NCBI RefSeq assembly: GCF_921293095.1
Contig: NC_060247.1
Coordinates: forward strand, 108,581,111-108,645,110
Source of the DNA: Ischnura elegans
Lineage: Eukaryota; Arthropoda; Insecta; Odonata; Coenagrionidae
Length of the DNA: 64,000 bases
Reading direction: 5' to 3'
Shown: positions 1-64,000 of the stretch, in pieces
Layout: every line of letters begins with the position of its first letter
How positions within the stretch are numbered: position 1 is the first letter of the stretch
Made by a program: the position numbers and the translations under genes
Notes under the pieces: generated by a model
The model's input: only the letters and a program-made list of their open reading frames with translations
What the model was told of the DNA's origin: nothing
Database searches by the model: none

Positions 1-306
1 TACGATTCAAATATATGCGTTTTTATTAAAAGAATTCTAAATATTTATGCCATATTAGGATAATGTGAACCACTACATCTCTTACGTCAGTGATTTGTTT
101 ACATGATTTTTTCATTTGGCACAGCCATTCATGCCAACACACTGGCATCTCAATTTTCATAAAAAAAAAACATAATTTTTGTGATCCCACAAATAACACA
201 AAAAAAGGGCACTCTATTCTATTAGTATTTCTATTGGCAAAGGAAGTTATTCCACCTCTTTATAATACTGAGAGATTTCATGACCTTCCCTATTTACTCA
301 ACCAAG
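1..306. other. AT-rich DNA upstream of the tRNA gene
   Basis: No gene or recognisable repeat is visible. The short open frame running through this stretch and over the tRNA is not protein-like. Confidence 0.6.
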
Positions 307-378
307 GCCTCTTTAGCTCAGTGGCAGAGCACTGGTCTCGTAAACCAGGGGTCGTGAGTTCAATCCTCACAGGAGGCA
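307..378 (+). tRNA. tRNA-Thr-CGT: tRNA-Thr (anticodon CGT)
   Basis: This is a complete 72-nt cytosolic tRNA gene that decodes ACG threonine codons. The acceptor stem pairs 307-313 with 371-377, with one U-G pair, and A378 is the discriminator base. The D stem is 316-319 with 327-330. The anticodon stem is 332-336 with 344-348, enclosing a 7-nt loop with anticodon CGT at 339-341. The T stem is 354-358 with 366-370 around the TTCAATC loop. The internal A box (about 314-325) and B box (about 352-363) would recruit RNA polymerase III. There is no intron and no encoded CCA, as expected for a eukaryotic gene, and every stem is intact, so it is probably functional rather than a SINE head. It is the only host gene in the window I can name with confidence. 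Confidence 0.97.
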
Positions 379-380
379 TC

Positions 381-385
381 TTTTT
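381..385 (+). terminator. RNA polymerase III terminator of the tRNA gene
   Basis: A run of five T begins three bases after the discriminator base, the usual distance for a Pol III stop signal. Confidence 0.85.
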
Positions 386-2059
386 AGCCGAGAGATTTAA
401 AACCTATCCCATTCTGCTAACAGAAACATTATTGCGTCCATAGATATCTGTAAATAACAGCGACTATTACTCAGTAATTTTACTGTGACAGAGATTTCTA
501 TCTTTCCAACTGTAACTCAATGGCTCACCGTGGTGTAGCATAAAGAAAAACATTTAAAATGCGTATAATTTATGGCCAGCAAAATACCTTTACAATAAAA
601 AATATAAACGTGGAAGAGCCCTAAAAATGGCAGGGTCAGAGCAATAACCTCTCATTTGCACTTAAACAATAAATTAACATGAAAATTCATCAATATTGTT
701 CACCAAAATAAATGAAAATTAGGAGAAGAGAATTCCAATTAAGACTCGAATCGAATATTTCCTATTATGATAGCGAACTTTAAAAATTGTAGATCACCAA
801 GCCTCGCAAAGATAAAATAATGGTTTTAACAAATATTTTTACAAGAAACGTCATTTTTCATAGCGGCAGCTCAAAAACGGATATTTTGAGGTGGTAAGCC
901 GTCTTACTTTTAACCAGATATGTTTACGGATTTGAAATGAAATTAAACAGGGTGGGGCTCCGAGTCATTTTACTGAAACCAAAAGCTATTCCAATTTTTG
1001 AAATCAAATACATAAGGAACCGAAAGTGACCGATAAATGTAAGATGCAATAAAAGATCTTATAATATAGGAAAATTTAAAGAGGTTGGCGAATGGACAAA
1101 AAACAGAAAGTGAGGTAAAAAACGTGTAATAAAATAAAATGAGGTAATCTTCCAAACTGCCATAAACTCTAAACAACCGAAACTCCCAAAAGAATTGAGG
1201 AATAGGAAAGATCTCGTAAAGGTGTTCCGAATTAATAAGGAGGCAGGTCAAGGTGGCCTAATCAGTCTAAGCAGTCCTTCATAGCCGTAGGTCTCGAAAA
1301 CAAGATCAAAGCGTTCCGCTGGTATTTAGGTCATGATTCGGTAGGACTCATCAATGACGTGATTTCTTGTCTTTGAATAATATACCTGCACATAATGCAT
1401 GTGCTTATTAACTTAAATAATACAATTAACGTTTTATTCAACATGTCTAAAAAACAATATCTTATGGAAAAATTAAGGTAAACATTGCAAAAAGGTCAGG
1501 GTTTTTAATCTTTGCCAACATTTTTTTTCGTATCGCCGCAGAATATGTGTTTTCATTTGAGGGCCATGTTGATACCCTATATCGAGTTTCTGCACAAAGT
1601 TCCATTCCCAGAAATGCGCAGCCGTGATATATAACGGGATATCCTGATGTCACTTATGGAAAATTCATAGTCCTGTGTCAATTAAGGCACAGGAAAGGAT
1701 GAGGATGCACGCATTATCTGAATTGCTTCGTCTTTACGGATACAAACTATTGCGGGACTTCCTCGCATAGAAAAAACTTCTGCTTGATTTATAAAATGAC
1801 TAAATTTAACTTGAACTCTAAGGATTCGTCGAAATAATGTTGAAACATATTATTCAGTAGAATACTACACCCTCACCAAGTAAAAAATTCGATGAAATTC
1901 ATGCATCAGTAACCATAATGAATAATGATTCAATATCTATTTAATTATTTTAAGTCTATATTATCCGTGGTTGATAATGGGGTAGTTATATGCAGCCTTC
2001 CGCATCGATATAGCCCGGCCGATTCCTTGAACTTCTCTCTATCCTGAAGATGTCTAAAT
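386..2059. other. No gene seen
   Basis: AT-rich single-copy-looking DNA. The few open frames are under 100 codons, low in complexity and resemble no family I know. Confidence 0.6.
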
Positions 2060-2275
2060 TGGAAAAGGACAGGTCCTTTGGATTTTGGCTATTACTGCTT
2101 TTTTGTAAAAATATTGCCTCCCACAAACGGAGTGGAGTCAGTGGCTTCCAAACTTCCATAAATTATTTCGATTTGTTTCTAACATGAAAATGGAAGGAAG
2201 AATCAAGAATTGAACCCAGAACCTTCGGAACAGGAGTCTAACTAACCACCCACTACACCTTGAGATCTCCTGATT
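2060..2275 (-). mobile_element. Degenerate tRNA-headed SINE fragment
   Basis: Read on the minus strand, 2275 to about 2200 resembles a tRNA head: a GGTGTAGTGGGTGG stretch like an A box, then a good B box (GGGTTCAATTC, complement of 2207-2217). The 2060-2200 part would be the body. The cloverleaf is poor, so this is not a tRNA gene. The ends are uncertain and I found no target duplication. Confidence 0.5.
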
Positions 2276-2291
2276 AAAAATACCTCCATAA

Positions 2292-2331
2292 CATCACAAT
2301 GGTACAAGATTCATCACAATGGTACAAGATT
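2292..2331. repeat. Two tandem 20-bp units
   Basis: The 20-bp unit at 2292-2311 is repeated exactly at 2312-2331. Two exact copies suggest recent slippage. Confidence 0.9.
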
Positions 2332-2759
2332 CATGAGATTAGGTCATTGAGATAGAAAATATCAAAATTATCGTTCAATTCACATTGAGAACAATCGAAA
2401 TGATTCTCACAAGATAACGAAAAGCACGCTACAAACCATACATAAAAAACGCACCGAAAAATCCAGTTCATTCATATAAAAAATGAGGAAACTGCATGAT
2501 TATTCGACCGAAACAACTTCTATAAGAACATTTTTTCACTGAAAAAAATTATCCTGGGCCTGAAATTGTGACGATGCTAAATAGAATGAATGAATGAAAG
2601 CTGAAACAACTGAGTCCTTGTATGTACAGAGACCTCCTGACTAATATATCCGTCGCGCAAACAATGACTTAACTACCGTGAAACTTATAAGTCGTACAAA
2701 TATCTACTGATCACATCTACATTCAATTTTTCAATTTTTTATCAAAAATTATTTTGGAG

Positions 2760-5040
2760 AATTAAATGCAGCAAATCAATACCTGCAACATTTTCTGGTA
2801 TTTTTTCCGTTAAAGAAAATATGATATACCATCAGATTTTCCCTGAAATATTGAGCGTAACTTGGCACATTGCTTTGCGTATTTTTTGTTCGCCTCACAA
2901 ATAATATCTAAAGTTATAAGTCTGCAGTGAAATGGGAAAAATTATATTTTGCGACGGTAAATGACAAAACAATTTAGTATGCCATTAACATTATGAAAGG
3001 ACTTGTGCATTTCTACACTTCTTTATTTGCAACAGCCCAGGTCTTGGCACATTATGCCATTTCCAAGGCAAAATGACATTATGTGCCGAAACCTTTGTGG
3101 GTAGAAATAAAGAAGAGTGGAAATAGACAAGAGCTTTCATTACCACTGGTGTCATGGTGCCGGAACGCGCCGGAAAAGCATTCCCGCACTAGTTAACAAA
3201 ATTCATAACAGTCAAATAATACTTTTATCAATTTTGTTGCCTCAAGATTTCTAATTTATACATTCGTAGCCAAAACAAAAAATCTAGTAAGAAAATGTAA
3301 ATAACGACTTGTAATTAAAAAAAACCACAGAATAATTTTTCACTTCTAAAAAAAGTTAAGGAAAGTGCGTTCCGACACTGCTAATTTTTCCATGACGTCA
3401 GTGTTCATTACGCTAAATATCTAATATTTCCACTGAATTACGCCGGTATCCGTAATTTCTAGCATCGCTCGTCGACCTGAAGGAAATTTTAGGAAAAAAT
3501 ATCAGTTCTCCAATAGAGAAGCATATTAGGTCTGTTCCGCGAAATTCGGTCAAAAAAAACACTCAAGGTACAGCAGAAAAAAACGAAATAGCATAGGTAA
3601 TAAAACGATGTAGAGAAATACTTTTCGAGGGCGGCAAAGTGATAATGAGGCGGATTAGGAATGAGATTGGGATGGGGTGTCGCTTAAAAGTCGGATCTAC
3701 ACTGCAATATGGGAATTATATGCAGAAAATCATTGCTTGCAACATTTGCTGGTATTTTTTTCCATTACAGAGAAACCTACTTTCAGATTTTTCCCGAAAT
3801 AGTGGGCGTAACTTGTCACATCCCTCTGCGTAATTTTTGTACGCCTCAAAAAATAATATCTCAAATTAAAAGGGTAACGCACTGAGTGCCATGGGCGTAA
3901 TATTACATCCTGGTTAATTCTCCGAAGATTGCCGAGGACGTAATGGTACATATAAAACACCATTTTTGATGATTTCCTTGAATAAAATAGTTCAAATGAG
4001 ACATGATAAAAAATTATAATGCATTTGATGGCTGTAGATCAATTGTTTCAACCATTTTATGTTTAAAAACAGTAGGTTTTTTTATTGTTACCTGACATAT
4101 TTAAAAGTAAGCAATAATTTTTACTCAAGTTTTCATAAATAAGAGAAAAGTTCATTTTTACGAAACTACTCTCCGTAATAAATATGGTATTTCTACCAAC
4201 GCCTTAAAAAAGTATGTATTTAGTAAAAATTGTCGGATTTCTTAGAAGGGCTTTTAAATAAGCGACCGGCAATAAAAATGTTAAAGTTAAAGGATTAAGG
4301 TTTTTTGTTGCGACGGTCAACAATGAAAACAATTTAGCGTGCCTCTTCAATGTGCCGTCATCGGAAAGAAAAATTTTGGGAAAAAAATTCAGTTCACCAA
4401 TACAGTAGCATATTAGTACTCTTCCGCGAAAGGCGGTCCGTAGAAAAAAAAACATTCAAGGCACGTCAGAAAGAAAACGAAAGAGTATAGGTAATGAAGC
4501 GATGTAGGGAAATGCTTTTCGAGGGCGACAAAGTGATAGTGAGGCGGATTAGGGATGAGAGCGGGATGGGGGGTCGCTTAAATGGAAATGGACGAGGGGA
4601 GGGGGAGATTGGGCTGTTGGTGCGGGCAGGGGGATGGGGGAGCGATCGGCCAAGCACGCGATCTAGGCCAATAGAAAAGTGGATGGGAGGAGGGGACACC
4701 GCCCACCTCACTCGACTGGACACAACACCCCACTCTCCGCACCGCGCTTTTTTCTCTCTCCGCACCACCGTAGCAAGCAAGGGTGAGTTTCGGCATTAGC
4801 GCGAAGGAGAGAAAGTGTGGGGAGGGTTTGGGTTGGTTAGGGCCGAGCGGTGAAAGGTTTAAAGAGAGAGGGGAGAAGGAGGGCAATGGGGAATCCAGTG
4901 AAAGAAAAGGGGGAAAGGTTATTTTTTTGCGTAAGGCAATGACAAAACGATTCGGGCTGCATTGTCGACGTTCCGTCATCTGAAGGGAATTTAAGGGAAA
5001 AAATTCAATTCTCCAAAACGGCAGCATATCATCTACAAGT
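2760..5040. repeat. Cluster of interleaved copies of an unnamed repeat family
   Basis: Several diverged direct copies lie together. Segment alpha occurs at 2760-2938 and 3714-3895. Segment beta occurs at 3478-3698 and 4363-4583, where both copies carry the same order of landmarks (GCATATTAG, then TTCCGCGAAA, then CGAGGGCG, then GAGGCGGATTAG). A short segment around TTGCGACGG precedes beta at about 2945, 4310 and, weaker, 4928. Partial beta copies recur at 4979-5033 and 7567-7625. I see no coding capacity and no clear terminal repeats. It may be a satellite-like array or the remains of a longer non-autonomous element. The LINE at 5053-6988 has inserted into it. Confidence 0.75.
4560..4960. other. 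GC-rich, G-run-rich segment
   Basis: This 400-bp block is much richer in G and CpG than its surroundings. At 4595-4641 the plus strand holds at least six runs of three or more G with short spacers, a pattern that can form a G-quadruplex. Overlapping open frames here are low in complexity and not protein-like. It could be the GC-rich part of the surrounding repeat family. Confidence 0.55.
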
Positions 5041-5052
5041 ATACATTGCCCC

Positions 5053-5066
5053 CCAATGAAGGCAAT
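5053..5066. repeat. Target-site duplication, left copy (LINE)
   Basis: The 14-bp sequence CCAATGAAGGCAAT is identical to 6975-6988 on the other side of the LINE. It marks the insertion as one target-primed event. Confidence 0.93.
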
Positions 5067-5094
5067 CTTCTTCTTCTTCTTCTTCTTCTTCTTC
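5067..5094 (-). repeat. (GAA)n microsatellite tail of the LINE
   Basis: About nine GAA units on the LINE sense strand form its 3' tail. Microsatellite tails instead of poly(A) are typical of RTE-type elements. The array starts directly after the TAG stop codon at 5095-5097, so there is effectively no 3' UTR. Confidence 0.9.
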
Positions 5095-6974
5095 CTAGCG
5101 TTTGTCCCGCGCTATTGCAGGGTCCGCTTTTCTGCAAAGCCTTCTCCACTTGGCTCGATCCAGGGCGTCTACTGACGTGGCGTTGATGGTCTTCATGTCC
5201 GCCTTAATTTTGTCGAGCCAGCGCATCTTTGGTCGTCCTCGTGGTCGGCGTCCTTCAGTACTCAGCCGCATTGCTGTTTTGGCCACGGAGTTCTCATCAC
5301 TACGCACCACATGCCCATACCACCGCAGTCGAGCCTCCCGCATCTTGTCTGTGATCGATGCAACTCCCATTCTTTTCCGAATGTCTTCATTCCTGATGTG
5401 ATCCAGGCGGGAGATGCCTAGGATCCATCGTAGCATCCTCATTTCCATGACATGCATGGCCTGTTCTTGATTTGCTGTGGCTGGCCAACATTCTGCTCCA
5501 TTTGGGCCACTGGGCGGACTACGGTCTTGTATACTTTGGCCCTGAATCGTTCAGGCATTCGACGGTCGCACAATACGCCAGTCACTTGGCGCCATTTCAG
5601 CCATGTTGCATTGATTCGAGCTCGTGTGTTGGCGGTTGTGCTTCCATCGTTGCTGATGACAGAGCCCAAATATTTAAACTTCTCGACCTTTTCAAGGTCG
5701 TCGCCGTCGATGCTGATCGTGCCATCGGTTTGAGGCCCACACTCCATGTACTCAGTCTTCTTGATGTTTAATCGCAACCCATAGTTGCCGAGTCGTACCT
5801 TCCATAGTAGAGTTCGCTGCTGTAATTCGGGTCTGGTGGTGCTGGCAAGGAAGACATCATCGGCGAACAGTAGTGACCAAGGATGCGATTCTTGGAGACA
5901 GGCCGTGATTGCGTCCATGCACAGGATGAAAAGGAGCGGAGAGAGGGCCGATCCTTGGTGGACGCCAACAGTGATTGGGAAAGGCGGTGATATTCCTGAT
6001 GGGCAACGGACGGAGCTGGTGACGTTGGTGTAGAGAAGCTTCACCCATGACACGTAGACTTCAGGGACGTCGTGAGATCTGAGGGCATGCCAGATAAGGT
6101 CGTGTGGCACGCGATCGAAGGCCTTCTCCAGATCAAGGAAAGACATATGCACTGGCTTGTTCTTCTCTCGGTGCCTCTCCAAGAGCAGTCTAGCTGCGTG
6201 TATTGCATCTGTTGTGCCAGTCCCCTTTACAAATCCACACTGATTGGGTGTGATGTGAACAATGTGTCTGAGCCTAGCATCAATCACTCTTTCGAATATT
6301 TTCATGGCGTGGCATAAAAGCCGGATCGGGCGGTAGTTGGAGCATTCTGCGACGTCGCCTTTACCCTTCCAGATGGGCACAGTTATGCTGGTCCGCCAGG
6401 AGTCGGGAACTTCGTTGTCAATGATGATGTTGTTAAATAACTCGGCGAGGATGACAACGCCGTTGCGGCCCAGTAGCTTCCACACTTCCGCTGGAATGTC
6501 GTCAGGGCCCCGTTGCCTTTCCATTCTTCATCTCCTTGATAGCGGCGGCTACCTCAGCTTCACTGATGTGTTGCACAGGTCCGGATATAGGGTCCGCGCT
6601 AATGATCGGTGGGTGGGGAAATTCTGTGTTACAGATGGCCGAGAAGTGTTCTCTCCAGCGCCGAAGGATGGCAGGTGGGTCTCGTAGTATCTGGTGATCG
6701 TCGTTTTTGATGCATTTGACCTGGCTAAAATCCTGAGTTGCTCGATGTCGGGAGTTGGCAAGGCGGTAGATCTTATTTTCACCTCCAGGTGTATCTAAGT
6801 CGGCGTACAGCTGGTCGTAGTGTGCTGTCTTTGCTTTAGCAACTGCTCGTTTCGCGGCAGATTTCTTTGTGCGGTATTGTTCATAGTCCACAATATGGTT
6901 TGTCTCGCGCCACTTCTTGAAGGCCATCTTCTTTTCTTTGACGATGCGTTGCACGTCTTCATTCCACCACCATA
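5067..6974 (-). mobile_element. 5'-truncated RTE-like non-LTR retrotransposon (LINE)
   Basis: This LINE copy of about 1.9 kb is in reverse orientation. The sense strand starts inside the linker between the endonuclease and the reverse transcriptase, so the endonuclease domain and 5' end are missing. It continues through a full reverse transcriptase and the conserved C-terminal region, and ends in a (GAA)n tail. Identical 14-bp duplications (5053-5066 and 6975-6988) bracket it, so both ends are exact and it was truncated at insertion. Two frameshifts make it a dead copy. I place it with RTE-like elements from the C-terminal protein sequence and the tail type; the exact clade is not settled. 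Confidence 0.92.
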
Positions 6975-6987
6975 CCAATGAAGGCAA
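5095..6987 (-). pseudogene. Broken reverse transcriptase ORF of the RTE-like LINE
   Basis: The frame is split in three: 6987-6502 (linker with a WWNEDVQRIVKEKK stretch), 6524-5439 (reverse transcriptase) and 5457-5095 (C-terminal region ending in TAG). The overlaps at 6502-6524 and 5439-5457 place two frameshifts. In the middle fragment the catalytic motifs are intact: LDLEKAFD at residues 130-137, GVHQGSALSP at 187-196 and FADD at 220-223. The C-terminal fragment has the MRMLRWILGISRLDHIRN and GRPKMRWLDKIKADMK stretches usual for these elements. A live element would make its own cDNA at the target site; this copy lacks the endonuclease and is frameshifted, so it cannot. The apparent first methionine lies partly in the flanking duplication and is not a real start. 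Confidence 0.92.
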
Positions 6988-6988
6988 T
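6975..6988. repeat. Target-site duplication, right copy (LINE)
   Basis: Exact match to 5053-5066. Confidence 0.93.
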
Positions 6989-7162
6989 ATGCATGCTTAA
7001 TCATTTCTTTGTTAAATTGCAGAATTTATTGCATGATATGTAAATTTATATCGAAGGAATATAAAGGAAACATTGACTCCCAAAATTAAATGCAAAGACA
7101 TTACAGTTCACTTATTTCCATTACTTGAGCCCTTTTTGAAATTTAAAAAAGAACTAAAATTT

Positions 7163-8036
7163 AGCAACAAGCATATTATGCCGCTAAGCATCACTAAGGG
7201 CCAAGTTAACGAGACTAAATAGCGTGCAAATCAATATTCATTCCCAAAAAAATATTATGTTATTAATCAGCATTTGATCATGAACAGGATAGACTTTTTG
7301 ATCAAACGGCAACAATAGACGTTTCACGAGATTCACGAGATACCTTTTACTTATGGGTGATATCAAGTCACAAACTATTTTTTACCCCTATACATCCTTG
7401 AACCTGTTAAATCATCGTTAGCATTTCAGAATATGTGTCTTCATTAAATACCTATCGATCTAGGTGACGTGCACGTTAAAACTCAAGGCCCAACGTCCCT
7501 AAACTAGCTGTGCAAACCTGAGTATTACTAGTTCGACAACATTTTTATTAATGCCAAATACATCATATTCATGATAAGGAAATTTAGGGGAAAAATATTC
7601 AGTCCTCCTACTCAGCAGCATATCAGCAACAAGCATACTATGCCGCCAAGCATCACTAAGGACCTAGGTCAACAAGCTTAAGAAGCGTGTAGAACAATAT
7701 TCATTTCCGAAAAACTATGATGTGCTAAATCCAAATTTGACCGCAAATAGCATACGATTTCTTATCAAAAAGCAGCAAAAGATGTTTCAAGACATTCTTT
7801 GATACCTTTTACTAATGGATGATGTCAAGGCACAAACTGTATTCGCTCCCTTTACACTTTTTAACCAGTGAAATCTTTGTTAGCATTTCAGAATACAACT
7901 ACACTATGAATTAAATACATATCGATCCAAATGACGTGAACGTTCGAGCTCAAGGCCTAACGTCCCTTAACTAGCTGTGCAAAATTGACAATTCGTTAAT
8001 TTTACAACATTGATCAATGCAAAATACATTACAATC
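7163..8036 (+). repeat. Direct duplication of about 410 bp with a 52-bp spacer
   Basis: Unit 1 is 7163-7572 and unit 2 is 7625-8036, an offset of 462 bp. Shared landmarks in order are AGCAACAAGCAT, AAGCATCACTAAGG, GTTAGCATTTCAGAATA, TATCGATC, and CTAGCTGTGCAAA. The units differ by many substitutions and small indels, so the duplication is old. The spacer (7573-7624) matches the beta segment of the repeat cluster at 2760-5040, so this belongs to the same repeat complex. No coding capacity is seen. Confidence 0.85.
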
Positions 8037-8039
8037 AGC

Positions 8040-8773
8040 ACTAAATACGTCGGACTCGCCATCGGTTTCATACAAAGTCACTGTCAATAAGTTCTGGAGC
8101 ACGTTAGCTACGAATAATTTTGGGTTGTATTACAGATGTATATTTTTGGGTAAATGAATTATACCGTCACAGTATCACCAGCTATGAATTATTTTAATTT
8201 TTAAACTTTCAAATAAATCAAAACTAGTAATTGTTATTCTTTGAATGCATTGAAAACGTATTTAATGAACGCATAATACATGAAATGGCAGTTTAAAAAC
8301 CTGAAGAAAATAGCATGCAGCACCTCGTTACTGATGAATGACACGAACTACATTTACAGCAACTTACGAAAGCAAACGACTCGATGGAATTTACATAAAT
8401 TGCGTGTAGACCTCGTTATAAGCAAGTTAACTTTAGCAGGAGCATTAAAAAACCAAAAGCCTAGACAGGACTCAACAGCGTGCATAATAGGCAAGATATA
8501 TATTCACGAAGGCATCCTCACCGAGACGTCCATAAAACTTTCGTGAGCGCTATCGTCAGGGCATGCCTCAATGCCGTAGGTCAGTTCCAGTCCAGTCACC
8601 ATCCTCTCTATAAACCCTCCACTTGATTTAATGTCTCTGGTCACGCAACACCTCCACGCGACCTATATCCTACGACTCATATCCATTTTCAGCCCTCAAT
8701 TATCCGATAAGGTGAAGCATAAGTGCTAGCAAGCTGCTCTGGAACTTCTGCAGCGCCTCAACCAGGGGCGTAC
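8040..8773. other. No gene seen
   Basis: No recognisable gene or repeat. The 88-codon open frame at 8280-8546 is not protein-like. Confidence 0.55.
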
Positions 8774-9494
8774 CTATATCCCGCCGCCGAAAATGAGGAT
8801 TTTTATCATAGTATTCCTCCGATTACGTTTGGTTTCCATGGAGTACTTAGAAGCATCCTGGTAGCCTTCCCTTTCTAAATGCATTTCCCTCCTAAATTCA
8901 CAATAATGCGTACTTCTTTTCAATCTATCTAAAAATCCTATTCTTTTCCTTCCTCTCAATCGTTTACCTAACATTCTACCCTCCAACACCGTTTTCAACA
9001 TCCCCTCACTGCTAAGTATTCGCTCCATCCATACGTTCTATTGTATCTCATTTGGAAGTTGCCTCTCTTCACCCACCATGTCCAGCACTTCGTCACTCTT
9101 CTTCCTATACGTCCTCTTAACCTTCTCCATTCTTTTCCACACCCACATCTCGAATGCCTCCAGTCTTTTCTCGTCCTCCTTCCTCAGTGACCACGTTTCC
9201 GCACCTTAAAGCGCAACACTCTAGATCAGACTCTTCTCTAACCTCTAACTCTCACATAATGATCCTCTCATAAGCTTCTGTCTAATTATGAACGCCTCCT
9301 TTGCCAACGCAATTCTCCTGATGTCTTTGCTGCTGTATCCGTTTTCCTCTAATGTGCGGCCCAAATAGTTGAATTGCTCTACCAGCTCAAGTTTTTCCCC
9401 ACCTACTTTTACCTTGGGCCTCACATTCCTAGCTTGCGATGCTTTGCTTGCTTTATAAAACCGCATAACCTTGGTCTTCTTATAATTAATTCTT
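8774..9494 (-). pseudogene. C-terminal fragment of a second non-LTR retrotransposon
   Basis: On the minus strand the sequence encodes, with stops and frameshifts, the end of an endonuclease/reverse transcriptase protein. From 9494 it reads a KTKVMRF stretch, then VEQFNYLGRTLEENGYSSKDIRRI (9466-9245), then, after a break, ETWSLRKEDEKRLEAFEMWVW (about 9200-9120), and finally ILSSEGMLKTVLEGRMLG followed by an arginine-rich GRKRIGFLDRLK stretch (9028-8774). The order and motifs are those of the region after the reverse transcriptase in LINEs with a FNYLG motif. The catalytic domains are missing, so this is a 5'-truncated dead copy, from a different family than the element at 5067-6974. I found no target duplication. 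Confidence 0.85.
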
Positions 9495-11947
9495 ATGGAG
9501 GATAATGAAGATAAAATTAAGTTCCTTAGTCTTATTTAATTCATGAATCGTGCTTTATAGCGTGACCTTGGAACACAATCATACTCCATCAAATTTTATT
9601 ATTATTCGAATAAATTACCTTCGTAGGATATAAGAAATTCCAATCTGTACGAAAACATTGGCTCCACTTCCAGATTCCGTTTGTACTCCAATACTTTTTA
9701 CTCATAGCTTTTATTTGTAACATAGTGCTGCAGAATTTCCGAAACTAAATATGTAATAAATAAACAAATTCTCCCAGTAAATTATCGCCAGATAAGGCAT
9801 TCATTCCTAGCTAATAAGACACTATATTAGATTCCATTTCTTTTTCAGTGTTTTTAAATAATAACTTTTATTTAAAACCAAATTTTTAATAATTTTCGAC
9901 AGTATCCAGCATGCTCTTTAGCTACCTCTTTGCGAGAATATCTGTGGAATGAAAGAGAGACTGGCAATAGGTCTAGCGACTTGCATAGTCATGGAGGTAG
10001 GCTCAAGAAATAAACTATTCTCTGTGCATTGCAACGAATGAATAACACAGCGAGGAACTCGAAATGTCTCTCTCTAGAGCAAAGAGAAAAGCTTGATTAA
10101 AATACTGAAATTCCGGATGCGAAAGTAAATTCCTGCGTGATCCGAACTGTCAATTCCACGAGGAGTGGTCTCTCCACTTGTATATGCAGCAAGGTTTCTT
10201 GAATAAAACTGGTTTATTAAGTTGGTGCTTCTTCTGCCAGCGATTTCTTTGCCTGATTTTCACATTTATTCCAATTGAGAATGAGTAATTGTCCAGAAGA
10301 AGGTTGGTAGCATCATGTAAGAATATTATCTTTTTAATAAATTTGGATATATTCTCTCGTCTAAGTTTTTTAATTTGAATTATACCAACCACTGATATTA
10401 TGCACATTTTATGTGAATTGCTTAAAGTGTTCACTCAAATTTTTACTTTCTTTTTTTTGACGGATTTTGAAGATAAATAATTAAATTTTTGAAAATGTAT
10501 CCCGCGAAGTAAAGGCAAGGATAAATCACAGCCTGCTTTGTATTGCATGCCTTGTTGCAATGAACTTCAGCGTCTCATGGATTACAACAGCCCTAAACTT
10601 GCCAATAGGCTTCTTGTTACTTCAGCATTTGCTACCGCTTGCAAAACTGTTCTTTAAAATCAGATCTAAAATTATTAATACGGCTGGATTTTGAAACGCA
10701 TTTTAATGTACATAGGAAAATAAATGAAATGTTTTCTACCATAATGATGGGTGAAAACGAATACTTCCAAGTAGCATTCCCGCATAGTTACTAGCAAGGA
10801 AGAAGTGCCTTACCTAATACTTCATTTGGTAACCATATTCTTCCAGCTATCGCTATCAAAGGATATTGTTCTGCCCAGTTATTTCACTGCTTCACGCCTC
10901 TGGTCCATAGTGAGCCTCTACTCGCACAAATTATATTGTATACTGTCTCCTCGTCTCCAGTTTTCCATTGTTTGGTGTAACGGTGATTTTGCCATTAATA
11001 CCGTCCTGACTCGGGCCATTAGACCTATGTCTGTCCTCCTTAGTCTTATCAGTCTCAGAACCATGGGGCGAATATCGGACACTTTTTTTTCTCTTCCGCT
11101 TGGAGCTAACATAATTCATTAATGAGAAACTTTTTCAATTACAATCAGAATGTTTTCTAGGCATTCCTCTCTTTTTACACAGATTTATAAGCAACGAAGC
11201 GTAGCTGATTGACTTCTTTCCATTTCCCTTTATTACTACGATTCCTTCTCCTGCTATTTCTCTCACGTAAGTAGTTGAGAAAGTTAAAATTACCCAAGAT
11301 GCATTTTATGAATATGACAGTCAAATATTTCCAAAAACGTGTACTAACGAAAATGATGGGGACGGTAATAATTTACATAAATAGCATCCCTGAAGTTTTC
11401 TTTGAGTACATTGGGTTTCCCTTAAGATTAGTGGATAGACCCAACAAACTCACGAAGCCGATCATATCTGGGCTCTGAATCTGGATACTGTTTCGCTAAT
11501 GAGACTTACTAATTGTTCCTCCTTTTCCCGTGCATTATCCCTTTCTCGCTCGCCTATATTCTCTCCCGCTCCAGCTTTCCGCGAGTACATATCTCTTGTC
11601 AACACACAGCAATATTCCGCTCAAAATTCTCCATTAAATGACTTTCTAGTACTATCCTGGCGACGCCTGACGTCACGTAAAGGTGACACAGTTTTGTGAA
11701 CACATTACATACAACAATGTAAACTTAGAGACACGGTAATTTCTGCTACATTTATTAGTTTCTTTTTGAGTCCCATGATGAAATATCGTGTTGCTTTGGC
11801 GACAGAGAAGTCTTCAGTACGCTTGTGCGTAGAAGACAGTGAGTTAGCGTGCATGTGACTGAGCATGGGAGCTGACGAGCTAAGTGAATATTCCACTTTC
11901 CCCGCACGATTATTCCACCTCGAAGCTGTTATTCCTATTCTAATTAC
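9495..11947. other. No gene seen
   Basis: AT-rich DNA. Open frames of up to 105 codons (10,805-11,122 plus strand, 10,150-10,434 minus strand) show no motif, signal or codon pattern that supports coding. Confidence 0.55.
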
Positions 11948-12153
11948 CTGAATATTTACGAAAAAATAATGAACTCCCTCACCCCTTCGAGACATACAGC
12001 GATGTTTTACAATTTTCAGGCGGCGTTAAAACACGTACTTTTGCCTTGTAATGAGAAGTTTATTAATAGTGTGAATTATCAAGGCCCTAGCAACTTAGGG
12101 TGTTCAACTATCCATCCCTACAGTATTTTATATACGGCCTTTGTTGCACCCCC
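11948..12153 (+). repeat. Dispersed repeat D, copy 1
   Basis: Matches 13,887-14,095 in the same orientation. Shared landmarks are CTGAATATTTACGAAAAA, CAGGCGGCGTT and TATACGGCCTT followed by a C-run. Non-coding. It lacks obvious terminal inverted repeats, so its class is unknown. Confidence 0.8.
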
Positions 12154-13886
12154 GGGTTTTTTTTAATTAGGTATTTTCATTGGAATACTCTGCACTTTTG
12201 TGACCATTTACTTCTTTCAGAAACGTACCATCCTACTTATAACACGAAATATTGTGATTAATACTTAGAGCTGTGAATTTTACAATTGGTAATAATGGCA
12301 CAAAAAATTAGTACTTTTTTATTAGAGCCAAACGGTCGCATGTCCATCGATGCAATTGATTCCATTGATGCTATAGCGTAAGATATTTTTGGAAGAGAGT
12401 GTAAACTTCAAGATTGAAGAACACAAATCGAATCGCCTATCTGAGAAAGTGATACAAAATGTGAGAGCCGAAGCAAGAAAACAGCTGGAGATTTTTTTCT
12501 CATCCTCCGGGTGGGCATTAGCAATTCAGAAAAGACGAGCCCGAAGACAACCGCAAAGGTTCGGCACGCTTAGCGTACGTCAGCTGAAAGACACATTGGG
12601 CGCGAAAATATGTATATGTTAAAATTTGCTCCACTGCCCTCAAAATTTGAAAAGATGGAGCTTTCTCTCAACGCCAAATAACCCTCAACTAGAATAACAA
12701 CCATAAATTGTTACCTTCGGACATCAAAATCCCGAGTTTTTCCATAAATGGTTCAGATAAGGTGGTCAGAGGAATACCGAGAAAGAGAAAAATACAATCT
12801 CTTTTTCCACATCTCGAATGATGCGTTCCACTGACTTAAAAAATGCTGTACCTACTTATTTTATACATATTTATTTTATACAAATAGGGTTATCAACGCC
12901 GAACAAAGGTGCCTATAATAGTAATTTACCCACTATATATCAATTAATTAACATTCGAAATTAAAACGGCACAATTTTCAATACCAGATCACTGTCTTAA
13001 AACTTTCATCTGCGACGGCTATTGCCGAGTTATTTATTGAATTTGATAGTCTCCGGATAAAACCAATGCCATAATAATCGATGAAATGTGTTTCTTACGA
13101 TTCATAAGCTTTTGGATTCAAAGAAGAAGATCAATATTACAAAGACTTTTTTGTCCAAGAAATTTATTGCTTTCGCGATTTTTAAATTCAATATTATGCG
13201 TACAATAACTCCATTCTGAGTACGCAAATTTAATATCTCATCTGGAACCTTATATTTTCCCCTTTAAAACGGGAAAATAATGTGATAAAATTAAAAAAAG
13301 TGGGTACTATTCCACAAACAGTCACAAATTCTAACAAACTAAACCATATTTCAGAAAGAGAAGCAGCTTTGCATCGTATTCGGTATACAACCGCAGTGTT
13401 TTGCTATCGTGTGCTATAACACGGATCATAATGTATTAAATTTGATTGTTATTTGAGGAAAATCAAAATTGTAAACGTAAATATAATTAGAAGATTTTAT
13501 CTATTGGTGAAGTTTCTTATGCGATAATTTTATCTTAACATAAGTATTATGTTAGCATTATCATAAAAAACAAGCATTATCTTAAATATGTACAGTTCTG
13601 AATGAAATATGTTTCTGGCAAGTAGGCGGAATTAAGTTTCAACAGATTTTGTTAATGTCCCCCAGGGTTTTAGAAGTAGAGAACGCCCTTGAAAAAGGGG
13701 TTGGGGAAAAGAAAAATTCAGAAACCTGATATGCCCGCTCAAACGCAAAGCAGAGTCAACCGAAGGAACCCAATGTTATTTTTAAAAACAACGTTGCATT
13801 CTCAGGTATGATTATATAATTCCCCAACATGACTTTATTAATTTAATGTGAAACTTTCATTCTCGCACTACGTATATACCACTTTC
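12154..13886. other. No gene seen
   Basis: AT-rich DNA between two copies of repeat D. The 77-codon frame at 12,389-12,622 is not recognisable. Confidence 0.55.
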
Positions 13887-14095
13887 CTGAATATTTACGA
13901 AAAATGTCATGAAATCCTCCATCCACTGCGAGGCATTCAACGATGTTTCGCATTTTACAGGCGGCGTTGAAACCCAGACATTTGCCGAGCTATGAGTCAT
14001 TTTGAAGCGAGCGTCAAGGCGGTTGTAGAAAGGGATCAGGGAGTTTAACCCTCCAACCCTAAAAGTTTGAAATATACGGCCTTAATTGTACCCCC
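13887..14095 (+). repeat. Dispersed repeat D, copy 2
   Basis: Second copy of the repeat at 11,948-12,153, with the same landmarks. A weaker third match to its 3' part lies at 62,069-62,152. Confidence 0.8.
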
Positions 14096-14559
14096 AACGC
14101 ATGAACCTAAATGTACCCCTTTCATCATTAAGCCCCAGAATATATTCTTGGGTAAGACCGTAATGGTCACATCACAATTACTCTCATTAATGTGATCATA
14201 GAAAATGACATCAAATAAACATTTTTGTACAAAAATAACTCAAGCTTGACGTGGTGGCGTCTTGAAGACAGGGCTCCACTAACTAAATGTCTAGTAAGTA
14301 CTTATGCTACTACAAAGAAAAGAAAGCGGAAAAACTTACCCAGAACGTTATCCAAGACCTAGGTATCCAGGCGTCTCCACATGATCAGGAGCAGTTGAAA
14401 TAAAATCCCTTAGCAGATTTACGAGGAGCACTTTATACTTTTCACAAGCAACAATACCGGAGCACGATTACACCCAACGGTTCGAGGCTGTAAGAAAAGA
14501 ATACACGGACATTAAGAACCCTTGAAAACTTCCCCGCATAGGTCACTTTCATACTTTGT

Positions 14560-15800
14560 CAACCGGTAACCGTAGGCGAACAAACGGAAGACGAGAAAGC
14601 ATGCGGAAGCTTATTGCGCCGCCGGACACCGTAATCCAAGGCCGCGACCCCGCTGAGGTCACTCCCGGCGGAACTGAGGAGAAATAGCGGAGTGCGTGAG
14701 CCCCAGCAAAACGCCTCATCAACACCTAAACTAAATCCCTCGGCTCTAATAAAGCTAAATAACCCCAGAGAACATCGAAACCTACCCTCTATGCAGATTA
14801 TTCAGGGACTCTTTCTAATGGTCACACCAAATTGAATTCACAGGAGTGGCCGGAAAGGGAAAAAGCAGACTGAGCACGTTCGATCGGAAGGCGAGAGGAA
14901 TTTATTGAACCGGGACGAAGTATATGCTGAGAAGGGAAAGACAGACAGACAGCAAGAGGCGAAGGTGAATGTCACATCCTTGGACGGGTACAACCGCCGC
15001 GGCTGTCGCTGTGGGAAGACACCGGTCTATGCCGGCGACGCTCGACGAAGAAGACCCCGGAGAGGCGACGCTCCAGCGACCGCGAAAAGGAAAAACACTT
15101 CCGGAACCGTGGCAACGAGACGTGTTGGAGTGGTGATGAAAAAAAATAGGTAGAGATTTTCGGCACAAAAAGAAGAAAAGGTGAAACCTTTCCTTTGATT
15201 GTTTTTCTATCGCTACTAGATCAATTGTCCCGCTGTGCAGAGAGGGGCGAGAAAAACCTCTCGCGAGCGTCGCGAAACGGTCAATGCAAAACCCGGACGA
15301 AACGCCGGCTCTCCACGCCCAGGAGACGAGAAAAGAGAGACTATCTCGGGTCTCGAAGGAGGGAAAGGCTGGTTGTTGGCTTGGAATTAAGGTCCTCTCT
15401 CTCTCTCTCCACCACAACAAGAGAGGCCATCTTCTGGCACAGTCCTTTCCCCTCACCCCAGTCGCCGTGGTAAGTGGACCAAAGCAACATAAGAAGAAGA
15501 TCTTCAGTGGTGCGGTGGAGTGGAGGGAGGAAGATCACCATCTTGTCTTAAGGAGGAGAAAGAGCACCTGCCGCCCGAGTGGGCGCCATCTGGGATGGGA
15601 TGGGTTGGGATGAGTTGACTCAGGTCCGCAAGGTGGGCCCCCTCTTGCGGTGGTCTTTGAGGGGTTGGTCGGATGTGGGACACATCTCGGGCGGCCGATC
15701 GGACCCCGTTTCTCCTCCCGATGACGCCCATAACAACTCGCCTCTCCTCCGTCAGCGCGGGAGAGGGAGACGTCCTCTCATCTTTTTTTCATACCCTCAT
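14560..15800. promoter_or_regulatory. GC- and CpG-rich block, possible promoter or first exon
   Basis: This is the longest GC-rich, CpG-rich stretch in the window and stands out from the AT-rich DNA on both sides. A strong splice-donor-like GTAAGT sits at 15,470-15,475, so on the plus strand the block could end in a 5' UTR exon. There is a short CT repeat near 15,393-15,408. Overlapping open frames on both strands (for example 14,902-15,456 minus, 15,284-15,613 plus) reflect low stop density in GC-rich DNA and show no protein family. The alternative is a GC-rich repeat. I cannot show transcription. Confidence 0.35.
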
Positions 15801-17469
15801 TTCGGTCGATTTCCAATGGACGACACCCATTCACAGAGAAAATCACGTTCACTCTTTTTCTCTTCAGGAATTCTATTCTTCCGCATAATTCGAATATGTC
15901 GGTGAATGGAAAACAATCAGGCTATACCGAACATAACTTATTAATTTAGGGGGAATCAAGATCAATGTACGATTAGGTTCAGTAGTTCAAATGAGGACAA
16001 CCCATGATATTTAATATTTGTAATAAACTTAAAAATTGAGAAGTATGATACTAGGATATTGATACGAAGTACTATAATAACTCCAAATGTGGTAGATAGC
16101 TAAAACCTCCCGACAATCATTCATTTTTTTCTTTCTTCCTCCTCATTTCGGGGATGCTAGACCACCTAACAGCCCTTTTCCTAAACCAACCCCCGCATTC
16201 ACACCTGCGCTCCGGAAAACCTTAATGACTAATATTTGCGGAATGGAAGTATGCGGGGAAACAATCATATTGCGATCAACAACAACTATGGATCGCGTAT
16301 TATATTGCAAACGTATTTAGAAGAAATTCAGTCATTCATTTATATTGTTAACAGATCCAGCTGTCTTTTTAATCTAGCCTAATATAAGTATGAACAAACA
16401 AATGAAAAAATAATGCAATAACTTCGAAAATAAATTGCAATAATCAGGCATATAAATCTTATTATTTAGTTGTAGTATTGATAGTGATAATATGTTGTCA
16501 TGTCTGGGAAATATTGCGTTTGCCTATGAAAATAACGCAATAGTATTACCGAGTAAATTTCAGCCATTACTAGCCAAACAGGTATCCATCTACAATGACT
16601 TTAAGAGGAGACAACTCCTTCCGGATTCATAAAAGTACTATTCTCTAACCGATTATTTCTCCTGGTCAAAACCTTAATTTAACCGTTCTACACTCAGTTC
16701 TAACTTGCATTTCTATGCCTAGAAAAACACTTAATAATAATATTTTATGCATGAGCTATTCACATATTTTATTGGCACGCGGTTTGTCGTACGTGTAGAA
16801 TGACAAAGTTTTTCCTAATTATAGTTTTGCTATCAACTAATTTTAAAAATTGAAATATAGGAAATAATAGGAAATAATATATAGGAAAAATATAATAGGA
16901 AATCAAGAGCTTTTATATTTCTCTACGGTATAAGCGATAATAAGGTATCCATTTGATACATAAATTGAATATACATCACCATAGGCGGATTTTGGGGAAA
17001 GGGCTCGTGCAAGAGATTGCATTACTCAGAATAGAATTTTCCAGCTTACCACGATCAACACGATAGTTCAGGTAAAATACAACACTACTTACAAAACAAA
17101 GATATAATAAAATAGTTAGTTTGGCGAAGTTATGTACAAGGTTTTACACCAATTACACATTTTATGACCACAGAAATTATTCCTCATTATAAAATATACA
17201 CCTTAGTCCCGCGTAGCAAAGACCCAAGTTTCATAACATCACTTTTCGCCTTCGTTTTTCTCATTCCAATAAGAGGAAAAAGAAATTTATGCATCAGTTA
17301 CCGGTATAACTTCTCTGGATAAATTTGTATGTAAGCACCTAATTCACTATTTTCTTACTTTCTGGGCTAATCATAATGTTTAATTACAATTATTTTCTTT
17401 TTATAGAGCTTAGTTTCGCAAAATCAATGCCAAACCAATTCTATTGCATGATATGAAATAATAGATGTA
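15801..17469. other. No gene seen
   Basis: AT-rich DNA with no recognisable gene, RNA or repeat boundary. Confidence 0.55.
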
Positions 17470-17510
17470 AAAGTAAACTTTGTTGTATTCGACAAATTTT
17501 TATTGAAATA

Positions 17511-17548
17511 CTCGACCGGTTTCAACCTTCACAGGTCATTATCAAGAG
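17511..17548 (-). ncRNA. Hammerhead-ribozyme-like motif, site 1
   Basis: Minus strand: stem I CTC, core UUGAUAA, one extra U, a stem II hairpin closed by GACCT/AGGTT, GAAAC, CGG, then UC before the stem I partner GAG. Position 3 is U and position 8 is A, so the 3-8 pair is U-A instead of the usual C-G. The layout fits a minimal type I hammerhead; self-cleavage is not proven. Confidence 0.45.
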
Positions 17549-17680
17549 GTGAACAAATTGATTAATAGATAGGGCGGTATATATACTTATATATGGTCTC
17601 ACAAACATTGAACGGAGGGGTATGGCTGTGAGACCCTAATAAGTATATACATCGCCCGGTATATATCTCTATTAGTTCAC

Positions 17681-17717
17681 CTCTTGATATAAACTGTGAA
17701 GGTTGAAACCCGTGGAG
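17681..17717 (+). ncRNA. Hammerhead-like motif, site 1 inverted partner (decayed)
   Basis: The opposite arm of the palindrome carries the same motif on the plus strand. CTC and GAG of stem I are kept, but the core and stem II have small changes. Confidence 0.35.
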
Positions 17718-17779
17718 TTTTTTAATAAAAACTGTGTGGCATATAACACAGTTTACTTTTTTAATCTATCATGCCACGA

Positions 17780-18082
17780 CAGTGGCGCAGCGAGGGGGGG
17801 TTTTTGGGGGTAAAAAGAACCCCCCCAGAGCTCAGAGAAATTTTTAAGTTTAAACCATTTTACTTATTTGGATCATTATTACTTGTACAATAGTGTTAGG
17901 ATTAATCAAATATCCCTCTGAAAGCCGTAAAATTCGCCATTTAAACCTTCATTATCAAAATTTTTCTGGAGGAGGGACCCCGCAACTCCTGCTTACCCTG
18001 GTGTGTATGCAATACCCCCACACTCGTAAGTATTAGTTGCGCCTAAAACCCTCCATAGCCTTAATTCTTAGATGCGCCCCTG
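17780..18082 (+). mobile_element. Non-autonomous hAT-like element, family C, copy 1
   Basis: A 303-bp element starting CAGTGGCGCAGCG and ending GCGCCCCTG. It is flanked by TGCCACGA (17,772-17,779) and CGCCATGA (18,083-18,090), an 8-bp duplication with two transition differences. The copy at 38,964-39,268 shares the whole length, including AGAGCTCAGAGAAATTTTTAA and AATATCCCTC. The ends and the 8-bp duplication are hAT features. It has no transposase. Confidence 0.88.
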
Positions 18083-18644
18083 CGCCATGATGCTACAAAG
18101 TAACCTCGCAAACCATTGATTTGATATGGAATTGCGTTGTATCCTTAGTGGTAGGTAACCATATCAGCGACCTTTAAAATATTGGGGCAAATAACTGGTC
18201 AAACGGGCGGAGTAAGTTGAGGCACTGAGAGCCCCCGAGGCATACAGACGTTCCTTGCTGTGGACGACGCCCCATCCAGCACTTTCGTTCATCCAGTGTC
18301 TCATCTGGCCCACTTACGCCCATGACCAACGCCTACCCCGTCCCAAAAGTTGATACACTCCCTTGCCCCGTATTTTCTGGAACGCTCGCTTTCAATTCAA
18401 CCTGAAATATTTTTAGCACTCCACATATACTGTCATTTGCGATCGTTTGTTTTAAATTTACTGCAGAAATATTCATTTATCCTGCACCGTATTTATGAAC
18501 CTTGGGGTGATATTACTCTGATTTGTAAATTTGTTTTTGCCTTTATATTTCCGTACGCGCTGCATTCTTAGGATCATGGTAATCGTATGTGTTGCACTAT
18601 TATATATTTGCATTTATAAAATATCAGAATATTAGAAATTATTA

Positions 18645-18692
18645 TTTAAATTTTATAATTTTAATTTAAAAATTAAAATTATAAAATTTAAA
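18645..18692. repeat. Perfect 23-bp inverted repeat of A and T
   Basis: 18,645-18,667 is the exact reverse complement of 18,670-18,692, with 2 bases between. It could extrude as a cruciform. Chance is less unlikely in pure AT sequence, but a perfect 23-bp arm is still unusual. Confidence 0.9.
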
Positions 18693-18801
18693 TTTCAAAA
18701 ATATTTTAAAAAATAAATAATTTTAAATTCGAAATACTTCTTGATTGATATTCCTTCTTTGAGGTTCTGATGGTTTCTTTCAGTTATTAATAAATTCGCC
18801 C

Positions 18802-18843
18802 GGCCAGCGTTTTGCTTAATTTGAATCAAATCTTCATCAGGTC
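18802..18843 (-). ncRNA. Broken hammerhead-like motif, site 7
   Basis: The minus strand has a perfect CUGAUGA core (complement of 18,834-18,840) followed by a short ATTTG/CAAAT hairpin. The downstream GAAAC is altered, and stem I and the cleavage dinucleotide are absent. It looks like a decayed relative of the other sites. Confidence 0.25.
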
Positions 18844-20891
18844 TTCACCATTCAATCTGCAACTTGGAGACTTGATTTTCATAATAGATTGCATTTATTG
18901 TGAGCCAACTGCTTATTTGCTAATAATAATTTTCACATTCCTTTGATGTAGCATTTTCGCTTTATGATTAAAATTCATCAGGCATAGGCCTTTGTATTAA
19001 CCACAATAATTAACAACACTCAAATACTCTGACAAACTTTTGACTCTTTCCGTGCTTTGCGGATTGAACCCATGCCCCAATAGGTTCACAATAAATCGCA
19101 CCCAGATAAAAATAAAGGCATAAAAAAGAACTTTCCACAAGCCACATGTTGTTCGGAGAACAGTAAAATCCTGTATAATTGGTTGATGGCAGTAGAAGTT
19201 GCAGAAAAAATACTAAATGGTCGTGTGTGCAGTTATCTTGCAAAATTCTGCTCCTCACTACACTGCATGCATTCACTGGTGCATGACGAATGGTCACATT
19301 CGATATTTCTGATACTGCCTGACTATCCGTGTTTTTTGTGCACAGGGAAAATCTTAGCCACGAATTCTCGCAGAGATATTAAATGTAACAGTAGAAATCG
19401 CAACATCTGTCAAGTAACTTAACTCACGGTTTTATGGGACATTACAAAGTGTTTTCATCGGACCCTTTTGTCCGATGAGTACAGATAAATTATTATTGGA
19501 ACTCCGTTTTTCCCTCAAGAATTTATCTCCCAGTCAAACGAAACGGACGTACTTATCAATGAAATAGAATTAAGTATTAGGAATTGGATAAGCACCTATG
19601 CATATGAAAATATTTAGCATGTAGTGTCCTCAATACTCAAGAATTAAAAGTGAATACATGAATCATTAATAGTTCTCACAGTGCACGTTACTCATAAAAC
19701 TCAGAAATGCTGAGGATCGTGAGAATAGAAAGACAAATATAAAAAATCCAGAAAGATAAACTGGTCAAGTGAACCGTTCACAGTGCTTTCAAAAGGGTTC
19801 TAATTCTATCGCCTGCTCCAATTTCTGACTTTATGCCACGATAACTTATTCTAATTTCTTTGTAACCGTTTAGCAAAGATAAATACTGCGACATGAATAA
19901 AGGTCGATGGAGATCCTGAATCACACAGTAGTAACACACTAAAAAGTATAAAAAAAGATTTCAGTCGATAGATTTTTTAAAATATTCCTCTATAATCTGT
20001 TTAGAGCAGTCGAAGACTATGAATTTGATCTTTTAAAATGAGCATGCAACAATTTACTCAACAAAAATGAATATTTTCTCCTCTTTTAATAAGAGATCTT
20101 GCCACCCACGTGCATTTAACCTAGACACTCCGAAAATAATCAAATTGCCCGAGCACCCAACTCAATGTATTCACTCTGATATTTTTTTATAATTTCACAT
20201 CGTACTCACAGCCAGTAAATAAAATTAATATTCAGTATCACCGTTATCTACATGTATTGTTCGATTTCTTACTTTTATAAATTAAGGACATATAATTTTT
20301 ATAAAAAAGTTTATTCTTAGCCAACTTTTAGGAATTTTGTATTGAAATCAAACGCGCTTTGAATGTATTACATATTTACCCCGCAATATCAATTAATTCT
20401 CACACCACAAGTTTCATAGAATACTTCGCTACATACATGCTGAATTCATCTGATGGCAGAAAAAAAATTATATATAGGCCTCGATATTTGCAATTGAATT
20501 ACAAATGAACATTGTTAGAAATTTGTTTTAAGATCCAAATGAATTACGATTGAAATTCAAATTGCCAGGATGCCAAGTACTCTATCTGCAAAAAATATCT
20601 TTTTAAAATACTTTATTCTTTGTTACTTTCTTTCAGCATTTTCAACGTCAATGGAAGCAATGGGAAACAATCGTCTGTATGACGTCTAGTCCTGAAAGCT
20701 TCAACTATTATTCATCTGCCGGATGCGTCACGCTCAGAAAAAGCTTATGGGTGAACTATGAGGTCCCTTTAACTTTAGAATCCGTTAATTAGATTTCATT
20801 GAAGTCAAGGCCTCAATGAAAATAGTATGAATTCTAATAAAGATATCCCAGGGTCGAGTGATTTTAGACCGTCTTTATTAGTGATCTCTAG

Positions 20892-21024
20892 CAGTGGCGT
20901 AGCCAGGATTTTGAAATAGGGGGTTTACCGGAGATTTCGGTGCCCTTCCGGGGTGTGTGGAAAACACCCCAGGGAAAAGGGGGGTTGTAACCCGGAAACC
21001 CTCCCCCTTGTAGCTACGCCACTG
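20892..21024. mobile_element. Short hAT-like MITE of 133 bp
   Basis: Ends are CAGTGGCGTAGCC and the inverted GTAGCTACGCCACTG. The interior is GC-rich and partly self-complementary. The 8-bp flanks (ATCTCTAG and ACCAGTAG) match at only 5 of 8, so the target duplication is weak. No coding capacity. Confidence 0.75.
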
Positions 21025-24000
21025 ACCAGTAGTGAACGCTCTCCAAATTCTTCGGTGCCGTCGATAAAATTCTTTAACATTAGCCTCGCCAAGATAAAAT
21101 TTCCCTAATTCTCCATTTTTTTTTCTTATATTTTAGCCGCCGTTTCTGCTGGTCAGTCATTTTTTAATCTTAATAATATCTTAATCCTCAATGCAGTATA
21201 CCCATTAGGCCCATGGTTTTAATTATATTCATCCAAAACCTCGATGGCCTTATCAAACGAACAATGAACAGGTCAGATAAAAATTGTGATGAAGATAAAA
21301 GAAATAGCTAGAAGAGAAGATCGTTGACGATAAGCAAAGTCAAAATCACACACAAATATGTTTTAAAAAAACACGCTACATTGTTCCAATTAAAAAATAT
21401 AGCAATGGCTCTAAACTGTTACTTCGAAAAAATCTTAACAAAGTAATATCCAATATAGGGTTTTCAAATCGGCTCCACCCATCCATCAGATAAAATTAGT
21501 TTCAAAACCTTCGAACCTTCGTTTATTTGTTTCAAAATAATGGTGAAATGTAATCGCAAAGATGCATGAATTTTTCTGGCCAAGCCTGACAGATCCGAAA
21601 CCACCACCACGACCAAAGCTCAGGCATTGGTTCTTTGCACAACTCCGACACGAACTGGTGCGTCCGGGGCATTTCAAAGGCGTTTCTTACCACACCCGCC
21701 GCAAAACTCGAGCCCTTTAAGAGATTGGTCGCAGTGTTTTAAAGCTGTAGCAATATCGTTTCTCCCTTTCTGTCGTGGACGAGAAAGCGAGGAAAGGCGG
21801 GGATCAGCAAAAAGGAACGAACGCGATGGACCTCGCGCGATTTAGCGAACCGCCCAATCCCCTTGAACAATATCCCTCCTCTCTGTAGTGTCTCACCGCA
21901 TGTCTTGTGGATTCGCCTCGGAGAGTGGTTTCGACGTACGTGGGCGTGGGATTAAAAAGATAAAAACCACATAATGAGATATTGAGGCATTGAGATAAGC
22001 ATCAAGCTTAATGTTTAACGATGTATCTAAAAATTGAAATTCTCCCCATTTGCAATAACTCATTTTTCTGACATTGATAGCATATACCTAGTTAATTTTA
22101 TTATAATTAATATAACAATTGAATAATTAAAACACGTTTTCCTACCAAGTTTCATTGCATACATCACACTCAACCAATATTTCATTAACATAAATGGTAA
22201 GGTAGTGCCTATAATAAACAGGAAAGGCATTAAAGAATTCCTCATTCCTTCACTCTTGTAACTGTGATTATTAGAAATTCTTAGATCGTATTACAAAAAG
22301 AAAAACGCTATGCACGGAATCCCATGATCCTGCTCCATGTTTGATGACGAAGCATACCAAGATAGTAGCTTTAACAAGTGTCTAAGTGGCAAATCTGCCT
22401 CGAGTGAGCTAAGGCAAAAAAGTGTTGGACCATAATGCGATCCACCCCCCAGGGCGCTACCCCGCACTGCGGCGCCGCCATGTCCGCACCACTCGCACGA
22501 GGGACGATATCTCACAAACCCTTAGAGGTAGGTCAAAACAAACATAAATTCGTTCCTAAAGACCTTTACTTCCATGTTTTTCATCAGGATAGTGCCTTTT
22601 CTGCCCCAAAATACACTCAACTGAGGGTCCTCAGTACTTCGGGCTCTTGGGGCACGGGCTCCCGTTATTTTAAAGTAACCAAATTTTAGCACATGAATAT
22701 GAACCTCATTTGGATCATTTTGAGAGTAGAAAAACATAGCTTTTCTCAAACATGAAAAATAAGAGCAGGCCTAATATGCAGGGTAAGCGGGGAAGAGTCT
22801 TTAGCCTGAATAACACGATCGATTTGACCGTCTCTTTTCAAGCGATAGCTATAGTGGTCGCTCCAATTATGGCAGAAACATGAACGTTTCGCGGGATCAT
22901 TTTCCACGATGGCTAAAGAAATGGGATGTCCCACCCTTTTTTCCATCACTTGGCACGCTCCGTTTTCCGTCGCCGAAGCCCTCGCTAGTTGGCACCGTAT
23001 CTTTCAGCCATTCAGAAGCACGGCCGCTGTCAGCGGTTGCAACACCACGTTTGCCTTTGAATGGAATGATACGGAAAGCAACTATGGAAAAATAAACGGC
23101 GGAATTACCGTGACATTCAAAAAATGGTGGGTCGAGCGATCACTTTTCGGTCTCTGTAAAGCTATCGCTGGAGTTATCACTCTGAGGGATGGGAAAAATA
23201 ATTGTGTCATTAAGGCTCACGAAACCTTAAGAAATGTTACATCTTATTTTCCTTGACATATTCAGGGCTTCCGTAGCTCTAAAATGAAGTTATATTTTAA
23301 TACGTCAAACCATGACAAAGCAAGTATGTCAAAAGATAAAATTGAACAATCAGTTCAGTGCGAAAATTAAATTACATACCAAACATAGGGTTGAGGCACT
23401 GAGAAAGTGCGTGACCATTATCCTGCACCTAAGGAAATATTCATGCCATTAAAGATATCTGATTTTATTTTTAGCGGTTGATTAATTCTGGAAAAATCAA
23501 AGAAAGCAATGAAATACAACACTTGAGATAAATTAATTCAAGGCAAAAGTATTTCAACGTGTATCATCATCTTCATGTATAATATAAGCGCGTAAAATAA
23601 TGTCGGAAAATGAAACTTTATCCCTCGTGCTTCCTCTAACCTGGATGTTTGGTAGTCGAACTGCTATTCTACAATACATTTAATACTGCTATACAATTCA
23701 GAAATACAGACACGCAATACAACTCATAAATAATATACGTCCAATATACGATTCGCCACCACATTTCAAAACACAACAAAATGTCAAATAAATATACCGC
23801 AATTCCGTCTGCTAAGATTAGTTAGCATGTAATAGGTTGGTAGAACAGTTAACTCTTCTATTTACACCGAATAAAATCTTAATTAACCCTTCCACCTCAA
23901 TTTATTTTCTGAATACCGTACTCCCATCCTCTATTTATGTTTTCTGTATAACTTTTTAAATGCAATGGTACGTAATGAAACGATATTTTGTGAACAACAT

Positions 24001-24032
24001 AGAACAGTGAAATAAAAAGTGATTGTTATTTC
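21025..24032. other. No confident gene; one open frame of 115 codons
   Basis: Mixed-composition DNA. The frame at 22,909-23,256 (plus) is less AT-rich than its surroundings and begins at an ATG, but the translation contains no domain I recognise. It could be a chance frame or a fragment of an unknown gene or element. Nothing else is visible. Confidence 0.5.
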
Positions 24033-24174
24033 ATATCGATACCTCCACTGCAAAAACGCTCAACAATCGCCCCCCGAATCAAATCCGCTCATTTAGTAGC
24101 CATAGTAGTACTAGATGAGCGGATTTGATTCGTTGGGCAATTGTTGAGCGTTAATGTAGTGGAGGTATCGATAT
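24033..24174. mobile_element. Palindromic MITE-like element of 142 bp
   Basis: The left arm 24,033-24,098 and right arm 24,109-24,174 are near-perfect reverse complements starting with ATATCGATACCTCCACT. A weaker inverted match continues outside (GTGAACAA near 23,990 and TTGTTCAC near 24,175). No coding capacity. It could fold as one long hairpin, as a MITE or a small-RNA precursor would. Confidence 0.8.
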
Positions 24175-25296
24175 TGTTCACGAAAAAACCCTCTTCACGA
24201 AAGAGCATCGAGGACACAGCTATCGCTACTCTTATGGAATCATTTCACTCTTTTTAGCGCATCATATTTCATGAAATATGAATTCTTTATGCTACATTGT
24301 GAATGTTTTAACATTACAAAATTTTCAAAATATTTATATTTTTCCCCTAAATAGTGCTAAAATTAAGAAAATTTGATGACGAACAACTCTCATCATTGCG
24401 CGATTTGATATCGGAATTTCATCACGAGCTAGACTGGTCATTTCAGCGAAAGGGGATAAGTGAACTAAATTCGATTATACATGATGATATTATCTTATTT
24501 TCAGCTACCAAACAAGCAATTTCGTCATCATTTCTAATGCGTCAATATTTCTTCAGAAATAGGTAGTCGTGGCCTGTAGGGGTAAAAGGCCAGTAGAGGT
24601 GAGGAAGGCAGGGAGTTATAGGTCGAGGAGAGGTTGGTGCCGGAAAACAAATAATGAATTAGGACCCTCTCCACCTCCAGGATCACGACGTGGGTCTAAA
24701 TTTGAGGCGACAAGCTTCTCCGAACGGAGTTGCGAAGTAACGAAGCGTGAGACTAGACGTGACGGAGTGCAAAGATCCTCTCCACATCACTTGACTCTTA
24801 ATTGCCAAATCCAATTGGGATGCTGTCATCGACATTTCTCATTCAAGTGTGGCAAGCCTAAAAATGTATCCAATACCCAGCGGAGGATGCCATTTATCTT
24901 GGGAAAGACCATAACTTGCAAAAGAAACGTGGGACAGAGCTGATATTTCCGAAGTATCTTCATCGGGTGGGTATTTTTTTTTCACACATTTTAAATTGCC
25001 CAAAATTTTTTTATTGCTCATAAAAAAATGGAAAAAATTCTACTTATGTCAAAAGAGTGGCTGAATATGAAGGAACACAGGGAGGTGTCCCTGGAAAATT
25101 TAAAAGATTATTGTAAACTTTAGAGGGAATCGAAGTGTAAAATTAAAAAGTTATCTGTAAGGCGGCTCTCCAGTTAAAATTTTTATTTCCCCTGCTGAGC
25201 AAACGGTGCTTAAAAATAACTAATGATTACCTAAAAGCCGTTTTTCTCAGAACATCAGACCTCAGATGCATTAAAGCAGAGGAGTATTTCAATATG
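24175..25296. other. No gene seen
   Basis: The 124-codon frame at 24,569-24,943 is rich in Arg and Ser and not recognisable. No other feature is visible. Confidence 0.55.
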
Positions 25297-25304
25297 GTTC
25301 CACA
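25297..25304. repeat. 8-bp target duplication, left copy (family A copy 1)
   Basis: GTTCCACA, identical to 25,584-25,591. Confidence 0.9.
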
Positions 25305-25583
25305 CAGTGGTGCCGACTCAATGGGACCTAAGCGGGCCCGAGCCCCCTCAAACATTCGATGTGGGGGGGAAGGAAAAGATTTATCAGGCTTTTCGATTTT
25401 CCCCAGAGTGTCAAGTTATCGAGAGTCGAGTTTTCATGGTTCTAATGTTGATCATATGACTTCTAAAATGCTAAAAACCTTAAACTCACTAACTTCTAAA
25501 AACTTTAAACTCACTATTTATGAAATTTCCCGGGGCAAGACCCCAGTATGGGCCCCAAATATGTTTATAAGTCGGCGCCCCAG
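25305..25583 (+). mobile_element. Non-autonomous hAT-like element, family A, copy 1
   Basis: A 279-bp element beginning CAGTGGTGCCGACT and ending AGTCGGCGCCCCAG, so the ends are inverted repeats. The exact 8-bp duplication GTTCCACA lies on both sides, as for hAT transposons. A second copy lies at 33,767-34,034. The 111-codon frame through it is not a transposase. Confidence 0.92.
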
Positions 25584-25591
25584 GTTCCACA

Positions 25592-26526
25592 CCTACGTCA
25601 AGGCGCATTCAGCATGTTTTTTAAAATAGCATTGGGTGAAGTTAAATATGAAAAAAGGAACAGACCATACAAGCGATCAAGATTAGAATAAAATGCGAAA
25701 TAATCCTACTTTAGAGGGAATCGAAGTGTACATCAATTAGAAATAGCAATGATAACTGAAAATTAAAACTTTGTCCACAGTATTTATTATTGTACTACGC
25801 GTTTCAGCGAATCACCTTCGCCATCATCACGTACAAGTGCATAGAAATATCAGTCGATACATATTTAAAATGCTTCAAAAAGGTCTATAATTTTGCTCGT
25901 TTCGAAAAAAAGGCATGTATGGACTCAAAAATCTATATTATTCTACCTTTCGTTGAAATACATCAAGCGTTATAAAAGGCAAAAAGAATAATATTTCGCT
26001 GCAATCACCCTCGTATTTCCAAGGTGTCAATACATTTCTATAATTCATGCGATCTTAAACAAATTTAAACCAATGCGACGAAATTTGGTGGTATTTACCT
26101 AACTACTTTCACAGCTCTTCTAAAAATCTTTCTCGGCAAAAATATCGTGATCGCGTCTGAAATGGTGACAACTCGATACTAAGAGGGTAGAGCAGTGAAT
26201 AAAAGATTGAGATAATATTCGCGTTTCTCCTTGAATGTGGCTTGAAAAACATTTTCAACTTTTAATTTGGCCCTTCAAAATTATAGTATGGCAGTCAATC
26301 ATACCGTGAAAGGCAACAGTGGATAAACATTGGTGTAAACTAATACGCTCTCACTAAACTTATATAGTCAATAGCGTAACACATCAATGTTATTCTCAAG
26401 TTACACATGAATACCTCCATCCCATATTTTAGGCTTAATATTTTACAGATGTACGATATCCATGTCGAGTGTCAAACAGATGTCGAAATAATTCCACAAA
26501 ATTACTCTATCTTGCACTCTCTTACT
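25592..26526. other. No gene seen
   Basis: AT-rich DNA without recognisable features. Confidence 0.55.
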
Positions 26527-26789
26527 CTAGCGGGGTAACTAGGAACATGCTTTATGGGAGGATGAGGGAACCCCCCAAGCAATGGGGGTCCCGGAATTTT
26601 TTTTTAAAATGACATGCCTGTAAATATATTTTACATCATTTTGGCCCTAAATATTTAAATTCAAGCAGATTATGTTATTAGATGTAAATACTAGACAATA
26701 GATTTAAATATTTTTTTTACTTTTCTGAGGCTTTGGGGGGAGGGGGGAACTATAGCCCTCATTTCCCCCCTCCCATAGTACCGCCACTG
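26527..26789 (+). mobile_element. Non-autonomous hAT-like element, family B, copy 1
   Basis: Shares length and landmarks (ATGCTTT near the start, TTTACATCATT in the middle, GAGGCTTTGG and a final GCCACTG) with 61,598-61,864 and, in reverse, 44,845-45,136. The left end is mutated from CAGTGGCG. The flanking 8 bp match at about 5 of 8. Confidence 0.82.
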
Positions 26790-28552
26790 ATCTTGCATAA
26801 TACACCAACAACCTCCTAATTAGGAAGTAAGAATAACAATCTCATTGATTAATTTATATTTCGTCTAGTGTCGATCCATCCACGATTTTCTCAAAACAGA
26901 GTAAACGTAGCACAAAAACCATGTGAATCAACAAGTTGACTAATGACATTTTATTTCGAGAAATAGAGAATACTTGGGAATTCCCAAACAATTAAGAATC
27001 ACGTTGTCCTCAAAAAGGACAATGTTGTTTAATTTTTCGTGCCGTGTGTTTACCTCAGCCATCGCTTGTCATCAACAGGGTCATGAGCTTGCCTGAAATG
27101 TGTCTTCGTCAGTCATGAGATCGTTCAACTTGCTCCGGGATATCGTGACGAGTGGGACGAACCAAACAGTCTTTTGGGAGCTGCGGACGATCTTGACAAA
27201 GCCATAACAACACGAAGTGAGGATTTTCGTGAAATGTTTACATCGAAAAAACTCCAATCAGTGGCACAGATATTTCCGATTCCATTCGATTGGCCAACAA
27301 ACCTTCGCAGTTGCATTGAGATTCCACGCCCTATTAACCTGAATTGCCCAATATACTCGACCGTGGAGGAATGAAAAAAAAGCGTGCCGCGAAAGAAAAC
27401 AAAAGTTTAGATGAAGCATGGGGTTCGAGATTAACGGTAGATTCACTGAATTATTCGTATGAAATTTTACAATTTTAAACCCTGCTCATATTTACAATTC
27501 ACTCTCACTTGTGGAATTTATTATCCCTCAACATAGTTTGTATTTAATTTAGACTGAAAGATTACTGTAGCCTTAACCTGCTACCCATGTCCGAGTGGGT
27601 AATCCACATGACTGAATAAGTGTGTAGTAATATTACTTTTGTTATCACGACAAGCTTATTTTTTGCATTTATTAAAACAATAACAATTTTGGTAAAAAAT
27701 ATACATAAAAAAGAGTAATTCTTGATAAATATGCAGTTTACGGACTTTTTAATGATACACGACACAAAAACATGGGTCAATTAAACCAAATTTTCGATTC
27801 ATTCATGCAAACTGAAACAGTAACCTCATGAGGAAATATTTTTATACCCATCATTTTTCATGAAAATTAAATAAAAAAGTCAAAATCTGGAAAACAGGGG
27901 TGAAATATATGTATGAGAAAAGTAATTGGGGTTTCCGTTAATGATTGCCTTCCGGTTCCAGTGCTAACAACCTTTAGCGAATCTTGACATTAATTGTGAT
28001 AACCGCGCGACTGTTAGTCAGGAGCACTATGGAAGCAGCCAATTCTGCAGAATGGAACGTTATCTGAGTGATGAAGCGTGAAAATTGCCATGGCGAAGCT
28101 TTCGAAAACGCACTCTCGGGGGCCCATCGTGTTTGCACAGCCCCGTTCTCTCTCTGATTAATTCTTTCCTAACGACGAGAAATGAACGCAGGCACTCTGG
28201 ATTCGGAAACGAAGGGGAGAACACGATTTCTGCCCAGCTCTCCCATGCATCCTTTCTCTCACGTTCGACCTTGCCCCAGCTTTGCACCGCCCCCGAGTCT
28301 ATCTCCGCCCTTTCTGCAGCCTTGTCCGCTCTCATTTCCTGCAGTTTCGGCTCTCGCAAAAGCTCACCCTTCCCTACCATTAACTGCAGTTCCCGGAATG
28401 AGGGGTAGCAGTGTTGGTTTTTTAGTATGATTTGACGCAAAAGGTCATTTTGCACCGCCTCTCTCTCTCATCTTTATTAGTTCCGTCTCTTACTATTTTG
28501 TTTCTTATTATTACTAATTTATTTCTAATTATCATATTACTATGTAACCCGA
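26790..28552. other. No gene seen
   Basis: A 66-codon frame at 27,174-27,374 (plus) and a GC-richer patch at 28,080-28,430 stand out slightly. Neither has a recognisable product, and open frames on both strands of the patch suggest composition rather than coding. Confidence 0.5.
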
Positions 28553-28956
28553 GCGAAAATTTCGCATTCTCACACTTTACATATGAATCAAATTATTCTT
28601 TAATTTTCAAAACAATTTCATAACAAACTCTCACTCTTATACATAACAATTTTATACCATTCACCCATGTACAATCACTATGTGCATTCATTTTATTGTC
28701 GTCAATTCCCGCTGGTAATAATTTTTGAATACTTTCGACTTCAACAAGCTTCAATAAGCAATAAGCGAAAATTTCGCACTCTCACACTTTACATATGAAT
28801 CAAATTATTCTCTAATTCTCAAAACAATTTCATAACTAACTCTCACTCTTATACATATCAATGTTATATCATTTACCCACCCATGTACAATCACATTTTA
28901 TGTATCCAATTCCCTTTGGTAATCATTTTTGAATACTTTCAACTACAACAAGCTTC
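28553..28956 (+). repeat. Tandem duplication with a 212-bp period
   Basis: Unit 1 is 28,553-28,764 and unit 2 is 28,765 to about 28,956. Both start GCGAAAATTTCGCA and end near a CAACAAGCTTC stretch, with few differences, so the duplication is fairly recent. AT-rich and non-coding. Confidence 0.92.
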
Positions 28957-29030
28957 CTTCGGGATTTGAATACGGGGACATGCAATTAGTAACTCAACGA
29001 TCTACCCCTAGGGACGCCACCCTTCTCAAA
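28957..29030 (-). mobile_element. Possible tRNA-like SINE head
   Basis: The minus strand has an A-box-like GGGGTAGATCG stretch and a B-box-like ATTCAAATCC about 30 bases apart. It abuts the tandem duplication, which may be its tail. No cloverleaf and no target duplication were found, so this is tentative. The 143-codon frame at 28,929-29,360 on the plus strand is probably not coding. Confidence 0.3.
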
Positions 29031-29041
29031 TGTTTTATGCT

Positions 29042-29170
29042 TGTCCAAAATCTTTCATTAAACGAAAATGCGGGACTCTATAATAGTATCTATGACTCAG
29101 GAACACCACTCTCTCTAAATTATTTATATTTGTCCAAAATCTTTCATCCAGCGAAAATTCAGAGCTCAAT
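29042..29170 (+). repeat. Two diverged copies of a short direct repeat
   Basis: TGTCCAAAATCTTTCAT followed by a CGAAAAT stretch occurs near 29,042 and again near 29,130, about 88 bp apart. It may be a remnant of an older array. Confidence 0.65.
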
Positions 29171-29645
29171 AATGTCTTTGATCCAAATCGGAGCACTCTC
29201 TCATGGGAAAACACCCACCAACGTCACTCTCCCAATGATATTTTTGAATACCTATCCTCATTTCACCAAAGTATGCTACTTAGGATGGCAAATGCAACTA
29301 AGTAATCGTCCCTTTGAAGACGGAAATTATAAGACAGGTTTATCTTTGCAGGGAAGGTAAAAAATGTTAGGCAATTCTTTCGCAGGGATTCAAAAAATTT
29401 CCTCGGTACCGCATCTAATTTTTCCTGCGGGTAACTAAAAGTTCAGGTAAAAAGGAAACAGCATTTAATGTGCACATTTTCCTCAAAAATAGCCTGTTGG
29501 CATAAACGCAACGACACCTTACTGGAAAAACAACGGTATCAGCTGTCCCATTAGTGAATATTTTTTCACATTTACGTAGCTAATACAACTCTAGGTAACG
29601 ATATGTTTTCAGTTCAAAGGCATACTTCCAAGGCCATCGAAAAGC
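29171..29645. other. No gene seen
   Basis: No recognisable feature. Confidence 0.55.
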
Positions 29646-30272
29646 AGTGGCGGCTAGCCCATAAGGACTCTCGGACGCTGTCCCTCCCAAAGATTTGTAA
29701 AAGGAAAAAAAATTCAATTGTAATTATACATCTGTTAACCAGGGTGTTTTATCAATCGCATACATCGAAAATGTAGGAAAAAAACGCAAAAAATAGCGCG
29801 AGAAGTTCGCATTTGTTGTCGCGGGGCGCTGGCCAGAACGTCCCAATCCATCACCATGCAGTTATATGAAGAGTGGTAGTGGTTTGGGCTGCTGGTGCTA
29901 CGACGCGTCTAAGCTTGTGCCTTATGGTAGTCTTGGGACGCCGCCCGAGCATGCGCAGAGCGACGTATCAAGTGAGTTGACATCGCCGCGCCGCCCGGCG
30001 GCCGTACAATCTTGGTGTTGCAGTGTTGCAGAATACCTTTTTTTGGTGACCATTTGACTTATTATGTGTAAATTGTTTTAATGTAAATAGGCCGAGTTGT
30101 AGTTGAGGTAATCGAGTTAGTGATTGTTAGTGTTTTAGTGTTAGTGATTGCTTTGTGTACGAGTGGTCTCTAAATTGCCTGAAAAACTCGCTAAAATACA
30201 CAAAATATTCAAAAATTTTGACCCCCCGGTGGAGTGTGCCCCTCCCAGCATTTGATTCACGAGCCGCCACTG
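29646..30272 (+). mobile_element. hAT-like element of 627 bp with GC-rich interior
   Basis: Ends are CAGTGGCGGCTAG and the inverted CGAGCCGCCACTG. The flanking 8 bp CGAAAAAG and CGAGGAAG agree at 6 of 8, with two A/G differences. The interior (about 29,830-30,010) is unusually GC- and CpG-rich. The 63-codon frame at 29,866-30,057 is not a known product, so the element appears non-autonomous. The GC-rich insert could be captured host sequence. Confidence 0.82.
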
Positions 30273-33200
30273 CGAGGAAGTTAATTAGTTATTATGCAAT
30301 GTGATAGGAAACGGTAGTACCAAAGCTATAAAATAACCGACAGAGGAGATTCAGGTATTAAAGTTAAATTTTAGCTATTTCATTAAAATTAAATATTAGC
30401 TATTTGACACATTCCATTCAATTTTTGTGGTTGTGCAACAATCTTCATAGCTCTCTTAGTTAAGTCAACTACACGGTTACATCATTACGAGGAAAAATAG
30501 AAAAAACAGAATTCAAGCTAAATAACCTCAAGGGCTAAATACTCTTTTGAATTATACTAACACGCGCCCTCCTTAAGACATTAAAAACTGTGAATAAAAT
30601 TCTAACTATTGAATTAAATTCCTTTATCGTGTGACTTGCATTCCTGCATTCCTGAACTTGCATTCCTGATATGAAATGGAATATTTATTACTTCTAAGTC
30701 AACCACTACAATTTTAACAATGTCCACTCATCACCTCACGATACTTGTAATAGTAAACTGAGAAGCATTCTGACTGCGTGTAAGGATAAGGGTAAAGTTT
30801 TTCAAATGGTTCATTATAAATAGAATATTTCAATTAAAATTCTGAAATTTGGATCGAGCATGAATTTTTTTAACGATACACGTAAAAAAGAATCCAGGTC
30901 CAGTGCCCAACAGCAAATTATGGGTAGTAACCTATAAACGACTCTGATGGTCGGAGTTTGACAAATAAATGACTTATACAGCAATAATTTATTCTTACCT
31001 TGACCTAATTCTACTCGATTATATTGCATAAAATCTTGAAGAAATAATAACACTGCAAAGCTCTCTCCAGAAAAATTGTAAACCATTAAAATTTGGCCAT
31101 TTATTATGGGACCTAATACATTTTATGAATGGGTATTGAGACATTTAATTATAGAAATTAATAGTTGAAGATGAGCATGTGTGAGGTAACTATGGAGAAA
31201 TCAAGGTATAGTTAAATGAACCCACTCACCCATTTCATCATGGTCATCAAATTTCCTCATAATCGAAGCACAAGAAATGAGACACCAGATGTTCAATGAA
31301 TCCATTCAGCCAAATGAAACAAATATTTTACTTTTTACATGTATTTCATTTTGAGAGCAATGAAAATAAAATGGTTATGTAGCAAAAGAATTTTTGTAGA
31401 TATCTTAGAGTCTTTTTTGCTTAAAAAATACACTTCCATTTCATTTTAATTCTGTTTTTTCATCTTAATTTCGGCAAAATGAAATGAGTGGAGTAACTAT
31501 TTAAGATCTCAACAAAAGTATGCCAGAATCTTCTCCTACGTTTCCTAAGACTTCTAAAGACTTATTTTTTTTTTTAGTTCAGCGGCTGGCGGCAAATTAT
31601 GTCGTCTAACAAAACATTCCACTGAGTTATAATGAGACGAAGGATTTTTAAACGTTGTGAATGTCTACAAATAAAAACGTTAATGATAGGGAACAAAAAG
31701 TCGTTTCGCCGTCACGAGACTATCATTTCAATCCACGTGTTCTAAGGTTATTGATAAGGATAACCATGATTGACTGAAGAAAAATGAGTTTGTACAATAG
31801 TTTTATAGAATTGATCACGTTTCCACTAGCTCATCATATTCTTTGTGTTTTTGAACGCCTTGCAAAATATCTGAAAAAGCAAGTAGTCGTGATCGGTAGC
31901 TACATTGGAGAACCTGATGAAATGTGATCACTTGCCCTATCAGTTAATTCAAGGCCTGAAATACTGTAGAAATATGGGTGCTGCTCGAATCTTCTTCTTA
32001 AAAACATAATTTATAATTTAACGTAAATTAATAATACATAAATTATAAAGACTCATAATTTACCTATAACTTGAATTTGAAGGGGCCACGAGACGATAAA
32101 TATATTCAAATGGCTCTGCGGCATATTTCTCAAGTGAAATCACACTATTCGGCAAAATAAATGAAATTAAAACATATTAAATATACTTGTGCGGCAAAGA
32201 GATTATTGAAGAGTAATAAGGAATATCAGACTTGGTTTGACGTAAAGGAGAGTGCATTAAATTGATTAAACATCGTACAGTAAGCACTGATGCCATCACA
32301 ATGCATTTATCATATTAATCCGATACTCCAGAATATTACAATCGCGCAAGCAAAAATTACACGAGTTTTGGTATTACATGCATTCACCATCACTTCGCGT
32401 GAAAGCCACGCGTCACTCCGACCCATCGCTTCAGCAAGTTTCAAAATTATAGTTCATTCAGCAATCCAAATCAGCCATTACATCATTCAGTAAAACATTC
32501 ATCCCTATCACTAAACAAGCATGAAGAAAGGCGCACAACTGCCAACAGATACAGTAATACAACTCCATTAATTTTAATAATTACTTCCCCAAAAAGTAAA
32601 CATTAAATGACTATGTGTAATATTTCGAACCCTGCCGCGTGAACGGCGGTGAAACATACAAGAATTGCCATGAGAAAAAATTCCCCTGGACCGGGAAACG
32701 AATTAAATGACTATCCTGAGTAGATATCTCCGATAGATTTTCATTTATGATGGTCATAGAGCTACGGGTGAGTAATAGAGGGTAATATTAGAAGGGCCCA
32801 AATATATACATAAATAAATGCTACTAAAAAAGCTTGATAGTCCGTAATAGGTTGATGTTTCTCCCGCACCATTGAGAGAGTTAGTGATTGTGTTGCATTC
32901 GCATTAAATTAATGGAGTGTGCGCATCGCTAGAGCGTGCTGAAATCGAACAAAATATAAAAGATATTCTGTAAAATCATTTAATTAAAGTAACAAATATA
33001 TGAGAAAACCGTTCCTAGCATACCGTTCTGAAGGCTTCTCATAAACTCAACTGGCTGTTTGTCTCACTCACGGAAATTGGCCTTGTAAATTGTTTTACTG
33101 GGTTCGAATTTTATTAGTCAATTCCTCTTATTACTCATCGCTCAGCAGTGCAGGGATGGCACGCTTAGTCATATTGACGGTTACACAGCTACGAACATAT

Positions 33201-33706
33201 CAAATGCGAGAAAATCTGTTTATTTCGTTTATTTCTATTTCAAAATCTTTCGCACTTCAAGAGCTCAACACTCCGTCTCTCTAACCTCCTTTTCGCTTGA
33301 CTCGGCGGTCCATAACTCAGCCGTTCTTTATTATCATTTATTCAGAATTGAAGAGCCTATTTCACCGTGACTCATTTTACTCATCTCTTCCACTCATACA
33401 TTTCGACACCCCTTGAAGCCGCTGAGCACTATAACTTCTTCAATGAGCGACCAAAGCACCCCGATGAAAAATGAGTAACTCGCGGAATGAATTGAGAAGT
33501 CAAGCCCCAATTTCCGTGAAAGCGGTGGCCGCGTGACTAAATATTATGGCCGTCCAAAGTCGGCGTATAATTATAATGAGTTTGAATAGCAACGGTGTGA
33601 GAGCCCTTGGCCTACTGGGATACTGAAGACGGAACATTTTTCAAAGTCGACACCTCCCGTCAAAAAGGATTGATCGCGTAACCCAGCCCAAACTCGAGAC
33701 TATAGC
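30273..33706. other. No gene seen
   Basis: 3.4 kb of AT-rich DNA. I found no gene, tRNA or clear repeat boundary. A TTTAGTTCAGCGGCT stretch at 31,575-31,589 recurs in reverse near 46,540-46,556, hinting at a shared repeat. Confidence 0.5.
33699..33706. repeat. 8-bp target duplication, left copy (imperfect)
   Basis: ACTATAGC, matching AGTACAGC at 34,646-34,653 in 6 of 8 positions. Confidence 0.65.
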
Positions 33707-34645
33707 CAGGGATGGCAAATGAAACGAAACGAAAATGTTTCGTTCGACCCGAAGTGAAATGAAAATCAGTGGCGCCGACTCCATGGGGCCTGAGGGGGCC
33801 CGAGCCCCCTCAAAAATTCGTTATAGGTGTGAGGAAAAAATGTGTCAGGCTTGTCGATTTTCCCCGGAGTGTCCAGATATCGAGATTAGAGTTATCAGGG
33901 TTATAATGTTGATCATATGGCTCTTCTAAAATGCTTAAAAAACTTAAAACTCACTACTTATAATATTTCCCGGGACAAGATCCCCGGTTTGGGCCCCCCC
34001 CCCCCCCAATAGTTTTTGTAAGTCGGCATTCGTGATGAAAATACGAGGCCTGGGTTTAGTTTCGTTTCCGCACAAAATTAAAATCACCAAGGAGTTTAGT
34101 TTCGACCCGGGGCGAAACTTTACTCTCGGGAACGAAACTAAATTAACAGAAACTCCGTTGCCCATAGTTAAGTTTCGATCCCAAGTTGAGTGGAGGTGGA
34201 TAAGAGCGAATAGTTTCGACCCATTACGTTTGGCATGCGTGTGGAGAGGTTAAGTCATTGAGCTTAAAAATCGAATGGCCAGTTTACGTTCACCGCTCTC
34301 CTGTTAGTGGTAAAAATATGAGTGCCCCATGCATCTAATGGCGGTAGGCCGAACCTCTGCTTCATTCAACCACACTTCGTACTCGGTGTGTGGGTCGAAA
34401 CTCAACTGTTTGACGGTGAAGCGTGTGGTCCATCCGGTGCGAAACATTATCTGTGTTTCGTTTCGTCCCAGAGTTTTAGTTAAGTTTCGACACGAAGTAC
34501 TTTTGACTCCGATTTCGTTTCGACACTGAGTTTAGTTCCCCAAGTTTAAATCCATTTCGTTTCGTTCCAACATTTCGCTCCTGGGTACGAAACTATTGAA
34601 AATTTACTGGTTTCGTCTTTCGTTCCGTTTCATATGCCATCCCTG
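33707..34645. mobile_element. Inverted-repeat hAT-like element rich in GTTTCG motifs, with a nested insertion
   Basis: A 939-bp element with inverted ends (CAGGGATGGC at the left, GCCATCCCTG at the right; homology extends about 28 bp) and an imperfect 8-bp duplication. CAGGG ends with 8-bp duplications fit hAT. The interior repeats a degenerate GTTTCGACCC/GAAAC motif many times on both strands. A second element (33,767-34,034) has inserted, leaving about 660 bp of its own. No transposase. Confidence 0.82.
33767..34034 (+). mobile_element. Non-autonomous hAT-like element, family A, copy 2 (nested)
   Basis: A 268-bp copy of the element at 25,305-25,583, starting CAGTGGCGCCGACT. The exact 8-bp duplication ATGAAAAT lies at 33,759-33,766 and 34,035-34,042. 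It interrupts the element at 33,707-34,645 and is therefore younger. It contains a run of 13 C near 33,996-34,008. Confidence 0.92.
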
Positions 34646-34653
34646 AGTACAGC

Positions 34654-37600
34654 TGATGAATTTTTTTGAATGTATTTCCCCGCCCCAAACACGAAAAGGT
34701 AAGGAAAAGGAGCTACATAGAGGAGGCCCCATTCTAAGCTATAGGAAGTTTATTCCTGTTGCCTCTTCGATCGTTTCTAAATCCTTGGCAGTCCAATATT
34801 TTTTCAATTCAAGTAGTTTCGTCCAAATTTATTTTTAGAAAAAATAAATAATTGACAGGATACATTTTCGACCAATAAAATGTTCTTATGTTATTATAAA
34901 AATTAAAAATCCACTGGTTGTCATTTCAGGTATGTTCAATCAAAGAGTTTATTCTTTGAAATTTTTAAATGTATGATATCTCTTGAAACATTACCCTTGC
35001 ATGATCGTGGCTCCTTGTGTTGTCGAGCTCAATGCGACGTTGAATTTGATCTGATACTAGCACTAGCCCTGTCGAGCCAGCATCGACGTTGGACCGCAAA
35101 TGATTATTCCATTTTCAAAAATGTCCACAGGGCGGCGTTAAGCACAGAGCGATCCTCTTTTTTCCCATATTTTGCAGTATAATGTTTGCATTTGCGAGGA
35201 AAGCACTGGAAATTTATTATTTTGATAGATCACAAGATCAGGAACGTATATTTTGGTTAAAAGTCTTTATTACAGCTTATTTCTCCGAGAAATCCGGATC
35301 GCTTTACTCGTGAGAGACGCGAGTGGCGACTTTTGTATTCTAATATAAATGCGTCATTGGTGACAACGCATTTAGAGGACAACTTGAGAACCCTCTTTGG
35401 GAACATTCGTGAGTCGAATCTGCGTGCGTAATCGCAAAATCGTAATAGTAAAGTCTGCGTGTGCACATCACAAACATATTCATGCGCCTAATTTTTTCAT
35501 TACTCGAGATTCACTAATTGCCTGGCCGGACAAGCATAATTTTTACACGAAACTTTTAAAAGTTTCAAAAAGCTCATTCAGGAACGTATTGTAGTTATAA
35601 AGAAATGTGAACCTTTTTCACGGAATGAATTATTTTATCTAGCTTATATACCTCATTAAGTTTTCATTTCAATTTAAAATTCTATGTTCCAATAAAACCT
35701 ATACCTACCAAAAGACATTTCCTTTGCCAGTCAATTTTCTTCGAAACAATGCCAGTTAATTCCTCATGATAAACATTTGCAAATACGTGAAATATGTGAA
35801 TAAATTTTTAATTAAAAAAATACATCCTTAATACGACGCTTAGCCAAGAAGACACATAGGTATGAACAGAATCTATAACTAACATTAATTTAAGCATGGA
35901 GAGCATCAATTATATATATTTGAAGGGTGATCAGCCCCAAAATTAGCGTAGGATTAATATTCGAAAAAATTCTTAAATGGCGAAATTCAAGCACGCGACT
36001 GCTCGATGGTAAAGAGCTAATAAATATTAACGCCAGGGGATATCAGAGCTAAACAACAAAACTCGGTACTGTGGCCTTTAAAATAATTATTACATTTCGC
36101 TGTAAAAAATGGTTAATGGAGCTTGAGGCGGCAAAAAAACAGCCTACAGACAAAAAAACTTATTTGTATTTTATGTAATTGCAAAAAAACGTACAGTCAA
36201 AACTTGAAAGTAGCCTAGCAATTCAGAGATATTAGCGACTTCATGCCAGTCAACAGATCCCTTCATAAACACATCTTCCACCGATTTCTATCAGTACATA
36301 GCATTTTCTTGCAAATATTTACCGACACGGTAGTTAAACTTAGCAAATCAAAAATCGTAAGGTAAATCATCCGGATCGTGTCGACGCCTTTAAATAAAGG
36401 CTACTCCCTAAATTTCACTTCCTAGCAAGTGAAATGTTTCCGCCTCACATAGCCACGCCCATCAAGAAAAAAACCAGTTGTTACACCGAGAAGGCAAAAA
36501 GATTCGTGTTTAGCCCTGGGGCTATTCTGTAACACTCATGAAATCTATAATTAACCTCAGTATACTTGCTCTGTGAAGCAATTTTATCGAATGATTATTT
36601 AGCGTGGATTTGATCGCGTAAATATGCAATATTTACCCTGCATTGGGTGTGTTTTGAAAAGTAGTAGGAAATGTTACTTTTATTCTTAGCGGAAGTGCCC
36701 CATGTCTGCAAAAGCTATATTATCTAGTGAACCTATTCGTCTTTAAAAAAAATTGTTTAACGAGTAAATTTCAACTAAAACCAAGCAAAGTATAATAACT
36801 GCTTTAATAATACATGTAGAACCAAACAAGCGGACACACGTTTTTGCTTTATATGATAATTTGCCAATGTCTGAACCAAGCGATAACTCCCATAAGCTTT
36901 GAATTTCGCAATTTCATGATTTTCATCCACCCAGAAAAGTTCAGAAAGGATGAGAATTCCAGACGCAAAACTGCGTCATTCAAAAAGTTTAAAGGCGCGA
37001 TCTCAAGGAATGGAGCGATTTTTGGGTGAAATTTTGCACGCTGAATATTGCGTAAGGAGGATTCTGAAATGGTTTCCGCATCATGAAATACAAATTTATG
37101 CATTTTTAGACCCACCCCGGCTCGGAAAAACCGAACTGGTGAGAAAGAGATTTGTTTGAGAAGGTATAAAAAAAGTTGTACTCGTAAACTTGTTTTTTTG
37201 CGGTGAAGACAGCGTTAGCCATTCATCAAAGGCATGTGAATTCTACACACTCTTTTTATAGTTACCAGTTTCTTTTTCTTGATTACCTTGCAAACTTAGG
37301 ATTTTTGGTTTCATTTCTTCCAGCCAAAATAAATATTTTAAAATTGAGGTAAAAGGTCCTCTTTTAGAGCTTTTATGTAAAGCAATAGTACGATTTCTTC
37401 TTAAAATATATAGGACAGCATAGGAAAATAAGTCATTTAGCTGGTGAGCTAAGGTGTGATATGGTGGAAGTTCGATGTATTGAAATAAAAATTAACTGCA
37501 CTTTTCTACAACTATTTTAATGTGTACGACCCATTTCTGGTACAAGACAGAGTTAGATAATTTATTAAATCCGCGCGTTAAAAGCTTACGGTTGATTTCT

Positions 37601-37890
37601 CTTCTCACTGTCTCCCGATGTGATGAATTCAAACAAAACGTCGATTATGACTAGGTGCCCTTTTTGTATATGCAAAAAGGTTATATTGATTTATACTTTT
37701 AATATTGCATTTGTCGCAGTGTTTTAACTACTAATATTTAAAGATGACTCGTGAATGCTCACCACTTGATCATCTGCAGACCTTTCATGACTATACCTCG
37801 AAAGAGATTTTTTTCGTCAAATAGAGTAGTTCATAAATCACTTGTAAGCCTTTGTGTGTATAAATTGAAAAAATTCGTTGAAGTAATAAT
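34654..37890. other. No gene seen
   Basis: 3.2 kb of AT-rich DNA. Open frames are under 90 codons and often overlap on both strands (for example 36,844-37,159). No recognisable product or repeat. Confidence 0.5.
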
Positions 37891-38176
37891 ATGGCCTGAT
37901 CCAGAATATTTTCTGAGGGGGCACAATGGGCCTGAGGGGGGCCTGACAGACAAACGGTCTTCTTATATTTGAGATTAAATACAACATACAGCAATTAATA
38001 TGCGAAGTATTCTCTTTATTTTAATGTGAATGTTATTAATATGATATTAAATGATTACGGCTCCGTAATATACAAAACAAAACGACCATAAAGATCACCG
38101 TATTAAAAATCTTATCTATTTTTTAAGCGTATGGGGGGCACTTGCCCCCGTGCCCCACCCCCTAAATCCGCCTATT
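37891..38176. mobile_element. Possible decayed transposable element
   Basis: The right part (about 38,127-38,176) has the alternating G- and C-run pattern, followed by a CCGCCTA stretch, often seen at ends of short arthropod transposons. A G-run segment at 37,913-37,945 may be the other end. No clear terminal repeat or target duplication, so the call is weak. Confidence 0.3.
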
Positions 38177-38271
38177 TGTAGGAGAGATAAGTAATGTATC
38201 TAGCAGATGGTAGAGAGAAATTAATAAGAGAGATAATTTTTTATAAATTTTGGCCAGGCACTGCTAAAAAT

Positions 38272-38560
38272 TACAATGACTGAGAATTTGAAATAAAATT
38301 TTTCTGTGTTGCCCATCAAATGTGTATCGAAAAGCACTTTCCTTTGGTGCCAATTCAACCTCAATCTCAGTACTACTCACACAGAAAGCCACAACTCAAT
38401 CCATTCAGATCACTTTCTCGCATAAAACACTCGTCGTCCGCGACGACACCCCCAAGATGGCGACCTTCCACCTCCTCCCCCTTTTCTCTCTCAACTCGCA
38501 ACTTTTATTTTTTCCGTACTACGTCTCCGGACCCTCCCTCTCCTCCTCTCTTCATCTTCA
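38272..38560 (+). repeat. Inverted repeat pair, left copy
   Basis: Matches the reverse complement of about 39,590-39,900. Shared landmarks are AATGACTGAGAATTT, ATCGAAAAGCACTTTCCTT, GATCACTTTCTC and ATGGCGACC. The homology stops near 38,540, before the hammerhead-like motif present in the right copy. The CT-rich 183-codon frame at 38,322-38,873 has no recognisable domain and is probably not coding. Confidence 0.8.
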
Positions 38561-38963
38561 CTCCCCCACATCGCATCGCCCCGATCGGCGGCGAATTTGG
38601 GGCACCCGTACAATCATAAACCGAATCTCACGCGTCGAACATTTTGAGGAATTTCACCCACTCCCCACCCGCGCCTTCCCGCCCCAGAAACATTATAAGC
38701 ATACCGTCCCAATCTCTCCCACCACTCTCCTGCATTGCCCTTTCGATCAACTCCCCCCTTACCTCTCAGCCCATACCTCCAGCCATCGGCGGCTGCAAGC
38801 TTGGCCAATGGAAGAGTTTCACCACCAAGACCTGCGACAAGTAAAATTAATCCAAGGGGTAAGATCTCATTAATTATCACAAATATATCGAATAATGGGA
38901 CGATTTTATCCATTGGTCGTCGATATTAAATGCTCGTCGATTGTTATCTTGGGTCATTGTCTT

Positions 38964-39268
38964 CAGTGGCGCAGCGAGGGGGTAGTTTTGGGGGATAACC
39001 CCCCCCCCCCAGAGCTCAGAGAAATTTTTAATTTTAATCCATTTAACATAATTGGATTGATATTACTAATAGAATAGTGTAAGGATTAATAAAATATCCC
39101 TCAGAAAGCCGACTCACTCACCATTTTGAGCCATTTATCTAAAAATTCCGCAATTTATTAATCTCGCACCTCCCGCTTATCCTGGTGGGTATTCCACGCC
39201 CCCAGACGACCCCGGTATTATTTTCACCTAAATCCCCCCCTCAGCCTTAAATCGTAGCTGCGCCCCTG
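38964..39268 (+). mobile_element. Non-autonomous hAT-like element, family C, copy 2
   Basis: A 305-bp copy of the element at 17,780-18,082. The exact 8-bp duplication ATTGTCTT lies at 38,956-38,963 and 39,269-39,276, so both ends are defined. It sits between the arms of the inverted repeat pair. Confidence 0.93.
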
Positions 39269-39547
39269 ATTGTCTTCGCTTTTTGATGGTCATAGACTGC
39301 TACGGATTACCGCTCATTATAGCAAGTGGTTAATATTTGATCGTATTCTACAGGCATTCCTAAGAGTGGACAATGACTGTGAGGCACTATCAGCGCACCA
39401 TTCTCTTCGTAGTGCTTCGCAGTCACTGTCAACACACACAAGTCGAGCATAATAGTCGACTGTTACAGCAATTAACTTAGAAGTGAAAAAACCAGGCGAA
39501 ATGAAAATACACAACCTTGGTAACTTTTCACTGGAAAATTATTTATT

Positions 39548-39589
39548 GGTACGATGCGTTTCGACGCTGAGGCGTCATTATCAAGTACC
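39548..39589 (-). ncRNA. Hammerhead-ribozyme-like motif, site 2
   Basis: Minus strand: stem I GGTAC, core UUGAUAA, one extra U, stem II GACGC/GCGTC with a CTCA loop, GAAAC, GCA, then UC, followed by GTACC, the exact partner of stem I (5 bp). The 3-8 pair is U-A. This is the cleanest copy of the fold in the window. Confidence 0.5.
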
Positions 39590-39900
39590 AGGCTTTTACA
39601 GGGCCCAGAGATGAAGGACGGGAAAAATAGAGGTTGCGAGATGAAAGAGAAAAAGGAGGAGTGGGTAGGAGGTCGCCATTTTGGGGATGTTATCGCGGAC
39701 GATGAGTGTTCTCTGTGAGAAAGTGATCGGACAGAATTCAGTAAGGGCTTGTTATTGAATATCACGGGGGCTCTACGAGTCTACGTAAGTACGGAGATTG
39801 GGGTTGAAATGGCTCTTAAGGAAAGTGCTTTTCGATACATAGATGATGGGATACGCCGAAATTTTGATTTTAAATTCTCAGTCATTTTATTTATTCGTAC
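39590..39900 (-). repeat. Inverted repeat pair, right copy
   Basis: Reverse-complement partner of 38,272-38,560. On the minus strand it runs directly into the hammerhead-like motif at 39,548-39,589. Penelope-type elements often leave inverted copies of their terminal repeats, which would fit, but no reverse transcriptase lies between the arms. Confidence 0.8.
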
Positions 39901-41117
39901 AATCGAATACTGTCGACAGAAAACAATAGATAATCATACAACTCTGGCAACCACTTTAAAAATAAGTAAATAAATAGAATTCATTGTAAATAAAGTAAAT
40001 GGTGACTTCTACGACTATCGATTGCCCGACCACCAACTTCGGCTGCTAAACCGTCCTCAGGTAAATTGGCAGGGATACTATTTTTATGGCAAACTTATAT
40101 TCTCAAGCTCAGTGGACGCAATTAGGGGAGTTTGAAAGGAGAGAATGGCTGTCACAGATATCGAGAGTTAGCATCGCTCAGTGGCACCGCATAGCCAAAG
40201 TCATTGATATCGGTTTCGAGAAATCCAACTATCGGTTGAAACCAGGCGACGGACTATTTCCCTTCACCCGACCCGCCCCCACACGGCCAGGGCAAAAGGA
40301 GCTATGGGAGGCCACTCCCTCTCGCTGCCCTTCATCTCATGACGATTATTCACGAGATCCGGAGCGGTGGCGACTCTCGGTCGGCGGTGGTCACGTGCGG
40401 CGGGTCACGGCTGCCCTTTGTTCTCCATGACCCGAGCCTAAGAACAAGCCGCAAACATCGAAAGGGTTTGTGAACGTTGGTGGTCGCTTTAAAGCACCCA
40501 CGGTTGCTAACAACTCCCACAACCGGAAAACCGATTCGACATTAATGAATGCTGAAATACATTCTCTACATCGTAAAAACTTGAAATTAGCCAAGCAATT
40601 CAGACAGGGCCGTGACGTAGGAGTTGTGTTACAGGGGGCAAAGATCGGTTTGCCGCTCCCCATCCCCTGATCCCCCCCGCTTACCCTCCCTCTCCCCCAC
40701 CCACCACTAAAATAAAACAACTCCGCAAGTTATATTTTGAGGGTCGGTAGTTGAAATTACACACCGTATATTTACTACAAAGAAGTTGTATTGATAATAT
40801 TTTTTAATATATAAATTAATAGTTGTTGTCACACCCGATAACCTGTATAGTCTCAGGCTCAACTTTGTGGAAGTTCATTTCAATAATTAAAACGAACAAA
40901 CTTTGTATTAATCCACCAATCCATTTTCGTGGTACTTGTTGTGTAAATGTTGTTACATAATTTAATCAGAAAATTTAAATATTTTTTGGTAAACTTTTCA
41001 AATTTTGCCGCTCCCTGAAATCTGCGGCCCGGGCACGTTCAGTCGTGCACCCACTGCTCCGCCATAGTTCCGGGATTGAAGTCAGTGAGTTTCTATTTCA
41101 TACCAGTCAGTAGAATC
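39901..41117. other. No confident gene
   Basis: A 114-codon frame at 40,086-40,430 (plus) crosses a GC-rich patch and resembles nothing I know. 40,609-41,068 may be a decayed element, as a CCGCTCC stretch recurs near both ends, but its limits are unclear. Confidence 0.45.
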
Positions 41118-41177
41118 CTTCACAAACACACAAGGATTCACGAGAAACTTCACAAACACTTAAGGATTCACGAGAGT
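41118..41177 (+). repeat. Two tandem 30-bp units
   Basis: 41,118-41,147 and 41,148-41,177 share CTTCACAAACAC and AAGGATTCACGAGA with few differences. Confidence 0.85.
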
Positions 41178-41221
41178 GCGCGCCTCTCCGACTCTCGTTT
41201 TTCCAATGGTAGTACCTATTG

Positions 41222-41534
41222 ACGAATATTTCTCGGGTTTTCAGCCAGGTTAATGCTTTTATGGAAGCCGACGTTTCGGGAGACGACTTGTCTCCCATCC
41301 TCAAGGCTGTGTTACTTTATTGAAATCCAATTTCACAAAAGAATTTATGTGACACTTAATGCAAGAAAATGGCGTGAAAAAAAATTAATCATAACCATAT
41401 CAATGGTTTGAGCGTTTCAAGGATCCTCCGAGCTTGAGATTATCCTGAATTTGTCAAATAAGTGAAACGTATCGAACTCAAAAGTCGGCTTACATAAAAT
41501 CATTAACCTGGCAGAAAACCTGAGAAATATTCGT
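41222..41534. mobile_element. Inverted-repeat element with a hammerhead-like motif
   Basis: The left arm 41,222-41,272 is the near-perfect reverse complement of the right arm 41,484-41,534 (about 51 bp). The 211-bp centre has no coding capacity. The left arm leads into a hammerhead-like motif (41,266-41,308). The right-arm homology starts inside the 3' part of that motif, so the right arm lacks its core and stem II. Confidence 0.8.
41266..41308 (-). ncRNA. Hammerhead-ribozyme-like motif, site 3
   Basis: Minus strand: stem I AGCC, core UUGAGGA, one extra U, a 7-bp stem II GGGAGAC/GTCTCCC with a 5-nt loop, GAAAC, G, then UC, followed by GGCT, the stem I partner. Only core position 3 departs from the classical CUGANGA, giving a U-G 3-8 pair. 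Confidence 0.5.
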
Positions 41535-44095
41535 TACAAGTATTCACCAGGAAAAATTTAAATCGTAGTACCCAGTGCTTTGACCGAGCACCAGATATTT
41601 TCAGTGTAGCCACGTAAGATAAGTGTAGCTCATTCAATTTAATCGCGAATACTTACTATAAGTCATCACTCTGCGGTTTGAAGAAGCATTATGGTTTAAG
41701 ATAAATATAAGTCCCACGAAAATATTTTGCAATAAAATATCCTCATAAATCTATGCCACTTTAATATCTTAAACCTATATTCTTCTTCTAAAATCATGCC
41801 GAAAAAGACCGAAATATTGGAAAGCCTAAATTTTTCGCGAAGTAATTGTCAAACTCTTTCCCCAACGTAAACCCCACCCCTGAATTGCGCTTCCTACTAT
41901 TGTAAAATGTCAAACCCACTGTATTATAAACACCAGATGTTCCATTTTTCCTCTCAAGAAGATCCTCTCTCACAATTCCAACAATTAAGAGAAAAAGCCA
42001 TAGAAGAGCAAAGGAAAAGGAATAGATATGGTGAAAATATTCTAATGGTCGTATTTTTACCATCTAAGTAAACTCATAGGTCATGATAATGGCCCTCAAA
42101 AATATCAAAATGTTACCACTTGTAAATAAAAATTACAAAGATTTTTCTCACGAGAATTTTTCGCCTATACAGCTTGATTTCCTTTTGAATATGCTTGCCA
42201 CCCACTTCACCACCGCATGAGGGAATTCGTAGGAGGTTCAATTATCGTTACCGTTATCGTTACCCAAGGTCTATGCATCTCATCAATCCCCGCTTTTAAA
42301 ATTACACATTTCCATCTCCAAGCAGCCAAAGACCTTCAAGTTATTAAATTCTGAGATATCATGAGCAATACAGAAATTGATAAAAATTCCTCTGGCCATT
42401 TTCTCCACTCACCGTTGAATCATCGTTATGAATTCATCAACCATAGAAGGGAGTAAGAAGTCATTCTCACTCGTTTACTGAATACTCTCGTTTTTTAATT
42501 TTTCATGAAGATTGTATATTTAACAGATCATACATTCTTCTCATGATTTCCTCTTGAGGAATGTTTCCAGCAAAGCAAGCCCTTCATCTCTAACTAGTCG
42601 AGGTAAAAACAGGCGCTTATGAAGCCCATGGTCAATACGGTTATTGCATTACTTGGGCCAGAAACGATAAAACTCGTAGAAAAAAATAATGCCCCGAGAA
42701 GGCCAAGGAATAAACATTTTATTAAAAACGACTGAAATTATCACGAAAGTTGAAGGACAACAGCAATATTCATCATATACTCCAATATTTAAGCGCCCTA
42801 CGTAGTCCGCTAAACAGGTAAACCACGAGGTGATTTAATAAGTCAAGTTTTTTTTCCACACTATGACGTATACTCCAACCACTGCGAGGAGGGATTAATC
42901 CTCAGCGCTGAATTATGGGTGAAAGTTAGTGCTCCAAGTCCTGCTTAATGATGGGATTTGGAAAATAAATTTCAATTTAGCGATAAATTTCGGACCAAAA
43001 GTAAAACATGATTTATTTATTAACCAACTCAATAAAACTTAAGTGGCATTAATTGACCACAAAATTGCAATTTACGCCGCAAAAGGCTATCAAAAGCACA
43101 TTAAGAATATAAATTTTTACGAAGAGATTGGGATTAGAGTTTCCAAATTTAATCGATGAAAACACAGGCTGCTATTGCAATAATCGATTTATTCTTATGT
43201 CCTCAGTACGGTCCTCTGGTCCAGAGATGAGAACGAATCAAGGAAAAAATTTACCCCTCAGGTGATATATTAGTTAATTATCACCTCATTCTAAGAGAAA
43301 TTGGAGGCAAAATACATTCTCCACATTGAATTCAAATGTGCAAATTGCCGAAACTTGATCTTGAGCCAGTGTTTGACGTCGACAGGTGTCTCAGAATATA
43401 TTTATGCAAAGCAATGAAGATTCTTATAGCAATGCAGTTGGGCTAAAATATCCTAGCTGCAGCTTCGCTTCAGATGGAAATGTAACACATACATTCTATT
43501 CACAGAAACAAAAAATGGGACGACAACAACAAATAATAATCAATTAACACTCTTGACGGAAATAAAATTATATCACAACGTAATGGATTTCCAAGATTCC
43601 ATGAGTGGTTTATCACCTCAAGATAATGTGCTTAATTTCAAGTTGATTGAGTGAGTTATTAAGATGATTACCCTTGATCAATGGAACTCCTCCATCGATG
43701 CAAATATTATAAAATGGAGTACAAGTTGAAAAATTGTTACAATTACTACCTTTCCTTTACAGCTAGAAAATACTAATCCCTTACTTTGCACTTTAATTTA
43801 TTGTATAAAGAAGTTATTAGAATGGAGAGGACATTGAACAAACGAGAATTATTTTTAACTTATATTCAGCACACCAAAATATAAAAGGGAGAAGTTTTTC
43901 TGCAGCATAGCATGAAAAACACTCTAAGTATGAATTCTAATTGGTTTTTTATAAACTCACTGGCGATAAGTACCTAGTTTTTGTTTACGTTTAAATAGTG
44001 AAGTTAATCTAGTGATGTGGGGTCAAACTTCTAAAAACATAAAATATAGTGACAATGTTACAAAGTAGCCATTCTTTTTTACACCTAAACTTATT
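41535..44095. other. No gene seen
   Basis: 2.5 kb of AT-rich DNA. The 89-codon minus-strand frame at 41,794-42,063 has a hydrophobic start but no recognisable product. Confidence 0.5.
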
Positions 44096-44143
44096 GCCAG
44101 GCATCTCAAATTGCTGTGGAAGTAGATCAAATTAAGAGATTGA

Positions 44144-44491
44144 GGTATTTTCTCCCTATCTCCAAGTACTTGCGTAAGAGTTTTTAATTTAGCTAATTTC
44201 TGGTTAATAATATGCCCACTGAGTCTAAGTTGGCGTTTTTATTTGGACTTTCATCGCAAAATGCACCCCAGATGTCAATGTTCATTGGTGTCAAATTTTA
44301 TACTATGCAATATTATTGGTATTTTCTCCCTATCTCCAAGTACTTGCGTAAGAGTTTTTAATTTAGCTAATTTCTGGTTTATAATATGCCCACTGAGTCT
44401 AAGTTGGCATTTTTATTTGGACTTTCATCGCAAAATGCACCCCAGATGTCAATGTTCATTGGAGTCAAATTTTATACTATGCAATATCACC
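44144..44491 (+). repeat. Tandem duplication with a 174-bp period
   Basis: Unit 1 is 44,144-44,317 and unit 2 is 44,318-44,491, differing at only a few positions. Homology to the dispersed copy at 46,731-46,903 begins further left, at about 44,096. The 156-codon open frame at 44,243-44,713 exists because the period is a multiple of three; I do not consider it a gene. Confidence 0.95.
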
Positions 44492-44844
44492 ATATTCCGT
44501 CAGAACCTGCGTCTGGTGAATCTGCCTCTGATGTTCCACATCTTCACAATACCCTACCAGACACCTCTATGTTGTTTGGCAGTGGGTGATCAATCACCAG
44601 CATGCAGTATACAAAAGGACTGCACCATGCACACCATACGTCATAGAAATATTTTGCATAATAGCAAATTATACGTCCATATTCATGCAAAGACAAGGCT
44701 TGACAACGATTAGTAATTCCTACAGTAAATCCATGCGAGGTGAGAACAATCGAAAAAATAAACATGCAATAGGCCATAGGTCATCCAAGCGAGTGACGCC
44801 ATTAATTCTATTGAGTGGTTTCTACTATAGCATATAGATATATT

Positions 44845-45136
44845 CAGTGGTATAACTATGGGGGGGATGAGAGGATAGATCCCCTCCAAAGCCTCAGAGA
44901 AATGAAAAAATATTTAAAGATATTGTCTAGTTGTATGTGATAACTGCATCTGCTTAACGTTAAATATTTTGTTCCAGAATGATGTAATAATGTATTTCCA
45001 GGCAAGTCATTTTTCAAATATTTTCTGTTTACCCCTTCCTCTCCCCCTTTCCCCTCCCCCCCCCCCCCCCCCCCCCCCCCGTATCCGCCCCAGGCCATCC
45101 CATCCCCCACAAAACAAAATCCTAGTTATGCCACTG
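44845..45136 (-). mobile_element. Non-autonomous hAT-like element, family B, copy 2
   Basis: A 292-bp element with ends CAGTGGTATAAC and the inverted GTTATGCCACTG. The exact 8-bp duplication GATATATT lies at 44,837-44,844 and 45,137-45,144. Orientation is opposite to the copies at 26,527 and 61,598. It contains a homopolymer of 25 C at 45,056-45,080. Confidence 0.93.
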
Positions 45137-45144
45137 GATATATT

Positions 45145-46730
45145 AGCAGCTGCAACAATGGAGAGTTAAAAGCGCAAACTCGCGTTAAAACTTGGCCCAC
45201 TCAAATAAAAGAGGAGCCTCATCGGTTCTCTCTTGGTCAAAGCGACCCCAGGGAGCTGTGAAAATGGATCATTACCGCAACTCAGAATGAGATTTCACTG
45301 CTATTTCGCACCTTCAAGTGAACATCGCATCATTCACAAAATTACAGATAATGGTCTTACTCCGGACAGCTTCCCCGACTACTGGTTCAAGATTGCCCTC
45401 TCTCACCGGGTCATGGGAAATTTCAATGCGGAGGGAAGATGTAAATTGGCTAGCATATTTGCACTTTTCCTTCTCCTCAGTGGTTTCTCCCGTTGTGCCA
45501 AATTGATAAAATTTCCACAGCTGACGACCAAATAAAGGAGGAGAAAAAATAAAGACTTTCGCAAAAATGGTTGCAATAACGCGAATATGAGTATAAAAGT
45601 ATATACAAGAGTCCCTAAACATAGAAGAAATCATTGTTTGCTCGTCTACCGAAGTAAAAACACCATTGGAGATACAAACATTAAGGAAGTAAAAAACGGC
45701 ATTTCATTGGAGCATTGTGAGTGCACTTACAAGGTATATTGCAAGGAGCTCATTTTCTCTGTGGGTACCTCAATAGGAAAAACGTGTTCATTTGTCAACG
45801 TCAATATGGTGAGAAATATCTTATTAGATAATAATGAGCTGGAGATAGAAAGATGCCTTTTCTCGTTACTAAAATGTGATACTCCAATTTGCCCTTACTG
45901 GCGGATAACCTTGCTGCTCCAAATGCCTAATATTTATCCATATTTGAAAAAGTGGCTTAGATAGTAAGAGTAAAGCTAGCAAGGCTAATAAAACTGGACT
46001 GCAACGTCAATTTAATACGTTATACCCAAAATAATAAGCCATGGCGGGGAATAGAATGCGGCGGCTACTCTTCTGATTGGCCAATTCTTCCACTGGTGGA
46101 GACCGCGGCTACAAACACTCAGTTATTTGAGAATGTATGATTGCTGATTTCAACACAGGTGCTCATCCACAGACAGGTCCAATTTCTTTGTGCGTATCAA
46201 CAAACATTTTCCCTTCATTATGAAGATTGACTAAATTCAAATTGGGCCCACCAACGAAGGATTTTTCGCAACCACTTTCGTAAGAGGATGCCGGCCTCAA
46301 CAAATAAAAATTGCCACCGAGGATACAAAATGATTGTTGATCCTGGGCCCTTCCCTAACAAAAGACGTATAGAAAAATAATAAGGGACTGGGATTCTACC
46401 ATGGGAAATATCCCAATCAACCTCCACCGGACAAATTCCCAGCAATTCATTTCACGTCCACAGCAAGGTAACAGGCGGAAGCCGTTTCGGTGTGGGAAAT
46501 GCACCAAATAACTAAAGACAGCGGTGGCGCCTTGTGCCAAGCCGCTGAACTAAAGGGTCAACATTTAGAGGGGAAAGTCATTTTTATCAAGTAAAGATGT
46601 GCGGGGATTATTTTTTTTATAGGTGCTTCAAGCTCCCATCTTCCCACTCTCATGTTTGAGAAAGATGGAGTAATAAACCCTTGCATCTCTTGCAAAAGAG
46701 ATGAATTTCATCTCCCGAATAAAAACAATT
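45145..46730. other. No confident gene; one 125-codon open frame
   Basis: The frame at 45,587-45,964 (plus) is fairly rich in Cys and starts at an ATG. It matches no family I recognise and has ordinary AT-rich composition. Shorter frames at 45,233-45,634 overlap on both strands. All are treated as chance frames. Confidence 0.5.
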
Positions 46731-46903
46731 GGCAGGCATCTCAAATGGCTGTGGAAGTAGATCATATTGAGAGATTGAGATATTTTCTCCCTATCTCCAA
46801 ATACTTGAGTAAGATTTTTTAATTTAGCTAATTCCTGGTTTATAATATGCCTACTGAGTCTAAGTTGGCGTTTGTATTTGGACTTTCATCGCAAAAGACA
46901 CCC
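46731..46903 (+). repeat. Third, dispersed copy of the 174-bp repeat
   Basis: Matches 44,096-44,275 in order: GGCATCTCAAA, TATTTTCTCCCTATCTCCAA, TTTAATTTAGCTAATT, CTGAGTCTAAGTTGGCG. It is single here and more diverged than the tandem pair, so the repeat is dispersed and the tandem copy arose locally. Confidence 0.9.
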
Positions 46904-49900
46904 TCCTATGAATCTTTAATGGTTTCATAAATAACTCAGAGTCATTCAAACAGATGATATCAATGGAAATTAATATAAATGTCATTTAACGCTTATTAGA
47001 ATATAAATGTCATAACTCAAGTTTCTGCCGTCTCTATTACAAAACTTCTCGAACAATCAAACTAATTGAATGTGATACGCACATTTAATTCAAACATAAA
47101 AAACGCTTTCAATATTTCTTTGGTTAGTTGAATAAAGTATGACCTTTTGCTCAGCTGTTTGCTATTTTGCTTTTTTTTTGGTGGTGGACAAAATTAAAGG
47201 AAAATCGAGAGTAAATCTTTGGCCTTCATTCTGATCTCAAATGTGCTCTTCGCAGGGACGAGGGGGTGAAATCGAACACACTTGTGCACATTTATTCACG
47301 AAACTGGGAAATATTATTCATTGCAATCCCTTGGTATAATTTATTTATATTTTGGCGTCCTGCGACTTTCACCACAGAGTAAATCCAACGCCTAGTCAAT
47401 CGTAGACGAGACTAAACCCTCAGCTTCGCATTTTCCACAGTCGACTGATTATGACGGAGTTTTAAATTCTTCTTCTACCGGGGAACAGCCATAAATCTGC
47501 CAAAAGTCACTTAGCACGGGATTCTCCACAGGCATGAGGAGGATATTAGCTACTGCTGCGTTCCTATAAAATTTCCTAATTTTCGCATTGCCACAGGTCG
47601 TGGGCCCGCATTATGAAAACAAGCGAGTCTCAGGTTTCAAGTTTCCGTAGTTACCACTTCATTATGCGCTCAAATTTCCGATTGGGAAAGGGAGGAGTTT
47701 CAGAAATATCCATTACTTGGGATGAATGCATAAACTCTGAACGGACCGCTTTGTTTCTTATCTTTCGAAATACATCTCTGACAAAACTTCATCCAGCCCA
47801 TTTTCCCATGAAGTTGCAACCGTCTGCCGAAGACCAATTGAAACCACGGAAAACAATTCAAGGGATGAGGAAAAAATTTTAAATCCTCAATGATGTTGAC
47901 ATCTAGGGTGACATTTACCATGAAAAATCATTTGTCTTGGGAAAGGGATTCTGAATCTTCCAATTTACGGCCAGGTATACCACCATAAACATAATAAGGT
48001 AAATTTTAGATGGCTATTTCATCCTGGCCAGGCCAAAGAGTTTTTCATGGTAATTTGCACACTTGGTGTAACTAATTTTACACCCGTGCGCGTGACTACG
48101 TACCTCAGAGGTAATCTCAATCATTTCAATAATTTTCGCAAAATTTTACGGGAATGCATGAAATTGTTAGTCTTGAAGTATATATTTAGCGCGGTTTATG
48201 TACAATTATTGTCAATTTAAGTCTTGTCAACCGTTCAAATATTTGTGTAAACTTATTTAAAAGTTAAAAACTCTTACATAAAAACTTGTATTACTTACTT
48301 CTAATATCAATGAAACATTGCCCTCCGCAGGTAGCCTCAATCAGTGCATGCATATAGGCTGCTTAAAAGTTCCTTTGCTATAATTATTGATGAGAAAATA
48401 TAGATATGGTAGGCAAGACTTAAATATTTCAGCCTGTATTGAAATAGCAAGTATCTAAGCAACTATCGAAAGTTAATACTCAATTCCCTTGAAATGAAGG
48501 AAGTAATGGAATCAGTCGTCCATATCATAATTCATTTAAGGATGCATGATTTAGCCTATATTCAATATGTCACCGGAAACGTCTCATAAACCTATCACGG
48601 CTAAGTCGTAAAGGCAAAACAATGTCACTGAATCATCATAATTCATTGTTCCTCCTTTAATTCGTGGCAATCCTGTCATTCGACGGTGACTGAGTGATAG
48701 GAAATGTATTTCACTTACTTGAAGGACTCGCGAACGATGCTCCAATTATTGAGAAACCTTGCATCCCATTCATGAGAGGCACTCAGGCAAAAGAGACGGA
48801 GAGCATTGAAAGGAAATCAAGGCCTGGGACTAACCCTTCAATGCTCACCGTTTATGCAATCTTTAGAAAAGGGCAATAAAGTAGTTCGAGTTTCTCAACC
48901 ACTGCTTCACGTCTTAATTAAGCCAAGAATTTCCATGGAAATCGTCGCAGGATTGAACAAAAAGATTTATCCCCCGACGTAAAAGTCATAATTTAACCAT
49001 TAGAGCATAAAGATTGAAATATTGACATTTTCATTGTTATCATAACTGAAAATACTGATATTCTCCCGCAAATGTGGCAAATTTGGCTGTCACCCAATTT
49101 TCCAAAACAGTTTCGCTAAGGGTATGCAAATTTTATCCTATTTCAAAGGCACATTAATTAGTTTTCCCTATCACTTCTTAACTTAGATGCCTATCTTCCT
49201 CCATTAGTGGGTCTAATATGCTCCACAGAGCCTTGTTAATTGACATCTTATCTATTAAATCTTTCCACTTAAATTCTTTAAGCCAACGATGTTTCGGCCA
49301 TAAAATTGGAAAACGCCGGAAGTTACTTAACACGAGCCTACTCCAATAAAATCAAGCACCAGTCTTGTCGTTTCACTTTCATTGTTAATCCAGAGCAATG
49401 GGAAACTTGAAATGAATTCAGAGGATCACGCTCAAGTTTTGCAAGAGATTTGATCGCTCGTAATATTATTTTGTGAATATCAGTCTTCCAATATCTTTTA
49501 ATGATGATCCTTACAGCAGATATGTATCTTCAAGATCATTAATTAAACTAAGCGGCTCCTTAATACCACTTACCTTATTTTCTCTCATTAATTATTCTCT
49601 CAGAACCATATTGTGTCATATTGCCCTCGATTAATTAAGGTTACAATAGCCAATAAGAAATAACACATATCACCCTAAATATTAATATCACATATTAATA
49701 TTTAAACCCTAAATATTAATATCACACATTAATATAACATAACACATATCACACTAAATATTTATTTCCTACTTATGTTCCAGTATTTTGATTATTTATA
49801 TGTCTACTGTGACATTAATGACAAAAAGAAGGAAAATACCTTAACAAAATCGCATGTATTAAAAAAATAAAGAAATAAAGCCAATTTTGCAAACCTTGCA

Positions 49901-50470
49901 AAAATTCTTTCGATAAAATAAATCAATTTCGTGGATAAAAATATTTTTATTTTCTTCTATAAAATTAATTACAACGAAAAAGGCATTTAATAAAGAAAAA
50001 ATGGATTTATGCAAAGCCTTTTTCACCGATTGTGAGAAACAGTCCTTTTATTATCATAAGTATCATTTCTTTTACTTGCCAGGCTTCCACAAATCTATCC
50101 TTTCGGTTAAAACCGTGCCTGTATCTCTATTTTAGACAAGAATTTGGAAATTAATTTTTTGCAAAAGCAACTCCAATTTCGATCAAAAAAATATTCAATA
50201 TTTACGCTGAAAATTTTATAAACTTGAAATCGGGGAAGACTAACTTTTTATTCGAGGAAGGTTACAATTCAGAACTTTACAACACCAAAGCGTAAATAAC
50301 TCAAATATTCATAAACTAATGTTAAAAGAGGATTGTAGGGTGGAGCTACCAGAGAGGAATAATCTCACAAAATGATAGCTGAAAATTTAAAAAATCCTGA
50401 AAGATTTATGCAGAAATCCTGAGAATATGTATCATAATTCTTCGTTAAAACTTTCGCGGGTGCTCGTCAT
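46904..50470. other. No gene seen
   Basis: 3.6 kb of AT-rich DNA, including a small tandem repeat at 49,673-49,742. Open frames are under 90 codons with no recognisable product. Confidence 0.55.
49673..49742 (+). repeat. Two tandem units of about 35 bp
   Basis: CCCTAAATATTAATATCACA is repeated at about 49,673 and 49,708 within AT-rich sequence. Confidence 0.8.
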
Positions 50471-50520
50471 TATGATTAAAAACATTTGGGCTATGTCGCC
50501 GCGTCAATGCTTGAGGTGGC

Positions 50521-50560
50521 CCCAACGTTTCCCGACCGATGCTGGTCGCTTTTTCAAGGG
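50521..50560 (-). ncRNA. Hammerhead-ribozyme-like motif, site 4 (left flank)
   Basis: Minus strand: stem I CCC, core UUGAAAA, stem II CGACC/GGTCG, GAAAC, then GUU, followed by GGG pairing with stem I. The 3-8 pair is U-A. The base next to stem II is a G-G mismatch, so this copy is partly decayed. Confidence 0.4.
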
Positions 50561-50786
50561 ATTATGGAGAGATGGGAATTTAGGATCTTTTATATAGGTG
50601 TCTGTGTCAGGAGGTGGAGGGAGGGGAGCCGGAGGTTGGGGGAGTGGGTTGCTGCTTGTTTTTTTCTCATTACGGGTTGCCAAGTACGGCTAATTTTAAT
50701 GCCGGTGTCTCTGTTGAAATTATTCTTATCTTAGATGAACTTTCCATTCTATTCGGGTTTCTTCACCGCGTTTGTTGTATTTTGAA

Positions 50787-50827
50787 GACAACAGTTTCGC
50801 CGAAATTACACTCGGCGTCTTCAGGTC
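50787..50827 (-). ncRNA. Hammerhead-ribozyme-like motif, site 5 (3' flank of the Penelope-like ORF)
   Basis: Minus strand, about 60 bases after the reverse transcriptase ORF ends: stem I GAC, a classical core CUGAAGA, stem II GCCGA/TCGGC, GAAAC, UG, then UU, followed by GTC pairing with stem I. This is the only complete site whose core matches CUGANGA exactly. One extra C lies between the core and stem II unless G12 is taken into the stem. Confidence 0.5.
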
Positions 50828-50883
50828 GAAGGTAAAATTTTTGGAAAAATTTTCCGCCTTTTATAGGCATAAAATTTTCCGCC

Positions 50884-52887
50884 TTATATAGGCGGCGGCG
50901 GCTGCTGATCCGCTGCTGCTCTCTCATTGGCCGGTTGTCCATCTCTCATTGTTGGTGGTCGGAGAATCCTCTTCCATGCAGTATGCAAGCTGTAGCCTTG
51001 ATCTCGGTTGAAATTTGCGGGCGTTTTCGCTATCTCAATAGCCTCTCTGATCAAGCGAGGGAAGTATTTATTCTCTTTAGCTATTATCCTGGCGTCTTCA
51101 AAGAGGATGTTATGCCCAGGTGCACTCCAAGCATGCTCAGATATGGCTGAGAGTTGGTGCTGCTTGTTTTTCGTAGCCCTCCGATGTTCCTGCAATCGGA
51201 CTTTCAATGATCTGCAGGTCTCGCCAATATAATATTTGCCACATGAACAAGGCACTCGATATATACCCTCATAAAAGTCCACTGGGAGTTTGTCCTTCGC
51301 TCCGGGTAGCATGTCTGATATCTTTGCCACGCAATTGAAACGTGTAATTACGTTTTGTTTTCTGAGCATTCTGGCAATCTTTTCTGATATGCCCGCCACA
51401 AAGGGAATTGTGGCGTATGCTTCCGGCTCCGGCCGGCTCTCTTCCTCAGAGGTCCTTTTTGGGGCTGCGTCTTTGTTCTCCTGCTCCACAAATCTTCTAT
51501 TCAACATGCTACTGCTGTAGCCATTCCTTACCAGCACTTCAATGAGATGCTTCTTCTCCGCAGATAGCGACTCGGTGTCTGAGATGGCATAGGCACGATG
51601 TATTAATGTTGCCACCAAGGAGATTTTTTGCAATGGGTGGTGGTGCGAAGAAGCGTTCAGATAGCGGTCAGTATGAGTTTTCTTTCTGTGAACGGCATGT
51701 CCTAGGAGCCCATTTCTTTTCCTTTTTACCAAAACATCCAGGAAGGGAATTTGACCATCATGTTCCATTTCCATTGTGAATTTGATGGCGTGGTGCTGCG
51801 AGTTGAGATGCTGTAGGAATTTCTGCAATTCTTCGACGCCATGGGGCCAAATGATGAATGTGTCGTCAACGTATCTCAGCCAGAGCGATGGTTTCTTTTC
51901 GTACGACGCGATGGCCTTTTCTTCGAAATCCTCCATGAAAAGGTTCGCTACAACTGGAGATAGTGGAGACCCCATAGCTGCCCCCTCTGTTTGTTCGTAA
52001 AATTCCCCATTCCATAAGAAATAAGAGTTTCTTAGACAATATTCCACTAATTTGGGAAAGTCATTCGGGATGCCTTCAGAGATGAGTCGTCGGATGATAT
52101 CCACTGATTCTTGGATAGGGACGTTTGTAAACAGAGACACCACATCAAAGCTGGCTATGATGTCTTCGTTTGTGACGGAGACCGTATTAAGAATATCAAT
52201 AAAATGGGATGAGTTCTTCACATGCGATGAAGTCCGTCCAACGTATTCCTGGAGTGATTGGGCTAGATATTTGGATAGCCAGTAAGTTGGGGCGTCGATT
52301 TGACTCACAATCGGCCTCAGAGGTACGTTTTCTTTGTGGATTTTTGGTAGGCCGTATAGTCTCGGTGGTTTCGCAGCCGAAGGGAGGAGGCCTCGTTGAT
52401 ATTCTCTTGGAATGGATGAACTCTTGATGATGGCCCTGGTATTTCGTTCCAATTTGCTTGTTGGATCGGCCTTCATCTTTCTGTAGATTTGCTCCTGGAG
52501 AAGAGATAATATTTTCTTTTCGTAGTCTTCCTTTCGCATCAAAACAGTAGCGTTCCCTTTATCTGCGGGTAATATGAGAATACTACCATTGTCCTGGAGC
52601 TTCCTCAACGCTCGTCTCTCTGCAGCTGTTATATTTGGTCTCGGTGGTCTTGATTTGCGGAGGATACTCCCAACGTCTTCCCTTATCTCATCTGCAATCC
52701 CTTTTGGCAGCTTCCGGATGGCGGATTCAACTCCGGTGATGATTTTTTCTTTCGGAATTGTCTTAGGAGCAATGGCGAAGTTGAAACCTTTCGCTAGGAT
52801 GCTTTCTGTGGCACAATCCAAGGTTTCGTCTGTAAGGTTGAATACGGAACGGCCCTTTACAGGATCATGAACTGGATGTTGCCTGCT
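50884..52887 (-). CDS. Penelope-like reverse transcriptase with GIY-YIG endonuclease
   Basis: One uninterrupted frame. Counting from the TTG at 52,821 it gives 645 residues; the frame is open 22 codons further, to 52,887, after a TGA at 52,888-52,890. No in-frame ATG precedes methionine 95, so the true start was lost, lies in another frame, or is not ATG. Domains: an N-terminal region, LYGLPKIHK (155-163), motif A with D226 (SFDVVSLFTNVP), motif B AAMGSPLSPVVANLF (281-295), catalytic YVDD (317-320), a thumb with IPFLDVLV (358-365), a linker, then GIY-YIG endonuclease with GIY (519-521), YIG (531-533), R542 and E593. C525, C527, C536 and H546 fit the small zinc-binding insert of Penelope-clade endonucleases. 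The tail ends in a proline run. In the family this protein nicks the target and copies the element RNA. All visible catalytic residues are intact, so the copy is young. Confidence 0.93.
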   Translation of the reverse strand, partial: SRQHPVHDPVKGRSVFNLTDETLDCATESILAKGFNFAIAPKTIPKEKIITGVESAIRKLPKGIADEIREDVGSILRKSRPPRPNITAAERRALRKLQDNGSILILPADKGNATVLMRKEDYEKKILSLLQEQIYRKMKADPTSKLERNTRAIIKSSSIPREYQRGLLPSAAKPPRLYGLPKIHKENVPLRPIVSQIDAPTYWLSKYLAQSLQEYVGRTSSHVKNSSHFIDILNTVSVTNEDIIASFDVVSLFTNVPIQESVDIIRRLISEGIPNDFPKLVEYCLRNSYFLWNGEFYEQTEGAAMGSPLSPVVANLFMEDFEEKAIASYEKKPSLWLRYVDDTFIIWPHGVEELQKFLQHLNSQHHAIKFTMEMEHDGQIPFLDVLVKRKRNGLLGHAVHRKKTHTDRYLNASSHHHPLQKISLVATLIHRAYAISDTESLSAEKKHLIEVLVRNGYSSSMLNRRFVEQENKDAAPKRTSEEESRPEPEAYATIPFVAGISEKIARMLRKQNVITRFNCVAKISDMLPGAKDKLPVDFYEGIYRVPCSCGKYYIGETCRSLKVRLQEHRRATKNKQHQLSAISEHAWSAPGHNILFEDARIIAKENKYFPRLIREAIEIAKTPANFNRDQGYSLHTAWKRILRPPTMRDGQPANERAAADQQPPPPI

Positions 52888-53029
52888 TCAATAGTATCCC
52901 AGTCGCATTGACAAAATAACCTATGAGTCATCCCGCATCACTCAAGCCACGGTACGGGAAACGCAGATTAAGAAATTTGAAAAACTGAGAAGAAACCCGA
53001 ATAGAATGGGAAGTTCATCTAACCAACGC

Positions 53030-53195
53030 CGCGAAAATCTTCGAACCTACATTATTCTTATCTTCTTTGGATATTTCAATGGCTTCTCTGACGAGTCTCT
53101 GTTTAAAACCTTTAACTTTGGCGAGGATTTTGACTTCCTTGAGGTCGATATGTGGCCAAGCGCTGCGTGTTCGGCTACCGCGGACTTTGTTGGTT
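53030..53195 (-). pseudogene. Fragment of a second Penelope-like endonuclease
   Basis: The minus strand encodes a short stretch (HIDLKEVKILAKVKGFKQRLVREAIEISKED) that aligns with residues 570-600 of the neighbouring ORF, including the REAIEI motif with the conserved Glu, but is clearly diverged. It is therefore the end of the endonuclease domain from another Penelope-like family, in antisense to the flank that contains it. It suggests template switching or nested insertion. Confidence 0.75.
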
Positions 53196-53210
53196 GGTTG
53201 TTGAAAAAGC

Positions 53211-53237
53211 GACCAGCATCGGTCGGGAAACGTTGGG
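53211..53237 (+). ncRNA. Hammerhead-like motif, site 4 inverted partner (5' strand of stem I missing)
   Basis: Plus-strand copy of site 4 within the right inverted flank, identical from the core through GAAACGTTGGGG. The bases before the core no longer pair with GGG, because other sequence joins there. Confidence 0.35.
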
Positions 53238-53287
53238 GCCACCCAAAGCATTGACGCGGCGACATAGCCCAAAAGTTTTTAATCATA

Positions 53288-53717
53288 AATATGTATCATG
53301 TTTTAGTAATGCAATAATAAATTCATAATTTTGACAAGGCATTCCAATAAGTCATATTCTTCACTATTGTCCCTGATTCACGTACCTCAAAGACTACCGT
53401 GAATCGTGCCTATTTATTAAGGGTTTCGAAGAATTCTCATCCTAAAATAAATGATATAAAAATGGTTTCAGGAACTAAATAATAATTTAATTATCGTAAG
53501 AATATATATTTATTCCCACACCACCGAAAACAGCACATTTTGGCCTTTTATTTTTATTTTATTTTAAAGAAATATAACCACATACAGCATATACTTGCCG
53601 TTTTATAGTGGCCAGGTAACAATACATAAATTAGAGGACGAAGACGCAATATAACATGTAGAAAACAATAATTACATTTACAAAAACAAAAGGACAACAA
53701 GAAACTGCAGTGACAGA
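53288..53717. other. No gene seen
   Basis: AT-rich DNA. The part after about 53,540 may be the 3' end of the LINE fragment that follows. Confidence 0.5.
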
Positions 53718-54190
53718 CTACTTCGGTGACAGATAGGATAGGGAAAGGCTTATGAAGGATTTCAATGGAAGTACAAAGGGGTCGATGTGTGGAGGGAGTG
53801 AGTTCAACACAGAAGTAATGCGGTAGAAAAACGAACGTTTAGTGAGTGAAAGTCTCGGAATGGGCATGTGGATTAGGGGATGAGAACGGGTAGGGTGGGG
53901 TGGAACTTTAAAATTGATAAAAGAGAGCAATGCAGGGCAGTCGATGGTGGAATTGAGAATCTTATAAATAAGTTTTAAATCAGGTGTGAGCCTATGGGTA
54001 GTGAGATTAGGGATGAAGAGGGAGGAGAGAATAGCATTAGTGGACATGTTGCGTAAATGCAGTATTCTATTTTTTACTATATTGGCAACGAAATTGCTGA
54101 CACAGTCCAGGGATGAGAGGTTGGTTTGTGAAGAGATAGACCAGATGGAACAAGAGTAGGTAAGAATTGGAAGAATGGGTTTACTTCAGG
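53718..54190 (-). pseudogene. 3' fragment of another non-LTR retrotransposon
   Basis: The minus strand encodes the end of a LINE reverse transcriptase protein. After an upstream stretch (ILTYSCSIWSISSQTNLSSLD, partly before the first ATG) comes a 109-codon frame with LTPDLKLIYKILN and RSFFYRITSVLNSLPPHID. A YKI..G/N motif, then FFYR and W/LNxLP, is the usual end of CR1/L2/jockey-like proteins. The catalytic domains are absent, so this is a truncated dead copy from a third LINE lineage. Confidence 0.72.
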
Positions 54191-54239
54191 GTTTAAACAA
54201 ATTTAAGATTATATGTGTGCAAACGACCATGCCCTGGGA

Positions 54240-54325
54240 TAGAGGCAACATAATCATGCCGGACTCGAACCCGCGACCTCTTTATTGGCAGGCGAGGACT
54301 TAACCCGCCGACACTGAGACCTACA
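54240..54325 (-). mobile_element. tRNA-like SINE head
   Basis: The minus strand has an A-box-like GTCGGCGGGTTAAG stretch and a strong B box, GGTTCGAGTCC (complement of 54,261-54,271). Acceptor stem pairing is poor, so it is not a tRNA gene. It directly precedes the LINE fragment in the same orientation, so the two may be one SINE with a LINE-derived tail. Confidence 0.55.
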
Positions 54326-56646
54326 ATATCATATGATTCCATTTTTGCTTAACGTAGTGTACCACAAATATTAAGGACGCGGAAGATATCATCAGTCAAG
54401 AGGTTTCCAAACCTCCTCCACGACGTAATACATGCCGAAAGCGCAGGTGCAGCTGGGTCGGCGTCGGCGAAATAGCAATTAGCATACCTCGAAGGAAACT
54501 CTGGGATGGGCCGCTTGGATTTGAAGAGGGGTGAAGCACTGATTCGACTTTGAGATGACGCATTCGTTCGGCGTGGGCGAGCTAGTGAATTAAAATCCCA
54601 AGGGAGGATCGTAAGTAACCGACTCGTACGGTGAAAGTTCCCATGGTGAGAGAGAAAGAGAGGGGGGGAGGGGTACGAATCGTGCCTCGGACTCCTGACG
54701 ACCCGCCGGGGATGTTCGCCGCGAGAAAGCCCCAGTTCTCGCGGTAAAACGTGATCGCCCGACACCTGGATAAGCTCATGCAGTGATATTTTTCATGTGA
54801 GCACCTCAAAAGCAATGGATGGAAAATAATTATATCGTTCGAGAATGTCTCATTAAAGGCACCAAGGGAGGGTGATTTTGAGTGATGAAACTTCATACCT
54901 GCGTAAAAATTGGCATCATGAAAAGTAAAGAAAACTTATCAATTCCACATAAATATTTAATCTATGCACGAATGCTTGGAAGGGAAAGGATTAATAGTCA
55001 CATAAAATTTTTGGGGGTGTTTGCCCAAAGAATGGATTTAATATGCCACCCCATTCCCCACCTCTTGGGAAAAACTCGCCCCCCCCCCAGGAATTCCACC
55101 CCTTGACCCTCTCCTCAGACCGTTATGTTCTTGAATTTTTTAAAAATAATTTTGTGTGTGACTCTGCATTCTATGTACCTGTACCAGACGATGACATGCC
55201 ACGTCGAAACATAGGTAGCACATTAAATATGTATGTGGAATTACAAAGTTTACTTTACTTTTCATTGTGTCAAGTGGATTCCATAAAGTCACGCCTCAAA
55301 ACAACTAACTATGGAAATTGGCATTAAAAATTAGGCATATTCCTCGTGTGTGCTCGTCAACGGCCACGAAAGAAAGTAATTTTATCCTGCAAGAATATGG
55401 GTATTTTGAGTGTTCCCATTGCAGAATGAAATTGGAGCTAAAAATGAAGGATATCGGTATAAAAGGACTTATTGCTAAAGAAAGGAATTTAAATACATCT
55501 TGAAATAGCCAATATTTTTTCGTGTGAGAGTTTATTTCGTAAATAAACTTCCTGCCGATTTCAGTGGTCACAAAAGACTGTCATTCAATCTGTTATAAAT
55601 CGAAACCACCTCGAAGTCCTTTTCTGGTAACTCCAGTAGTTTAAATTCATGCATAACTCTACCTATGAAGAATATTTATTTGCGCGTCGAGTAAGTTGCT
55701 GTCATTGAAGAACAGAAACTGTCTTTACAATGTAAGGTTTAGACCATAAACACCTACATAACGTCAATTTTAATCATATACGTCTGCGAGATATAAAGTT
55801 AAAAATATCGGCGGAGCAAAGAAACACTTTTCTTGGCATTTAAATATTGAATAATCCACTAAATTTCTCCGACTATTCAATTAATAGAATTCAAAAAAGT
55901 ATGTAGGCCACATTAAAAACACATGAAGAATATTTTTAAGCCTTAAAACTTCCTCATTCTTGGGAGTCCAGCTTATCGAATTTGACGTGATTCTGCAAAT
56001 GGTGACAAGGATTTCGTTTTTCCAAAAATCGCCTTTCTGGCAACACAGCGTAAAAGGGTACTAAGCTTCTTCAATCTTTCCACCTGTAATTGATTGATTA
56101 CACAGCATTGAAAACTAACAAGTAATTTTGATACACTCCCCAGTGTCCCTAGAAAATTGAAATAGCTATTGTACTTGTAATAAAACTTGAAAACATTTTT
56201 CGAGAGCAATGTGACTACCGAAGGATTCGCTTAGCTGTTTAGTTATAAATGAATATATTTTGGGCACCCAACACATTTTCCAGTGTCCACAAAAATATTT
56301 AAGAGTGACATTGTTGTATTTTTAACGAAAATAATCCATATTTCATTCTTCACTGCAATTCGAAGGCATGAACTATTTATTGTAATTCATTCTGGATTAA
56401 AAATAAAAATTTCTAAAAAAATAGCATATTGAAATTTAAAATGCCAACCTTGTTGATATTTTTATCATTCCACATCTTCTAGAATTTATTAGATCAAAAA
56501 TCTGCTTTTAGAAATCTTTGTTCAGAGATCCATTAAATATATATGTATATGTACATATCTTTAGTGGTTATTTTCGACGGCTGCTTCTGTGGCGTCCCAA
56601 TTGAAACATTTTACAGATTTTTTAGAAATTTTTCAACCAACATATA
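54326..56646. other. No gene seen; GC-rich patch at the start
   Basis: 54,340-54,780 is CpG-rich, with overlapping open frames on the minus strand (54,349-54,765; 54,582-54,896) that show no known domain. A T- and C-run segment at 55,010-55,105 looks like a transposon scrap. The rest is AT-rich. Confidence 0.45.
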
Positions 56647-56654
56647 AGTATGTT
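56647..56654. repeat. 8-bp target duplication, left copy (SINE)
   Basis: AGTATGTT, identical to 56,958-56,965. Confidence 0.8.
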
Positions 56655-56957
56655 GGCGATCGGGTTGGTGTGTGGCTAGAGTGTTGGCTTCCCACCCCAC
56701 GGGCTCGGGTTCAAATCCTGGCGGTGGCAGAGAATTTTCAGAGACTGCTCGATCGTGCTTGAATGATATGTGGAGGGCATTTCAAGCGCAACACTCCGTC
56801 CGTCGGATGGGACGTTAAGCCGTGGTACCCTTGGCGCCTTTCGTTAAGAGCAGGCTAATTCCGACGCCGGGTTTCTCTCCACCCTTCCTTACCTACCCTT
56901 CCCTCATGGCGCAAATGACGTAAGCTGTCGGGCGCCTCCTCCAAATACCATACCATC
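56655..56957 (+). mobile_element. tRNA-derived SINE with target duplication
   Basis: A SINE of about 300 bp. The first 75 bases are tRNA-related, with an A-box-like GTGTGTGGCTAGAGTG stretch and a perfect-looking B box, GGTTCAAATCC, at 56,708-56,718. The body includes GATGGGACGTTAAGCCGTGG and a short ATACCATACCAT tail. AGTATGTT is duplicated exactly on both sides. Its movement would rely on a LINE; which one is unknown. Confidence 0.88.
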
Positions 56958-56965
56958 AGTATGTT

Positions 56966-59320
56966 AACACGAGAACTAATATTATGCTAACACGAGGATA
57001 TTTCGTAATTTCGCTAACTTCCATAATGCGTTGGTTTCACACGCAACGGTGTACTTCCAAGATCTCGCCATCCTGTATATGCGTCCGATCATATGGGCCT
57101 TTCTCCTAATGTAATAGCGCCTAATGTAACCCGCTCACTCTCGCCAGTCACGAGGGCATATACGTATGTACTTTCCCTCCCTTGCCCTCGCCCACGGTCG
57201 CCGGCGAATAGACTGTCTCACACGCATCCGCGATATACCCATATGCATTATTTAGCAGTTTTCCCACCTCGGGCCGTTGCGTCAGGAAACTGCGGAGCTG
57301 GCTTCGAGGAGGAAATGAAATCCGAAGGAATGGTACTGCTTGAGAAATGGTGGCAGCACCTTCGCGTCCAAAAACGTTGCACCAAAGACTCCCTCCCTCA
57401 TTAGCGAATAATAGATGAAATATTGCATGGGGAATGAGACAGATAGACTGATCTATACTATTAGCTTCTCTTATCTATGATTTCACTCTCAACTTCGATA
57501 CTGTTTTTTTTGTGAAACCTCATTGGGACACTATATGAAGACCAGTTAAAATATGGTATCCCATCTGCGGGAAGGAGGAAAACCGTAAGTATTAGGTAAG
57601 TTCGGTTGCTGGTTCATTCCCCCTTATTAGGTATTTTCTTGATATATACTCATCAAATATGAGGAAAAGCTATCCAAAGACAAAATAAATAAATTTTAAA
57701 AATCAGTTTTTACGAGCCTAATCGAATCAATGCCAGAAAAGCAAATATTATCACCAATGCTCGATGAACACTGAATTCGAAGTTGGCCGCAGAACTTAAT
57801 CCAAAAAAATTAACATTAGAAGTAACCAAGTAAAATAGTAATTTTATCAACATAAGGCTAACACAGCACATAATTTTCATAATATTATGTCATTTTCAAG
57901 CTACCAAGGCACTCGTCAAATTACCATTTGTAATATTTTTCATGCTTATTTTAAGCGTTTGTTGAAATATATTAAATTATTTTCATCGTATGTTCATGTT
58001 ACCACCAGGCCAATAGCCTACTTGTTATTTCATAATTTTTATAGTTGAGACAAGAGCAGATGTTGATAGGTGACAACTCTATGAATCATAATATTTTCAA
58101 GAAGGTAGCATAACATTTAAAATAGTCACGTTAAAAAAATACGACTGGTACAAACGGTAGGGATGTGTCCTCTAACTTCTTTCAGACTCGGGAAGAATTT
58201 CCCCGAAAGCTGCCCAGTGGAGAGCCTTGATCCACTGCGACCTCAAGGTTAGTTTTTTTTCTCGGTCACCATGCACGACCTCAAAGTGTGAAATCTCTCG
58301 ACGCAATAATTGTGCGAGAAAAATCATATACTATCAGTTTCATTTCTGACCAGGGAAAATGTGAAAATTTCACACCATTTCCTGGAACAAAAGTTGGACT
58401 TTTCCTGCTTTTTTCTTTCCTCAAATCATCGTGGCCCACTCAATTTCAGTACTAACCATAAATTTCACAAAACCTTTGGTTGGTAAATTATGATTAAGGT
58501 ATGTAACATTCAAAATGTAGACATTAGCAGCTATTATAAAGTATTATACACACATATTCTCGCTGTCCTATGGCAAGACTGATGTGTCAATTTTGGCTAA
58601 CTTTGGTAAACATTCCTCGCTTTACTAGTTGTTCAACTTGGATGCAATCAATTATAATATATCGTATAAATATCTAATGCATAGAGCAGTCCCATAACTA
58701 AGTATGCACGTAAAAGTATCGTACACTACAGGAAGTTACCATAAATTCACTGACCCTGATGCGAACGCTACATAATTGTGATATAGGATTATTAAAATAT
58801 ACCACTTGAAAACAGAAAATAACATGGATAATGTGCTTCTTTCCTCGTAGAATCCATTATAAGTGACTACAGACGAAGCATAAATCCACCATTCACCGCA
58901 AAGTATTCTAATGAGAGTATAACCTTTAAGGCCACCGCATGAAGAGCTATAAAGCACTGTATTAATAAGATAATCCATTTTTCACCTAAAGCTTACAATT
59001 AGTGAATTTTACCTCATTGAAATTTACGTCATTGTCGACCGAAACCTATTTGAAAAATCAGACTGTAGTAGCTTATTTCCGTTTACAGTAGTGCTTACTA
59101 AATTAAAGATAGCGATAATGTTGACGACATTTAATCTATTCAGCATCGAATTGTCTTTGAAAAATCTTACAATTATGATAGCAATCCCAACAGGTTAGCC
59201 TTAAATATGTTCAAAATCCTGTAAAAGAAATCCTTGCTCCAAAGGTAGCAACAGACGGGAACTCGGTAAGATAAATGCAGCCAAATAGTTGTATTAGTCC
59301 ATGAAAAAAATTGAAAATAA
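56966..59320. other. No gene seen
   Basis: 57,060-57,400 is GC- and CpG-richer and carries a 103-codon plus-strand frame without a recognisable product. The remainder is AT-rich and empty. Confidence 0.5.
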
Positions 59321-59323
59321 TGA

Positions 59324-59760
59324 CGGTTGGTTTCCGGGTTAATTCCACGTCGACTCATTTTGTCGGACGACAGCTACGGGCGCGTTACAGCTCTTATCTT
59401 ACTGTCGGGAGCTGGAACGCGCCCAGTAGCAGATACAGAAAAAAAAACTCGCGGGGGGCGTAAAAGATATCTTGAGTTACCTTTACTTTTATCCTAATAA
59501 AAAATAATTAAGTCACATGCAGAGTTTAAGAAAACTTTACTTAAATTTACTACACATAATTACAAGACAATGTCATCTTATGATAAAAAAAAGTTATAAT
59601 TGTGGTTCTGCAATGTTTGGAAATACGGTGAGGCCCGCAAGGGGGGGGGGGGCGCGCGCCCCCTGCGCCCCCCTTCTGTATCTGTATCCGCCACTGAATG
59701 CGCCCGTAACTGTTGTCCGTCGAAAATGAGTAGACGCAGAATTAACCCGGAAACCAATAA
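59324..59760. mobile_element. Inverted-repeat MITE with a nested hAT-like insertion
   Basis: The left arm (about 59,324-59,385) and right arm (about 59,697-59,760) are reverse complements sharing TTTCCGGGTTAATTC, ACTCATTTT and ACGGGCGC. A second element (59,424-59,696) lies inside. Without it, the MITE is about 160 bp. Outer limits and target duplication are uncertain. Confidence 0.75.
59424..59696 (+). mobile_element. Nested hAT-like non-autonomous element
   Basis: A 273-bp element with ends CAGTAGCAGATACAG and the inverted CTGTATCCGCCACTG. Flanking 8-bp AACGCGCC (59,416-59,423) and AATGCGCC (59,697-59,704) differ by one transition. It contains a 12-G run and CpG-rich sequence near its 3' end. 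No transposase. Confidence 0.88.
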
Positions 59761-59765
59761 TCAAT

Positions 59766-60440
59766 TTAACCACCGCAGAGCCTCCGTAATAATAGAACAT
59801 AATTGTCGCATTTCACACTAAGTAAGAGTTACATATAACAATATATAGTAATTTTGAATGACGCTAAATAGGAATAATTTTCTAACATCCTAGTATGGCC
59901 CAGGGTGTAGTGGAAAAGTGGTCCGACGAAACGTTAACGAATCTGACTCGATGAAAAAGATGATTATAAAAAAGGCTAGCGCTAACCGCCCGAAAAACCT
60001 AAAATCTTCCTTAGTTCTCTGGGATTTTGGAGGAGGGAACAGTAGGGAATATCCCCCACCTCTATCCAGCACTGAGCCACCCTAGCTACTCGGCCAGAAC
60101 CAGAGTCGACGGCACGCTCGAAAAAACGATGTAAAATTCGGGGTTGCAAGTTGGAGCAGGATTTTATTTAGATTCACAATATAGAAGCTTCATGGAATTA
60201 TCATGGAAATAGCGGCATTTAAACTATAAATGACTACAAACTTTATCTTCAAATCGGGGAATACGTAACAAACCCATCAGAAGACAGAGCAGGTCCTGCA
60301 TTAGCAACTATAAGAAAGCCTTCATCAAAACAAAAAACAGAAAATCCGAAGATTCAAGCGTGATAGAGTTAAATTTTCCATGTTGAAATAAATAATCGGA
60401 ATTTTCCATGATTATAAAATGTATTAATTATATGACATAA
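59766..60440. other. No gene seen
   Basis: AT-rich DNA without recognisable features. Confidence 0.55.
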
Positions 60441-60486
60441 GAAGTGAAACACTTTGCACTTTCCACATAAAAATTTATTAATCTAC

Positions 60487-60525
60487 AGTCGACATGTTTC
60501 GCCGCATTGCAGCATTATCAAGACT
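60487..60525 (-). ncRNA. Hammerhead-ribozyme-like motif, site 6
   Basis: Minus strand: stem I AGTC, core UUGAUAA, one extra U, stem II GCTGC/GCGGC with an AAT loop, GAAAC, AUG, then UC, followed by GACT, the stem I partner. The 3-8 pair is U-A. Confidence 0.48.
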
Positions 60526-60542
60526 TGAGTCTTGAGAAGATG

Positions 60543-60581
60543 AGTCTTGATAATGCTTCAGTGCAGTGAAACATGTCGACT
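60543..60581 (+). ncRNA. Hammerhead-like motif, site 6 inverted partner
   Basis: Plus-strand copy in the right arm. Stem I (AGTC/GACT), the core, GAAAC and the UC dinucleotide are kept; stem II is weaker. Confidence 0.42.
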
Positions 60582-60628
60582 GTAAATTAATAAATTTTAT
60601 GTGGAAAGTGCAAGTGTTTCACTGCATT

Positions 60629-61597
60629 TTTTAATCGCTGAATTTTATAACCGTGTAAAATTGCAAGTATTTATTTAAAAAAACATACAGCATATTCGAG
60701 ATCCAAGGTGTGAAAATAATCAGTGGCTAATATTTTTACAGGCTATATGAAATTGTAAATTGGTTCATAGCCCGCACGAGGACCACGGGTTGGCGACCCC
60801 TTCACTAGGGAACCATTCTAGAGAAAATAGTGAAAATTTAATCCGTATCGAGCACTCTCTCGACTATCAGCTCACAGGATATTATGTTGATGCTTCATTC
60901 ATTAAACCATGGATGACTCTTTGAAGTTCGGCTTTCACGCTGGGAATGCGTACCAAACCCATTGGCGGATTATTGCGAGTCCGTCACTCGCGCGGGAGAG
61001 TTTTCAAAACGAAGGCGGGGAGAGAGCGCCCGTCCTTCGGCGGCCCGTCCGACACCAACGCCTCAAAAACTTCGTCTTCGTCGAGAGTGACTTTGCCCCA
61101 CTTACCCAACAGCCCGGATACTCCGCAGACCTTGCCGGATATCACAATGGACGGAAGACGACCCGAGAGAGAGAGGATTTTCTAATGGACGCACATATCT
61201 TAAATGAGAGATCAAAAAAATCGGCACCCACAGGAATTTAAGATGAGAGAAAAAAAATCTGTGATTCTTGAGCGCCTGACCTTCGAACTAATTTGACTCC
61301 TCATCAGACGAGCAGGAAGTCGGCGGACACTCCCATGCAGGGTGATGGAGTAAATGTCAAGGCGAAGGTATGCATGAGTACATCAATCTAGATCACGGCT
61401 CTCTGCCAGGGTGCCGCTGATGACAGGCTGCATTCATTAAATAGTCAAGGTGTTGTGAAGTTTTGCTGACGGGAGCTTCACTGCTTTGAGCTATGACTGA
61501 GCCATGGACTGAACCACTAGAACGAATGTTTTGATGAAAACCAGTAGCCGTGGCTGGAAATAAATCGTGGGGAGATATGGGCCGAGGGGTGCGCTTA
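60629..61597. other. No gene seen; GC-rich patch
   Basis: 60,920-61,190 is CpG-rich with overlapping plus-strand frames (60,909-61,241; 60,946-61,185) that have no recognisable domain. Otherwise nothing is visible. Confidence 0.5.
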
Positions 61598-61864
61598 CAG
61601 TGGCGTAACTATAAGGAATATGCTTTGGGGGGATGAGGGAGACTTGGACAAGGGGCCAACTCCCCCCCCCTCAGGCAACGGTGGGGTCCAGGAGAATTTT
61701 TTTTAAATGACACGCCTAGAAATACATTTTACATCATTTTGGCAATTAAAATTTGGGTTTCACTCGTAATTCCGTGGGAAATCATCGCAACAGGGGAAAC
61801 ATTTCTCTGAAGCTTTGGAGAGGGATCTATCCCCTCATCCCTCCCCCCCATAGTTACGCCACTA
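61598..61864 (+). mobile_element. Non-autonomous hAT-like element, family B, copy 3
   Basis: Starts CAGTGGCGTAACTAT and ends ATAGTTACGCCACT, near-perfect inverted ends. It shares the internal TTTACATCATTTTGG stretch with the copy at 26,527-26,789. The flanking 8 bp (TGCGCTTA and a shifted TGCACTAT) agree only partly. Confidence 0.85.
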
Positions 61865-64000
61865 GTGCACTATATTCAGGGTTTTCCGAACCCAGCACTT
61901 CTGATCAACCTGCGTTATAATAGTTATCATTTTCCTGCATCGATAACGTGAAAAGTTTACCAGGTAATTACTTACCTGGTCATGAAAAATATGCATACTT
62001 AATATGCAGATAAATGTCAAGGGTCTACTCAAAATTTCAAGATGATAGCGTGAGTTTAAACAAGTAATTAAGGCCGTACCAAGCGGAGAGGGTTAAGGAG
62101 TTGAAACTCCCGCCCCCCGAATTTATACGAAATACAGTCCTAGTTGTACCCCTTCAAAATGGACCCTCCACCTCTATTATTTGGCGCCGGAATTTTTTTA
62201 TCTCTACGCATTAGTGAAAAAGAAGACGAAATGCGATTGGTCCAACGCAATACTCCGTCCTTATAAAACAGAACAACTTTTAAATATCGGGGGAAATTTG
62301 AACCCCAGGGATCCCTAACCTCTGGCAACGGTCTTGGCAACGAACATTGATTATATCTGAACAGGGAACACTTCAACGATATAAGAGGCGCAACGCGAGG
62401 AAACTGAAGGCAATGAGCAATCAAAAATTTAATGATAATATTGATTGAATTGTTTTATTACTAAAAAAGAAGAAAGAAAAGAATAGGAATTTGATTACAT
62501 TCACATTGTAGCAACCTTAGGCGAAGAACCTGTTTTATGGCTACCATTATATACAAAAAGGTCATGATCACATAGTAACATTTTTAGACACAGCATTGAA
62601 ATTTACAGTACATACAGCTTATCAAAGAAATATAACCTTCATAATTTGTCCTGCAAACAACCACGGCTGTATATTTTTCATTGTTGAGTAATAATTAATA
62701 ACAATTTAATATTGAAAAAGTAGGATATTGACACATTTTCCTACCGAAAATATAACAAGAGAAGCCGCTCATGAATAACGCGTCTAATTTTATATATTTT
62801 TAAAGCATTGAAGGTGCTTCCATCGTTCCAATTTATTGTCCGTTTATATTTCGTGATTGGAGGTAAAATTAATAGAAATAAATGACTTCATAAAAATCTG
62901 CAACGTGCTTCAAAAAAACCCCAAAGGTAATCATAAAGCTTGGTAAACGAAGGGCCGGATAACAAGTTCACCCCTGAGTAGAATGAATTAACCTGGCGAT
63001 TGGGTTGCCAATCGGATAAGCCCGGGAATTGCGTCTTTCCGATTTCTGATTACTGAATGTCACCTGGCAAGCTTCGTAGGAGATAACCCTATGCAATCGA
63101 TAAGAAACCTATCAAACTGTTTTCCCGCACTGAAATTTCAGTCAACTGAAGTGCCATTCCCATCCAACTAACGTAATTTAAATTCATTTATAGAATTAAT
63201 TCACTAATTACTTGGGAATAGTAGTTTTATTGCCTACTCTCCTTTTTCATTGTTACTCTAAAACTAAGACGTAAGACCTATATAAGACTAAAAGTACTTT
63301 TTGTCATAACGACTTTCAAATTCCAATTTCAACCAACTTTATTTATTACTGAACATTACTAAGATCGTCATGGGAGCCTCTACAAAACATTAACATTTTT
63401 ACACTTAATTTCAAATAAATAATTCAAAGAAAGCCCAATTTTTCATTGGTGGTCGACAAAACCTTCGACAAGAGCCCCAGCGCTTTACCTTTCTTCATCC
63501 ATTGTGCCTACTCAATGCTCGACCGGCCAGCCGCTTGTAGACAGGGGATGAGAGCAGCCATTGATCCCTATAGCCAGGACACAGCAACGCATAACGTATG
63601 TGATATTACAGGAAAAGTTTTTGCGTGCCAATTTGGCTTGGCCTTAGCCCCTTCAAATTGGAATATGCCTATTCCGCTTTGAAACAATTTCTCTACAGAC
63701 CTAACGTTTGATTCTCACACAAATCTGAGTAGCAATCAAAATTACTCTGATTCATTATAGGTGTCATTGTGTTTTCACCATTTTTTATTGTGATGAAAAC
63801 CGCCAGTTTGAAGCGTGACGTCCAAGCTTGTGGTAGCCATGGCAGGCGTGGCTGGTTCCCCGTGTCTAGTGTATCCTCTTTCCCTGAAATTTAACCTGCA
63901 TGGATATGGCACCTCTTAAAAATCGTGAGGTCTAAATGCTGGAGGCCCACCATCCGAAGGCTCCGGGCAACCTCTGGAAGCCTTCGGCTTTTTCAGCACC
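61865..64000. other. No gene seen
   Basis: AT-rich DNA. 62,069-62,152 looks like a third, partial copy of repeat D (ATACG, then a GTACCCC stretch). Open frames are under 95 codons with no recognisable product. Confidence 0.5.

What the first reader, a model, noticed from the sequence alone, without database searches (positions are those of the whole stretch)
17511..60581. A recurring hammerhead-ribozyme-like fold at eight sites in five unrelated repeats, with covarying pairs
Seen directly: sites at 17,511-17,548(-), 17,681-17,717(+), 39,548-39,589(-), 41,266-41,308(-), 50,521-50,560(-), 50,787-50,827(-), 60,487-60,525(-) and 60,543-60,581(+) share stem I, YUGANRA, a stem II hairpin, GAAAC, 1-4 bases and U-C/U-U before the stem I partner. 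Stem I is kept while its sequence changes: CTC/GAG, GGTAC/GTACC, AGCC/GGCT, CCC/GGG, GAC/GTC, AGTC/GACT. Stem II also differs each time. Core positions 3 and 8, which pair in the hammerhead tertiary structure, appear as C-G, U-A or U-G, never mismatched, in the undecayed sites. Known: hammerhead motifs occur in Penelope-like terminal repeats. Inference: these sites descend from or mimic them. Caveats: U at position 3 and one extra base before stem II are not classical.
Basis: partly seen in the sequence, partly recalled or inferred. Interest (0 to 1): 0.8.

Follow-up and report, generated by a model that had tools for sequence, protein, structure and literature searches.

The report
Penelope retroelement ribozymes at transcript starts
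The eight hairpin motifs are real hammerhead-ribozyme copies of a kind already known from Penelope-type jumping genes, and the copies in this genome suggest that the ribozyme lies at the very start of the jumping gene's RNA and was uncut in the RNAs that were copied back into DNA.

Summary
Six of eight sites pass a strict hammerhead descriptor (0.08 expected); two are decayed copies. They are not unrelated repeats but ends (pLTR/leader) of several Penelope-like element (PLE) families: head-to-head pairs (84 of 84 adjacent close pairs, five families); in the three families measured (B, D, F) a tail on one arm only (32 of 36 pairs) and target duplications (26 of 36; controls about 1% or less); a PLE reverse-transcriptase ORF in the window. 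Minimal hammerheads in PLEs are known, and the U3-A8 swap was reported in 2011. Stems covary across 12 families (97.9% of cells paired, shuffles 64.9%), and the stem III segment is a perfect palindrome in 9 of 12, as expected of ribozymes that work as dimers. Not found in the papers seen: 5' ends of inserted copies pile up at or within 10 nt of the ribozyme's 5' edge in three families and 27-31 nt upstream in a fourth, with TATA boxes 32-38 nt upstream in 5 of 8 families; 0 of 129 arms start at the predicted cut. The ribozyme therefore seems to sit at the transcription start and to be uncut in inserted templates. Cleavage was not testable. A new member of a known kind with one useful new lead.

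The parts
17511..17548 (-). Family A hammerhead, left arm of a head-to-head insert (U3-A8; stem III ACCGGU)
   Evidence: inverted partner 81.7% alike
17681..17717 (+). Family A hammerhead, right arm, decayed (one core base lost)
39547..39590 (-). Family B hammerhead (U3-A8), single arm here; 79 exact copies of the intact form genome-wide
41266..41308 (-). Family C hammerhead (U3-G8); 121 exact copies genome-wide
41480..41556 (+). Inverted partner arm of family C, truncated inside the hammerhead (no core)
   Evidence: 83.8% match from query position 33
50521..50560 (-). Family D hammerhead (U3-A8), G.G at base of stem II; TATATAAAA 36 nt upstream; tail to about 50,437
50437..50473 (-). Family D tail region: probable ORF start MTSTRESFNEE, and the site where tailed arms end
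53201..53288 (+). Inverted family D arm (97% complementary to 50,470-50,557), short end without tail
50787..50827 (-). Family E hammerhead (C3-G8), about 57 nt after the end of the PLE frame; TATAAA 38 nt upstream
50884..52887 (-). PLE open frame, 667 aa: reverse transcriptase (184-372) and a weak GIY-YIG-type match (541-596)
52980..53022 (+). Inverted family E arm, short end; family E insert looks nested in the family D insert
   Evidence: by eye
53040..53190 (-). Remnant of a PLE C-terminal coding region, probably of the family D PLE
   Evidence: read by eye; similar coding in D loci
60487..60525 (-). Family F hammerhead, left arm (U3-A8; stem III ACAUGU); 266 exact copies of the intact form genome-wide
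60543..60581 (+). Family F hammerhead, right arm
25790..25836 (-). Ninth, decayed hammerhead-like site (G3-G8, stem I 6 bp), not in the finding

Best explanation
The sites are minimal type I hammerhead motifs in the 5' leader of several families of Penelope-like retroelements (PLEs), seen here mostly as short, dead, head-to-head inserts. Shown for families B, D and F: most inserts measured are two copies of the same leader (hammerhead and first codons), joined at their 5' ends, one with and one without a tail that lies inside the start of the ORF, flanked by target duplications. Families A and C share the head-to-head layout; their tails and duplications were not measured. Inferred: the PLE enzyme starts reverse transcription inside the first codons and copies towards the RNA 5' end; because that end is the transcription start, and the hammerhead lies at or just after it, a common product is a cDNA of about 90-135 nt ending at the 5' edge of the hammerhead, like the strong-stop cDNA of retroviruses. 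Inferred: both strands of the target are primed, which gives the head-to-head pair. Inferred from palindromic stem III segments: the ribozyme acts only when two copies meet, for example the leader copy and the copy in the downstream pLTR of one RNA, and is otherwise silent, so that templates stay whole. How the element profits from cleavage is my guess (about 0.4): cutting tandem or read-through transcripts between units when two pLTRs, or PLE protein, are present.
For: Motif far above chance. Compensating changes across 12 families: 97.9% of cells paired against 64.9% in shuffles and 35 doubly changed cells against 10.3, 0 of 500 shuffles as high; two weaker measures: 7 pairs with a double change against 4.8 (22 of 500 as high) and 16 further pair types against 13.9 (85 of 500). 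84 of 84 adjacent pairs closer than 3 kb are divergent, among 281 places listed for A, B, C, D and F. Tail on exactly one arm in 32 of 36 measured pairs (D 14 of 14, B 11 of 14, F 7 of 8) and a shared flank of 8 nt or more in 26 of 36 (D 13, B 7, F 6), against 0.8%, 1.2% and 0 of 56 in re-paired controls. In the anole PLE PAc the tail is the sequence between two RT start sites, and the enzyme cuts and extends both target strands (PMC11167929, main text section read). Coding relatives of the window PLE protein in 10 D locus ids besides the window copy (9 places, 39-50% identity) and in 1 of 30 B loci. 5' ends of arms relative to the first hammerhead base: F 16 of 22 at -1..+1, B 23 of 52 at -3..+1, D 16 of 42 at -10..-2, C 9 of 13 at -31..-27. 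TATAWA 32-38 nt upstream in A, D, E, F and G, 5 of 8 families (B has TATTTA at -31, I has CATAAA at -30, C none), background 2.45% per random point. G before the 5' end in 8 of 12 F arms and 8 of 16 B arms that start at position 0, where most long copies have T (read; binomial P 0.0005 and 0.006; noticed after the fact). 0 of 129 arms begin at the predicted cleavage-product start, 1 within 3 nt. Stem III segment perfectly self-complementary in 9 of 12 families and 53 of 64 hits.
Against: No RNA data: the transcription start is read from DNA copies. Loci were picked because they contain the hammerhead, so truncations inside it are under-sampled; this weakens the absence of cleaved templates more than the 5' pile-up. 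Family A arms in the window run past the TATA box, and 5' ends were not measured for A. One family G arm (L014, right) and family C have no TATA; four families (H, J, K, and 25,790) were not in that count, and 25,790 shows none by eye. No PLE coding was found in the fetched A (30), C (8, short) or F (14, most short) loci. The window's own F pair (L091) shows no tail and no clear duplication. The GIY-YIG match is below its curated cut-off. Rfam hammerhead models match neither the window nor 10 fetched loci, even at E 10. L084 has two tailed arms and a tandem copy.
Confidence: 0.8

Rival explanations
1. Small non-autonomous retrozymes or satellite repeats spread as hammerhead-cut RNA circles, as described for animal retrozymes.
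For: Type I hammerheads, short repeats, many copies.
Against: Animal retrozymes are described as repeats of about 150-300 bp in tandem (PMC7761336 and PMC7229834, passages); here 84 of 84 adjacent close pairs are inverted, with tails and target duplications. Insert ends do not lie at the cut.
Confidence: 0.05
2. Foldback or MITE-type DNA transposons whose terminal inverted repeats happen to look like hammerheads.
For: Inverted arms with target duplications.
Against: The two ends differ by a fixed tail, arms are cut at different 5' points, longer D inserts hold PLE coding sequence.
Confidence: 0.02
3. The head-to-head structure comes from self-priming on an antisense PLE transcript (proposal of Arkhipova and colleagues, 2013), not from priming on both target strands; the pile-up at the hammerhead edge then marks a palindrome where the cDNA folds back, not a transcription start.
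For: Palindromes at the inverted junction and bidirectional promoter motifs were reported in rotifer PLEs (PMC3846280, passages). Family B stem I contains the palindrome GTAC, and some joints here are nearly palindromic.
Against: Arms of one pair often end at different points and many joints carry filler; one end has the tail and the other not, and both edges flank a target duplication; the purified anole enzyme extends both target strands.
Confidence: 0.25
4. The fold is kept as a protein-binding or RT-positioning structure in the leader, and cleavage no longer matters.
For: Extra base before stem II in 64 of 64 hits, no helix III, no footprint of cleaved templates; the anole hammerhead did not cleave without protein and its mutants still inserted.
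Against: U4, G5, A6, A9 and GAAA are invariant across the 12 families (these bases were part of the search pattern, so this is largely circular), and stem III is palindromic in 9 of 12, more than a scaffold would need.
Confidence: 0.3
5. Chance hairpins next to common words.
For: None after the controls.
Against: 0.08 expected, 6 found; 7 against 0.17 in flanks of fetched loci.
Confidence: 0.01

Closest known systems
Minimal hammerheads of Penelope-like elements (Cervera and de la Pena 2014; Lunse, Weinberg and Breaker 2017)
   Same: Type I layout, stem III reduced to a few bases, found in PLE pLTRs, thousands of dispersed copies, said to act as dimers. The 2014 and 2017 papers are not held; they are known here from passages in PMC6155905, PMC7761336, PMC7229834 and PMC6466107 and from recall.
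   Different: Here U3-A8 or U3-G8 in 7 of 12 families, one extra base before stem II in every hit, and a position at the inferred transcription start. Whether the two primary papers list these features could not be checked.
Poseidon PLE of Anolis carolinensis (PAc)
   Same: Hammerhead at the pLTR-ORF junction; RT starts inside the ORF; tail lies between two RT start sites; cleavage not needed for insertion in vitro (PMC11167929, main text section read).
   Different: In PAc the ORF begins at stem II of the hammerhead and C3-G8 is kept; here the likely start codons of B, D, E and F lie about 35-56 nt after the hammerhead (F measured, the others counted by eye). A mapped transcription start is not given for PAc in the section read.
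Penelope elements of Adineta vaga (Arkhipova and others 2013)
   Same: Head-to-head inverted pLTRs, 31-bp tail on one of them, 8-10 bp target duplications, TATA and initiator-like motifs in the pLTR, first 12-22 codons in the pLTR (PMC3846280, passages).
   Different: The word hammerhead does not occur there; the inverted arrangement was explained by self-priming on an antisense template.
U3-A8 hammerhead variants (Perreault and others 2011)
   Same: C3-G8 replaced by U3-A8 in several natural hammerheads (PMC3088659, section 8 read).
   Different: There listed among rare core variants; here it is the commonest state by family, 5 of 12.
Animal retrozymes
   Same: Type I hammerheads in small repeats.
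   Different: Tandem repeats and canonical loop-loop contacts (passages); here inverted pairs and no helix III.

Membership tests
Hammerhead ribozyme, type I | Core CUGANGA...GAAA...UH at a three-way junction | tested here: met
   YUGANRA, GAAAC and UH in 6 of 8 sites; position 3 is U in 7 of 12 families, with A or G at 8
Hammerhead ribozyme, type I | Stems I and II kept by compensating changes | tested here: met
   rows were chosen for pairing, so partly circular
Hammerhead ribozyme, type I | Helix III with A15.1-U16.1 | tested here: inconclusive
   A15.1 and U16.1 present, no room for an intramolecular helix; palindromic in 9 of 12, fit for a dimer
Hammerhead ribozyme, type I | Stem II directly after A9 | tested here: not met
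   one extra base in 64 of 64 hits
Hammerhead ribozyme, type I | Match to a curated Rfam hammerhead model | tested here: not met
   no hit in the window at gathering score or at E 10, nor in 10 fetched loci at E 10; an own-genome search with RF00008 found none, but its control genomes rang in none either
Hammerhead ribozyme, type I | Self-cleavage after UH | not testable with these tools
   needs transcripts
Minimal PLE hammerhead | Located in the pLTR of a PLE | tested here: met
   B, D, E, F; for A and C only the head-to-head layout was tested
Minimal PLE hammerhead | Dimer-competent stem III | tested here: met
   self-complementary in 9 of 12 families; dimer activity itself untested
Penelope-like element | Reverse transcriptase | tested here: met
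   PF00078, E 2.3e-12, in the window ORF
Penelope-like element | GIY-YIG endonuclease | tested here: inconclusive
   TIGR01453 (group I intron endonuclease) at 541-596, E 5e-4, 20 bits against a cut-off of 56
Penelope-like element | Inverted pLTRs, one-sided tail, target duplication | tested here: met
Animal retrozyme | Tandem repeats of about 150-300 bp | tested here: not met
   84 of 84 adjacent close pairs inverted; one tandem case, L084

The most novel reading that the evidence does not exclude
In PLEs of this genome the hammerhead is the literal 5' end of the transcript, and the abundant inverted leader inserts are strong-stop products of reverse transcription primed on both target strands from uncut, capped RNAs. 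The dimer-only ribozyme would then be a switch that spares single-leader RNAs and cuts RNAs that carry two pLTRs.
Probability: 0.4. Interest if true: 0.65.

Novelty: new member of a known kind. Interest (0 to 1): 0.45.

Why it matters
One review calls the activity and role of the PLE hammerheads still a mystery (PMC7761336, passages). If their place at the transcription start and the lack of cut templates hold, the question becomes directly testable: which RNAs does the ribozyme cut, and does cutting block or allow insertion? The inserts could also give a map of PLE transcription starts and RT start sites in other genomes without RNA data. And Rfam's hammerhead models miss the copies tested here, so annotation pipelines may overlook them or mistake the foldback inserts for microRNA hairpins.

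Tried and rejected
Rejected: chance; MITE-type foldbacks; retrozymes. Rfam scans gave no hammerhead, only a tRNA above threshold and sub-threshold models, many of them microRNA families matching the palindromes. A MAFFT alignment of the eight sites was useless because GAAA-like words mislead it; I used a composite alignment with loop II and the variable stem III bases left out. Relatives of the PLE protein in viral contigs: none confirmed. The 3-8 pair by itself is only suggestive at family level: C-G 4, U-A 5, U-G 2, mismatch 1; all four C3 families have G8, chance about 0.07 by my own arithmetic. Fold energies are not outstanding for every site (11 sequences, z from -0.7 to -3.3). In one search I entered family I as ACT; one search gives ACTT; it is not self-complementary either way. 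The pattern (130 matches) is impure: many of the printed matches are antisense pieces of family F leaders rather than hammerhead halves, so I do not use its count. In one search the TATA probability was computed for 5 of 9 families; one search holds 8 families, so I do not quote it. No cross-species test of the transcription-start claim was possible.
Full report
What was checked. A strict descriptor finds six of them and no other site; simulated windows hold 0.08 on average. Sites 17,681(+) and 50,521(-) are recognisable but damaged. A scan with positions 3 and 8 left open over 356,170 held bases (window and fetched loci, partly overlapping) gives 64 hits after removal of identical contexts: 3-8 is U-A in 45, U-G in 11, C-G in 5, C-A in 2 and G-G in 1, and one extra base stands before stem II in 64 of 64. 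Most of these hits are copies of few families, so they are not independent.

Covariation. Of 96 cells, 97.9% form standard pairs against 64.9% in shuffles; 35 cells are changed on both sides against 10.3; no shuffle of 500 reaches either value. Two cruder measures are less clear: pairs with a double change 7 against 4.8 (22 of 500 as high), further pair types 16 against 13.9 (85 of 500). Sliding the partner by one to three columns drops pairing to 22-47%. All rows had been chosen for pairing, which inflates the percentage. A comparison less open to that bias is B against F, whose kinship rests on the ORF start (MDFHKVKAESIE; MDLHKVSASSIQ read by eye): by eye, three of four stem I pairs and two of five stem II pairs differ on both sides and none is broken. 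The stem III segment from A15.1 to U16.1 is perfectly self-complementary in 9 of 12 families (ACCGGU, ACGCGU, ACAUGU, ACGU) and in 53 of 64 hits; by composition one expects 5% for a two-base centre and 19% for none. This was not in the finding. It fits the double-hammerhead mode described for PLE hammerheads (PMC6466107, section 1.3.1 read).

What the repeats are. Searches with each site's surroundings return 48-63 places per family for A, B, C, D and F, lower bounds. Among these 281 places, all 84 neighbouring pairs closer than 3 kb are divergent, hammerhead 5' ends facing each other. A tandem case exists outside that count (L084). The outer ends are of two kinds in D, B and F: a short one and one longer by a tail of about 33-42 nt. 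Of 36 pairs measured (D 14, B 14, F 8), 32 have exactly one tail, 2 are unclear, 1 has two (L084) and 1 has none (L091, the window's own F pair); 26 share 8 or more bases at the target, against 0.8%, 1.2% and 0 of 56 in re-paired controls. Tails and duplications of A and C were not measured. The tails contain an ATG and 11-13 codons. In the anole PLE the tail is the sequence between two RT start sites inside the ORF, and the enzyme extends both target strands (PMC11167929, main text section read). Inverted pLTRs with a one-sided tail and 8-10 bp duplications were described in rotifer Penelope elements (PMC3846280, passages), and a curation guide names inverted pLTRs and 3' extensions as PLE peculiarities (PMC8969392, passages). 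D inserts encode relatives of the window PLE protein at 39-50% identity (10 locus ids, 9 places, besides the window copy), and one of 30 B loci does weakly; none was found in the A, C and F loci held. The window protein has a reverse transcriptase and a sub-threshold GIY-YIG-type match. The window PLE (family E, with its own hammerhead at 50,787-50,827) appears nested in a family D insert whose arms lie at 50,437-50,560 and 53,201-53,288.

Where the hammerhead sits. For 129 arms (D 42, B 52, F 22, C 13; identical contexts counted once) I measured where the copy begins. In F, 16 of 22 begin within one base of the first hammerhead base; in B, 23 of 52 within -3 to +1; in D, 16 of 42 at -10 to -2; in C, 9 of 13 at -31 to -27, at TCAGTGTGA, which looks like an initiator (recalled motif). 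Most of the others run further upstream, and some are shorter. A few of the shortest matches may be separate fragments. Upstream sequences show TATAWA 32-38 nt before the hammerhead in A, D, E, F and G, 5 of 8 families (B has TATTTA at -31, I has CATAAA at -30, C none), against 2.45% of random points. Family A arms in the window run past their TATA box. Centres of several F pairs hold repeats of the first bases AGTCTTG, as if the enzyme ran off an RNA end and restarted. A G that most longer copies lack (they have T) precedes the start in 8 of 12 F arms and 8 of 16 B arms that start at position 0, as a copied cap might leave; this was noticed after the fact. I read these together as the transcription start. 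Genome-wide, the order CUGANNA, 6-26 nt, GAAAC, 42-72 nt, ATGGAYYTNCAYAARGT occurs 577 times with no match to the reversed pattern; the matched letters were not shown, so stems could not be checked. Exact copies of the intact F, B and C hammerheads number 266, 79 and 121.

Is the ribozyme used? Product starts after cleavage would lie 35-39 nt into the hammerhead. None of 129 arms begins there; one begins 3 nt before (L073) and one 6 nt before (L002). Because loci were chosen for containing the hammerhead, the informative arms are the 18 that begin more than one base inside it or downstream; these are spread out. So the templates that were inserted seem to have been uncut, in line with the anole work, where cleavage needed protein and was not needed for insertion. 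I think it most likely that cleavage happens only when two copies pair through stem III, as in RNAs with two pLTRs; this is inference.

Novelty. Hammerheads in PLE pLTRs, missing stem III, dimers, U3-A8, inverted pLTRs and tails are all in print (the two primary papers on PLE hammerheads could not be read). I found no statement that the hammerhead marks the transcription start or that leader inserts are strong-stop products: two papers hold Penelope, hammerhead and transcription start site together, on plant retrozymes and viroids (listing only), one holds Penelope and strong-stop, on fungal Copia (listing only), and one holds Penelope, transcription start and pLTR (listing only). These searches cover open-licence papers only.

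Noticed in passing
window 25790-25836 (-): A ninth, decayed hammerhead-like site with a 6-bp stem I, G at position 3 and a palindromic stem III; similar in stem II to family G of locus L014.
   Followed up: partly
window 50437-53288: A family E PLE apparently nested in a family D PLE insert; both have an inverted partner arm at the upstream end.
   Followed up: partly
window 60442-60626 and loci L005, L070, L088, L099: Foldback PLE inserts match microRNA models below threshold (e.g. MIR8007, E 1e-10); they could pass for microRNA hairpins in annotation.
   Followed up: no
window 5095-6996 (-): Broken reverse transcriptase frames of another retroelement (RVT_1, E 1.3e-36 in 5439-6527).
   Followed up: no
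window 44144-44487 and 46779-46948: A 170-bp repeat, two copies in tandem (98%) and a third about 2.5 kb away (76%), within or near an open frame of 189 codons.
   Followed up: no
window 17780-17942 and 38964-39126: A 163-bp repeat (82%) just beside the family A site and about 400 bp from the family B site.
   Followed up: no
L093, L105, L112, L069: Filler at the centre of head-to-head inserts contains repeats of the RNA's first bases, a possible trace of template jumping.
   Followed up: partly
L014 1863-2174: A family G insert pair (head-to-head) sits inside or next to a family F-like element with C3, so PLE families may insert into each other.
   Followed up: no
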